DNA of 64,000 nt, taken from contig NC_135241.1 of the NCBI RefSeq assembly GCF_947623445.1, positions 24,244,501 through 24,308,500 of the forward strand, given 5' to 3'. Source of the stretch: Clavelina lepadiformis (Eukaryota > Chordata > Ascidiacea > Aplousobranchia > Clavelinidae). Of the stretch, positions 1-64,000 are shown one piece after another. A program made the translations under genes and the position numbers. Under the pieces are notes generated by a model. It saw nothing but the letters and a program-made list of their open reading frames with translations. It did no database searches and was not told where the DNA came from. Every line of letters starts with the position of its first letter. Position 1 is the stretch's first letter.

Positions 1-81
1 CGCCATAAATCATCATGTTAAAATAATGACAGTAATAAGTGTGTTGTGTGGATTAGATCGTTATTCGTTTTTTGAATTTAG

Positions 82-1244
82 GTGATGCTCGTTGATGGCA
101 ATGGAGTGTTACATTTTAAACGATGTGGTTCCGCATCTCATCTGGGTGTAATTTGTGACATTCCTACAATTGGCGTTGCGAAAAATTTGTATCAAATGCC
201 AGAGGAAGGCATTGTGAGGAATGACGAACACAAACAAAAGGTATTTTGAGAGATGCTTATACATTCAAAAACTTTGGTTCATTACCAGTTAATACTTCAA
301 GCATTGCTTGTTTACAAACCGTCGAAGCTTATAAATTTAAAGTTGAAGAAATCCATTAAATAATTTTGAGTTATGTCAAATTCCGGTTTTTCAATTTTGG
401 TAAAATCGGCAAGAAATTTACAGAAGAAATATGATTGGGGCTTTAATAATCAATTTTAGGAAATTAACCTTTCACCTTTTACATCTTAATGACACTATTG
501 CAACAATTAAAAGTGGAAAGTTACATAAATTGGTAATATTCTATAATGCTAAGCACTTAAAAAGTATCAGAAATGTCTCGCAAATGTACATATTTCTGGT
601 CTTTAAAGCATTTTTAAAACTTCAAGGTGTCTCAGTTGAATAACAAAGGTGACCAATTTGAACTGAAGACAAACAACCAAGATGTTCTTGGAATGGTTTG
701 TATTTAAAAGTGGAATTAAATTTTAATTTCTTTCTACCTCGTAATTATCAACTTGCTCTCTAACAGGCTGTTCTGTCAACCAACCAAGCCACAAACCCAG
801 TCTACGTGTCGGTTGGACACAAATGTAATCTTGAGACCGCTGTTGAAATCGTCCTAAAGTGCTCCGTTGCTCGAGTGCCTGAACCTATCAGACAGGTGCC
901 ATGACATCTACGACATTGCAACTAATTTCACTGCAGTGGTTTTTATTAGAATGTAACTTCGCGTCTTGGTAGCTGAGTGGTCAGAGTACTGGGCTCAGGA
1001 TAATGCGACCCCGGTTTTACACTCACTGGCGCCACCATTGTAATACCCTTGAGCAAAGCGTGAACGACGCTTGCTTTTGTTCAGTGGCCCTGGTAAACAA
1101 TCCTAAAATTAAGCAATAACATTAATACGAAATAATTTATAAAATTAAGATGATTATAACATGCTTATTGTACAATTAGTAGTTTCGTTTTAGGCGGATA
1201 TTCGTTCCCGGCAGTTTCTTCGAGAGAGATTTCCCCCGGAATGA
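82..1244 (+). CDS. ENDOV: Endonuclease V, 3' four exons (5' end outside window)
   Basis: Four exons are visible: 82-240, 636-695, 767-895 and 1194-1244, all phase 0 and all bounded by AG and GT. The first encodes [16 protein letters not shown], followed by [19 protein letters not shown], the conserved endonuclease V core. The Asp in LVDGNG is a known metal ligand of the family. Exon 3 carries [17 protein letters not shown] and exon 4 ends [16 protein letters not shown] then TGA. The family cleaves RNA (in animals) or DNA one nucleotide 3' of inosine, using Mg2+. The N-terminal half, including the first catalytic Asp, lies upstream of the window. Intron 3 carries a SINE. The splice phases and the match across all four exons make this one of the safest calls here. 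Nothing looks broken. Confidence 0.93.
965..1095 (+). mobile_element. tRNA-derived SINE in ENDOV intron 3
   Basis: The sequence begins with a Pol III A-box-like TAGCTGAGTGG near 970. A degenerate B box follows around 1013 (GGTTTTACACTC), then a tail with GGCGCCACCATTGTAATACCC. The same layout recurs near 12640, 20340, 51692 and 59441, so this is a dispersed tRNA-derived SINE family. The exact ends are not resolved. Confidence 0.6.
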
Positions 1245-1505
1245 AGAGCCAACATTTAAGATATTTGAGAGTGCAAAGTTACCAAACAATTCCAATGACG
1301 TCAATATGTGCACTTTTTATGCTGTGATTTTATCTCTATGCGCTTACTCCAATAATCTTGATGATGCGCACAGCATCAATATATTACATTAGCTATATGG
1401 CTCATCACCCTCGTGCAGATTGTATTTTTTAAGCTGTCGTGGCACATGAGTTAACGCATTACGTAGCACTCGCTTTGACCTCTTCATATGTCGGGCTATT
1501 ATAAC

Positions 1506-1876
1506 CAGGGCTTTGGAGCAGGCGTAAATATTAAATTGCTCCAGCTCCGGAGCCCTCTTTTATTATAAATTAGCTCCAGCTCCAGTTCCGGAGCTCATTA
1601 ATACCACTGCTCCGGCTCCATTACATCAAAAACTGAGTTTTAAGGATGAACGCTCAATTAGGAATATCTAGCGTTTCAAAATAATCACAAACAAAACAAC
1701 ACAATCAATGAACACAAAACATTTATTTCTGAACAATTCATTTATTTCTGCTTGTAGCATAGCATCTTATGAAATACATCGGAGCCGGAGCCATTTTTCA
1801 AACAACTGGCTCCAGCTCCATTTGAATTTCAAGTAGAGCTCCAGCTCCGTTGAAAATGCACGGCTCCGGCTCCAAA
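1506..1876. mobile_element. hAT-like MITE, 371 bp, with perfect 8-bp target duplication
   Basis: The element starts CAGGGCTTTGGAGC and ends GCTCCAAAGCCCTG, a perfect 14-bp terminal inverted repeat. It is flanked by identical ATTATAAC octamers (1498-1505 and 1877-1884). TIRs beginning CAGGG plus an 8-bp target duplication are hAT hallmarks. The interior is built of GGAGC/GCTCC-rich subterminal repeats and has no coding capacity. The exact target duplication suggests fairly recent insertion. Confidence 0.9.
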
Positions 1877-2900
1877 GCCCTGATTATAACCCAGACTCTC
1901 CAACACCTGGAAATTAACATGTGTTTACCTGATCGTACGCAAGTCATTCCTAGGACAGCTACTAACCAGCAGTAATTCACGCCTTCAGATGAGATTCGTC
2001 AATATCGGGAAATAGCATCAATTCCACCGTCCAACTCGGCGGTCGGCAAACTGGGAGCCTTCAAGCAAAATATAATGGGCCGCATATTGTATCCTGTGAC
2101 CAAGTAAATGTGGGCTGAGTGGTAGTTTCAGTGTTTTTATTCCATTAGCCTGTTTAACTTGGAACGCTGGCAATCCATTTCTTGATGATTTTTTCCATCT
2201 TAAGTAAAGGTTAACTATAGGCCTACTAATAACGACAAACATCTGCAAAACACAACCAGTAACCTCCCACTCACATAGCGTTAATTCTTACGTCATATTG
2301 AGAATGCAAACCTATTTAGCCAACAAATGTTCATTGTTATATAGTTTTTCAGCAAAATATACTGAGAACCAAATTGACTGACAAGCGTGACGGCTTTATA
2401 TGACTTTCTTTCGCATCACATCACTGCTCCTACGAAGACCGTTGAAATATTACCATCCCTAATCCGCCCATTTTGCAATGAAATCATTAGATTAATTCTT
2501 CTAAGGCTTTTTCTTTCTTACAGCGCTGGGCGGCGTAAACTTTGCGTTTGTGGTACCTGTTGAAGTTGTAGGGCAAGCGAGTCGCTGCAGTTGTGTGACT
2601 TTTTATTACTTAGGACGATATTTTTCTCAGCCTATTATTATTTAACATTTTCAATTGGAAAATGAATTTTTCTGACAATGCCTTTGTTTTTGGTCTTTGC
2701 GATATTGCGTTGTAGGCAAAGCAGCGATTTTCACACATAATAATGAGTGGCTCGGACACTGGTTAACTTTTTAGCTCATGGCCCTTAGTGAAAAAAGTTT
2801 GGACAACCCTGATCTACGTCACACTTCAGTCAGCGAAAAGTTATATAACAGAAGTTCAAGCTTTATTTTATCAGTAACGATGAAATGATAATTTCCAATA
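1877..2900. other. Intergenic, no supported gene; hAT-like end near 2800
   Basis: No exon with family similarity or a good splice context was found. Around 2790-2806 the string GTTTGGACAACCCTG resembles the inverted terminus of a hAT element, but I could not find its partner end. The short open frames here are not supported. Confidence 0.4.
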
Positions 2901-2905
2901 AATTC

Positions 2906-3643
2906 CAGTGCTCGAACCAATCGGCCAACACGTCGACAAAATTTTAAAAAGCTTTTAACCGAGCTTTTAAAAAACTTTTGAGACAAAACTCCTGGAAGCT
3001 TAATTATGCCCTGAATTGTATAGGCAATGTATGCGAATACGTTTAACAACATTTATACGTTTCATGCGTTTATTCGTTTACTGAAACTTTCGCTTTTGCA
3101 TTCTCATTTATTGGAGAAAATCTATAGCCTATGGCAAACCGATCCGACTTTGATTGTGACATTAACATTGAAGCAAATGATTGATATAAGTTAAGCTTGT
3201 TACAACGTAATTTGATTTCTAAACCAACAATGTGTTGAGAGATTGCTGAGATTCCTTTGGAAAAACCTTCCATCTACCTATATAGCTTATAAGTTATATG
3301 TTGTGAAAAAGTCGCAGTTGCGTATTCAAAGTATTTTGCACTAGGCCTACAGTATATGGCACAAAATGAGTACAATATGGGATTGAAAGGTTCAGCACTG
3401 CGTAATACGCTCGAGGCACATTATAATTTTTATAAAGCTGTTAAGGATTACCGAATGTCAAATATTTCTTGCTCAGCGCGTCGACCAAGCAACTGTATAC
3501 GTTAATATTCAAGCTCAATGTATTGGCCTATGTTCAAGCAAAAGCGTGTATGTATCCCGGTATACTTTCAGGAAAATGTGTATTTAAACAGAATTTTGAT
3601 GTGAGAAAAAGTTAGAAGTTGGCATAATTGCAGCAAGGATATC
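2906..3643 (+). repeat. 5' flank of NXPE module, copy A
   Basis: This roughly 740-bp stretch is paralogous to 6020-6769, 37615-38368, 43620-44366 and 54699-55445, each directly upstream of an NXPE gene. A shared landmark is ACACGTCGACAAAATTTT. Preservation over five copies marks it as the promoter-proximal part of the duplicated module. In every copy the last segment reads ATTGCAG or GTTGCAG about 8 bases before the start codon, a 3' splice acceptor. This suggests a 5' UTR intron or spliced-leader trans-splicing, which tunicates use. Confidence 0.75.
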
Positions 3644-4217
3644 ATGAGCATGTTTCGTGGACAAAAACGCCTAATTTTCGCCGTAGTTGCCGCTTATTTA
3701 ACTTTTAGCTCTTTTTGGTTCATTTTGGACCAGACAGCAATAGACGAGAATCATCCAACAAAGCAAAATTATCCATTGAAAAAACAAATTAGCCAAGGTG
3801 AAATGAACGAAAAAAACGAGCTGGCGTTTGACTGGTCAACAACAAGCTCGGCGTCGGAAAGCAAACACTTCACACCACCCAGTGAGGCTTTGGATCCGAA
3901 TTCCGCTTACTATGGAAACATTTACAAAGACCTGTATGGCCATCCTGTCCGCAACGCAAGTATCTATGGGAATGAAACGTTTAAAGTGGATTGGAAGAAA
4001 TATTTCCCGGCAATTATGACTTCACTGAAGAAGTATGAAGTTCAAAATCCTACGCGTGATCCCTCGGCGTTTACAGGTGAGAAATCAACTGTTAGCCTGG
4101 AAACAAGTAACAAAGCCTTCAAAGTAGGAGATGTGCTTGTTGCCCATATACAAGCCAAAGATAGATTGAATCGAAGTAAAACTTTTGGAGGTGATTACTT
4201 CAGGGCGAGGCTAATTC
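3644..4217 (+). pseudogene. NXPE-family copy A, truncated in exon 1
   Basis: The reading frame matches the first 191 or so residues of the other NXPE copies: a short basic N-terminus, a signal anchor (about residues 8-27), then the neurexophilin-like region up to GGDYFRARLI. After that the homology stops abruptly and the frame runs into unrelated sequence containing a tRNA-Ser 3' end (CTGCCGACAACG at 4235). The rest of exon 1 and all of exon 2, which carries the esterase domain, are absent. The start codon context also differs (ATATCATGAGC rather than ATATGATGAGC), so the first Met seen in the others is lost and translation would begin two codons later. I regard it as a dead fragment. Confidence 0.88.
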
Positions 4218-4322
4218 TACTTCTAATTCTAATTCTGCCGACAACGCGGAATTGAAATTATGTTTTCATAAGAGATTCGAAAAAAGTGCTCTTTTATTTA
4301 TTTGCATTGAACATTAAACACA

Positions 4323-4403
4323 GTTTTCGTGGCCGAGTGGTTAAGGCGACAGACTTGAAATCTGTTGTGCTCTGCCGCGTAGGTTCGAATCCTGCCGACA
4401 ACG
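4323..4403 (+). tRNA. tRNA-Ser(UGA), degraded copy
   Basis: It has an A box GTGGCCGAGTGG, an anticodon arm ACAGACTTGAAATCTGT (loop CTTGAAA, anticodon TGA), a T arm GTAGGTTCGAATCCTGC and a 3' CGACAAC. The 5' acceptor strand GTTTTCG mispairs at one position with CGACAAC. The long variable arm has lost a base and part of its stem compared with the neighbouring copy. It is probably a pseudo-tRNA or a weakly functional one. Confidence 0.75.
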
Positions 4404-4479
4404 CGGAATTGAAATTATGTTTTCATAAGAGATTCGAAAAAAGTGCTGTTTTATTTATTTGCATTGAACATTAAGCACA

Positions 4480-4561
4480 GTTGTCGTGGCCGAATGGTTA
4501 AGGCTACAGACTTGAAATCTGTTGGGCTCTGCCCGCGTAGGTTCGAATCCTGCCGACAACG
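4480..4561 (+). tRNA. tRNA-Ser(UGA), intact
   Basis: The 82-nt gene folds fully. The acceptor GTTGTCG pairs with CGACAAC, followed by discriminator G. The anticodon stem ACAGA/TCTGT encloses CTTGAAA (TGA, reading UCA). The serine-type variable arm is GGGCTCTGCCC, and the T arm GTAGG/CCTGC encloses TTCGAAT. A TTTT Pol III terminator follows at about 4572. It is the second unit of a tandem duplication of about 157 bp (4247-4403 and 4404-4561) that also copies the upstream spacer. Confidence 0.93.
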
Positions 4562-4645
4562 GTGATATTAATTTTGCAAATTCACAAGTATATTGCGAAA
4601 AGTGCCACTTTAATGATTTCCTTTATACATAGATCATTAAGCAAA

Positions 4646-4663
4646 GTTTTCATGGCCTAGCGG
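4646..4663 (+). pseudogene. tRNA-Ser 5' remnant
   Basis: GTTTTCATGGCCTAGCGG matches the first 18 bases of the adjacent tRNA-Ser genes with two or three changes. It then breaks into GTTAAT-type hexamers and the 8-bp satellite. It is probably a third tRNA unit destroyed by expansion of the simple repeat. Confidence 0.55.
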
Positions 4664-4708
4664 TAATGTTAATGTTAATGATAATGTTAAAGGGTAATGT
4701 TGGGTACT

Positions 4709-5529
4709 AGAGTGCCAGAGTGCCAGAGTGCCAGAGTGCCAGAGTGCCAGAGTGCCAGAGTGCCAGAGTGCCAGAGTGCCAGAGTGCCAGAGTGCCAGAG
4801 TGCCAGAGTGCCAGAGTGCCAGAGTGCCAGAGTGCCAGAGTGCCAGAGTGCCAGAGTGCCAGAGTGCCAGAGTGCCAGAGTGCCAGAGTGCCAGAGTGCC
4901 AGAGTGCCAGAGTGCCAGAGTGCCAGAGTGCCAGAGTGCCAGAGTGCCAGAGTGCCAGAGTGCCAGAGTGCCAGAGTGCCAGAGTGCCAGAGTGCCAGAG
5001 TGCCAGAGTGCCAGAGTGCCAGAGTGCCAGAGTGCCAGAGTGCCAGAGTGCCAGAGTGCCAGAGTGCCAGAGTGCCAGAGTGCCAGAGTGCCAGAGTGCC
5101 AGAGTGCCAGAGTGCCAGAGTGCCAGAGTGCCAGAGTGCCAGAGTGCCAGAGTGCCAGAGTGCCAGAGTGCCAGAGTGCCAGAGTGCCAGAGTGCCAGAG
5201 TGCCAGAGTGCCAGAGTGCCAGAGTGCCAGAGTGCCAGAGTGCCAGAGTGCCAGAGTGCCAGAGTGCCAGAGTGCCAGAGTGCCAGAGTGCCAGAGTGCC
5301 AGAGTGCCAGAGTGCCAGAGTGCCAGAGTGCCAGAGTGCCAGAGTGCCAGAGTGCCAGAGTGCCAGAGTGCCAGAGTGCCAGAGTGCCAGAGTGCCAGAG
5401 TGCCAGAGTGCCAGAGTGCCAGAGTGCCAGAGTGCCAGAGTGCCAGAGTGCCAGAGTGCCAGAGTGCCAGAGTGCCAGAGTGCCAGAGTGCCAGAGTGCC
5501 AGAGTGCCAGAGTGCCAGAGTGCCAGAGT
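4709..5529. repeat. Perfect 8-bp tandem satellite, about 102 copies
   Basis: The octamer AGTGCCAG (complement CTGGCACT) repeats without visible error for about 820 bp. It follows a short hexamer-like run (GTTAAT units, 4664-4700). Because 8 is not a multiple of 3 and the unit has no stop in any frame, long open frames with an 8-residue period run through it on both strands. They are by-products, not proteins. The true length in the genome may differ, because such arrays collapse or expand in assembly. Confidence 0.98.
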
Positions 5530-6769
5530 AATAATATGAACAACATAATATCAATTATGTTTACAATGTAATAAAGATAATGCAACCTGTTTGTGTTGGA
5601 AATATGGAAACGGACCCATTGTGTCAATGCGTGGGATTACAAAGTGTTGGAAATAGTTGTCTAGGTTTGTGTTCGTCTCCTTTAACTCTTTGTTTAGGGC
5701 TAGGCCAGTGGTTCTCAACCTTTTTTGGCTTACGGCACCCTGCAAACAACCAAAAGATTTGGCGGCACCCACTGTCAAACTAAAAAGTTTCTGCATTAAA
5801 TAAAAATAAGTTTCGCAACCGTTTTCCTGGATTAGTGATTAGTGCGCAATAACTTGCCGCACCCTTGCGAAACGTAAATGGCACCCCGGTTGAAAACCAC
5901 TGGGCTAAGCCAATCAGCACGAATCCTTTCAACTCTGTAGGAGTCATTCCCTCGGGCATTACAATGTATGACGTCATTGCGCATCAAATTCGGAACCTGA
6001 TTCACATTTGTTGCGAGTCCAGTGCTCGAACCAACCGGCTAACACGTCGACAAAATTTTAAAAAGCTTTTAACCGAGCTTTTAAAAAATTTTGGTAGAAA
6101 ACTCCAAGAAGCTTGATTATGCCCCGAATTGTGTAGGCAATGTATACGCATCTACGTTTAACAACGTTTATACGTGAAACATACCTTTCATGCGTTTATA
6201 CGTTTACTGAAATTTTCGTTTTTGCATTCTCATTTATACGAAAAAACATACATATATGCAAATGAAAAATGGCAAACCGATCCGACTTTGATTGTGAGAT
6301 TAACATTGAAGCAAATGATTGATATAAGTTAAGCTCGTTACAACGTAATTTGATTTCCAAACAAAAATGTGTGGAGAGATTGCTGAGATTCCTTTGGAAA
6401 AACTTACCATCTACCTGTATAGCTTATATGTTGTGAAAAAGTCGCAGTTGCGTATTCAAAGTATTTTGCACTAGGCCTACAGCATATGGCACAAAATGAG
6501 TACAATATGGGATTGGAAGGTTCTGCACTGCGTAATACGCTCCAGGCACATTACCATTTTTATAAAGCTGTTAAGGATTACCGAATGTCAAATATTTCTT
6601 GCTCAGCGCGTCGACCAAGCAACTGTATACGTTAATATTCAAGCTCAATGTATTGGCCTATGTTCAAGCAAAAGCGTGTATGTATCCCGGTATACTTTCA
6701 GGAAAATGTGTATTTGAACAAACTTTTATGTGAGAAAAAGTTAGAAGTTGGCCTAATTGCAGCAAGGAT
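5530..6769 (+). repeat. 5' flank of NXPE module, copy B
   Basis: Homology to the other NXPE upstream regions starts right after the satellite (ATTATGTTTACAATGTAATAAAG at 5553 matches about 37081). It runs to the start codon of copy B. It contains the 197-bp hAT MITE and no gene of its own. The satellite therefore replaced or interrupted the more distal part of this module, which copies C-E still have. Confidence 0.75.
5706..5902. mobile_element. hAT-like MITE, 197 bp (NXPE module copy B)
   Basis: The ends are CAGTGGTTCTCAACC and GGTTGAAAACCACTG, a 15-bp TIR with one mismatch. The 8-bp flanks GGCTAGGC and GGCTAAGC are a target duplication with one change. CAGTGGTTCTCAACC is a well-known hAT/Charlie-type terminus. 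The same element sits at the same place in NXPE modules C, D and E, so it was inserted before the modules were duplicated. It has no coding capacity. Confidence 0.88.
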
Positions 6770-8923
6770 ATGATGAGCATGTTTCGTGGAAAAAAACGCC
6801 TAATTTTCGCCGTAGTTGCCGCTTATTTAACTCTTATCTCTTTTTGGCTCATTTTGGACCAGACAGCATTAGACGAGAATCATCCAACAAAGCAAAATTA
6901 TCCATTGAAAAGGCAAAGTAGCCAAGGTGAAATGAGCGAAGAAAACGAACTGGCGTTTGACTGGTCAACAACAAGCTCGGCGTCGGAAAGCAAACACTTC
7001 ACACCACCCAGTGATGCTTTGGATCCGAATTCCGCTTACTATGGAAACATTTACAAGGACATGTATGGCCATCCTGTCCGCAACGCAAGTATCTATGGGA
7101 ATGAAACGTTTAAAGTGGATTGGAAGAAATATTTCCCGGCAATTATAACTTCACTGAAGAAATACGAAGTTTAAAATCCTACGCGTGATCCCGCAGCGTT
7201 TACAAGTGAGAAATCAACTGTTAGCCTGGAAACAAGTAACAAAGCCTTCAAAGTAGGAGATGTGCTTGTTGCCCATATACAAGCCAAAGATAGATTGAAT
7301 CGAAGTAAAACTTTTGGAGGTGATTACTTCAGGGCGAGGCTAATTCGAACAGAACCAAATGGAAATTTAACAGACGGAATTGCCTGCAAAGTTAAAGATC
7401 ATTTAAACGGATCTTACACCCTGCAAGCTCCGCTACTAATGGCTGGTACGTTTATCTTGGAGGTAAAGCTGGTGTGTCCACTAGAAGGAATTGCTGGATT
7501 TATAAATTTTACTTCAATGCGAAACAACAAAGGAAATTTTTTTCAGGCTATTTTACAGACAAACGAAACGGTGGAATGCAATATGGACCTAAACACATTT
7601 GACGGGTGAGAATTACAGTAGATATCGCAAACTTATTACTTTATATAAAAATTTTGTCCTATCGTAGCATTGTTCAAGGTGAAGTCTCTACAAATAAAAC
7701 ATTAGTCTACACTACCGGCTGAATACTGCCACAACTAGCCTATTTGTTTATTCTGGGATCCATGCAACAGTGGACAAATTTCATCAGCATGTCCCGCGGG
7801 ATTGGGTGGTCAGGGATACTCATAAACTGACATGGTCTATAAAAATAGGTCCAAAATGTGTCCTGTAAGCAAAGCCGATAAATAATATAGCTTCATAGTT
7901 AACTTACATAAGTATATTGCTTATTTCCTTACCGTTATACATTACATTAAAAGAAAGTTATTTCATTACAGTTATGAAAAGACACCGATGTGCGACTACG
8001 GAAATCCAAGAAACGGAGAGACTTGGTTCTGTGTTTTGCCGCCTTCAAGGGAATGCTCACCAATTACATGGCTGGTTATTGACAGAAGAGGCCGTGTACC
8101 GCCGTTTGATTACAGAATAAAATACCTGCAAATTTATGGCAACGTGGCACAAATCGTAGGATCAGGAACACAAATAGATGTTTCACTTGGGGCGTTTAAT
8201 GATGAGTCAATCAAGGTATTAACTCCGCCATCCGTCTATTTGCACCAGGGGAATTGGATAAACACACTGAGCTCAAAACCAATTCCATCTTCAAAAAACT
8301 TCCACGAGTGTCTTGAACACAAACCTGTTTATATGTTTGGTGATTCGACAATCAGACAATTTTTCTACTTGTTTAAAAGTAAGTTTGACCTGGAATTATA
8401 TGGTCCAGACAACAGTAAAGTTTGGCAACAACCAAAAACTGCAAGAAGTAAAGAAGGTAAAAGCAAAATCACTCTTTATTACAGAGCCCATGGACCGCCA
8501 CTTGGAAATCCAGGCCCTCCAAGTAGTCGACCTTACTTAACTGATTCCATTGATGGAATCAAAGTTGAAAATGAATCTCAAGTTTACGTAATATTTAATA
8601 TAGGCTTGCATCTACTGCAGGATGAAACATCTTTGTATGTCCGGCGTCTGTTAAGTATCAAAGAAGCCATTATTCGACATCACAAATCTTTTTCAAACTC
8701 AAAATTTATTGTGAGAGGAATGAACGTAGTCGAAACAATTGACGAATGGCTCATTATGAGATATGAAACATTACTGAGGAAGATTTTTAAAAATATGACA
8801 AATGTATTTTATTTGAACTTGTGGGACATGACTACAGTGATACCTCTAAATGGTTATCATCCAACACCTCCAGTTTTAAATCAGGAAGCGTTGCTTTTGC
8901 TCAACCTTTTGTGTGAGGCATAG
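6770..8923 (+). pseudogene. NXPE-family (neurexophilin and PC-esterase) copy B, one nonsense codon
   Basis: Two exons, 6770-7605 and 7972-8923 (donor GG/GTGAGA, acceptor CATTACAG, split Gly codon), would give 595 residues, typical for NXPE proteins. Layout: signal anchor at residues 10-27, neurexophilin-like domain around 130-280 with GGDYFRARLIRTEPNG, then the PC-esterase domain with YMFGDSTIRQFFYLF. In that domain Ser404 lies in the GDS motif and His575 in YHPTPPV. A TAA at 7172-7174 replaces the CAA present in copies C, D and E at residue 135. Everything after it is open, so the change is recent, or it is a polymorphism or sequencing error. If real, only a 134-residue stub is made. The family sits in the secretory pathway or at the cell surface; substrates are mostly unknown. 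Confidence 0.88.
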
Positions 8924-9009
8924 CGATTATAACCATTGATGACGTAAAAGTCAAAATTGTTTTTTGTTTGAGAGTTTGTAAGCCTAATTCTTTGGTTGTT
9001 AGTTATTAC
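8924..9009. other. 3' flank of NXPE-B
   Basis: This is paralogous to the region after NXPE-C (40518-40603). Copies D and E have lost this segment and join their stop codon directly to more distal sequence. Confidence 0.6.
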
Positions 9010-9612
9010 TAGGGCAACCAAAAGTCAATATGGTCAATTTTTTTTACCTGCTCAGAATGCTATGAAACAAGCACAAAACAAATTTCAGCTTTGTACGACG
9101 TGTGGTATAGAAGTTATTAGGTCAGATAAAGTCAAAATGTTACGTTAGGTCAAAATACGGTCAAATTGTTTCGTTAGGTCTTTTTTTAGGTCAAAATCTA
9201 TTAAACTTGTAATTTTGTAACCATTTTGTAATATTATTCTTCCGTTTTTCTCTTTTCTTGTACCGCAAACAATTCCAGTCCCGCAAATTTTACTTAGAAC
9301 CAAAGACACAAAGAGAGGGAAGGCTTTTCAGCGCGTTTGGTGACGTCACGATGTGACAGCATTGCATTTGAAACTGAAAGTTGTCAATCTTAATACGCAG
9401 AAACGAAAAAAAAGTCAACACTAGAAAAGCATTTTGTCATTTTTAAATGCAGCTTTAGATTAGAAAGTTGCTGTAGACAGTGTAGAGACTATCAGTATAG
9501 CGTTTTTCAAAATAAGGTCAAAATTTAAACGTTTTAGGTCAAAATGAGGTCAAAATTTGCAAATTTTAAGGTCAAAATTTAAAATTTTTAGGTCAAAAAA
9601 CTGGTTGCCTTA
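9010..9612. mobile_element. hAT-like MITE, 603 bp, with clean empty site in copy C
   Basis: The ends are TAGGGCAACC and GGTTGCCTTA (TIR with one mismatch), flanked by identical GTTATTAC octamers at 9002-9009 and 9613-9620. The paralogous site after NXPE-C (40596-40603) has a single GTTATTAC and no insert, which fixes both boundaries. The interior carries repeated GGTCAAAAT / AGGTCAAAA motifs near both ends and no open frame of note. Confidence 0.9.
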
Positions 9613-10726
9613 GTTATTACACTATACCTAAAATTTCATTAAAATTTATCACACTTAATAGAACTTCAGAACAGTAGGCTACGCATGGTTTTTCCAGTCG
9701 CCCAGTTGCTTGATTCTGGCTTTTTATCTGGACAAGAGGCATCGTTTTCTTTCAAAAGAGAAAAATTGTTATTATGTGTTTCTCATTTTTTTATGTTTTA
9801 GGCTTCAAAATAAAACATTTTGTTTTTCGTTGTCATTTTCACAAATCAATGTAACTCTTATAGTAATGGTTGATACAGAGGTGGTTTGGAAACAGCTTTG
9901 TTTTGCCTTATTATTATTGTTTTAAACCAGAAGTTTGTTTTTCATACTTTCAGTCAAATAAATGTTTCAAGCACTTGGTAAACTGATCGAATTTTTACAG
10001 GTTAGTAGCAAAAACATCTGGCTTCCTGTATACATCATAATTGTAAAGCAAAAGAAAGTGAATTTAGTTTAAATTAAGTATTTCCACAAGTGATACATTT
10101 CTAGAAAATTTTCTTGTTACGCCCCGCATCCGCTGTGCGGAAAAAGAGGTGACTGCGGGAAGAGAACGCAAGAGAATAGTTAGTCGAGTTAGTGGTGCGT
10201 AAATTAGTAAACGAAAACGATTCGCTTCAATGCGGAGAGAGAGAGTAAAAGTATGAAAATATGACAATATCTTAAAAATTACAAACTCCAACTTTATAAA
10301 ACAAACATGGACAGATAGCTGAACATTTTTTAGGAAAAGTCACCAAATTTCAAATTTCTGCAGCAAACAATGCGACTTTACGCCACGTTTTTCTGTGACT
10401 GTATGCAGGAGAAGCCAAGTCTAGTGTAAATAGGGTTAAGCTCGTTACAACGTAATTTGATTTCTAAACAAAAATGTGTGGAGAGATTGCTGAGATTCCT
10501 TTGGAAAAACTTACCATCTACCTGTAGCTTATATGTTGTGAAAAAGTCGCAGTTGCGTATTCAAAGTATTTTGCACTAGGCCTACAGTATATGGCACAAT
10601 TTGAGTACAATATGGGATTGTCGATATCTAACAAGAAACTTTAAAAACGTTTCGATGCATTCTCTAAACGAAAATTAGACGTTTAAAATTGAACAATTTA
10701 AATTCACAAACTAAATGTTAGAAACC
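9613..10726. other. Intergenic, partly paralogous to 40596-41290
   Basis: From 9613 to about 9990 and again from about 10620 it follows the region after NXPE-C. A fragment of the NXPE upstream repeat reappears at 10435-10620 (GCTCGTTACAACGTAATTTG and onward), out of place. It is probably a small rearrangement. No gene is supported. Confidence 0.5.
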
Positions 10727-10792
10727 ATGGGTTATACAAAAGAAGAAATTGATGCAGCCTACCAGCAATCATTTTTGCACTTTATTTTATGA
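10727..10792 (+). pseudogene. Short ORF, frameshifted relative of the 41291 micropeptide
   Basis: It starts with AAACCATGGG, a strong initiation context, and encodes 21 residues beginning MGYTKEEIDAAYQQ. The homologous frame at 41291 runs 31 residues and ends in a membrane-like helix. A one-base length difference after GCAGCC puts this copy out of that frame. Copies at 46537 and 57616 have the same short form. Which form is ancestral is not decided. Confidence 0.3.
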
Positions 10793-11430
10793 TTTACATA
10801 TCCTTAAAGCAAAATGAGTAACCTAAACGATGTGTAGTTCGCAGGCTATAGCTTAATGTTAGCTTAGGTAATAATCATGACTACAATATGGTAGCCTATA
10901 GTATAGGCAACACGCATAAGTTACATATTAATAAACGTGAATTTTCAAAATGTCAACATTTCTTTTGAAAATCATACTTTTATTTTGATTGCTTGCTTTC
11001 GGTACATGTATTTTGGAACCAAACTTGTCTAATAATTTTTATCATAGTGTTGTGGTGAGGTTAGGCTGGTTGGTTGTTTCTTATAAATAATCCGACATAT
11101 ATAAAGATGTGACTCCGTACTCTGAACGCTTTTTTTGTTTTATCCTGGCGTCCGATTAAAGCCACATTTTTGGGATTCCCCTACTGCCAACTCTTTTCAA
11201 GGGATTTTGCAATTCTTGGAAAGATCTCGTTTGAGCCCTAATCTGCCAATTTTAGTTGGTTTACGGCCCGGATCAGATAGGCCGTATTTGAGGTAGCATA
11301 ACGTGTAGATTCATGACATCAAGCAGTTAACATAAAACGTTTTTATAACGATGCTAAATGAGGGAAGTGGAATCGCAAACATTGCAGTTTTTTGTTGTTA
11401 TAGAGATTTTTCAAAATCTGAACATCATTG

Positions 11431-12142
11431 TGTGGCGACCGTGATAACATATTATAACAATTAGATAAATTGGCACTTTAAAAGCGGTTTGTGTAGGTTT
11501 CTCCAGCTGGAATTTAATTAAATGTTTAAACAGACGTATTTATCGTCGTTAAGCAGTTATTCAAACAAAAGACTTTAAAATGTTTTAAGTAGCATTGTAT
11601 TTTACCGTGTAACATTCGATGGTACTTTGGTCAAGGTTTCGGTATAATAGAAGATGTAACATAGCTTGTACGTAGCAATGTATTGTTCCTAGTAGTCTTT
11701 ATTCAATCGTAGTTCCAAATTGACATGTGACGTAGTAAGTGTGTCAAGTGGTTTTCTGTACCGATGTAAATCGATTTGAATTCTTTGGATAAAAGCTTAG
11801 ATTCGCTCATTGGTTAATACTGGAGTATAAAAGCAAATGTTTGGTTTAAATCGGTCTCTCTTGAAAATTCTCTTCTCTCTGAGTTATTTCCTTTGTTCTG
11901 CTGAATTGAAGTTATTACTGAATTATTCGGAATTGGGATCATGGTGTAAACATTTCTAATTCGATACAACCTATTCGGACAATATAACAATTAGACTTTA
12001 TGAAGTTGGTGTTGATTTAAGAAGCAATATAGAGACAGTAAACGCGACGGAGTCAAAGATAATCATTTCGGAGTCAAACAATAAGACTAGCAGGCTTGGC
12101 TTAGGCCATCCCTAAAGCTACCACCACCATCAATTCCCATAA
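11431..12142. mobile_element. Possible LTR-element fragment or other insertion, macrodomain upstream region copy 1
   Basis: This segment of about 712 bp is missing from the paralogous place in copy 2 (58316-58318), where the flanks join directly. It begins TGTGGCGACCG, carries a TATA-like GAGTATAAAAGC near 11823, and a TATAACA near 11990 could close a TG...CA LTR. It has no coding part and no second LTR, so if it is LTR-derived it is only a broken remnant. Family assignment is tentative. Confidence 0.3.
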
Positions 12143-12148
12143 TTGATA

Positions 12149-12610
12149 CAGTGCTTCCACGATTATCCGATCTATTTGGGACAATGTATTCTGAAACGTG
12201 ACCAGATAAGCAAAAAATTTGGGTAATTTAATTCGTACATTTGCAAGTCAACTCCTACATTTGCATTCATTATACAAGTTAAAATTATGTACATAACACA
12301 TACTACTGATAAAACAACCCTTTTACGTTTCACATTACCTTTCGAACATGAATCCATCTCAAAACTTTAATAATTAGGCCTACCAGCTGTGTACAGTGTA
12401 GTTACAATTCCACAGCTGACACTACCACAGGACAGCAGCCCCTGATTGTTTTAATAGTTATGTAGTAAACTATATTATTGCGTTTCACGACATTGTGATG
12501 ATTGGATTTAACGTGAAGTAAATTTCTCGGAAACGATTCGTCCAACGACTAGTTAAAAAGCCATCCAGTTTTGAAATGTTGCCACAAAATAGAGCGAATA
12601 ACAATCGAAT
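12149..12610. mobile_element. pogo/Tigger-like MITE, right end deleted
   Basis: The left end CAGTGCTTCCACGATTATCCG follows a TA, as in the complete copy at 58323-58807. The right inverted repeat is missing here. Sequence jumps from GAATG at about 12611 to GGATATTCAGTGC, whereas copy 2 continues with the right TIR and about 600 bp more. The difference is therefore a deletion in this copy. Confidence 0.7.
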
Positions 12611-12635
12611 GAAGGATATTCAGTGCACGTCATTT

Positions 12636-12725
12636 TTGTCTTGGAAGTTGAGTGATTTAGTGCTGGCCTCGTAGTAGTAGACATTCTGTGTTCAATACCC
12701 AGTGACCCTGTACCATTGTAATGTG
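12636..12725 (+). mobile_element. tRNA-derived SINE remnant
   Basis: AAGTTGAGTGATTTAGTGCTGG resembles the tRNA A-box half. GTGTTCAATACCCAGTGACCC resembles the B-box half, followed by the same CCATTGTAATG tail as the SINE at 965. The SINE is duplicated at 59441 with the rest of the block. Confidence 0.55.
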
Positions 12726-13410
12726 TTTGGCCGAGGCATTTTAGGCCCCATTATACTTGTAAAATTTCTTTGTTTATTTTACTATAAAGTAAAATTACTA
12801 AAAATGCAATTAGTCGAAAAATCTCGCGTAGGACTTCCCGAAATTTTGCATGTCATTTTGCTATGCTTTTGGCCATTATTTCATGAAATCCTAATGAAAT
12901 CACATATCTCTAACTATTGTAATAGAAGGTTAAAGTCAAGTCATTTTTGAGTCAAAAATGTTAAAATTTCATCAATTTTGACCTACAGTTTTGGCTTACC
13001 TAGACATGCGACCTTGAAGTTTTTAATGTGCCATTTGCTAAGTTAATCCACGCACTAAAAAACAACACCAGCTATGCTGGCCTCTTGTTGACACTTTTTT
13101 AACAACTACGTAGAAGTCCAACTAAATTGTGGAAATTGCATAATTTCAGCATGTACGGCTCATTAACAACGTTTGCAGTTGTTCAGTGGACCTGGTGGAC
13201 AGTTCTAAATTCTGGCAATGCCATATAAAATATCAGAAATGCAACTAGGAAGTGTGTAACGACTGAAACTTGCACAAAGAATAGCTTGGTAACTAGGCTC
13301 AAACGATGAGGTATCATTGCTGGGTTTAAGTCGCGCAAAGACTTGCTTCAGTTCGACGATAAAGATTGTCATACCACATCATCATGCCAAAATTGGCAAA
13401 AATTCGTGTT

Positions 13411-13578
13411 CTCGTCGAAAACTGTCGTACTTTCCATTTGAACCGGTGGGTAGCTTGGAGATTTTTAGAAGAAACCTCAAACTGTTTCTTTGCTGCTCAC
13501 CAATTTGTCCATGACATACCCTCGCTGCACACCGGAGATCTCGTCGAAAACTATCATATTCTGCAGATTGGACCGGTG
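13411..13578. repeat. Pair of 38-bp direct repeats upstream of the macrodomain gene
   Basis: CTCGTCGAAAACTGTCGTAC to ACCGGTG (13411-13448) is repeated with changes at 13540-13578 (CTCGTCGAAAACTATCATAT to ACCGGTG), period 129 bp. Both are kept in the second macrodomain copy near 60226 and 60362, the first less well. The function is unknown; a regulatory role would be speculation. Confidence 0.6.
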
Positions 13579-14230
13579 TTTTTTTGCAAATGGCCAATGA
13601 AAAATTTTAGTTGTCATTTTTTGAAAATTTGATTACTTTATATGTATTTCTGCTGGTGGTTATTCATGCTCTGGCAATGGTATGCATTTAAATAAATAGT
13701 GATGTTTTTATGTTTCTCTGAATCTTTTATGCCATCATCACTATTCATTGTAGTTTAAGGAAAAAACTCTCAAGGTTTCCTGTTGCAAAATTTATGGTGC
13801 GTTACCAAATAAAGGTTAACTTTTTAAATTTTAAAGTGTTTCATTTAGTTCATAACAACTGACTATTAACTACTGTTAGTCATAAGTATGATAGTTACAT
13901 AAATAATGCCACCACCATCATTAGCAAATAGTTGCAATACTGCATACTGTTTTTCCATTGCTAAGCATTTTTGCATTGAATTACTTATTTGTGTGCAAGC
14001 CTGGAAAGATCTTCATCTAAAAATTCATGGAATTGCACTTTTTGCCTGAGATTTACTAGAATTCATCACCATATATTCTGTTCTTCGAGTTTTCAATGGA
14101 CGTTTGTCGCAATACTAGATGGGGAAAATATTTTATATTGATGTTGTCACACAAATTCATATGAAGCAGTTTGCTAACCTAAATCATGTTCGTTTTGTTA
14201 ATTTTTGTACTAGGTGCTGTGACAATTATC

Positions 14231-15382
14231 ATGCAAAAGTTTAAGTGTAATCCAAACTTTAACAAGAGAATAAAAATAAAGAAAGCAGACATCACAGCAT
14301 TGAAAGTTGATGCCATCACGAACGCAGCCAATGAGAGTCTGCTCGGAGGTGGCGGCGTTGATGGCGCCATCCACAGAGCGGCCGGGCATGAATTGCTGAG
14401 AGAATGTCGCACATTGAATGGATGCAAGACTGGTGAAGCGAAGATAACAAAAGGCTACAAGTTACCTGCGCGCCACGTCATTCACACTGTCGGCCCGATT
14501 GGTGAACAACCAGAAAAGTTGCAAAGTTGTTACTACAATAGCTTGGAGTTGGCTAGACGGAATAATTTATCTTCGATAGCTTTTCCGTGCATTTCAACCG
14601 GTGTTTATGGATACCCTAATGAACACGCAGCTCGTGTTGCATTAGGCACAGTTCGTCAGTGGATGGAAGAAAATGGAACAAACTTAAATTTGAAAATCAT
14701 CTTTTGTCTTTTCCTAGAAATCGATAAATATCACTATGGACAGTTAGTTGATGTCTACTTTCCTGGTTTCAGCGCAAAATCTGTTAAAAGCAAACCAGAA
14801 TTAGATTCTCATGCTGGTAGTGATAAGATCCAAGACAACAATGTTCAGGAGAGCAATTCATCGAGAGAGCGTCCTTCTCAAGATGGCGTGGATGCAATAA
14901 ACAGAGCAGGAGCTGTTTCATCCTCACCTGCTGGTGGTAACGAGAAAACCAAGGAAGCCGTCACTGATTTAGATGACGATAAGAAAGAAAAGAAGAACTC
15001 GGAAAAAGTCGTGACTGAGCAGCAAGAGGAAGTGGACACTTTGACTGAAGATAAATCAAAAACAAAAGAAGAGCAAAAAGATGTGGAAGCACTTGGGTCT
15101 AAAGATTTAAAAGAGTATGAAACTAAAGATGAAGATAAACGTCCATCCAAAGCTGCAAAGGAGCATGGTTCTAAAGATGCTGAAAAGCACCCAGTTAAGG
15201 AAAAACGGAAATCCCAAGATGTAGACCAAAGTAGAATGGAAGGTGCAGATGAAACTGAACCTGATGATAAACCTACAGACTCTGAATCCTGTGCTCACTC
15301 TGAAAATGGTACTTCTTTTAAAAAGCAAGAAAAAGGTGTTGATGTAGACACTTATAAGCAGATCCCGTCAGAATTTGTGTGA
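14231..15382 (+). CDS. MACROD2-like: MACROD2-like ADP-ribose hydrolase (macrodomain), copy 1
   Basis: Translation from the ATG at 14231 gives 383 residues. The macrodomain (about residues 10-175) shows [54 protein letters not shown] and [13 protein letters not shown], all the ADP-ribose binding loops of the MacroD class, which removes mono-ADP-ribose from acidic residues. The catalytic-type Asp in the GVDG loop is present. Residues 185-383 are a charged Lys/Glu/Asp-rich tail, as in vertebrate MACROD2. The frame continues upstream to 14186, but those residues translate a pyrimidine tract ending TTTTTGTACTAG, a 3' splice acceptor at 14213. I therefore start at 14231 and infer a 5' UTR intron or trans-splicing. 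The CDS itself has no intron. Confidence 0.92.
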
Positions 15383-16507
15383 ATGTACATTGCGTAAGAC
15401 CATCAACTCGTTTTAATTGAATGCTTTGTGACATGTGTGCTTCACAATAATTGTTCTGCCTATTCTAGGTGGTTAAATTTCATATTCGATTCAATCTTCA
15501 TTTCTGTTAAGATTGTGTTTTCTAATTTTGTATGATTTTGTTTTATCTGAATACTTTCAACTGGATATTTAATAAGGTAGCGATTCTTGGGCTATTATTT
15601 GTGTTGTCATGCACACTTTTATGGCACAAATTTTGTTGTATTTTTCGCTATTAAATAATTTAATTAGCCTCACCAACTCCGGAAGTGATTTCAACTCTTT
15701 GAAGGCTTTACATCAGATCTTTTCAATGGAAATCAGCTTGGTTGTTGTAACCGAAAGCCAGACAGTGCACTCTCTTTGCAGAACAACTCGTTTTGACGAA
15801 CCATTGAGTAAATTACTGCCACAACATAAACAATGCCGGGCAATAATCTCTTACAGAATGCAATCAGCCATTAAACTGGCGATCTGCAAATAAATTAAGA
15901 GTGTTGTCAAACAGATGAGGTCAAAGTTCAAACTCGCCTTTGTTAGGCGACGTTGAAACGCGATGGGACTTCTCTGTAAGATGATTGCACCATAACTATA
16001 CAGATCGTGGCAACGTAGCATAAAATGTTTGGTTGGTAAAGATATTTTACATGTTTGGGAAAGATTTCTTCGTCCTGGTGAAATTAACAAGTTTAGTATT
16101 CGGACTAAAGTATCTTTAGAGATGACGACAATTTCAAGTTCGGCGTCATCGGGCAAGTTCTGCAACTACTAAAGGATCGCTGCTTATAAACAAATATGTT
16201 TGTCGTATGAGAAAGTTGAAGTCAATAAACGTGCATAAAACAGATACGATTAGCTGAACGTGTTCCATGAATACAAGTGTTTTTCTACGCAAGTCAGACT
16301 AAGAGATAAAAGTCGTCTGTTAATTTATTTACGCTTCAGGAATTTAACTTTAGCCTGGTTACGTCGGACAACTAAGGATTGAATGATTTTTAACTGAAAA
16401 TGTTTCTTTGCCTACCATCAGTGGGGTAGGCCTGCATTGATTGATTGATAAACATAATTCCACTACAAAGGAGTCTCACCATCAGAAAGGTTCATCATCA
16501 CATAAGG
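15383..16507. other. Macrodomain 3' region and spacer
   Basis: This holds the 3' UTR of the macrodomain gene and spacer before the secreted-protein gene. From about 15417 it is nearly identical to 46757-47849 and 62248-63339. A 94-codon open frame (15609-15893) and a 104-codon frame on the other strand (16165-15851) are open in all three copies. The DNA is too similar for that to prove coding, and I recognise no domain in either. Confidence 0.5.
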
Positions 16508-18635
16508 ATGTCTGACCCTGGAGCGATGTGGCGAAACCTGGCGGAGTTTCTAGCTGTGGTGATTGTCCTCTGCTTAACCCAACTATCAGTACCAGCAAGT
16601 GGACACGGCAAAAGTAAGTCGTCATAGCATCCAGATTAGTATCAAAAAAACAAGAGCGATAAGGCGCTTGGCCAAAGCGTTCCTAGCAAGTCTTAAAAAG
16701 GCGACAAGCTTGTGAGCTATTTACCCAGGAGTAGCCTAAATGGGTCACCACCGTCATTCACTTTCACGGCAGACTCTTGTTTTATTCAGAGGTGTGTCTG
16801 CTAAAAAACGTCCGTTACAGCGAAGGCACTCAGTTTCAACACGAATGGAAGCCAGGGTGCTTGTTGAATTGCACGTGCGTCATACAAGGAGAGAAAGCTT
16901 ACGGAAACTGCACCAAGCGGTAAAAGAAGCTTGTTAGGAATTGAGTTAAACTAGGCTAAAGATTAACTGCATTTAAGTCCAATTCAGTCTGCAACTTGTA
17001 AAGTTTGTTTTACATCAACTTGCTGATTTTCACTACATTTTTATACTTTTCACAGATGCAACCCGTTCTCTTATCCTCCCGGATGCAAAGTGCTACGTAA
17101 TGCTTGCAGGTGTCCTTCTAAATATACTTGTCCAAACGGTGATAAGTGCCGTAATCCAGAGGTAGGAATGAATCGGTTCGAATCACATTTTCCAAGACTT
17201 GACTTGACTCGGATCCTAAATAGCAGCCTACAATTAATTGTTTGGTTTGTCCTTAAGATTTATACGAGGCTAAAACTTAACATTCTGCAGACTGGCAAAC
17301 TGTATGTGATCGGGAAAGGTTGGAAAAACGACTCTTGCAACTGCATCTGTTTGGGTGAAAGAAGAGGCGCATTTCGATGCCAGTGCGCAAGTAAATTATA
17401 GTCCCTTATTCGCTTTATGTAAAATTTATCATATTGTGCTGGGCAATAGAGTCTGTAAATTGGTTTAAGTTAGTTTTGTGTTTCAAAAAGCAACCAATAG
17501 TAATAATAATTTCAGTATGCTATATATTAATATCATTCAATTGCATAAAGCTCTTTATATTCAGGCAACGAAAGCAAACCGATCGCTCAATTCAAGCGAA
17601 ACGAAACGGAATCGACGAACGCAGTAATCATGAAAGATCGCTGCGTGCCAGATAAGAACATCACTTGTTATAGCTGCCGCACTCTAGGTCAGTGTACGTC
17701 ATTGGCACTCCATTTGAACTTATATATGGCTTTTAATTAAGTGATTGAATTATGTTATTTTGCAAGACGGCTTAATCCATGGACGAGAAACTGGCAGTAA
17801 TTTCAGTGTTGTAACCGAGTCATTTTTTCTGACTCGAGTCAAGTGAAGTTAATTTGAATTGTAAGTTAAAGTTGTGACTTGAGTCAAGTCAGGTCAATGT
17901 ATTGAATTCTAAAATGTTCCTGAAGTCACACTATGCGCTGCGTCACATTGGTTATCATGACGTCACGGCTGTCCTCAATACAGTCGGGTTGATGCTACTT
18001 TCGGAGAAGTGTAAATGTTTAGAAAAAATATTGGTTATTTGCCTAAAGCTCCATATTTCGCCGTCACAACTCTAATAACGCGACTCGAGTCATTTAGGAC
18101 GTTTGATTCGAGTCAAGTTAAATCACGCAAAAATATGTGATACAATTCGAGTCAAGTCACACGAGTCATTAACGCACTGAGTAATCTACAAAAACCCTTA
18201 GGAATTAAGCTATTGTTTTAATCCTTAATCAGATTATTTTAGCTCTTTGGCTTAACGTTATCACTAATAGTAACAACGCATGGAGACCCTAATTGCTTTC
18301 GTAAGAGAAAATGTGACCGGTGGCCCCACCAATTCAATCAAAATGGTATAAAGACAACTCTGATGTGTACCTGTTATGGTCCGCGGGGATTCACCCAATG
18401 CATAACCAGGCGTCCGACAAGGAAACGAGAAAGAAGGTTTTGTTCATTCCAACTTGAATGTCGTAAAGTCAAGTTTGTTTCAACGAAAATTAGATGTAAC
18501 TAATTGATGATGTTTTGCAGATCGTACCATTCGTCTTCAGCCAACTCAATGATTGAAATGTATGAGACAGAGGGGATGGACATTTTTAAAACTCGAACAA
18601 AACATTTAGAGTTGAGCGTGCACGGAACTAATTGA
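16508..18635 (+). CDS. Secreted cysteine-rich protein with VWC-like spacing, copy 1 (7 exons)
   Basis: Exons 16508-16613, 16790-16919, 17056-17161, 17291-17390, 17565-17687, 18271-18436 and 18521-18635 join in phase (846 nt, 281 residues). Every border is AG/GT. Exon 1 is a signal peptide (hydrophobic LAEFLAVVIVLCLTQLSVPA). Exons 2-3 read VCLLKNVRYSEGTQF, then CLLNCTCVIQGEKAYGNC and RCNPFSYPPGCKVLRNACRC, the C-x-C and final Cys spacing of von Willebrand factor C-like modules. Exon 4 repeats the theme (GKLYVIGKGW, then CNCICLGERRGAFRCQC), and exons 5-6 add CVPDKNITCYSC and CTCYGPRGFTQC. The protein is probably extracellular; partners are unknown. The last splice has a weak donor (AAG/GTTTTG). 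Without it exon 6 would read through FCSFQLECRKVKF to a stop near 18503. An upstream in-frame ATG at 16445 is possible. Intron 5 carries a MITE. Confidence 0.8.
17804..18179. mobile_element. hAT-like MITE in intron 5 of the secreted-protein gene
   Basis: The ends are CAGTGTTGTAACCGAGTCA and TGACTCGTTAACGCACTG-like (GAGTCATTAACGCACTG on the plus strand), flanked by AGTAATTT and AGTAATCT, an 8-bp target duplication with one change. The interior is rich in GACTCGAGTCA and GAGTCAAGTC motifs in both orientations. It is also present in copy 2 at 49148-49523, so it predates that duplication. Confidence 0.82.
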
Positions 18636-19830
18636 CCCCAACATCAAGAGATTGTTCAAATTCTGACGCAGAAGTATCGTCTTATTTGTCATTAAAAACA
18701 CGTCGATTAAAGTGTGTGTTTTTCGATCTATCTAGCAACGAACGATTTTAAATTTTACTTTTGAGCAACTACGCGATCGTGTACCGGGATAACCTTTCGT
18801 GCAAAGCTGAAGAAAACGTTATTTCCAGAGGAACACCAACACAGGTCGAGAGTAAAAGGTGAGATTCAAAGGGATCTAAAGACAACAAGTAGGCCTACGA
18901 ATAAGCACAAAAATGTCCACGTCACAACATAGTTTGCTGCGCTGATTAACAAGAAGCTTATTCGAGCTATTGGCTAAAAAGCTGGTTCGAATGTAAGTAA
19001 TGCTCTAGCCCTAAACTCCCGAAACAATTAACCTAATAATTACCTAATAAAGCACGTTCTGTCTGCAACACTTCCTAGTACCAACGGTGGTACATGATAT
19101 CCAGGAAACTGATTGATATCGAACTATTGAAGTCGTGTAGCACCGATGAACACTACGAGAAACACTGCGCTGTGATTAAAACTCACACTTGCTAGAATGA
19201 CCAGATCAAGATCACTCAATCATAATCTGTATAAAAATCAAAGATGTCACACAGTGCCGCTGTCGTAAAAGGTGCTAGTGTCGTCAATGTCTTAGCTTTG
19301 AATCAACAGCATTGTTGGTCCAGGCTAGCGTGAAAGTACTTACCAATTCCTCGCCTGGCAAAATGTGCAGTTGAATGGATTTTAAAGAGAGAAATTTCTT
19401 AAAAGTTTTCTATTCCAATTTCCAACAGTAAACGTGCTTCGCCTTGCATCTGTAAGTTATATAGAATTTGCATATGCACGAGAGAGCGAAAGAAAGTCAT
19501 TAATAGTTGAACGTCTCCAGTGATTTTCTAATAGTTATGTTTTGTGCTTGTGTGGCCTTAAACATAATTAGCAATTATTTGATAAGCAGAGTGTTTAGTG
19601 TTAAGATCAACACAAATATGCCTGTTAAATAAACAGGTCTATCTACAGTACATTTCCTGTCAACGTAGACCCTGTTTAGCATACATAGATGATACAACAT
19701 AGATCATACCAAGGCTTACTTGGCCTGACATAAAACATCTGCCGTATTTTATTTAATGCTTGTTATAATAAGTTATCATTGCAATGTCTATTGCTTTAAT
19801 TAGCCAACGAATCTGGCCTAGCATATAGCA
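18636..19830. other. Intergenic spacer with polyadenylation-like site
   Basis: A poly(A)-like ATTAAA/AATAAA lies near 18693 (AATAAA in the duplicate near 50035), a likely 3' end for the secreted-protein gene. The rest holds no recognisable gene. From about 19610 the sequence is an inverted paralogue of the region upstream of the sulfotransferase gene at 22280. Confidence 0.5.
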
Positions 19831-19929
19831 ATGGACGTGATAGTAGCTGGGTACTCAAAGACTGAGACATCGTCCTTAGCTGCAGCTTTATCTCACTTAG
19901 GTTACAACGTTTATGACTTTCCTGAGCAG
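19831..19929 (+). pseudogene. Sulfotransferase-like exon 1 fragment
   Basis: It encodes MDVIVAGYSKTETSSLAAAL and SHLGYNVYDF, the P-loop end of the neighbouring genes. The conserved Gly of KTGT is changed to Glu. After GACTTTCCTGAGCAG homology stops in AT-rich DNA. Its 5' flank also matches that of the minus-strand gene at 22280, so this is an inverted partial duplicate. It is dead on both counts. Copied at 51175-51273. Confidence 0.85.
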
Positions 19930-20339
19930 TTATATATATTGTATATACTGACTGTATATATAGGCTATATTTACTGAAGTTAGTTGCAACAGTTAGTACG
20001 TCAAAGTTTAAAGCAAAAATACTTCATCTGAACTTTGAGGCTTTGAGTAAGCTCATTGTCATTGACCGTCTCGGGCCCATTGCATCTCTCTAAAAGACCA
20101 ATTAAACTTCTGAACAACTCTTCCAAACGTCTTGCTAACTGGGCCCACTTTAAGCGAGAGTCATGACCTCTCCAAATTTGTTGAACCTATCGTCGGTGCG
20201 GCTAAACGTAGGCAATCATAACATTGACAAGCCCCAATCTCGCAGATGTCGTTCTTGACCAGCGGGCTTTATAAGAGGGTCCGCGCCGCCATTATTTTTT
20301 TTCTGCCCAGGTGCATTGTGCTGCAAATGTACACTGATG

Positions 20340-20480
20340 TGGTCTCAGTAGCCAGGTGGTTCGAGCGCTGGCCTTGCTATAAATCCTCCGGAAAATAAAT
20401 CTTGGTCCTTGTTCGACACCCAGTGGCGCCAAACCTTTGTAAGGCATTAACAGTCCTCGCTTCTGTTCAATTCTATAATA
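20340..20480 (+). mobile_element. tRNA-derived SINE
   Basis: The A box is AGTAGCCAGGTGGTTCGAGCGC and the B box TGTTCGACACCC, spaced as in tRNA-derived SINEs. The tail is CAGTGGCGCCAAACCTTTGTAA and ends near a short TATATATA run. It belongs to the same family as 965-1095. Duplicated at 51692-51830. Confidence 0.7.
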
Positions 20481-20676
20481 TATATATCTCGACGGGGAAA
20501 ATTTAACTTAAAACTTAAATATATATGCTATACGGTGTAATAAAACACGTTCATTTTAAATGAGCAATAACAAATACAATCATCAAACAACACATCACTG
20601 GATGATCGCGAGCAGAAGCAGAAGCCTTGAAAAGCTCAGCAATGACGTTCCTGCAAACTGCAACGTTCGTTTCATC

Positions 20677-22280
20677 TTAACAAAACCAACGCTGAAAAAG
20701 TGAGCTTAACTTGTCAAGCAATAATTTTCCGGGATGAAACTTATGATACTTGTAAGTGACGAGACACAGGGTTAAACACAACAACACAGACGTGGTTGCA
20801 GCTTCTCGTTGTATTCGAATAAATGCCGGATGAGTTGCCATGAGTTTGTCACTGACATTTCCACCGATGTTTTCACGAGGGAAAGGCTTGTCGGGAATTT
20901 CCTTTCCTAGAAACTCACACAAAGGTTCCCATCCTTGACGGACATCGTAGACCAGCAGTTTATCAGGAGGACAATTCTGAAAGCGTTAATTTGTTTCATG
21001 TTCCACTGCATATGAATCAAAACAATGCGACAAGCATCACAACAAACGATCTCACCTGTTGGCAATACTTGGTATGTTGTCTGAAGCCTCTTTTCAGTAA
21101 AATGACATTGCTATGATAGCTTAAGTAAAACGGATGACGCATATGTAAACCAGATCGACACATGACTGAAAGTCAGAAAACATTCTAATTGTTAATACGT
21201 TGTTTTAAAACCTGGGATTTAGTTTATCTGATACAAAATGCTAACTAACTTGAGCGCGCGAACACACAAGTAAATGTTGTGTCTGGTATAATCTTTATTC
21301 TCGAGCTGAGATAAATATTTTTGCACGCCTTCAACTTCGCGAGATTCTTCGTCGCTCGAGCTCCAGTTATGCACCAGTTAGATCCGATGAAACAGACAGA
21401 TTTTTTACTTTGCTTGTGTGTATTGTCTGAATTTTGGACTGTTTTTTTGGATCTCCAAACAGGAAAAAGCGCCCGTGATTATCTTGGCAATGTAGCACCA
21501 GTGGGATTTGAACACGAGCCGCATTATTGCGGTATAGAGTATGAGTATAGAATTGGACTCACCGTTATTACGACAAAATTTAAAAAACTTCCATCCTGTT
21601 GGTGAAAGTATTTGCATGATTTTATAGGTGAAATTCTTTCTTAAAACCTCGTTGTGTTTGCTGTAGCTCTTGTACCAATCGTCCTCTTCTCTTGTGGTTA
21701 AAATAATCTGAAACGTTTAAACACTTGAGTGTGATATTTGCTTCCAATCCCAAAATATTACAGACATGAAAGAAAATACGACTTTGAGAAAGACAGACAG
21801 CTTGTTGGTGTCAGGATGCTCCTTTCTAATAAAGTTCTAAACCTTGTTTCTTTATAATCTCTATGCTTCGTGTTAAGTATTATTTCTATGTTATTGAGAA
21901 ACTGTTAATGAAACGTTTTTATGACAAAACCCAGTCCAATGTCTGGAATTGCTTGAATCATCTGCGTGATTATAGAGTAGAGTAGGTTTGGTTTATTGCA
22001 ATAGTATAGTTTCAACAATACTTACCTTAGTATCTGGGAAAACTTGTAATAACTCTTCCCAAATCAAGTTAGGCGGGCAGTCAGTCACTGCATCCACTGA
22101 CTGATACATCTCTTTGAAATCTTCAATACTTCCACCACTGGATGAAAGTATCTTGGCCCACTTATCGCCATGATACCAGAAGTGATCAAGAAAATCATAG
22201 ACGGTGTAACCCAACTCAGATAAAGCTGCAGCCAAGGACGTTGTCCCAGTCTTTGAGTACCCAGCTACTATCACTTTCAT
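20677..22280 (-). CDS. Sulfotransfer_4-type P-loop protein with C-terminal membrane anchor, gene 1
   Basis: Exons 22280-22026, 21707-21563, 21165-21056 and 20976-20677 join in phase to 269 residues. Residues 7-16 (GYSKTGTTSL) form a PAPS-type phosphate-binding P-loop. Further family landmarks are HFWYHGDKWAKIL, IEDFKEMYQSVDAVTD, KIILTTREEDDWYKSYS (the expected 3'-phosphate contact region), NFTYKIMQILSPTGWKFF, CPPDKLLVYDVRQGWEPLCE and FLGKEIPDKPFPREN. Near the C-terminus, residues 228-246 are hydrophobic and are followed by a basic tail, suggesting a tail anchor. The fold is that of sulfotransferases, but an actual sulfate transfer reaction has not been shown for this group as far as I know. 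The gene looks intact. A truncated second copy lies at 52029-52517. Confidence 0.88.
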
Positions 22281-25150
22281 TGCTATATGCTATACCACAT
22301 TCGCTGGGGTTACTAAAGCATTCGAAATTACGATAATTTATTACAGCTGATAGTAAATAATATGAGACAGGTGTTTTATGCCGGTTCAATGGACCTTAGC
22401 ATAGTCTGTGTTATATATCATCTATGTATACTAAACAGGATCTACGTTGACAGGAAATATACTGTAGAGTAGCGCATTTGTGTTTGTTTTTACACTTACG
22501 GTATCAAAACGTTGCTAATTACATTAAAAGCCAGGTAAGCACCAAACACTAACAGACAATCACAACGGCATAAAATGTGCAAAAATGTTGCTATAGTCAG
22601 TACCCAGGAGAGAAATTTGAAAAAATTATTGTAGCAAATGACCAAAACTTAACAATTTCATTCTTAGTATTATATATTTTTGGTTGGTTTTCAGCATCGG
22701 TGCTCGCAAATGCCAATTCGGTTCCAGTTCCAATTTGTTCCAGTCCCAATGCGTGCGGAGAAGAAAATAGCTTCGTTCTTCAAGTCAACAAAAACGGCCA
22801 AGTTGTTGTTTTGGCTGAACAGGAAACCGGATGCTCGTTGTTGGTGTAGTTGTATCCCAAGCCACTATGGTGACAGTTGAAGTCACTGCGTGCAGACTTG
22901 AGGGAAAAGGGACCAGAATCGGAAACAGGTTTATATGGTGATGTGGCGATTGACTTGGCCTGCCACTGATGATGACGCCACTAAACAAGTGCGGCCAGCT
23001 CTCACCTAAGCAGGCCAAGTATATAACAGCCGAGTATATCCATCCATAAGTCGCGTTGACTTTTGGTTTGTGGTCTGAATTGGCAGCAGCAAGCGAGACG
23101 CTACAGTGAAGTGCCTTGGAGGCCAGCTTTGGTGGTCCGATAATTAATCTTTAAGTTAGCTTGATAAACTCCTTTTATGAATAAACTAGTCAGTTATTGT
23201 CACGGTACGGTAAAGATTTGGGTAGCAATTGTCAACTTAAAATAGCAGTGTTCGACTAAAAATCTTAAAATACCGGTAACTTCTGTGAAGTTAATTTAGC
23301 TGGTAAAATTGCATAGTTACCATGTAATAGTGTTCAGTGCCAAATTTTCAAGTTCATGTTTGCCCACCAACCAAAAATTAATTTTCTTTTATTCGTTCAT
23401 AGCATACTTTGTACAAGTTAGACGTCATCCGGATTTCAACCAATCAGGTGTCATATAATTTTCATAATCTTCATAATCTCCAACTGAACATTTGTTGTTA
23501 AGAAAAGATATATGGGGAAGATATCTTTTTATTTAAATTAACTAAATGCTCTTGAAAACTCCTTTTGTCTATCCAACTCTTGACTCCACTGTTTGTGCTA
23601 TCGCTTATTTATTTCTTCCAACCAGCAAAATATTTATAATGTTTAAATTCTTAAGTATACTCGAAATGTGGTCATATTTTTATTGCATTAGAAGAAATTA
23701 TGCGTGCACTATTTACCAATACATACTTTTCAGAAAAGAGAGACTTGACTAAAACCATTCCTATTTATCGGATATGCTATAAACTATAAGTATAGCATAT
23801 CAAAAAATATATGTCACAGAATATCTTACTTCTAGCCACTAACACTTTGACAACACTTTTACGTCACTGAGATTTGTTAACAAGAAGACGTGTAAATTCG
23901 TAAAACGCTAAGTGTACCACAAGCTCTTGAAAAGCACTTTCAAAGACCAAATCTTACATTTAAAACCCAGCAAACTATTTTATGCTTCAAGAGCTATCAT
24001 GTAGACCGGCATGTAGACAGAAATCCAGTCGCAAGTGGGCCTACACATTCAGATAGCTGGAATAACAGTGATATCCCGGCTTACTTAGCCTTGCTTCCTA
24101 TGTTTTACCAAGTAGCCGCGCTCTAGAAACCTATACAACGGTTCGTGCATTATGTTGCAGGAAGTCACGTTTGCGAGTAAGTATTCGCCAGTTTTGTTCA
24201 TTGTAATTAATTCGTTTCTTTTACGTTGGAAATTACTCACAAACAAACGCACAACATATCTATAAGCAAATCACGCGAGTGCAACCTGGCTTGCTGCTTA
24301 AGAAAGGACAATAATATGCCGATTAAGTTCACATCCCGTTTAAGTTAGCAAAAAATCTTCGCAAAATCTACAGATTCGACTGTTTTAGAAGTTTGTTGGT
24401 ACTTGCAGGAAATCAAACATATCATCAAAAACATGTCAGTTTGTCATCAAAAAAGTTAAGCAAGCAACTTTTGTAAATTTGACTATTAATAAAACATATC
24501 ATTACCTGTCGGCTGATGCATATTGCAGCAGGCTATTTAGAAATTGCGTTGAAATTTTAGAAATTACATACAAAAAGTTAAGCTAACTTTAGTCAAGGTA
24601 TCGATCAATCTTGAATGGTTACTGGTCAGCGCCTTCAGCTTTGCTCATATTATATTATATATATATATATATATATTATCTCCAACGTCACGTGATAATA
24701 GCTACTGTATTGACAAATTAATGATTGTTAAGTTCGCGCAAACTGCGCAGAATCAGATTGCGAACTTAACAGGAATCAGCTGTGCTTAATGATACGTACA
24801 AAAAAGTGGCAAGCATAGGAAAACATACACGATTAGTTACAGCTGGCATCATGGTTAGCAAGATACGGAAAATGATCATTTTATCGACGCTCTGCTACAT
24901 ATGCTTCGGTATGTCCTGCATATAGCTTTTGTGTATGCGCGAGAGAATTGTTGAATGTGTGTTATGTTTGCGCAAAAACTCGGGCCTAGTCAGTGAAATG
25001 TTTGCTTGTCACGTAATAACCCGATAGACAAACGTTCTTACCTGCTGAGACCAGAAAGCAACGTTAGCAAGTTTTCACGAATTATAACGACCGGTGGTTG
25101 CTTGTAGTTGTGAACAATTCGTCTGGTGCAATAAACTGTGGAAAACTGTA
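22281..25150. other. Intergenic between divergent sulfotransferase-like genes
   Basis: The first 200-280 bp (to about 22560) are the promoter side of gene 1 and match, inverted, the flank of the fragment at 19831; the core TTTCCTGTCAACGTAGA-like block is best kept. The rest contains a (TA)n run near 24652-24680 and no supported exon. A possible signal-peptide exon (ATG at 24852, donor at 24910) has no partner exon that I can find. Confidence 0.45.
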
Positions 25151-26410
25151 ATGAAGATTATTGTGGCTGGATATTCGAAGACTGGGACCAAGTCAATGGT
25201 GTTGGCTTTATCTGAGTTAGGTTACAATGTTTACGATTTCTTTGACCACTTCTGGTATCATGGCGACCAATGGGCCCGGATTTATTCATCGGGCAGTGGT
25301 GGAACCATTGAGGATTTCAAAGAGATGTATCAGTCAGTGGATGCTGTCACTGATGCCCCACCATACATGTTTTGGGAAGAGATTTTGCAAGCATTTCCTG
25401 ATGCTAAGGTAAGTTGTTAAAGTATTTTTCTTAACCAGGTGTTTTCAACCAGTGGAGCGAAGCCTATCGAAAAGCAATTATTTGGATCCCTAAATTTTCA
25501 ACTTATTGTCATCAAAAACTGCATTTCATAGAAGCAAATGGTGCAACAATAGGTCAAATGTATTTAGGGGTTATTTTAGAGAAATAAGAAAGGTTTGGAA
25601 CTCTCTGTTCTAAGCTAACGCTTAACCAGATAATGTGTGCAGATTTGAAAACGTTGATGTATTTGGTGTAAGTTTGAAGACACACAACGTAACTCAAGTT
25701 CGGCGCATATTTTTCAAGGTAATTCTTACAACGAGAAATGACGAGGCCAGATGGTACCAAAGTCTTAGTAAGCAGACTAGAATGATGAAGGAAAATTTCA
25801 CTTACAACCTCATGCAAATATTATCCCCAACTGGACGTAAATACTTCAGACATTATCGCGATGTAGGTGAGTCTTGGGCATAATTCATCATTGCTATCTT
25901 GTATACCAACAACTTTAACATTTTTGCAGTCTCAATTCTATGGAACATAAGAATGAGAAGTCCGTTTGATTATTCATTCATTGACAACGAAATGTGGCTT
26001 AGAAAGCGCTTCAGGCAACACACGCAATATTGCAAACAAGTAAGCTGTGTATCTATTTATGTATTTAGTGTACTGAGATGTCTGGTAGTCTCACACATGA
26101 AATATCAACATTTCAGAATTGTCCTCCTGATAAACTTCTGGTCTACGATGTCCGTCAAGGATGGGAACCTTTGTGTGAGTTCCTAGGAAAGGAAATTCCC
26201 GACAAGCCCTTCCCTCATGAAAATGTTGCTGGAAATATTGTCGATAACTTAATGGCAAAACATCCAGCTTTGATTCGTATGCAACGGGAAATGAAAGTCA
26301 CTGTTGCTTTGTTCGCTCTTGGCTTTCTATTTGGCTCCTACAAACTTTTAAAACATAACTCGGGCGCGATTTTACACAAATTGCGACCAGCCGTAAGGTG
26401 GTTTCAGTAG
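25151..26410 (+). CDS. Sulfotransfer_4-type P-loop protein, gene 2
   Basis: Exons 25151-25408, 25719-25866, 25930-26039 and 26117-26410 join in phase to 269 residues. The start is chosen by alignment with genes 1 and 3 (MKIIVAGYSKTGTKS); an upstream in-frame ATG at 25094 is not supported by them. It keeps the P-loop GYSKTGTKS, HFWYHGDQWARIY, VILTTRNDEARWYQSLS, YNLMQILSPTGRKYF, QHTQYCKQ, CPPDKLLVYDVRQGWEPLCE and a C-terminal hydrophobic segment (VALFALGFLFGSYKLL). Intron positions and phases are identical to genes 1 and 3, so the cluster arose by tandem and inverted duplication. It faces away from gene 1 and towards gene 3. Confidence 0.88.
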
Positions 26411-26751
26411 CCAAATTGTGTTTACAACATTAAGTTCAATGCGTGATTACTAGGTGCATTAGCCGTCTATTCGAATGGAATAAATTATAAAAAATAAAAC
26501 ATAACGCCTCGCCTGGCGAAGCTAGACAGAAAAGGTGATCATGTTATTAGATATTTTTAATTTTTAGCATGGCAACAATTTTTCAATTCAGTTACTATAC
26601 AGCCACAAACCGAAGAGGTCGCTATAAGGTCGGAAACAACTTCATAGTCATAAAGAAATCACCAGTAGTACAGTCACCGTTATCTATTGAGCAGTACTGA
26701 CGGCCATTGCTTCACCTGCTAATATATGTTGGATTACATACGTGACAATAA
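26411..26751. other. Spacer after gene 2
   Basis: AATAAA motifs near 26480-26500 could serve as the poly(A) signal of gene 2. Nothing else is visible. Confidence 0.4.
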
Positions 26752-27045
26752 CAGCGAATTTAACTGGATATTCGAAGAACCGAAACCGCGGTGGTTCCAG
26801 CTCTATCTGAGTTGGACTACAATGTTTTTCATTTTCTTAATCACTTCTTTATTAATGTGTTGTGATAGGTTCAAGATACTTTTAACCAGAAGTTAGTTTG
26901 TTCGCGGTCAATTTCACACGGTTAATTGTCGTAGAACCAGTTTAGTCAATGTAAGATTTCAAGAAACGCAATATTCAGAAGAAGTTACGTCGCTTCCGCC
27001 CTTTTTTGTGGGAAGAAATTAAACAAGCATTTGATTTCAGAAGCC
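26752..27045 (+). pseudogene. Decayed sulfotransferase-like exon 1
   Basis: Short matches in the right order remain: ACTGGATATTCGAAGAACCG (P-loop region, near 26762), TATCTGAGTTGGACTACAATG, TTAATCACTTCTTT, and GTGGGAAGAAATTAAACAAG with GCATTTGAT near 27008. The frame is repeatedly broken. It is an older loss than the fragment at 19831. The 136-codon open frame that follows (27031-27441) has no recognised domain and I do not call it. Confidence 0.7.
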
Positions 27046-27577
27046 GAATGTTGTTCAAAAGAAAACGTTCAATTTTGGCTGCACCGAAGGATGCTATACC
27101 GAAGATACTTTTCACAGTTTTTTGTTAACCTAACTTCGAAGTTACAACCTAATAGCCTCAATCTACTTTCTAATCTGAATCTAAGTTCTATTATAGGCTA
27201 CCCTAATCTTCATACCAATCCATTTCACATATCTTCAAAAAAGCAACATAAATACCTCTTCTTAAATAACATTAATGAAAATGATGTGAATATTGTGAGT
27301 TTCAATCGGAATTTTCACAAAGACACGCTCGGTAACCGAGGCTCGAGCGATGAGGAATCATCACCAGGTTTACGTCCGTTCCTCAGTCCGGGAATAAAGA
27401 TTATAATACCGTACGACATATTACCAATAAACATATCTTAATGTTTGTGTAGTCATCTAAAACAACCTGGCCGGAAAAAGGCTAATTGCCTTATCTGTCC
27501 CCTTAAAACTTGCACATTCCAATGAACAAATTTTATTTGTGCAATTACTTTCATGTATTCACTTGCTATTGAAAATA

Positions 27578-28905
27578 TTACCAACGGAACCATACGGTTG
27601 ACCACAATTTGTCCATTATTGCTCCGGGGTTAGATTTGTAGAGTTTATATGATCCATAAAGTAACCCTAGGGAAAGTATTACTACAGTGCCAGCCATTTC
27701 CCGTTGCATGCGTATCATAGTGGGGTGTGTTACCATCATTTTGTCAACAATATTTCCAGCAACATTTTCATGAGGAAAAGGCTTGTCTGGAATTTCCTTT
27801 CCTAGAAACTCACACAAAGGCGCCCATCCTTGACGGACATCGTAGTCCAGAAGTTTGCCAGGAGGACAATTCTGAAATTGGTAGTTGTTAGCCCGCCAAA
27901 CATTTGAATGCATTTGAACAAATAGCGGAAGAGAGTAAAAGTCTTACTTGTTTGCAATATTGCGTGTGATGTCTATAAGCTTTTGTCAGCACCATTCGGT
28001 TGTCGGCGTGAGAAAAGTCGAAAGGATGTCGCACTTCTATCCCAACCAGAGCCATGACTGTTATAGAAACAGTTCATTTTAAGCTTATTAAAGTTATCCA
28101 AACCTACGTAGAGATATCATTTTGCTGTACAATAAGTAGCTTGTTTGTTTTTAACTTACTGACACGACGATGATGTTTAAAGAGTCGCCATCCGGTCGGC
28201 GATAACACCTGCATGAGTTGGTAGATGAGATGACTACTGAGTGCTTTTGTCTGTTTGCAAGCGCTCTCATACCAACTGTCTTCATCTCTTGAAGTCAAAA
28301 TAACCTTGAAGTTAACATTTCAAACAATAAGAGGGCGTTCAAGAGTTTAACTGCAACCTTTTGTTTTGAAACTTTACCAAACAAGCCAAATCAGTTACGT
28401 GGCAGTATTTAGCTTTTCTCATACGTGCTAACAGGCTTAAATATTAAATAGTAAAACGCGATATTGACTAATTACAGTCTATGGAGTAAGGTACAAAGTT
28501 CCTTCTACTGAGTCAAATAAAACTTTTCACTAAATCGTTTCCTCCGAGCATGCGGCAATATCTACTTTGTTCAAGTTGTACGAGTGTCTTGGTCAATCAA
28601 AAAACTTAAACTCGCAACAACATTTCTGACTTTGCATACACCTCACCTACTTTTGCGTCTGGATATGCTTGTAAAATCTCTTCCCAAAACTTGTACGGTG
28701 GAGCATCTGTTACAGCATCCACTGAATGATACATCTCTTTGAAATCTTCAATACTTCCACCACTGGGTGAAAGTATCTTGGCCCACTTATCGCCATGATA
28801 CCAGAAGTGATCCATATAATCATAGACGTTGTAACCCAACTCAGTTAAAGCTACAACCATGGTCTTGGTTCCGGTTTTCGAATATCCAGCTAAAATAACT
28901 TTCAT
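27578..28905 (-). CDS. Sulfotransfer_4-type P-loop protein, gene 3
   Basis: Exons 28905-28651, 28304-28160, 28057-27948 and 27871-27578 join in phase to 267 residues. P-loop GYSKTGTKTM at residues 7-16, HFWYHGDKWAKIL, EMYHSVDAVTDAPPYKF, VILTSRDEDSWYESA, YQLMQVLSPTGWRLF, HHTQYCKQ, CPPGKLLDYDVRQGWAPLCE and the C-terminal hydrophobic stretch (GTVVILSLGLLYGSYKLY) are all present. Intron 1 has the donor GTAGGT directly after the Lys codon. It converges on gene 2 with about 1.2 kb between stop codons. It looks intact and is the most divergent of the three in exon 3. Confidence 0.88.
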
Positions 28906-30031
28906 TTTGTCGAATCATTCAAAGGAAGCTTTCTGCCAGCTAGAAGAGTAAAATAAAACCCTGCTTATAACAAAACATATTTCTTGCAAACTACTGTTGT
29001 ATGAGACGGTTCGATTAATAATTAATTTATTAATAAACGGCCTGCCAGTCTGTGTGGCTCCGCTAGTAGAAAACTAACAAGGGCCTAAAGTGCAAATATA
29101 CCCTTTATTTACACAATATCTCACTATCAAGAAGCGTATCTTGTAGTTTTATTGTCCATTTGTTCACTTTTGCCGTTTATGCTTTAAGTTGACCAAAAGT
29201 TTGTCTGCATGTTTAGATCGTTTAAAGATACGTTGCTACAGTCTTTGCAATTGCAGCACATTTGGTGAAGCTCGCGGGCAAATTTGGCAGTGTGAAGAAG
29301 TGTGGTCAGAAGTGCGTTTGCTTGCTATAACGCAATTTACACGCATTTGTATTGAGCTCGTGTAGTCATCACACTAACAGTGTTTTAACCACTTTAGATT
29401 GATAATGTCAGACTCCTACGTAGTATCTTTGATTATAATTTCTTTTTTCGTAAAAATGTTATTAATAAAATAAGTTATGTTCTTCCTGTATGAATTGTGC
29501 TGCCTGGCCGTTCATTGTTAATAATTATTAAATTATAATTTGCTTTAATATTTCATGTTGGAATTGGCGTATTTTTGCAGTAGCGCAAGTATTTCAATTA
29601 CCACGCAGCTGTTTTAGTAATTACGACGCTTGTCGTAAGTTTTGGACATGTGATAGCTGAAAGTAAAAACCAACATCTAAGCCCTGCATAGATGAATTTG
29701 TTGTTTGGAAAAATACTTGCAATGTCAATGCAGAGCTAAGTTCTGAATGATGTGTTTCCAAAGCGAAATCTCACAAAACATATCCACTGTAATAATTGGC
29801 ATTTTCTTCGCGCAAAAATTGCAACAAACTGTTGAAAACTAAAACCTAACAAACTTTAAAAAGGTTTCAGAAACAGCTGGAAAAGAGTTGGTATCAGTTA
29901 GAATATTTGGTTGAACCTTGGAAAGAACACGACAACTGACATGGTCAATTTCTGTACAATGTCTCACATTGTTCGATTCCTTGAGCAAGCATCTCACATC
30001 GGTGAAGATCTACAAAGAGTTATGTCAATGT

Positions 30032-30216
30032 AGTTGAGCATCAAAAACAAACATAACTTTAATTAACAACAGTCTTAGAATAATAAATTACTGCAGCCTC
30101 TGCATCAATTAAGCCCAAATATCCAATGAGCATCGAAAACAACCAATACTTTAACTAACGACAGTCTCAGAATAATAAATGACCGCAGCCTATACACCAA
30201 TTAAGCCCAAATATTA
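30032..30216. repeat. Tandem duplication, two units of about 92 bp
   Basis: TGAGCATCAAAAACAAACAT through AATTAAGCCCAAATATCCA is followed directly by a diverged copy starting ATGAGCATCGAAAACAACCA and ending AATTAAGCCCAAATATTA. Differences are scattered, so the duplication is old. Confidence 0.85.
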
Positions 30217-30409
30217 GGTCAGCCTCGGCCTTGCGCTCAATGTCCTGTCTTCTTAGAAACAATAACGTACCACCAGACAAAGTTAATAATAAAGCGCTAA
30301 TAAATAATAATACTTTCGTATCTTTGAAAGGGTATAGCCTATTTTTGACAATTTCATTCCTTATCAATCCACCATTTTCATTCAATGCAAAATCATTGAG
30401 ATTAACCAT
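30167..30409 (-). CDS. Hypothetical 80-residue membrane protein (weak)
   Basis: The frame starts MVNLNDFALNENGG and has one good transmembrane segment (VLLFISALLLTLSGGTLLFL) followed by the basic RRQDIERK. Its last 17 or so codons lie inside the tandem duplication, which makes the C-terminus doubtful. No homologue is recognised and no splice or promoter evidence supports it. Confidence 0.25.
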   Translation of the reverse strand: MVNLNDFALNENGGLIRNEIVKNRLYPFKDTKVLLFISALLLTLSGGTLLFLRRQDIERKAEADLIFGLNWCIGCGHLLF

Positions 30410-31680
30410 GATCTTTATTTAGGCCTAAGCTTAATCTAAAGATCACAATTTTGTGATAGACCGCGAGTATGAATGACGTTTGACGAAGTGCAGGAGGAAA
30501 TATGTAGATTTAAAAGTTTTAATTTAAAGTACAAGATCCCATACTTTATAAAAACAAACAGTGTAGAGTATGAGCATTATTTTCAAGAAAGCCAACATCA
30601 CGAACTTTTTAAAATATTTTAAGGAAAACGGTAACTTCTCATATTTCCTGCAGCGATAGATCACAGAAGAAGACTTGTTAAAACAAACATGAAATTAAGT
30701 GTAGACATGATCCTGATCTTTCCATCAAATGAGGGATTTGACGTAGTGCTTGAACGTCTTGCGATGACGCTGAAATATTCGCGTTTGCTTTAAAATAGAA
30801 TGTATTCGGCAGTAGATGTCGCCCTAACACATAACGGCAAGAGTCCAAACGTAATCTTCATCTTTCGCGGTGGGAAACACGTCCGTTTTGTCAACCTTGA
30901 AACGGCAGAACAACGGGCTTCAAAGGGTTGCCTTTTAAGTCTTGTTTTCTAGTCGCAAAGAAAGTTGTTGCTAGAACAGAATTGCGAAATGAAAAGAAGT
31001 TTATCGATTTTTTGTCAAATTTTAGATGGTTTAGTACAGTAAGGGATCACTCTAGGTGTTTGCTGACAAAACGAAACCTTAAGATCAATTCGACCATGAC
31101 AGCCACATCTCCAGCCTGATATATTTAAGACTGGAACTGGTATAAGTCAATGTTGATGGAGTTTCACTCATGCAATGTAGCACAGCGATGTAATCGTATA
31201 TTTGAAGCAAATTATTTGTAAAGAATAATTTGGTGTATGTTGCTATAGCATATAGGGAAGTGATACTAGCAAACCTTTTAAGTACTTGTAGGTTACTTGG
31301 TAAAAAGTATAGTAGTAGATAATATTTGGAACTTTGCGATATATTACTGCGATTTAATAGGTTTGTTCAACCAGAGTGTTATTTGACTAATAACGCAAAC
31401 TCAACATTGAGCAAAAAAAGCAGCCAAAACGTTCTGCAAAACAGCTTGTCTGTTACAGTGAGTTCAATCGCCGTATTAATTCCATCTCAACGCGATAAGG
31501 TATTATAGAAGTACTGTATTAAGCACATAAGATACAAAACAAAAAAGGCAAGAAATAATGTTAAAGAACAACGATGTAAATGTTTATGAGTAGACTTGCA
31601 AAAACTATATATTAAATTTGGTTGCTTTTATTATTACAGTTAAATTTTGGAAATATTTTCTCCGTGCACTGCCGATCAGT

Positions 31681-31687
31681 TATATAA
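31681..31687 (+). promoter_or_regulatory. TATA box
   Basis: TATATAAGCGC lies about 40 bases before the ATG at 31726. CTCCTAGCAG immediately before that ATG would also serve as a splice acceptor, so trans-splicing onto this transcript is possible. Confidence 0.4.
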
Positions 31688-31725
31688 GCGCACTTTCGTT
31701 TAATAAAATTTGTGTCTCCTAGCAG

Positions 31726-33659
31726 ATGCGTTCAGCAACCAGCCATCATGGCCAATATTCGTGGAGTTTTAAAGAGCTTTTGGACTTTTTCGCCCATGCT
31801 TTTACCTTTGTAATTTGGTGAGTTAATTGACCAAAGCGACGGCTGGGTACTGATTTGTTTTTCGTCTTTGCGTGCCGTGTCTGATCCTCGCCTTCAGCCC
31901 CCTCATGTACATCATGTTCTCCCATTTGTCATTGAACATTTCTTGGCTATCGAGTGAAGATATTATTTTACTTGATTTGACTGGACGTGGCTTGTAGTTC
32001 ATTTAAAGTATAAGCCTATATGACTTTGTTGTTGCGTATACAACGTATATACTTGTTTTTTTTTTCACTGAGCAAAAGCTACGTTTGTTTTTCCCATTTT
32101 ATGTAAAGTATGGCTCACACTTTGATGTTATAAAACATTTTCTAGTTTCATTTCTTGTCGTAAATGACAAACGATTCAACTCTTTTAGCGTACATTTATT
32201 CACCGAGAAGAACTACTTACTTTGCGCGAATTCTCTTTAACGCGCAGTCGGGCGTATACCAGCCCCTGGTATATTGTGGTAAATTTTAAGTCATGCATCA
32301 AGTTTGTGTGAACACAAGAAATGAAGTGTATAACCGTGCGATTGAATTGAAATTCATCTATCAAAGTCATGCTTGAATAAACATATGATTTTAAGCGCTT
32401 GTTTCCGATTCTTCCAATTTGTAGTGATAATGGCTGCCGCTCAGGTTCATGAAACCTTGTGAGAAAATAGATTGTTTTTTTAATAAAAAACTATCTTCTG
32501 TAGATTTTACTTTGATGTTAAATGTGTTAAAAAGCAAATCCTGATGGAAAAAATGATTAAAAAAGCATTATCTGGCTGGTTTAAGTAAAATGGGCTGGGA
32601 GTAAAAAAGTAATAAACTTTTAATGTCAACTACAAGCACGATCAGATAGCACGATCAGACGTTCTCGGATATTTCAGCCACGTAACCGTACTTTTAAGGG
32701 AACAAGCTCAATTTGGATTTTACTGGTATTTTACGATTTTCTTTTTTGGTTCATCTGCATATAGTCGAGTCCTCAAACATCTTACATTTTAAGGCCAAAT
32801 CGCAAAACATTTTGTAGAAATCAATCAATTTGCAAATATTTTTATGGCTCAGCCTAAAGGTTAAAAAGAAATTATTGACTGTATTTTTGTTTATCATTAT
32901 TTTGTAGTTGCGAGCCACCGACTTATTGACCAAGCACTTTATTGAATTTTGCCACGATCATTACAAGTAATCACGCCACTTAGTTGATCCCACAGTTCTC
33001 ATCTTGCATATGGGCCTACAACCAACTATTTTTATCAAATCTTTTCTGATAAGTTTAGGTTTAACATACACCTTGATTCAAGTGCTTTTAAGGGTCATCC
33101 AACTTACGCTATTTACAAACATGTATTGTACTTATTGCGTGTATGGTTTCTAAATTGAGTTTAAGAAGACGCTGAGTAGAAACACAATGTTGTCTTAGCT
33201 GCCCCATCACCAACATATCAACGTGTATTGTCAATATTAAAATACAAATATGCTTGGTTTGTCATTTTATTTAGAAACGATCTACGTTGAAGTGATTCGG
33301 CCTGCTTGATCTGTATAGGCTTTATTGCAAGCAAATTGAGATGTAAAAATTATGCTTGTTTGTTTGCTTGGTTATTTGATTACTGGTACTGGTTTTGGCG
33401 GCTTACTTAGTTAGCCTAGTTAGTTAGTCGTTCGTGGAGTAATTATCAGTACATGCTGCTTATGTTACTTATTTTACTAGTTAGTAGGGGAACGTATTTG
33501 AGGGTGCGCCAATTTGATATACCAGACCAAATAACGGCTCAAAGTAATTATGACGTTATAGATTTTTATATCGACGATCGCCTCAAAACATTTAACACCC
33601 AAAGCGACCCTCAGATTGAAAAAGTTGTTGAGGAACGAATTTACCAACTTGATCCATGA
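31726..33659 (+). CDS. Possible two-exon gene for an 88-residue protein
   Basis: Exon 1 (31726-31817) encodes MRSATSHHGQYSWSFKELLD and FFAHAFTFVI, ending at a good donor (TTTG/GTGAGT). Exon 2 (33485-33659) starts after CTTATTTTACTAGTTAG in the matching phase. It encodes RGTYLRVRQFDIPDQITAQS onward through RLKTFNTQSDPQIEKVVEER to a TGA. AATAAA follows at about 33905. In exon 2's frame an apparent hydrophobic leader (MLLMLLILLV) is merely the pyrimidine tract of the acceptor. Exon 1 has a mildly hydrophobic helix. I recognise no family. Extra exons inside the 1.7-kb intron are possible. Confidence 0.35.
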
Positions 33660-35240
33660 CCTTGGTTAAACATGAAATCACTTTATCATCAATTTTGCTT
33701 CGAAGTAAATGAGAAGATTTTTTCTTTTTATAAGAATAGTTACTTGTCCCAGTGAATTATAAACACGCAGTAACGTCACTTGCCAGTGGTAAGGTTTGTA
33801 AAATACAGATGACACTATACCTTTATACCTGTTATAAGGTAAGGTTAAAGTTTGTAACTTAGCCAAATTTTCTCGTCATTGAAAGCAAAGCCTGACCATT
33901 GTAATAAAATTGGAGTCTGTTGTCAATTCATTGTTTTATGTGTGATGCTATATTTGTGTCATTGATATCTAATGAACCCGCTAGTCTGAGCTTATGCTTG
34001 ATTGACAGACGTTGAACACCGTATCAAAACAACAACTTACAATGTTCATGAAGGTTCTAATAAGAAAAACGTTTCTAGGGCAATCGCTTTGATTAGCGAC
34101 GTGTTTTATGCACAATTCTCTGGTAGGGGTAAGAAACGGAATTCTAAATATCTGACTCTTTGAAAAATCCGGAATCATCTGAATAGCAGTTTTTTTAATA
34201 CCAAGCTTAACTCTAATAGTTATATGTTAATTAAGGAATCGCATTAAATTACAGTTTTTGCAGATTTAAATGTAACTAACAAACAACGAGAGATGTTTTC
34301 TGAAACCTTTGAATGTTGGTAATTTAATGTCATATAAACTTGTTGCAACAAACCGATTTATAAAATTCAAATTCGTTTAGTTAATACAAGCAATTATGTA
34401 CAGAACGTAGCGTGCTTCTGAGGCGTCGATTAGAAATAGACATATTTACATCATCAACTTTAAGTTGACCGGGCTTTAAACTCTTTTTATTAAATGTATC
34501 TCGATGAAACTTTATATGTTTGTAATGTAACGTGCTGCAAACTTGTTTTAAAGAAAAAATCTAGACAATTTATAGTTGTTTGTTTAAAACGGGCAATTTC
34601 ATAAAGATGTTGGTAAATATTTGCAGGCATCGTTTAAAGTAACCCTGTGTTTATCATTAACATTGTACCTTGACCAAAGTCTAATACAACCCTTTTTGAT
34701 CATTTTAAAGAAAGTTATGTTTTTATGTTTGATTTGTTTTCAGTAAATTGCATTGTATTATCTTGTGTAAAAACAACATTTTAACTTAACATGAATGTTT
34801 GCTAATATGAATTGCATTGCAAAAATTGTCGAAAGTGACAGAAATATATGCAAGTTTAATTTTGAAATGGATTGATACCGTACATAAAAAAGTTATTTGG
34901 AGATTTAAATTTGCTGAAATGATTACAGGTTATTGCAAATATGTTTATCCGAGTGCAATTTTGACATTTCTCTTAATGCTTCATTTGAACAAAGCGAAAC
35001 TCTTCATTGTACAAGTTTACCAAAATAGTTGAAATTACATTTAATTTTTAAATAGATTGAAATACGACATTGCTTTTTTAACAGATTCATAACTCGAAAA
35101 CATCACAGGATGTAAATTTGTGCCTCTTTAATAACGATTATTTTAGTGGTTTGAACAGATTTTCTCTTTTTTACCTTTAATGTAGGCCTACTTTATTCTG
35201 GAAACGGAAAGCGGTCTTCATGAAATCTCTATTTCAGTGT
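33660..35240. other. Intergenic, AT-rich, nothing recognised
   Basis: The first 260 bp may be 3' UTR of the preceding candidate gene. The rest has no exon, RNA or TE signal that I can support. Confidence 0.4.
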
Positions 35241-36030
35241 GTTCCATGAAATATTTGGAACATTTTTTGCTATAAAACTTGTTTCTGGAACAATTTTTTT
35301 TACAAAGATTGTTTCTGAAACATTCTTTGGAACAAATTTTGCGTCTGAATTTGTTTCATACTGCCATAATTTGTTCCAGAAAACTAATTATAGAGACGTG
35401 ATTTGTTTTCTCAGAAAAAATTGGAATAATTAAGATTTATGACAGTAGCCAAATGTGTTGAAGTTCTATTTTTTGAGTCAAATTTTGTTACATACTCGAG
35501 TTTGGTAATTTGTTTCCAGAAAGTTTGGGAAATTTTTTTGTCAGAAATTTTGTTTCTGAAACATTTTTCGGAACAAAATTTGTGCCTAAATTTGTTACAT
35601 GCTGCAAAATTTTGTTCCAGGAAACAAATTTAACAAACATGCTGTTTTTTTCAGAAAAAATCTGGAATAAAATTTATACCACTAGCCAAGTTTGCTCAAA
35701 TTCCAGTAAAAAAATTTAATATTCAGTGTACAAGTGTTCGTTAACGCCATCTTGTGACTGCGAAAGTTTCGTAACAAATCTTTATAATTTCCTAACAAAT
35801 TTCGAAACAAGAATTTGTTACATTTGTGAAACAAATTTCCTGGGAATTTAGAAGTCGGTATCAATTTTTCAAAAACAGTTTTTTGTTGGAACAAAATTTG
35901 TTTTTAATTACCATTCATGAAGAGAATATTGAAACAATTTTCGGACCAAATATTGTTTCAGAAACAATTTTTTCATTTTCGGAACAAAAATTGTTTCATG
36001 AAACAATTTTGGGAACAAAAAATTTGTTCC
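35240..36030. repeat. Degenerate repeat field of TTTGTTTC/GAAACAAA palindromes
   Basis: A direct repeat of about 160-180 bp (from GTTTCTGAAAC at 35311 and again at 35552, period 241 bp) sits in a field of GTTTC and GAAAC or GGAACAAA motifs facing each other. The best dyad is a perfect 24-bp palindrome at 35987-36010 centred on TTTCATGAAA. The field ends where NXPE module C begins (about 36060). Confidence 0.7.
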
Positions 36031-36059
36031 AAACTAGTATAACCATGGACTAACCATAA

Positions 36060-38368
36060 CCATGGGAGATGCGAGCTCATTGTCCAGTGTTTCCCTCATT
36101 CTTTGTGGAAAGTGGGACACGTCCAAAAGCAAGTTGTGTGAAAGAACACTTCTCACTGAATATTCTGGTGAAATAGTTTTGAATAATAATTATTGTTTAA
36201 GTAATTACAGTATAAGCAAAATAAAATCACAAAATTGGCCTTAATTGTGACGTAATTCAAGGCTCTTGTGAAGTCAAGCGTAACCACAGACAACATGTAG
36301 CCGACTTCTATTGTCGATGAACTGGGCTTGCATTAAATTGCTTTGTTTCGTTGTCCTGGAATCAAAAGGGTTGGTTAAAAGGCTACACCGTTGATTGAAA
36401 ATGGTTGGGCAAGGTGTAAAAAGCAATCGCTGAAAAATAAGGTAAACTAACGGACGCGCCTACAACATGTAACTTTATTTTAATTAACACTTCATGCTAA
36501 GTTTAGCAATTTTTTTACTTTTTCAATCTAAAAATGTCCAATAAAGTCGCAAATAGTGAGTTCACATATTTTTTAATCAGAAGTAACCTTTACCGGTGGC
36601 ATAATATCGGCAAAAAGGACATCAGCAACAGAATCTGCTGTATAAGAAGTACCGAGTACCGGCAAAGTACAGAGCTACTTTTTTGAAATAGTACCAAATA
36701 CTGGAAGAGTCGGTAAATGTTTGCCAAGTACCGGTACCGGTACCGTTACCGTCGGTATTTTCAAAGTACCAATTGCCCACCTCTGTTCATTCAACAGCCG
36801 TCTGCCGTTACGACAATCCATCCGCGATCCGTTATGACGAAAATTCAAAGACCTCGAAACTAGAGTCAAAACATGGCATATTATTTTGCAAATAAGGGTA
36901 TTTTGGATACGCATCATTGGGCGCATCAGGAAAGATGTTTCGATGTCGTGCCTGATATCTTTAGCTGAATCTGAAGGCAACGGACAACGGTAACAGCTGT
37001 CGAGCGCAAATAGCACCCAGTGTATGGCTATAAAGCACACTATGGCGAATTTACGACGGACAAATGACAACATAATAGCAATTATGTTTACAATGTAATA
37101 AAGATAATGCAACCAGAGTATAAACAGCTGATTTCATCTGTGTATTCAATCACAAATGTATGTTAAAAAGGGTTAAGTCGATCCCAAGTATCCCAAGCAA
37201 GCGGAAACGGACCCATTGTGTCAATGCGTGGGATTACAAAGTGTTGGAAATAGTTTTCTCGGTTTGTGTTCGTCTCCTTTAACTGTTTGTTTAGGGCTAG
37301 GCCAGTGGTTCTCAACCTTTTTGGCTTACAGCACCCTGCAAGCAACCAAAGGATGTGGCGGCACCCACAGTCAAACCAAAAGGTTTTTGTGTTAAATAAA
37401 AATAAGTTTCGCAACCGTTTTCCTGGACTAGTGATTAGTGCGCAATAACTTTCGGTACCCATTCGAAACCTAATCTGTACCACGGTTGAAAACCACTGGA
37501 CTAGGCCAATCAGCACGAGTCCTTTCAATTCTGCAGGAGTCATACCCTCAGGTATTACAATGGTATGACGTCATTGCGTAACAAATTCGGAACCTGAGTC
37601 ACATTTGTTGCGAGTCCGGTGCTCGAATCAATCGGCAACGACACGTCGACAAATTTTTAAAAAGCTTTTAACCGAACTTTTACAAAATTTTGGTAGAAAA
37701 CACCCAGAAGCTTGATTATGCCCCGAATTGTGTAGGCAATGTATACGCATCTACGTTTAACAACGTTTATACGTGAAACATGCGTTTCATGCGTTGATAC
37801 ATTTACTGAAATTTTCGTTTTTGCATTCTCATTTATTCGAAAAAACATACATTTATGCAAACGATAAATGACAAACCGATCCGACTTTGATTGTGAGAAT
37901 AACATTGAAGCAAATAATTGATAAGTTAAGCTCGTCACAACGTAATTTGATTTCTAAACTAACAATGTGTGGAGAGATTGCTGAGATTCCTTTGGAAAAA
38001 CTTTCCATCTACCTGTATGGCTTATATGTTGTGAAAAACTCGCAGTTGCGTATTCAAAGTATTTTGCACTAGGCCTACAGTATATGACACAAATTGAGTA
38101 CAATATGGGATTGAAAGGTTCTGCACTGCGTAATACGCTCCAAACACATTACCATTTTTATCAAGCTGTTAAGGATTAACGAATGTCAAATATTTGTTGC
38201 TCAGCGCGTCGACCAAGCAACTGTATACGTTAATATTCAAGCTCAATGTATTGGCCTATGTTCAAGCAAACGCATGTATATATCCCGGTTTACTTTCAGG
38301 AAAATGTGTATTTGAACAAACTTTTTATGTGAGAAAAAGTTAGAAGTTGGCCTAGTTGCAGCAAGGAT
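36060..38368 (+). repeat. 5' flank of NXPE module, copy C
   Basis: It is homologous to 41953-44366 and 53032-55445, starting CATGGGAGATGCGAGCTCA. It includes a TACCGGTACC-rich segment (36640-36785) whose right end GCCCACCTCTG may be an old transposon terminus, the 196-bp hAT MITE, and the promoter-proximal 740 bp shared by all five copies. No gene is seen in it. Confidence 0.75.
37303..37498. mobile_element. hAT-like MITE, 196 bp (NXPE module copy C)
   Basis: The same element as 5706-5902: CAGTGGTTCTCAACC at the left end, GGTTGAAAACCACTG at the right, flanked by GGCTAGGC and GACTAGGC. Confidence 0.87.
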
Positions 38369-40517
38369 ATGATGAGCATGTTTCGTGGAAAAAAACGCCT
38401 AATTTTCGCCGTAGTTGCCGCTTATTTTACTTTTATCTCTTTTTGGCTCAATTTGGACCAAACAGCATTAGACGAGAATCATCCAGCAAAGCAAAATTAT
38501 CCATTGAAAAGGCAAAGTAGCCAAGGTGAAATGAGCGATGAAAACGAGCTGGCGTTTGACTGGCCAACAACAAGCTCGGCGTCGGAAAGCAAACACTTCA
38601 CACCACCCAGTGAAGCTTTGGATCCGAATTCCGCTTACTATGGAAACATTTACAAGGACATGTATGGCCATCCTGTCCGCAATGCAAGTATCTATGGGAA
38701 TGAAACGTTTAAAGTGGATTGGAAGAAATATTTCCCAGCAACTATGACTTCACTGAAGAAGTACGAAGTTCAAAATCCTACGCGTGATCCCGCAGCGTTT
38801 ACAAGTGAGAAATCAACTGTTAGCCTGGAAACAAGTAACAAATCATTCAAAGTAGGAGATGTGCTTGTCGCTCATATACAAGCCAAAGATAGATTGAATC
38901 GAAGTAAAACTTTTGGAGGTGATTACTTCAGGGCGAGGCTAATTCGAACAGAACCAAATGGAAATTTAAGAGACGGAATTGCTTGCAACATTAAAGATCA
39001 TTTAAATGGATCTTACACCCTGCAAGCTCCGCTACTAATGGCTGGTACGTTTTTCTTGGAGGTAAAGCTGGTGTGTCCACTAGAAGGAATTGCTGGATTT
39101 ATAAATTTTACTTCAATGCGAAACAACAAAGGAAATTTTTTTCAGGCTATTTTACAGACAAACGAAACGGTGGAATGCAATATGGACCTAAACACATATG
39201 ACGGGTGAGAACTACAGTAAATATCGCAAACTTTTTACTTTATATAAAAATTTTGTCCTATCGTAGCCCTATTCAAGGTAAAGTCTCTACAAATAAGACA
39301 TTAGTCTACACTACAGGCTGAATACCGTCACAACTATTTGTTTATTCTTGTATGCATGGAACAGTGGACAAATTTCATCAGCATGTCCCACGAGATTGGG
39401 TGGTCTGGGATACTCATAAACTGACATGTTCTATAAAAATAGGTCAAAAATGTGTCCCGTAAGCAAGGCTCATCAATAATATAGCTTTATAGTTAACTTA
39501 CATAAGTATATTGCTTATTTCCTTACCGTTATGCTGTACATTAAAAGAAAGTTATTTCATTACAGTTATGAAAAGACACCGATGTGCGATTACGGCAATC
39601 CAAGAAACGGAGAGACTTGGTTCTGTGTTTTGCCGCCTTCAAGGGAATGCTCACCAATTACATGGCTGGTTATTGAAAAAAAATTCCATGTACCGCCGTT
39701 TGATTACAGAATAAAATACCCACGAATTTATGGCAAAGTGGCACAAATCGTAGGATCAGGAACACAAATAGATGTTTCACTTGGGGCGTTCAATGATGAG
39801 TCAATCAAGGTATTAACTCCGCCATCCGTCTATTTGCACCAGGGGAATTGGATAAACACACTGAGCTCAAAACCAATTTCATCTTCAAACAACTTCCACG
39901 AGTGTCTTGAACACAAACCTATTTATATGTTTGGTGATTCGACAATCAGACAATTTTTCTACTTGTTTAAAAGTAAATTTGACCTGGAATTATATGGTCC
40001 AGGCAACAGTAAAGTTTGGCAACAACCAAAAACTGCAAGAAGTAAAGATGGCAAAAGCAAAATAACTCTTTATTACAGAGCCCATGGACCGCCACTTAGA
40101 AATCCAGGCCCTCCGAGTAGTCGACCTTACATAACTGATTCCATTGATGGAATCAAAGTTGAAAATGAATCTCAAGTTTACGTAATATTTAATATAGGCT
40201 TGCATCTACTGCAGGATGAAACATCTTTGTATGTCCGCCGTCTGTTAAGTATCAAAAAAGCCATTATTCGACATCACAAATCTTTTTCAAACACAAAATT
40301 TATTGTGAGAGGAATGAACGTAGTCGAAACAATTGACGAATGGCTCATTATGAGATATGAAACATTACTGCGGGAGATTTTTAAAAATATGACAAATGTA
40401 TTTTATTTGAACTTATGGGACATGACTACAGTGATACCTCTAAATGATTATCATCCAACACTTCCAGTTTTAGATCAGGAAGCGTTACTTTTGCTCAACC
40501 TTATGTGTGAGGCATAG
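38369..40517 (+). CDS. NXPE-family protein (neurexophilin and PC-esterase), copy C
   Basis: Exons 38369-39204 and 39566-40517 give 595 intact residues. A signal anchor (residues 10-27) is followed by an Asn/Ser-rich stem, the neurexophilin-like domain (VGDVLVAHIQAKDRLNRSK, GGDYFRARLIRTEPNG, LEVKLVCPLEGI) and the PC-esterase domain with Ser404 in YMFGDSTIRQ and His575 in NDYHPTLPV. The residues before His575 are Asn-Asp-Tyr here, against Asn-Gly-Tyr in B and Ser-Gly-Tyr in D and E. C is therefore the only copy with an acidic residue near the catalytic-type His. Another difference is a run of replacements after WLVI (EKKFH instead of DRRGR). The start MMSMFRG is preceded by a splice acceptor GTTGCAG. 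It is probably a Golgi or surface type II membrane protein. Confidence 0.9.
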
Positions 40518-41290
40518 CGATTATGACCATTGATGACGTAAAAGTCAAAATTGTTTTTTGTTTGAGAGTTTGTAAGCCTAATTCTTTGGATGTTAGTTAT
40601 TACACTATGCCTATAATCTCATACCAATTTATGACACTTAATAGAACTTCAGAAAAGCAGGCTAAGTATGGTTTTTCCAGTCGCCCAGTTGCTTGATTCT
40701 GACTTTTCAGCTGGATAAGGAGCATCGTTTCATCCAAAAGAGAAAAATTGTTATCATATGTTTCTCATTTTTTTATGTTTTAGGCTTCAAAAATAAACAT
40801 TTTGTTTTTCGTTGTCATTTTCACAAATCAATGTAACTCTTGTAGTAATGGTTGATACAGAGGTGGTTTGTAAACACTTTTGTTTTGCCTTATTATTGTT
40901 CTAAACCAGAAGTTTGTTTTTGATACTTTCAGTCAAATAAATGTTTCAAACACTTCGATTTGGTAAGAAATATTTTGGTAGAAGCGTTGCCAAGCCTATA
41001 AATTTAAATACGCAGCATATTTAAAAATCAAACTTAGTTTTAAAAAGCTTACGAAGATTAAAATAGCGGACTGCGACAAACAACAACCAAAACGAAGATA
41101 GTTAACACTGTCACAACAAAATTGAATGAGATAAACAGCATATGCTTTTGATTTTTATGTATTTACATCAGAACACGACACTTCTCGATATATAACAAAA
41201 AACTTAAAAAACGTTTCGGTGTTTTCTCTAAACAAAAACTAGACGTTTAAAATCGAACAAGTTAAATTCACAAACTAAGTGTTAGAAACC
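40518..41290. other. 3' flank of NXPE-C
   Basis: It is paralogous to 8924-10726 without the hAT insertion; the empty GTTATTAC site is at 40596-40603. Poly(A)-like AATAAA occurs near 40792 and 40936. No gene. Confidence 0.5.
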
Positions 41291-41386
41291 ATGGGTTATA
41301 CAAAAGAAGAAATACATGCAGCCTTTCTATCAATCATCTTGGCACTTTATTTTATGATTTCCATATCTTTAAAGCGGGATGAGTAA
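41291..41386 (+). CDS. Possible 31-residue membrane micropeptide
   Basis: The ORF has a strong start context (AAACCATGG). It encodes MGYTKEEIHAA, then FLSIILALYFMISISL, a clear membrane helix, and ends KRDE before TAA. The homologous sites after NXPE-B, D and E begin with the same seven codons but lose the frame by a one-base difference. It could also be a first coding exon whose continuation I cannot see. No family is recognised. Confidence 0.3.
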   Translation: MGYTKEEIHAAFLSIILALYFMISISLKRDE

Positions 41387-41791
41387 CCTAGACGATGTGT
41401 AACTTATAGTTTGCAAGCTATAGCTTAATGTTGGTTTAGGTAATAACCATGACTACAATATGGTAGCCTATTATGTAGGCAACACGCATAAGTTACATAT
41501 TAAAAAACGTAAATTTTCAACCGGTCAACATTTCTTTTGAAAATCATACTTTTATTTTCATTGCTTGCTTTCGGTACATGTAGTTTGGTAGTCTCACATC
41601 GGTTTCTTTATGTATCTGTAATGAAGTAACTTTCTTATGCAGTATCGGTAATAAAAATAACATAATTAATTTTAATTTATCTATGACTTTTTATAGTTGT
41701 AGAATATATGAGGCTTGCCTACGAAGCACTTTCTTGTCCCATTCCATATCAGTTTATGACTGTCCCAGCCCGCCAGGTCCCGTTTGATCGT
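41387..41791. other. Module C end and unique spacer
   Basis: Homology to the region after NXPE-B ends near 41587 (CGGTACATGTAGTTTGG). The next 200 bp are unique in the window and lead to the sharp start of block D at 41792. Confidence 0.5.
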
Positions 41792-43297
41792 TTACTTTAT
41801 TCAAATACAAAGTAGGCCTACGTCATACCATGTCTCCAGTCGAAGTTCTAAGTTTACAGGACTAACATCAATATGCGCATGCGCGTATTATTATAAATGA
41901 TTCAAAATTCAGACCATGTCCTTACTTGTAAAACAAATGAGTATAGTTGTCCATGGGAGATGCGAGCTCAGTGTCCAGTGTTTCTCTCATTCTTTGTGGA
42001 AAGTGGGACACGTCCAAAAACAAGTTGATCTTGTGTGAAAGAACACTTCTCACTGAATATTCTGGTGAAATAGTTTTGAATAATAATTATTGGTTAAGTA
42101 ATTACAGTATAAGGCTATAAGCAAAATAAAATCACAAAATTGGCCTTAATTCTGACGTAATTCAAGGCTCTTGTGAAGTCATACGTAACCACAGACAACA
42201 TGTAACCGACTTCTATTGTCGGTGAACTGGGCTTGGATTAAATTGCTTTGTTTCGTTGTCCGGGAATCAAAAAGGGTGGTTAAAAGGCTACACCGTTAAT
42301 TGAAAATGGTTGGGCAAGGTGAAAAAAGCAATCGCTTAAAAAGAAGGTAAACTCACGGATGCGCCTACAACATGTAAATTTATTTTAATTAACACTTTAT
42401 GCTAACCTTAGCGCTTTTTGTACTTTTTTAATTTAAAAATGTCCAATAAAGTCGCAAACAGTGAGTTTACATATTTTTTAATCTGAAGTAACCTTTACCG
42501 GTGGCGTAATATCGGCAAAATGGCACCAGCAACAGAATCTGCTGTATAAAAAGTACCGAGTACCGGCAAAGTATGGAACTACTGTTTTCAAATACAGTAG
42601 TACCAAATACCAGAACAGTCGGTACATTTTTTGCCAAGTATCGGTACCGTTACCATCGATACTTTCAAAGTACCGACTGCCCGCCTCTGGCCATTCCACA
42701 GCCGTCTGCCGTTATGACAATCCATCTGCGATCCGTTATGACGAAAATTCAAAGACCTCGAAACCGGAATCAAAACATGGCATACTATTTGGCAAATAAG
42801 GGTTTTTTGGATACGCGTCATTGGGCGCATCACGAAAGATGTTTCAATGTCGTGCCAGCTATCTTTAGCAGAATCTGAAGGCAACGGACAACGGTAACAA
42901 CTGTTGAGTGCAAGTTGCACCCAGTGTATGGCTATAAAGCACTCTATAGCGAATTTACGACGACTACGACGACTACGACGACCAATCAAATATATTGTAC
43001 GCGCATTATCAGTAAAAGAATAAACACAGAGTTTCTATAGTTAATTGTTGACAAATGACAACATAACACCAAATATGTTTACAGTGTAATAAAGATAATG
43101 CAACCAGAGTATAAACAGCTGATTTCATCTGTGCATTCAAGCACAAAAGTAAGTTAAAAAAAGTTATTTCGATTCCAAGTTTCCCAAGCAAGCGGAAACG
43201 GACCGACCCATTGTGTCAATGCGTGGGATTACAAAGCGTTGGAAATAGTTATCTCGGTTTGTGTTCGTCTCCTTTAGCTGTTTGTTTAGGGCTAGGC

Positions 43298-43496
43298 CCG
43301 TGGTTCTCAACCTTTTTTGGCTTACAGCACCCTGCAAACAACCAAACGATTTGGCGGCACCCACAGTCAAACCAAAAAGTTTCTACATTAAATAAAAATA
43401 AGTTTCGCGATCGTTTTCCTGGATTATAGTGATTAGTGCGCAATAACTTGCGGCACCCTTGCGAAACGTAAATGGCAGCCCGGTTGAAAACCACTG
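43298..43496. mobile_element. hAT-like MITE (NXPE module copy D)
   Basis: The same element as 5706-5902. The first bases are CCGTGG instead of CAGTGG. The flanks are perfect GGCTAGGC octamers (43290-43297 and 43497-43504). Confidence 0.87.
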
Positions 43497-44366
43497 GGCT
43501 AGGCCAATCCGCACGAATCCTTTCAATTCTGTAGGAGTCATACCCTCGGGCATTACAATGGTATGACGACATTGCGCATCAAATTCGGAACCTGAGTCAC
43601 ATTTGTTGCGAGTCCAGTGCTCGAACCAACCGGCTAACACGTCGACAAAATTTTAAAAAGCTTTTAACCGAGCTTTTAAAAAATTTTGGTAGAAAACTCC
43701 AAGAAGCTTGGTTATGCTCCGAATTGTGTAGGCAATGTATACGCATCTACGTTTAACAACGTTTATACGTGAAACATATGTTTCATGCGTTTATACGTTT
43801 ACTGAAATTTTCGTTTTTGCGTTCTCATTTATACGAAAAAACATACATTTATGCAAATGAAAAATGGCAAACCGATCCGACTTTGATTGTGAGATTAACA
43901 TTGAAGCAAATGATTGATATAAGTTAAGCTCGTTACAACGTTATTTGATTTCTAAACCAAAAATGTGTGGAGAGATTGCTGAGATTTCTTTGGAAAAACC
44001 TTCCATCTACCTGTATAGCTTATATATTGTGAAAAAGTCGCAGTTGCGTATTCAAAGTATTTTGCACTAGGCCTACAGCATATGGCACAAAATGAGTACA
44101 ATATGGGATTGGAAGGTTCTGCACTGCGTAATACGCTCCAGGCACATTACCATTTTTATAAAGCTGTTAAGGATTAACGAATGTCAAATATTTCTTGCTC
44201 AGCGCGTCGACCAAGCAACTGTATACGTTAATATTCAAGCTCAATGTATTGGCCTATGTTCAAGCAAAAGCGTGTATGTATCCCGGTATACTTTCAGGAA
44301 AATGTGTATTTGAACAGAATTTTGATGTGAGAAAAAGTAACAAGTTGGCATAATTGCAGCAAGGAT

Positions 44367-46515
44367 ATGATGAGCATGTTTCGTGGTAAAAAACGCCTAA
44401 TTTTCGCCGTAGTTGCCGCTTATTTAACTTTTATCTCTTTTTGGCTCATTTTGGACCAGACAGCATTAGACGAGAATCATCCAACAAAGCAAAATTATCC
44501 ATTGAAAAGGCAAAGTAGCCAAGGTGAAATGAGCGAAGAAAACGAACTGGTGTTTGACTGGTCAACAACAAGCTCGGCGTCGGAAACCAAACACTTCACA
44601 CCACCCAGTGATGCTTTGGATCCGAATTCCGCTTACTATGGAAACATTTACAAAGATATGTATGGCCATCCTGTCCGCAACGCAAGTATCTATGGGAATG
44701 AAACGTTTAAAGTGGATTGGAAGAAATATTTCCCAGCAATTATAACTTCACTGAAGAAGTACGAAGTTCAAAATCCTACGCGTGATCCCGCAGCGTTTAC
44801 AAGTGAGACATCAACTGTTAGCCTGGAAACAAGTAACAAAGCCTTCAAAGTAGGAGATGTGCTTGTTGCTCATATACAAGCCAAAGATAGATTGAATCGA
44901 AGTAAAACTTTTGGAGGTGATTACTTCAGGGCGAGGCTAATTCGAACAGAACCAAATGGAAATTTAACAGACGGAATTGCCTGCAACGTTAAAGATCATT
45001 TAAATGGATCTTACACCCTGCAAGCTCCGCTACTAATGGCTGGTACGTTTATCTTGGAGGTAAAGCTGGTATGTCCACTAGAAGGAATTGCTGAATTTAT
45101 AAATTTTACTTCAATGCGAAACAACAAAGGAAATTTTTTTCAGGCTATTTTACAGACAAACGAAACGGTGGAATGCAATATGGACCTAAACACATATGAC
45201 GGGTGAGAACTACAGTAGATATCGCAAACTTATTACTTTATATAAAAATTTTGTCCTATCGTAGCCCTATTCAAGGTAAAGTCTCTACAAATAAGACATT
45301 AGTCTACACTACAGGCTGAATACTGATACAACTATTTGTTTATTCTTGTATGCATGAAACAGTGGACAAATTTCATCCGCATGTCCCACGGGATTGGGTG
45401 GTCTGGGATACTCATAAACTGACATGTTCTATAAAAATAGGTCCAAAATGTGTCCCGTAATCAAAGCCGATAAATAATATAGCTTTATAGTTAACTTACA
45501 TAAGTATATTGCTTATTTCCTTACCATTATACTGTACATTTGAAGAAAGTTATTTCATTACAGTTATGAAAAGACACCGATGTGCGACTACGGCAATCCA
45601 AGAAACGGAGAAACTTGGTTCTGTGTTTTGCCGCCTTCAAGAAAATGCTCACCAATTACATGGCTGGTTATTGACAGAAGAGGCCGTGTACCGCCGTTTG
45701 ATTACAAAATAAAATACCCACCAATTTATGGCAACGTGACACAAATCGTAGGATCAGGAACACAAGTAAATGTTTCACTTGGGGCGTTCAATGATAAGTC
45801 AATCAAGGTGACAGATCTGCCATCCGTCTATTTGCACCAGGGGAATTGGATAAACACACTGAGCTCAAAACCAATTTCATCTTCAAAAAACTTCCACGAG
45901 TGTCTTGAACACAAACCTGTTTATATGTTTGGTGATTCGACAATCAGACAATTTTTCTACTTGTTTAAAAGTAAATTTGACCTGGAATTATATGGTCCAG
46001 ACAGCAGTAAAGTTTGGCAACAACCAAAAACTGCAAGAAGTAAAGAAGGCAAAAGCAAAATCACTCTTTATTACAGAGCCCATGGACCGCCACTTGGAAA
46101 TCCAGGCCCTCCAAGTAGTCGACCTTACATAACTGATTCCATTGATGGAATCAAAGTTGAAAATGAATCTCAAGTTTACGTAATATTTAATATAGGCTTG
46201 CATCTACTGCAGGATGAAACATCTTTGTATGTCCGCCGTCTGCTAAGTATCAAAGAAGCCATTATTCGACATCACAAATCTTTTTCAAACTCAAAGTTTA
46301 TTGTGAGAGGAATGAACGTAGTCGAAACAATTGACGAATGGCTCATTATGAGATATGAAACATTACTGAGGGAGATTTTTAAAAAAATGACAAATGTATT
46401 TTATTTGAACTTATGGGACATGACTACAGTGATACCTCTAAGTGGTTATCATCCAACACCTCCAGTTTTAAATCAGGAAGCGTTGCTTTTGCTCAACCTT
46501 TTGTGTGAGGCATAG
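44367..46515 (+). CDS. NXPE-family protein, copy D
   Basis: Exons 44367-45202 and 45564-46515 give 595 intact residues with the same architecture as copy C (anchor 10-27, neurexophilin-like domain, PC-esterase with GDS Ser404 and YHP His575). Distinctive stretches against B and C are VTQIVGSGTQVNVSLG, and SIKVTDLPSVY where they have SIKVLTPPSVY. It differs from copy E at one residue (Asn in place of Lys at the codon containing 44987). The stop is followed at once by a poly(A) signal (TAGTAAAATAAAG), created by a deletion that removed the 3' flank still seen after B and C. Confidence 0.91.
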
Positions 46516-46536
46516 TAAAATAAAGTGTTAGAAACC

Positions 46537-46602
46537 ATGGGTTATACAAAAGAAGAATTAGATGCAGCCTACCAGCAATTACTTCTGCAGATTGTTTTGT
46601 GA
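46537..46602 (+). pseudogene. Short ORF related to the 41291 micropeptide
   Basis: It encodes MGYTKEELDAAYQQLLLQIV and one more Leu before TGA, 21 residues, and lacks the membrane helix of the 41291 version. It lies only 22 bases after the NXPE-D stop, so it may simply be 3' UTR. Confidence 0.25.
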
Positions 46603-47849
46603 TTTACATATCCTTAAAGCAAAATGAGTAACCTAGACGATGTGTAGTTCGCAGGCTATACCTTAATGTTAGCTTAGGTAATAATCATGACTACAATATG
46701 GTAGCCTGTAATATAGGCAACACGCATAAAGTACATATTAATCACACATGTTAAAAATTGAATGCTTTGTGACATGTGTGCTTCACAATAATTGTTCTGC
46801 CTATTCTAGGTGGTTAAATTTCATATTCGATTCAATCTTCATTTCTGTTAAGATTGTGTTTTCTAATTTTGTATGATTTTGTTTTATCTGAATACTTTCA
46901 ACTGGATATTTAATAAGGTAGCGATTCTTGGGCTATTATTTGTGTTGTCATGCACACTTTTATGGCACAAATTTTGTTGTATTTTTCGCTATTAAATAAT
47001 TTAATTAGCCTCACCAACTCCGGAAGTGATTTCAACTCTTTGAAGGCTTTACATCAGATCTTTTCAATGGAAATCAGCTTGGTTGTTGTAACCGAAAGCC
47101 AGACAGTGCACTCTCTTTGCAGAACAACTCGTTTTGACGAACCATTGAGTAAATTACTGCCACAACATAAACAATGCCGGGCAATAATCTCTTACAGAAT
47201 GCAATCAGCCATTAAACTGGCGATCTGCAAATAAACTACGAGTGTTGTCAAACAGATGAGGTCAAAGTTCAAACTCGCCTTTGTTTGGCGACGTTGAAAC
47301 GCGATGGGACTTCTCTGTAAGATGATTGCACCATAACCATATAGATCGTGGCAACGTAGCATAAAATGTTTGGTTGGTAAAGATATTTTACATGTTTGGG
47401 AAAGATTACTTCGTCCTGGTGAAATTAACAAGTTTAGTATTCGGACTAAAGTATCTTTAGAGATGACGACAATTTCAAGTTCGGCGTCATCGGGCAAGTT
47501 CTGCAACTACTAAAAGATCGCTGCTTATAAACAAATATGTTTGTCGTATGAGAAAGTTGAAGTCAATAAACGTGCATAAAAACAGATACGATTAGCTGAA
47601 CGTGTTCCATGAATACAAGTGTTTTTCTACGCAAGTCAGACTAAGAGATAAAAGTCGTCTGTTAATTTATTTACCCTTCAGGAATTTAACTTTAGCCTGG
47701 TTACGTCGGACAACTAAGGATTGAATGATTTTTAACTGAAAATGTTTCTTTGCCTACCATCAGTGGGGTAGGCCTGCATTGATTGATTGATAAACATAAT
47801 TCCACTACAAAGGAATCTCACCATCAGAAAGGTTCAGCATCACATAAGG

Positions 47850-49979
47850 ATGTCTGACCCTGGAGCGATGTGGCGAAACCTGGCGGAGTTTCTAGCTGTG
47901 GTGGTTGTGCTCTGCTTAACCCAACTATCAGTACCAGCAAGTGGACACAGCAAAAGTAAGTCGTCATAGCATCCAGATTAGTATCAAAAAAAAACAAGAG
48001 CGATAACGCGCTTGGCCAAAGCGCTCCTAGCAAGTCTTAAAAAGGCGACAAGCTCGTGAGCTATTTACCCAGGAGTAGCCTAAATGGGTCACCACCGTCA
48101 TTCACTTTCACGGCAGACTCTTGTTTTATTCAGAGGTGTGTCTGCTAAAAAACGTCCGTTACAGCGAAGGCACTCAGTTTCAGCACGAATGGAAGCCAGG
48201 GTGCTTGTTGAATTGCACGTGCGTCATACAAGGAGAGAAAGCTTACGGAAACTGCACCAAGCGGTAAAAGAAGCTTGTTAGGAATTGAGTTAAACTAGGC
48301 TAAAGATTAACTGCATTTAAGTCCAATTCAGTCTGCAACTTGTAAAGTTTGTTTTACATCAACTTGCTGATTTTCACTACATTTTTAAACTTTTCACAGA
48401 TGCAACCCGTTCTCTTATCCTCCCGGATGCAAAGTGCTACGTAATGCTTGCAAGTGTCCTTCTAAATATACTTGTCCAAACGGTGATAAGTGCCGTAATC
48501 CAGAGGTAGGAATGAATCGGTTCGAATCACATTTTCCAAGACTTGACTTGACTCGGATCCTAAATAGCAGCCTATAATTAATTGTTTGGTTTGTCCTTAA
48601 GATTTATACGATGCTAAAACTTAACATTCTGCAGACTGGCAAACTGTATGTGATCGGGAAAGGTTGGAAAAACGACTCTTGCAACTGCATCTGTTTGGGT
48701 GAGAGAAGAGGCGCATTCCGTTGCCAGTGCGCAAGTAAATTATAGTCCCTTATTTGCTTTATGTAAAATTTATCATATTGTGCTGGGCAATAGAGTCTGT
48801 AAATTGGTTTAAGTTAGTTTTGTGTTTCAAAAAGCAACCAATAGTAATAATAATTTCAGTATGCTATATATTAATATCATTCAATCGCATAAAGCTCTTT
48901 ATATTCAGGCAACGAAAGCAAACCGATCGCTCAATTCAAGCGAAACGAAACGGAATCGACGAACGCAGTAATCATGAAAGATCGCTGCGTGCCAGATAAG
49001 AACATCACTTGTTATAGCTGCCGCACTCTAGGTCAGTGTACGTCATTGGCGCTCCATTTGAACTTATATATGGCTTTTAATTAAGTGATTGAATTATGTT
49101 ATTTTGCAAGACGGCTTAATCCATGGACGAGAAACTGGCAGTAATTTCAGTGTTGTAACCGAGTCATTTTTTCTGACTCGAGTCAAGTGAAGTTAATTTG
49201 AATTGTAAGTTAAAGTTGTGACTTGAGTCAAGTCAGGTCAATGTATTGAATTCTAAAATGTTCCTGAAGTCACACTATGCGCTGCGTCACATTGGTTATC
49301 ATGACGTCACGGCTGTCCTCAATACAGTCGGGTTGATGCTACTTTCGGAGAAGTGTAAATGTTTAGAAAAAATATTGGTTATTTGCCTAAAGCTCCATAT
49401 TTCGCCGTCACAACTCTAATAACGCGACTCGAGTCATTTAGGACGTTTGATTCGAGTCAAGTTAAATCACGCAAAAATATGTGATACAATTCGAGTCAAG
49501 TCACACGAGTCATTAACGCACTGAGTAATCTACAAAAACCCTTAGGAATTAAGCTATTGTTTTAATCCTTAATCAGATTATTTTAGCTCTTTGGCTTAAC
49601 GTTATCACTAATAGTAACAACGCATGGAGACCCTAATTGCTTTCGCAAGAGAAAATGTGACCGGTGGCCCCACCAATTCAATCAAAATGGTATAAAGACC
49701 ACTCTGATGTGTACCTGTTATGGTCCGCGGGGATTCACCCAATGCATAACCAGGCGTCCGACAAGGAAACGAGTAAAAAGGTTTTGTTCATTCCGACTTG
49801 AATATCGTAAAGTCAAGTTTGTTTCAACGAAAATTAGATGTAACTAATTGATGATGTTTTGCAGATCGTACCATTCGTCTTCAGCCAACTCAATGATTGA
49901 AATGTATGTGAGAGAGGGGATGGACATTTTTAAAACTCGAACAAAACATTTAGAGTTGAGCGTGCACGGAACTAATTGA
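47850..49979 (+). CDS. Secreted cysteine-rich protein with VWC-like spacing, copy 2
   Basis: Exons 47850-47955, 48134-48263, 48400-48505, 48635-48734, 48909-49031, 49615-49780 and 49865-49979 match copy 1 in length and phase, giving 281 residues with all exon cysteines of the main path kept. Changes include Ser for Gly in GHSK after the signal peptide, Lys for Arg in NACKCPSK, and RVKR for RERR at the end of exon 6. If exon 6 were read through instead of spliced, one Cys in the extension would be Tyr here. That supports the spliced exon 7 as the real end. Preservation of seven exons argues for function, though the copy is young. Confidence 0.78.
49148..49523. mobile_element. hAT-like MITE in intron 5, copy 2
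   Basis: A duplicate of 17804-18179 with the same ends and the same AGTAATTT / AGTAATCT flanks. Confidence 0.82.
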
Positions 49980-51174
49980 CCCCAACATCAAGAGATTGTT
50001 CAAATTCTGACGCAGAAGTATCGTCTTATTTGTCAATAAAAACACGTCAATTAAAATGTGTGTTTTTCGATCTATCTAGCAACGAACGATTTTAAATTTT
50101 ACTTTTGAGCAACTACGCGATCGTGTACCGGGATAACCTTTCGTGCAAAGCTGAAGAAAACGTTATTTCCAGAGGAATACCAACACAGGTCGAGAGTAAA
50201 AGGTGAGATTCAAAGGGATCTAAAGACAACAAGTAGACCTACGAATAAGCACAAAAATGTCCACGTCACAACATAGTTTGCTGCGCTGGTTAACAAGAAG
50301 CTTATTCGAGCTATTGGCTAAAAAGCTGGTTCGAATGTAAGTAATGCTCTAGCCCTAAACTCCCGAAACAATTAACCTAATAATTATCTAATAAAGCACT
50401 TTCTGTCTTCAACACTTCCTAGTACCAACGGTGGTACATGATATCCAGGAAACTGATTGATATCGAACTATTGAAGTCGTGTAGCACCGATGAACACTAC
50501 GAGAAACACTGCGCTGTGATTAAAACTCACACTTGCTAGAATGACCAGATCAAGATCACTCAATCATAATCTGTATAAAAATCAAAGATGTCACACAGTA
50601 CCGCTGTCGTAAAAGGTGCTAGTGTCGTCAATGTCTTAGCTTTGAATCAACAGCATTGTTGGTCCAGGCTAGCGTGAAAGTACTTACCAATTCCTCGCCT
50701 GGCAAAATGTGCAGTTGAATGGATTTTAAAGAGAGAAATTTCTTAAAAGTTTTCTATTCCAATTTCCAACAGTAAACGTGCTTCGCCTTGCATCTGTAAG
50801 TTATATAGAATTTGTATATGCACGAGAGAGCGAAAGAAAGTCATTAATAGTTGAACGTCTCCAGTGATTTTCTAATAGTTATGTTTTGTGCTTGTGTGGC
50901 CTTAAACATAATTAGCAATTATTTGATGAGCAGAGTGTTTAGTGTTAAGATCAACACAAATATGCCTGTTAAATAAACAGGTCTATCTACAGTACATTTC
51001 CTGTCAACGTAGACCCTGTTTAGCATACATAGATGATACAACATAGATCATACCAAGGCTTACTTGGCCTGACATAAAACATCTGCCGTATTTGATTTAA
51101 TGCTTGTTATAATAAGTTATCATTGCAATGTCTATTGCTTTAATTAGCCAACGAATCTGGCCTAGCATATAGCA
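49980..51174. other. Spacer, duplicate of 18636-19830
   Basis: AATAAA near 50035 is a probable poly(A) signal of the preceding gene. Otherwise no gene; same content as the first copy. Confidence 0.5.
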
Positions 51175-51273
51175 ATGGACGTGATAGTAGCTGGGTACTC
51201 AAAGACTGAGACATCGTCCTTAGCTGCAGCTTTATCTCACTTAGGTTACAACGTTTATGACTTTCCTGAGCAG
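51175..51273 (+). pseudogene. Sulfotransferase-like exon 1 fragment, duplicate
   Basis: A duplicate of 19831-19929, with the same MDVIVAGYSKTETSS start and the same break point into AT-rich sequence. Confidence 0.85.
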
Positions 51274-51691
51274 TTATATATATTGTATATACTGACTGTA
51301 TATATAGGCTATATTTACTGAAGTTAGTTGCAACAGTTAGCACGTCAAAGTTTAAAGCAAAAATACTTCATCTGAACTTTGAGGCTTTGAGTAAGCTCAT
51401 TGTCATTGACCGTCTCGGGCCCATTGCATCTCTCTAAAAGACCAATTAAACTTCTGAACAACTCTTCCAAACGTCTTGCTAACTGGGCCCACTTTAAGCG
51501 AGAGTCATGACCTCTCCAAATTTGTTGAACCTATCGTCGGTGCGGCTAAACGTAGGCAATCATAACATCATAACATTGACAAGCCCCAATCTCGCAGATG
51601 TCGTTCTTGACCAGCGGGCTTTATAAGAGGGTCCGCGCCGCCATTATTTTTTTTCTGCCCAGGTGCATTGTGCTGCAAATGTACACTGATG

Positions 51692-51830
51692 TGGTCTCAG
51701 TAGCCAGGTGGTTCGAGCGCTGGCCTTGCTATAAATCCTCTGGAGAATAAATCTTGGTCCTTGTTCGACACCCAGTGGCGACAAACCTTTGTAAGGCATT
51801 AACAGTCCTCGCTTCTGTTCAATTCTATAA
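51692..51830 (+). mobile_element. tRNA-derived SINE, duplicate
   Basis: A duplicate of the SINE at 20340-20480, with a few substitutions (for example CAGTGGCGACAAACC). Confidence 0.68.
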
Positions 51831-52028
51831 TATATATATCTCGACGGGAAAAATTTAACTTAAAACTTAAATATATATGCTATACGGTGCAGTAAAACAC
51901 GTTCATTTTAAATGAGCAATAACAAATACAATCATCAAACAACACATCACTGGATGATCGCGAGCAGAAGCAGAAGCCTTGAAAAGCTCAGCAATGACGT
52001 TCCTGCAAACTGCAACGTTGGTTTCATC

Positions 52029-52517
52029 TTAACAAAACCAACGCTGAAAAAGTGAGCTTAACTTGTCAAGCAATAATTTTCCGGGATGAAACTTATGATA
52101 CTTGTAAGTGACGAGACACAGGGTTAAACACAACAACACAGATGTGATTGCAGCTTCACGTTGTATTCGAATAAATGCCGGATGAGTTGCCATGAGTTTG
52201 TCACTGACATTTCCACCGATGTTTTCACGAGGGAAGGACGTGTCTGGAATTTCCTTTCCTAGAAACTCACACAAAGGCGCCCATCCTTGACGGACATCGT
52301 AGACCAGTAGTTTATCAGGAGGACAATTCTGAAAGCGTTAATTTGTTTCATGTTCCACTGCATATGAATCAAAACAATGCGACAAGCATCACAACAAACG
52401 ATCTCACCTGTTAGCAATACTTGGTATGTTGTCTGAAGCCTCTTTTCAGTAAAATGGCATTGCTATGATAGCTTAAGTAAAACGGATGACGCATATGTAA
52501 ACCAGATCGACACATGA
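52029..52517 (-). pseudogene. Sulfotransferase gene 1 duplicate, exons 3-4 only
   Basis: Exon 3 (52517-52408) and exon 4 (52328-52029) are collinear with gene 1. Exons 1 and 2 are missing because the duplication ends in intron 2 at 52870. Exon 3 also has a TAA in place of the CAA codon of its C-terminal CQQ. Exon 4 is still open and reads PDTSFPRENIGG where gene 1 has PDKPFPRENIGG. Without the P-loop it cannot be functional. Confidence 0.9.
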
Positions 52518-54376
52518 CTGAAAGTCAGAAAACATTCTAATTGTGAATACGTTGTTTTAAAACCTGGGATTTAGTTTATCTGATACAAAATGCTAACTAA
52601 CTTGAGCGCGCGAACACACAAGTAAATCTTGTGTCTGATATCATCTTTATTCTCGAGCTGAGATAAATATTTTTGCACGCCTTCAACTTTGCGAGATTCT
52701 TCGTCGCTCGAGTTTCAATTATGCACCAGTTAGATCCGATGAAACAGACAGATTTTTTACTTTGCTTGTGTGTATTGTCTGAATTTTGGACTGTTTTTTT
52801 GGATCTCCGAACAGGAAAAAGCGGCCGTGATTGTCTTGCGCAAGTGCATGGCAATGTAGCACCAGTGGGATTACTTTATTCAAATACAAAGTAGGCCTAC
52901 GTCATACCATGTCTCCAGTCGAAGTTCTAAGTTTACAGGACTAACATCAATATGCGCATGCGCGTATTATTATAAATGATTCAAAATTCAGACCATGTCC
53001 TTACTTGTAAAACAAATGAGTATAGTTGTCCATGGGAGATGCGAGCTCAGTGTCCAGTGTTTCTCTCATTCTTTGTGGAAAGTGGGACACGTCCAAAAAC
53101 AAGTTGATCTTGTGTGAAAGAACACTTCTCACTGAATATTCTGGTGAAATAGTTTTGAATAATAATTATTGGTTAAGTAATTACAGTATAAGGCTATAAG
53201 CAAAATAAAATCACAAAATTGGCCTTAATTCTGACGTAATTCAAGGCTCTTGTGAAGTCATACGTAACCACAGACAACATGTAACCGACTTCTATTGTCG
53301 GTGAACTGGGCTTGGATTAAATTGCTTTGTTTCGTTGTCCGGGAATCAAAAAGGGTGGTTAAAAGGCTACACCGTTAATTGAAAATGGTTGGGCAAGGTG
53401 AAAAAAGCAATCGCTTAAAAAGAAGGTAAACTCACGGATGCGCCTACAACATGTAAATTTATTTTAATTAACACTTTATGCTAACCTTAGCGCTTTTTGT
53501 ACTTTTTTAATTTAAAAATGTCCAATAAAGTCGCAAACAGTGAGTTTACATATTTTTTAATCTGAAGTAACCTTTACCGGTGGCGTAATATCGGCAAAAT
53601 GGCACCAGCAACAGAATCTGCTGTATAAAAAGTACCGAGTACCGGCAAAGTATGGAACTACTGTTTTCAAATACAGTAGTACCAAATACCAGAACAGTCG
53701 GTACATTTTTTGCCAAGTATCGGTACCGTTACCATCGATACTTTCAAAGTACCGACTGCCCGCCTCTGGCCATTCCACAGCCGTCTGCCGTTATGACAAT
53801 CCATCTGCGATCCGTTATGACGAAAATTCAAAGACCTCGAAACCGGAATCAAAACATGGCATACTATTTGGCAAATAAGGGTTTTTTGGATACGCGTCAT
53901 TGGGCGCATCACGAAAGATGTTTCAATGTCGTGCCAGCTATCTTTAGCAGAATCTGAAGGCAACGGACAACGGTAACAACTGTTGAGTGCAAGTTGCACC
54001 CAGTGTATGGCTATAAAGCACTCTATAGCGAATTTACGACGACTACGACGACTACGACGACCAATCAAATATATTGTACGCGCATTATCAGTAAAAGAAT
54101 AAACACAGAGTTTCTATAGTTAATTGTTGACAAATGACAACATAACACCAAATATGTTTACAGTGTAATAAAGATAATGCAACCAGAGTATAAACAGCTG
54201 ATTTCATCTGTGCATTCAAGCACAAAAGTAAGTTAAAAAAAGTTATTTCGATTCCAAGTTTCCCAAGCAAGCGGAAACGGACCGACCCATTGTGTCAATG
54301 CGTGGGATTACAAAGCGTTGGAAATAGTTATCTCGGTTTGTGTTCGTCTCCTTTAGCTGTTTGTTTAGGGCTAGGC

Positions 54377-54575
54377 CCGTGGTTCTCAACCTTTTTTGGC
54401 TTACAGCACCCTGCAAACAACCAAACGATTTGGCGGCACCCACAGTCAAACCAAAAAGTTTCTACATTAAATAAAAATAAGTTTCGCGATCGTTTTCCTG
54501 GATTATAGTGATTAGTGCGCAATAACTTGCGGCACCCTTGCGAAACGTAAATGGCAGCCCGGTTGAAAACCACTG
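54377..54575. mobile_element. hAT-like MITE (NXPE module copy E)
   Basis: A duplicate of 43298-43496 with GGCTAGGC octamers on both sides. Confidence 0.87.
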
Positions 54576-55445
54576 GGCTAGGCTAATCCGCACGAATCCT
54601 TTCAATTCTGTAGGAGTCATACCCTCGGGCATTACAATGGTATGACGACATTGCGCATCAAATTCGGAACCTGAGTCACATTTGTTGCGAGTCCAGTGCT
54701 CGAACCAACCGGCTAACACGTCGACAAAATTTTAAAAAGCTTTTAACCGAGCTTTTAAAAAATTTTGGTAGAAAACTCCAAGAAGCTTGGTTATGCTCCG
54801 AATTGTGTAGGCAATGTATACGCATCTACGTTTAACAACGTTTATACGTGAAACATATGTTTCATGCGTTTATACGTTTACTGAAATTTTCGTTTTTGCG
54901 TTCTCATTTATACGAAAAAACATACATTTATGCAAATGAAAAATGGCAAACCGATCCGACTTTGATTGTGAGATTAACATTGAAGCAAATGATTGATATA
55001 AGTTAAGCTCGTTACAACGTTATTTGATTTCTAAACCAAAAATGTGTGGAGAGATTGCTGAGATTTCTTTGGAAAAACCTTCCATCTACCTGTATAGCTT
55101 ATATATTGTGAAAAAGTCGCAGTTGCGTATTCAAAGTATTTTGCACTAGGCCTACAGCATATGGCACAAAATGAGTACAATATGGGATTGGAAGGTTCTG
55201 CACTGCGTAATACGCTCCAGGCACATTACCATTTTTATAAAGCTGTTAAGGATTAACGAATGTCAAATATTTCTTGCTCAGCGCGTCGACCAAGCAACTG
55301 TATACGTTAATATTCAAGCTCAATGTATTGGCCTATGTTCAAGCAAAAGCGTGTATGTATCCCGGTATACTTTCAGGAAAATGTGTATTTGAACAGAATT
55401 TTGATGTGAGAAAAAGTAACAAGTTGGCATAATTGCAGCAAGGAT

Positions 55446-57594
55446 ATGATGAGCATGTTTCGTGGTAAAAAACGCCTAATTTTCGCCGTAGTTGCCGCTT
55501 ATTTAACTTTTATCTCTTTTTGGCTCATTTTGGACCAGACAGCATTAGACGAGAATCATCCAACAAAGCAAAATTATCCATTGAAAAGGCAAAGTAGCCA
55601 AGGTGAAATGAGCGAAGAAAACGAACTGGTGTTTGACTGGTCAACAACAAGCTCGGCGTCGGAAACCAAACACTTCACACCACCCAGTGATGCTTTGGAT
55701 CCGAATTCCGCTTACTATGGAAACATTTACAAAGATATGTATGGCCATCCTGTCCGCAACGCAAGTATCTATGGGAATGAAACGTTTAAAGTGGATTGGA
55801 AGAAATATTTCCCAGCAATTATAACTTCACTGAAGAAGTACGAAGTTCAAAATCCTACGCGTGATCCCGCAGCGTTTACAAGTGAGACATCAACTGTTAG
55901 CCTGGAAACAAGTAACAAAGCCTTCAAAGTAGGAGATGTGCTTGTTGCTCATATACAAGCCAAAGATAGATTGAATCGAAGTAAAACTTTTGGAGGTGAT
56001 TACTTCAGGGCGAGGCTAATTCGAACAGAACCAAATGGAAATTTAACAGACGGAATTGCCTGCAAAGTTAAAGATCATTTAAACGGATCTTACACCCTGC
56101 AAGCTCCGCTACTAATGGCTGGTACGTTTATCTTGGAGGTAAAGCTGGTATGTCCACTAGAAGGAATTGCTGAATTTATAAATTTTACTTCAATGCGAAA
56201 CAACAAAGGAAATTTTTTTCAGGCTATTTTACAGACAAACGAAACGGTGGAATGCAATATGGACCTAAACACATATGACGGGTGAGAACTACAGTAGATA
56301 TCGCAAACTTATTACTTTATATAAAAATTTTGTCCTATCGTAGCCCTATTCAAGGTAAAGTCTCTACAAATAAGACATTAGTCTACACTACAGGCTGAAT
56401 ACTGATACAACTATTTGTTTATTCTTGTATGCATGAAACAGTGGACAAATTTCATCCGCATGTCCCACGGGATTGGGTGGTCTGGGATACTCATAAACTG
56501 ACATGTTCTATAAAAATAGGTCCAAAATGTGTCCCGTAATCAAAGCCGATAAATAATATAGCTTTATAGTTAACTTACATAAGTATATTGCTTATTTCCT
56601 TACCATTATACTGTACATTTGAAGAAAGTTATTTCATTACAGTTATGAAAAGACACCGATGTGCGACTACGGCAATCCAAGAAACGGAGAAACTTGGTTC
56701 TGTGTTTTGCCGCCTTCAAGAAAATGCTCACCAATTACATGGCTGGTTATTGACAGAAGAGGCCGTGTACCGCCGTTTGATTACAAAATAAAATACCCAC
56801 CAATTTATGGCAACGTGACACAAATCGTAGGATCAGGAACACAAGTAAATGTTTCACTTGGGGCGTTCAATGATAAGTCAATCAAGGTGACAGATCTGCC
56901 ATCCGTCTATTTGCACCAGGGGAATTGGATAAACACACTGAGCTCAAAACCAATTTCATCTTCAAAAAACTTCCACGAGTGTCTTGAACACAAACCTGTT
57001 TATATGTTTGGTGATTCGACAATCAGACAATTTTTCTACTTGTTTAAAAGTAAATTTGACCTGGAATTATATGGTCCAGACAGCAGTAAAGTTTGGCAAC
57101 AACCAAAAACTGCAAGAAGTAAAGAAGGCAAAAGCAAAATCACTCTTTATTACAGAGCCCATGGACCGCCACTTGGAAATCCAGGCCCTCCAAGTAGTCG
57201 ACCTTACATAACTGATTCCATTGATGGAATCAAAGTTGAAAATGAATCTCAAGTTTACGTAATATTTAATATAGGCTTGCATCTACTGCAGGATGAAACA
57301 TCTTTGTATGTCCGCCGTCTGCTAAGTATCAAAGAAGCCATTATTCGACATCACAAATCTTTTTCAAACTCAAAGTTTATTGTGAGAGGAATGAACGTAG
57401 TCGAAACAATTGACGAATGGCTCATTATGAGATATGAAACATTACTGAGGGAGATTTTTAAAAAAATGACAAATGTATTTTATTTGAACTTATGGGACAT
57501 GACTACAGTGATACCTCTAAGTGGTTATCATCCAACACCTCCAGTTTTAAATCAGGAAGCGTTGCTTTTGCTCAACCTTTTGTGTGAGGCATAG
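55446..57594 (+). CDS. NXPE-family protein, copy E
   Basis: Exons 55446-56281 and 56643-57594 give 595 intact residues. The sequence equals copy D except for Lys in place of Asn in the IACKVKDHLNG stretch. At that base (56066) and at a nearby silent one (56084) E agrees with copy B, not D, a sign of a short conversion tract. Domains, catalytic-type Ser404 and His575, start acceptor and immediate poly(A) signal are as in D. Confidence 0.91.
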
Positions 57595-57615
57595 TAAAAT
57601 AAAGTGTTAGAAACC

Positions 57616-57681
57616 ATGGGTTATACAAAAGAAGAATTAGATGCAGCCTACCAGCAATTACTTCTGCAGATTGTTTTGTGA
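57616..57681 (+). pseudogene. Short ORF related to the 41291 micropeptide, copy E
   Basis: Identical to 46537-46602. Confidence 0.25.
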
Positions 57682-58322
57682 TTTACATATCCTTAAAGCA
57701 AAATGAGTAACCTAGACGATGTGTAGTTCGCAGGCTATACCTTAATGTTAGCTTAGGTAATAATCATGACTACAATATGGTAGCCTGTAATATAGGCAAC
57801 ACGCATAAAGTACATATTAATAAACGTGAAATTCCAACCGCTCAACATTTCTTTTGAAAATCATACTTTTATTTTGATTGCTTGCTTTCGGTACATGTAG
57901 TTTGGAACCAAACTTGTCTAATAATTTTTATCATAGTGTTGTGGTGAGGTTAGGCTGGTTGGTTGTTTCTTATAAATAATCCGACATATATAAAAATCTG
58001 ACTCCGTACTCTGAACGCTTTTTTTGTTTTAACCTGGCGTCCGATTAAAGCCACATATTTGGGATTCCCCTACTGCCAACTGTTTTCAAGCGATTTTGCA
58101 ATTCTTGGAAAGGTCTCGTTTGAGCCTTAATCTGCCAATTTTAGTTGGTTTACGGCCCGGTTCAGATAGGCCGTATTTGAGGTAGCATAATGTGTAGATT
58201 CATGACATCAAGCAGTTAACATAAAACGTTTTTATATCGATGCTAAATGAGGGAAGTGGAATCACAAACATTGCAGTTTTTTGTTGTTATAGAGATTTTT
58301 CAAAATCTGAACATCATTGATA

Positions 58323-58807
58323 CAGTGCTTCCACGATTATCCGATCTATTTGGTACAATGTTTTCTGAAACGTGACCAGATAAGCAAAAAATTTGGGTAA
58401 TTTAATTCGTACATTTGCAAGTCAATTCCTACATTTGCATTCAATATACAAGTTAAAATTATGTACATAACACATACCACTGATAAAACAACCCTTTTAC
58501 GTTTCACATTACCTTTTGAACATGAATCCATCTCAAAACCTTAATAATTAGGCCTACCGGTTGTGTACAGTGTAGTTACAATTCCACAGCTGACACTACC
58601 ACAGGACAGCAGCCCCTGATTGTTTTAATAGTGATGTAGTAAACTATATTATTGCGTTTTACGACATTGTGATGATTGGATTTAACGTGAAGTAAATTTC
58701 TCGGAAACGATTCATCCAACGACTAGTTAAAAAGCCATCCAGTTTTGAAATGTTGCCACAAAATAGAGCGAATAACAATCGAATGCCGGATAATCCAGGA
58801 AGCACTG
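58323..58807. mobile_element. pogo/Tigger-like MITE, 485 bp
   Basis: The ends CAGTGCTTCCACGATTATCCG and CCGGATAATCCAGGAAGCACTG are imperfect inverted repeats flanked by TA on both sides (58321-58322 and 58808-58809). TIRs containing GATTATCCG with TA target duplications fit the pogo/Tigger branch of Tc1/mariner. A 61-codon minus-strand frame inside (58531-58346, also 12357-12172) is within the element and not called as a gene. Confidence 0.8.
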
Positions 58808-59440
58808 TACTACCCGGTTTGCAATACTGCTTCGGCCAAAAATTCTTAGATGTTCTGTGGCCATACTCTGTGCATGAGTAGGCCTATCCAAAACTCTTTT
58901 GGTTACAACCGCAATATACAAATATACGGCACTTGGTGGCTAGACTAGCCTATGTTTTTAAAATCTAATCGAAAATTCGTAAACTATATAGGCGTAATGA
59001 GGTAGTGTCTTTGACTTAAGAGTCGGGTCTCTAAATGTTGGATTTTTGACCAGTGGGCCAGACTGCAAAGTTTGGCATAGACGCACTCAATACCGCTTTT
59101 TATGAGCTTCATTGGCGTTCTTAAGGTGCGTTAGTTTGCATTTAGTGACTTGGACAGAAATTCTGTGCACTCAACTTGCGATTGATTTAAGTTAAACTGT
59201 GTACATAATTATGTAGTTGTGCACCCAAATATGCCTGATTACTTTTTCACACCGCACAACTGTTCTTTTGTTTGTTTGGTACACCCAAGATCTTGTGGAA
59301 AACAGCAAGTCTCGCCGGTCGGCCATCTTCGAAATTGTAGCACCTGCATGCACAAGGTTTAGCAATGTGCATCCTTAACCTTTTTGTCTTCAGTTTATAA
59401 TAAATAAACAAGAATTGAGGATTCAGTGCACGTCATTTTT

Positions 59441-59530
59441 GTCTTGGAAGTTGAGTGATTTAGTGCTGGCCTCGTAGTAGATACACATTCTGTGTTCAAT
59501 ACCCAGTGACCCTGTACCATTGTAATGTGT
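59441..59530 (+). mobile_element. tRNA-derived SINE remnant, copy 2
   Basis: A duplicate of 12636-12725 with small changes. Confidence 0.55.
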
Positions 59531-61061
59531 TTGACCAAGGCATTTTAGGCCCCATTATACTTGTAAAATTTCTTTGTTTATTTTACTATAAAGTAAAATT
59601 ACTAAAAATGCAATTAGTCGAAAAATCTCGCGTAGGACTTCCCGAAATTTTGCGTGTCATTTTGCTATGCTTCTGGCTATTATTTCATGAAATCCTAATA
59701 AAATCACATATCTCTAACTATTGTAATAGAAGGTTAAAGTCAAGTCATTTTTGAGTCAAAAATGTTAAAATTTCATCAATTTTGACCTACAGTTTTGGCT
59801 TACCTAGACATGCGACCTTGAAGTTTTTAATGTGCCATTTGCTAAGTTAATCCACGCACTAAAAAACAACACCAGCTATGCTGGCCTCTTGTTGGTTTAA
59901 GACACTTTTTTAACAACTACGTAGAAGTCCAACTAAATTGTGGAAATTGCATACTTTCAGCGTGTACGGCTTATTAACAACGTTTGCTGCTGTTCAGTGG
60001 ACCTGGTGGACAGTTCTAAATTCTGGCAATGCCATATAAAATATCAGAAATGCAACTAGGAAGTGAGTAACGACTGGAACTTGCACAAAGAATTGCTTGG
60101 TAACTAGGCTCAAACGATGAGGTATCATTGCTGGGTTTAAGTCACGCAAAGACTCTTCAGTTCGACGATAAAGATTGTCATTGTCACCACATCGTCATGC
60201 CAAAATTGGGAAAAATTTGTGTTCTCGTCAAAAAATGTCGTACTTTCCATTTGAACCGGTGGGTAGCTTGGAGATTTTGAGAAGAAACCTCAAACTGTTA
60301 AAACAATTTCTTTGCTGCTCACCAATTTGTCCATGACATACCCTCGCTGCACACCGGAGATCTCGTCGAAAACTATCATATTCTGCAGATTGGACCGGTG
60401 TGTTTTTGCAAATGGACAATGATAAATTTTAGTTGTCATTTTTTGAAAATTTGATTACTTTATATGTATTTCTGCTGGTGGTTATTCATGCTCTGGCAAT
60501 GGTATGCAATTAAATAAATAGTGATGTTTTTATATTTCTCTGAATCTTTTATGCCATCATCACTATTCATTGTAGTTTAAGGAAGAAACTCTCAAGGTTT
60601 CCTGTTGCAAAATTTTATGGTGCGTTACCAAAGGGTTTTGTGATGGTTAAGTTTTAAATTTAAAAGTGTTCCAATTAGGTCATAACAACTGACTATTAAC
60701 TACTGTTAGTCATAAGTATGATAGTTACATAAATAATGCCACCACCATCATTAGCAAATAGTTGCAATACTGCATACTGTTTTTCCATTGCTAAGCATTT
60801 TTACATTGAATTACTTATTTGTGTGCAAGCCTGGAAAGATCTTCATCTAAAAATTCATGGAATTGCACTTTTTGTCTGAAATTTACTAGAATGCATCACC
60901 ATATATTCTGTTCTTCGAGTTTTCAATGGACGTTTGTCGCAATACTAGATGGGGAAAAATATTTTATATTGATGTTGTCACACGAATTCATATGAAGTAG
61001 TTTGCTAACCTAAATCATGTTCGTTTTGTTAATTTTTGTACTAGGTGCTGTGACAATTATC

Positions 61062-62213
61062 ATGCAAAAGTTTAAGTGTAATCCAAACTTTAACAAGAGA
61101 ATAAAAATAAAGAAAGCAGACATCACAGCATTGAAAGTTGACGCCATCACGAACGCAGCCAATGAGAGTCTGCTCGGAGGTGGCGGCGTTGATGGCGCCA
61201 TCCACAGAGCGGCCGGGCATGAATTGCTGAGAGAATGTCGCACATTGAATGGATGCAAGACTGGTGAAGCGAAGATAACAAAAGGCTACAAGTTACCTGC
61301 GCGCCACGTCATTCACACTGTCGGCCCGATTGGTGAACAACCAGAAAAGTTGCAAAGTTGTTACTACAATAGCTTGGAGTTGGCTAGACGGAATAATTTA
61401 TCTTCGATAGCTTTTCCGTGCATTTCAACCGGTGTTTATGGATACCCTAATGAACACGCAGCTCGTGTTGCATTAGGCACAGTTCGTCAGTGGATGGAAG
61501 AAAATGGAACAAACTTAAATTTGAAAATCATCTTTTGTCTTTTCCTAGAAATCGATAAATATCACTATGGACAGTTAGTTGATGTCTACTTTCCTGGTTT
61601 CAGCGCAAAATCTGTTAAAAGCAAACCAGAATTAGATTCTCATGCTGGTAGTGATAAGATCCAAGACAACAATGTTCAGGAGAGCAATTCATCGAGAGAG
61701 CGTCCTTCTCAAGATGGCGTGGATGCAATAAACAGAGCAGGAGCTGTTTCATCCTCACCTGCTGGTGGTAACGAGAAAACCAAGGAAGCCGTCACTGATT
61801 TAGATGACGATAAGAAAGAAAAGAAGAACTCGGAAAAAGTCGTGACTGAGCAGCAAGAGGAAGTGGACACTTTGACTGAAGATAAATCAAAAACAAAAGA
61901 AGAGCAAAAAGATGTGGAAGCACTTGGGTCTAAAGATTTAAAAGAGTATGAAACTAAAGATGAAGATAAACGTCCATCCAAAGCTGCAAAGGAGCATGGT
62001 TCTAAAGATGCTGAAAAGCACCCAGTTAAGGAAAAACGGAAATCCCAAGATGTAGACCAAAGTAGAATGGAAGGTGCAGATGAAACTGAACCTGATGATA
62101 AACCTACAGACTCTGAATCCTGTGCTCACTCTGAAAATGGAACTTCTTTTAAAAAGCAAGAAAAAGGTGTTGATGTAGACACTTATAAGCAGATCCCGTC
62201 AGAATTTGTGTGA
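61062..62213 (+). CDS. MACROD2-like: MACROD2-like ADP-ribose hydrolase (macrodomain), copy 2
   Basis: 383 residues, apparently identical to the product of 14231-15382. The two silent differences I noticed (GATGCC/GACGCC near 61142, GGTACT/GGAACT near 62140) contrast with frequent indels and substitutions in the upstream flanks. All macrodomain loops are intact. It lies between NXPE-E and the third secreted-protein copy, the same order as in the first unit. The contrast between coding and flanking similarity suggests strong constraint or coding-centred gene conversion. Confidence 0.92.
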
Positions 62214-63339
62214 ATGTACATTGCGTAAGACCATCAACTCGTTTTAATTGAATGCTTTGTGACATGTGTGCTTCACAATAATTGTTCTGCCTATTCTAGG
62301 TGGTTAAATTTCATATTCGATTCAATCTTCATTTCTGTTAAGATTGTGTTTTCTAATTTTGTATGATTTTGTTTTATCTGAATACTTTCAACTGGATATT
62401 TAATAAGGTAGCGATTCTTGGGCTATTATTTGTGTTGTCATGCACACTTTTATGGCACAAATTTTGTTGTATTTTTCGCTATTAAATAATTTAATTAGCC
62501 TCACCAACTCCGGAAGTGATTTCAACTCTTTGAAGGCTTTACATCAGATCTTTTCAATGGAAATCAGCTTGGTTGTTGTAACCGAAAGCCAGACAGTGCA
62601 CTCTCTTTGCAGAACAACTCGTTTTGACGAACCATTGAGTAAATTACTGCCACAACATAAACAATGCCGGGCAATAATCTCTTACAGAATGCAATCAGCC
62701 ATTAAACTGGCGATCTGCAAATAAACTACGAGTGTTGTCAAACAGATGAGGTCAAAGTTCAAACTCGCCTTTGTTTGGCGACGTTGAAACGCGATGGGAC
62801 TTCTCTGTAAGATGATTGCACCATAACCATATAGATCGTGGCAACGTAGCATAAAATGTTTGGTTGGTAAAGATATTTTACATGTTTGGGAAAGATTTCT
62901 TCGTCCTGGTGAAATTAACAAGTTTAGTATTCGGACTAAAGTATCTTTAGAGATGACGACAATTTCAAGTTCGGCGTCATCGGGCAAGTTCTGCAACTAC
63001 TAAAAGATCGCTGCTTATAAACAAATATGTTTGTCGTATGAGAAAGTTGAAGTCAATAAATGTGCATAAAAACAGATACGATTAGCTGAACGTGTTCCAT
63101 GAATACAAGTGTTTTTCTACGCAAGTCAGACTAAGAGATAAAAGTCGTCTGTTAATTTATTTACCCTTCAGGAATTTAACTTTAGCCTGGTTACGTCGGA
63201 CAACTAAGGATTGAATGATTTTTAACTGAAAATGTTTCTTTGCCTACCATCAGTGGGGTAGGCCTGCATTGATTGATTGATAAACATAATTCCACTACAA
63301 AGGAATCTCACCATCAGAAAGGTTCAGCATCACATAAGG
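62214..63339. other. Macrodomain 3' region and spacer, copy 3
   Basis: Nearly identical to 46757-47849 and 15417-16507. The content is as described for the first copy. Confidence 0.5.
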
Positions 63340-63995
63340 ATGTCTGACCCTGGAGCGATGTGGCGAAACCTGGCGGAGTTTCTAGCAGTGGTGGTTGTCC
63401 TCTGCTTAACCCAACTATCAGTACCAGCAAGTGGACACGGCAAAAGTAAGTCGTCACAGTATTCAGAATAGTATCAAAAAAAAACAAGAGCGATAAGGCG
63501 CTTGGCCAAAGCGCTCCTAGCAAGTCTTAAAAAGGCGACAAGCTCGTGAGCTATTTACCCAGGAGTAGCCTAAATGGGTCACCACCGTCATTCACTTTCA
63601 CGGCAGACTCTTGTTTTATTCAGAGGTGTGTCTGCTAAAAAACGTCCGTTACAGCGAAGGCACTCAGTTTCAGCACGAATGGAAGCCAGGGTGCTTGTTG
63701 AATTGCACGTGCGTCATACAAGGAGAGAAAGCTTACGGAAACTGCACCAAGCGGTAAAAGAAGCTTGTTAGGAATTGAGTTAAACTAGGCTAAAGATTAA
63801 CTGCATTTAAGTCCATTTCAGTCTGCAACTTGTAAAGTTTGTTTTACATCAACTTGCTGATTTTCACTACATTTTTAAACTTTTCACAGATGCAACCCGT
63901 TCTCTTATCCTCCCGGATGCAAAGTGCTACGTAATGCTTGCAAGTGTCCTTCTAAATATACTTGTCCAAACGGTGATAAGTGCCGTAATCCAGAG
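63340..63995 (+). CDS. Secreted cysteine-rich protein with VWC-like spacing, copy 3 (cut by window end)
   Basis: Exons 63340-63445, 63624-63753 and 63890-63995 are present, in the same phases as the other copies. The remaining four exons would lie beyond the window. It carries Gly in GHGK like copy 1 and Lys in NACKCPSK like copy 2. No lesion is visible in the part seen. Confidence 0.78.
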
Positions 63996-64000
63996 GTAGG

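What the first reader, a model, noticed from the sequence alone, without database searches (positions are those of the whole stretch)
5530..64000. Repeated four-gene unit with different losses in each copy
NXPE, macrodomain, cysteine-rich secreted protein and an opposite-strand sulfotransferase-like gene occur in the same order about three times. Unit 1 (about 5.5-22.3 kb) has all four, with NXPE carrying a stop. Unit 2 (41.8-52.87 kb) lacks the macrodomain and has a truncated sulfotransferase. Unit 3 (52.87 kb to the end) is complete as far as visible. Co-duplication of functionally unlike genes gives a natural record of which members are kept.
Basis: seen in the sequence. Interest (0 to 1): 0.75.

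Follow-up and report, generated by a model that had tools for sequence, protein, structure and literature searches.

The report
Tandemly duplicated gene block, patchily homogenised
An animal chromosome carries a block of unlike genes that was copied in tandem, partly copied again and apparently patched by gene conversion, which is an ordinary kind of gene-cluster turnover rather than a clean record of which genes are kept.

Summary
The repeats are real in the assembly. Units 1 and 3 carry NXPE, a MACROD-type macrodomain gene, a cysteine-rich secreted gene and an opposite-strand sulfotransferase in the same order; unit 2 lacks the macrodomain gene and has a cut sulfotransferase. Corrections: (1) flanks of the own genome show that units 1 and 3 belong to a larger ~28-kb duplication (5.6-34.3 and 54.3-82.3 kb) with two more sulfotransferases each. 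(2) NXPE has five copies in the window, one partial, one standing alone (36.1-41.6 kb), plus an intact copy 0.69 Mb away. (3) The 'losses' are unlike events: one nonsense codon; a 4,424-bp gap with 13-bp filler that takes out the whole macrodomain gene; a duplication breakpoint inside the sulfotransferase. (4) The copies are mosaics: units 2 and 3 differ by 0.06% over NXPE but 0.6-1.8% beyond; units 1 and 3 differ by 0.2% in noncoding sequence of a 4.4-kb tract, 4.4% just right of it. Gene conversion between copies is the best explanation, so the copies are not independent witnesses of retention. An assembly or haplotype artefact in unit 2 cannot be excluded without reads. Interest is low to moderate.

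The parts
2904..4217 (+). N0: partial NXPE copy (upstream region and about 190 codons of the first coding exon), cut off before a tandem pair of tRNA-Ser genes
5606..22289 (+). Unit 1 (left part of the larger duplicated block A, 5606-34308)
6770..8923 (+). NXPE copy N1, coding exons 6770-7605 and 7972-8923; nonsense codon 135 at 7172-7174
14186..15382 (+). Macrodomain gene, unit 1 (MACROD1/2-type; hydrophobic N-terminal stretch and charged C-terminal tail read by eye)
16508..18503 (+). Cysteine-rich secreted protein, unit 1, six exons modelled by hand, 265 aa, no internal stop, weak fibronectin type I similarity
20686..22280 (-). Sulfotransfer_4 gene Sa, unit 1, four exon pieces, no stop in them
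25151..26407 (+). Sulfotransfer_4 gene Sb of block A, also present in block B beyond the window
27581..28905 (-). Sulfotransfer_4 gene Sc of block A, also present in block B beyond the window
36060..41588 (+). N2: solitary NXPE copy with intact coding exons 38369-39204 and 39566-40517
41792..52872 (+). Unit 2
44367..46515 (+). NXPE copy N3, exons 44367-45202 and 45564-46515, intact
46743..46755 (.). 13-bp filler where unit 3 has 4,424 bp (57822-62245) with the whole macrodomain gene
47850..49847 (+). Cysteine-rich secreted protein, unit 2, no internal stop
52038..52503 (-). Sulfotransferase Sa, unit 2: last two exons only, one with an internal stop
52871..64000 (+). Unit 3 (start of block B, which runs to about window coordinate 82343)
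55446..57594 (+). NXPE copy N4, exons 55446-56281 and 56643-57594, intact
61017..62213 (+). Macrodomain gene, unit 3, protein identical to unit 1
63340..64000 (+). Cysteine-rich secreted protein, unit 3, first exons (the gene ends at window coordinate 65296), no internal stop

Best explanation
This is a real tandem gene-block duplication in an animal chromosome that evolves by birth and death with gene conversion. An ancestral block of NXPE, macrodomain, cysteine-rich protein and three sulfotransferases was duplicated (block A 5.6-34.3 kb, block B 54.3-82.3 kb). NXPE was also copied alone. Later a further partial block (unit 2) arose in front of block B through two joins without extensive homology: at 52871, with 2 bp shared, and at 46743-46755, with 13 bp of filler in place of 4,424 bp. 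Gene conversion between copies then patched stretches of them. Shown: the copies, the junction sequences and the mosaic divergence. Inferred: template switching or end joining as the cause of the joins, conversion as the cause of the patches, and the order of events. The first two rivals below are two routes within this explanation.
For: Self-comparison of 164 kb. Macrodomain gene at 2 loci and cysteine-rich gene at 3 loci genome-wide, all in this array, each with one further weak match elsewhere. Junctions with filler and a 2-bp overlap; 9 bp of the filler match the flank 16 bp downstream in inverted orientation, reached by 2.9% of 20,000 random 13-mers of the region. Unit 2-3 divergence 3/4951, 15/2523 and 61/3470 in consecutive pieces, chi-square p = 1e-18. 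Of 107 informative sites of units 1, 2 and 3, the counts of sites joining 2+3, 1+2 and 1+3 are 28, 16 and 5 left of 49.85 kb and 4, 12 and 42 right of it; 0 of 5000 permutations reach the max-chi-square of the 2+3 and 1+3 classes. Units 1-3, noncoding: 7/3610 differences in 18.5-22.9 kb against 85/1924 in 22.9-24.85 kb and 41/1565 in 12.6-14.2 kb. The flanking sulfotransferase array has 8,084-bp units, two of which differ at 4 of 8084 bases, so young near-identical copies also occur next door.
Against: No reads or second individual were available, so unit 2 could be a haplotype wrongly placed in tandem. Rate differences along the block were not modelled. The third informative-site class shows no signal (1076 of 5000 permutations). 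The tract 18.5-22.9 kb is not alike throughout: the Sa exons inside it differ at 12 of 786 bases between units 1 and 3, and other noncoding stretches are intermediate (0.89% at 15.4-16.5 kb, 0.83% at 24.85-25.85 kb, 2.63% at 25.85-28.95 kb). The filler match is only weakly significant. The NXPE tree is unresolved except for N3+N4.
Confidence: 0.73

Rival explanations
1. Unit 2 arose in one replication-based template-switch event: the NXPE block was copied, a 6.1-kb piece from another copy or from the homologous chromosome was inserted, and copying went back to the start of the NXPE block. The macrodomain gene was then never present in unit 2.
For: The NXPE blocks on both sides of the 6.1-kb piece differ at only 3 of 4951 bases, while the piece itself differs by 0.6-1.8% from unit 3; both ends are joins without extensive homology, one with filler.
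Against: Conversion of the NXPE block after an ordinary tandem duplication and deletion gives the same pattern, and conversion-like tracts are seen elsewhere in the array.
Confidence: 0.4
2. Unit 2 arose as a full tandem duplicate of unit 3 (about 15.4 kb), later lost 4.4 kb with the macrodomain gene through end joining, and its NXPE block was later converted to or from unit 3.
For: Colinear order; the gap takes out one whole gene and leaves the coding exons of both neighbours intact; two of the three N3/N4 differences (44987, 45005) match N2 in N3 and N1 in N4, as a short conversion patch would.
Against: Needs three events; divergence is not uniform along the unit, so conversion must be added.
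Confidence: 0.38
3. Assembly artefact: unit 2 is the other haplotype (with a heterozygous macrodomain deletion) placed in front of unit 3.
For: Divergence of 0.06-1.8% between units 2 and 3 is of the size of heterozygosity in many outbred animals (recalled); the junction at 52871 has only a 2-bp overlap.
Against: The joins lie inside a 26.5-Mb contig with no N in the 164 kb read. In the last 171 bases compared, unit 2 differs from units 1 and 3 at 6 of 159 sites plus 14 gap positions while these two are identical over 161: high for an allele of unit 3, but a short stretch. In one search the matches above 80% identity to NXPE coding exons are all on C2; only 40 of 143 candidates were scored.
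Confidence: 0.17

Closest known systems
Tandem segmental duplication with birth-and-death evolution and interlocus gene conversion (known class, recalled)
   Same: Direct tandem copies of several genes, damaged copies, mosaic divergence, sharp tract edges
   Different: The block joins four unrelated gene families and one copy lacks one inner gene; nothing outside the known class
Template switching (MMBIR) and polymerase-theta or foldback end-joining scars (PMC8421209, PMC5068794, PMC11724301; seen only as a search listing with the start of each abstract)
   Same: Short overlap, short filler that matches nearby sequence in inverted orientation
   Different: Inferred from scars alone; no genetic or read evidence
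NXPE family / NXPE1 sialic acid O-acetyltransferase (PMC12216134, passages seen; PDB 9pja, sequence alignment)
   Same: Neurexophilin and NXPE4_C domains above the Pfam cut-offs, GDS motif with the catalytic serine
   Different: The position aligned to the essential Asp526 of NXPE1 is Ser in N3/N4 and Asn in N1/N2
MACROD1/MACROD2 ADP-ribosylhydrolases
   Same: Macrodomain best matched by MACROD2 and MACROD1; NCBIfam O-acetyl-ADP-ribose deacetylase model NF001664 just over its cut-off (202.8 against 200), the other ten listed models below theirs
   Different: Hydrophobic N-terminal stretch and long charged tail, read by eye

Membership tests
Tandem segmental duplication | Direct repeats over 1 kb at 90% identity or more, near each other on one chromosome | tested here: met
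Interlocus gene conversion | Mosaic relationships with tract edges among paralogues, beyond chance | tested here: met
   (0 of 5000 permutations for two of three classes, 1076 of 5000 for the third)
Interlocus gene conversion | Exchange between loci rather than haplotype switching in the assembly | not testable with these tools
   no second haplotype or individual held
Assembly duplicate (false duplication) | Half read coverage or no spanning reads | not testable with these tools
   no reads available
MMBIR or polymerase-theta end joining | Microhomology and templated filler at junctions | tested here: inconclusive
   2-bp overlap; inverted 9-bp match, null 0.029
NXPE sialic acid O-acetyltransferase | GDS motif with catalytic Ser | tested here: met
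   GDS in N1-N4
NXPE sialic acid O-acetyltransferase | DXXH motif with essential Asp (D526 in NXPE1) | tested here: not met
   Alignment of N3 to NXPE1 puts Ser there; by the same column N4 is Ser, N1 and N2 Asn, N5 Asn. Of the distant paralogues, both C1 copies read Asp and C9 Gln; the C6 match stops before the motif
MACROD-type macrodomain | Sequence match to MACROD1/2 over the macrodomain | tested here: met
   Pfam Macro E = 1.1e-44; MACROD2 E = 1.1e-58
Sulfotransfer_4 (PF17784) | Score above the family cut-off | tested here: met
   Two exons of Sc; first exons of Sa, Sb and Sc in the genome search
Fibronectin type I domain protein | Pfam fn1 above its cut-off | tested here: not met
   fn1 E = 3.4e-4, 21.2 bits against a cut-off of 27; fibronectin 3ejh E = 1.4e-5

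The most novel reading that the evidence does not exclude
The block is a co-functional surface-modification cassette (NXPE-fold enzyme, sulfotransferases, secreted FN1-like protein, with a MACROD-type enzyme beside them) whose dosage is under selection. The amplified NXPE copies have given up the essential Asp of the O-acetyltransferase site and taken a new role, while the two C1 paralogues keep it.
Probability: 0.08. Interest if true: 0.45.

Novelty: new member of a known kind. Interest (0 to 1): 0.22.

Why it matters
It is a clear example of how a cluster of unlike genes turns over: duplication, partial re-duplication, clean absence of one gene and patchwork homogenisation within about 80 kb. 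It warns against reading retention from such arrays without first mapping conversion tracts. The amplified NXPE copies that lack the Asp needed in human NXPE1 are a small lead for enzyme work.

Tried and rejected
tRNA, tandem-repeat and Rfam scans found nothing that explains the units, only a tRNA-Ser pair and an 8-bp satellite left of unit 1 and small arrays. A search for NXPE with cnidarian and expansion gave 0 papers; that the genome is cnidarian is a recalled guess, untested. A listing of octocoral genomes (12 of 21 papers listed) did not settle it. A listing on template switching and conversion (10 of 80 listed) was not used further. The NXPE tree did not resolve N0, N1, N2 and N5.

dN below dS: Fisher p 0.0009 for NXPE N1-N4, 0.007 for CysR, 0.02 for Sa, 0.0001 for Sb, 0.0006 for Sc (counts rounded) and 0.044 for the macrodomain, all between units 1 and 3, and 0.061 for NXPE N2-N4. 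Other pairs were not tested this way. These are few changes in exchanging copies, so I draw no retention claim from them. The N0 dN/dS rows and the translations for N1-N4 were out of frame and are discarded. In some searches I left out U2 49270-49395, where unit 3 holds unlike sequence, before counting 107 informative sites. One search took in bases beyond the junctions of unit 2, so its first and last windows overstate unit-2 differences; one search replaces them, and because that weakened one point against an artefact I moved its odds from 0.15 to 0.17 and the main reading from 0.75 to 0.73. I rejected selection as the cause of the unit 1-3 identity in 18.5-22.9 kb, because noncoding sequence is the most alike part.
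Full report
The window is C2:24244501-24308500 of an unnamed assembly of 209 Mb in 95 contigs. I read it with 40 kb of left and 60 kb of right flank and compared all with itself.

Anatomy. NXPE has two coding exons and 596 codons with the stop in N1, N2, N3 and N4; N1 alone has an internal stop, TAA at 7172-7174, codon 135. N0 is a partial copy. A further full copy, N5, intact over both exons, lies at C2:23.557 Mb. More distant NXPE matches (71-77% identity) lie on C1, C6 and C9. The macrodomain ORF occurs at two places in the genome plus one weak match (25 of 25 candidates scored), the cysteine-rich gene at three plus one weak match (13 of 13 scored): the array holds all close copies found of both. 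The Sulfotransfer_4 search reports 193 matches (150 of 317 candidates scored, a lower bound, exons counted apart), many of them on C2 between 24.03 and 24.37 Mb, so this family is amplified far beyond the block.

Extent. Block A (5606-34308) matches block B (54281-82343) in order, with three sulfotransferase genes in each. Unit 2 is 41792-52872: its first 4,951 bp match 52871-57821 with 3 differences and its last 6,117 bp match 15415-21508 at 98.3%. N3 and N4 also share the lack of about 1.8 kb right after the NXPE stop that unit 1 has and N2 has in part, which suggests that they stem from one derived copy.

Junctions. In unit 2 the 4,424 bp 57822-62245 of unit 3 are replaced by 13 bp. The gap starts 227 bp after the NXPE stop and ends 32 bp after the macrodomain stop, so one gene is missing and the coding exons of both neighbours are whole. 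Nine bases of the filler occur inverted 16 bp downstream; 2.9% of random 13-mers of the region do as well. The 52871 junction shares two bases (read) and lies between exons 2 and 3 of the sulfotransferase, which explains its truncation.

Mosaic ancestry. Between units 2 and 3 divergence rises from 3/4951 to 15/2523 to 61/3470. Among 107 informative sites of units 1, 2 and 3, sites joining 2+3, 1+2 and 1+3 number 28, 16 and 5 left of 49.85 kb and 4, 12 and 42 right of it; 0 of 5000 permutations reach the max-chi-square of the 2+3 or the 1+3 class, while the 1+2 class shows no signal (1076 of 5000). Between units 1 and 3, noncoding divergence is 0.29% in 18.5-20.6 kb and 0.07% in 20.6-22.9 kb, and 4.42% in the next 2 kb; elsewhere it is 2.62% (12.6-14.2 kb), 0.89% (15.4-16.5), 0.83% (24.85-25.85), 2.63% (25.85-28.95), 4.19% (28.95-31.3) and 7.32% (31.3-33.4). 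Two of the three N3/N4 differences lie 18 bp apart and follow N2 in N3 and N1 in N4. These are the usual marks of gene conversion between copies, though haplotype effects cannot be told apart without population data. In the flank, two 8,084-bp sulfotransferase units differ at 4 of 8084 sites, so near-identical young copies occur next door too.

What the genes look like. NXPE keeps the GDS motif, but the residue aligned to Asp526 of human NXPE1, needed for its activity (PMC12216134, passages seen), is Ser in N3/N4 and Asn in N1/N2. The macrodomain is of MACROD1/2 type with a hydrophobic N-terminus, perhaps a membrane anchor (inference). The cysteine-rich protein has a signal-like start (read by eye) and weak fibronectin type I similarity, below the Pfam cut-off.

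Judgement. The interpretation as a record of retention is weakened by exchange between copies and by the likely incomplete birth of unit 2. The class of event is well known; what remains open, unit 2 as artefact, template switch or duplication plus deletion, needs reads and other individuals.

Noticed in passing
window 4709-5529: A perfect array of about 102 copies of the 8-mer AGAGTGCC (100% matches) ends 77 bp before the left edge of block A.
   Followed up: no
window 4227-4561: A tandem pair of tRNA-Ser(TGA) genes with a 157-bp period directly follows the truncated NXPE copy N0.
   Followed up: no
L013-L018, window coordinates 86-123 kb: Array of sulfotransferase pairs with an 8,084-bp period; of four units compared, units 2 and 3 differ at 4 of 8084 bases, the others more.
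   Followed up: partly
whole genome G000: Sulfotransfer_4 is strongly amplified, with listed clusters on C2, C3, C5 and C6.
   Followed up: no
window coordinate 67486-67773 (beyond the window end): Exon 4 of sulfotransferase Sa in block B differs from block A more than the noncoding sequence around it and reads like Sb/Sc in part (PFPHENVAGN), which suggests conversion between different sulfotransferase genes.
   Followed up: partly
window 19831-19935, 51175-51279 and coordinate 66624-66728: A plus-strand sulfotransferase exon-1 fragment sits in all three units.
   Followed up: no
window 43292-43502: About 200 bp upstream of NXPE N3 belong to a dispersed repeat; 28 copies elsewhere in the genome are listed, a lower bound.
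   Followed up: no
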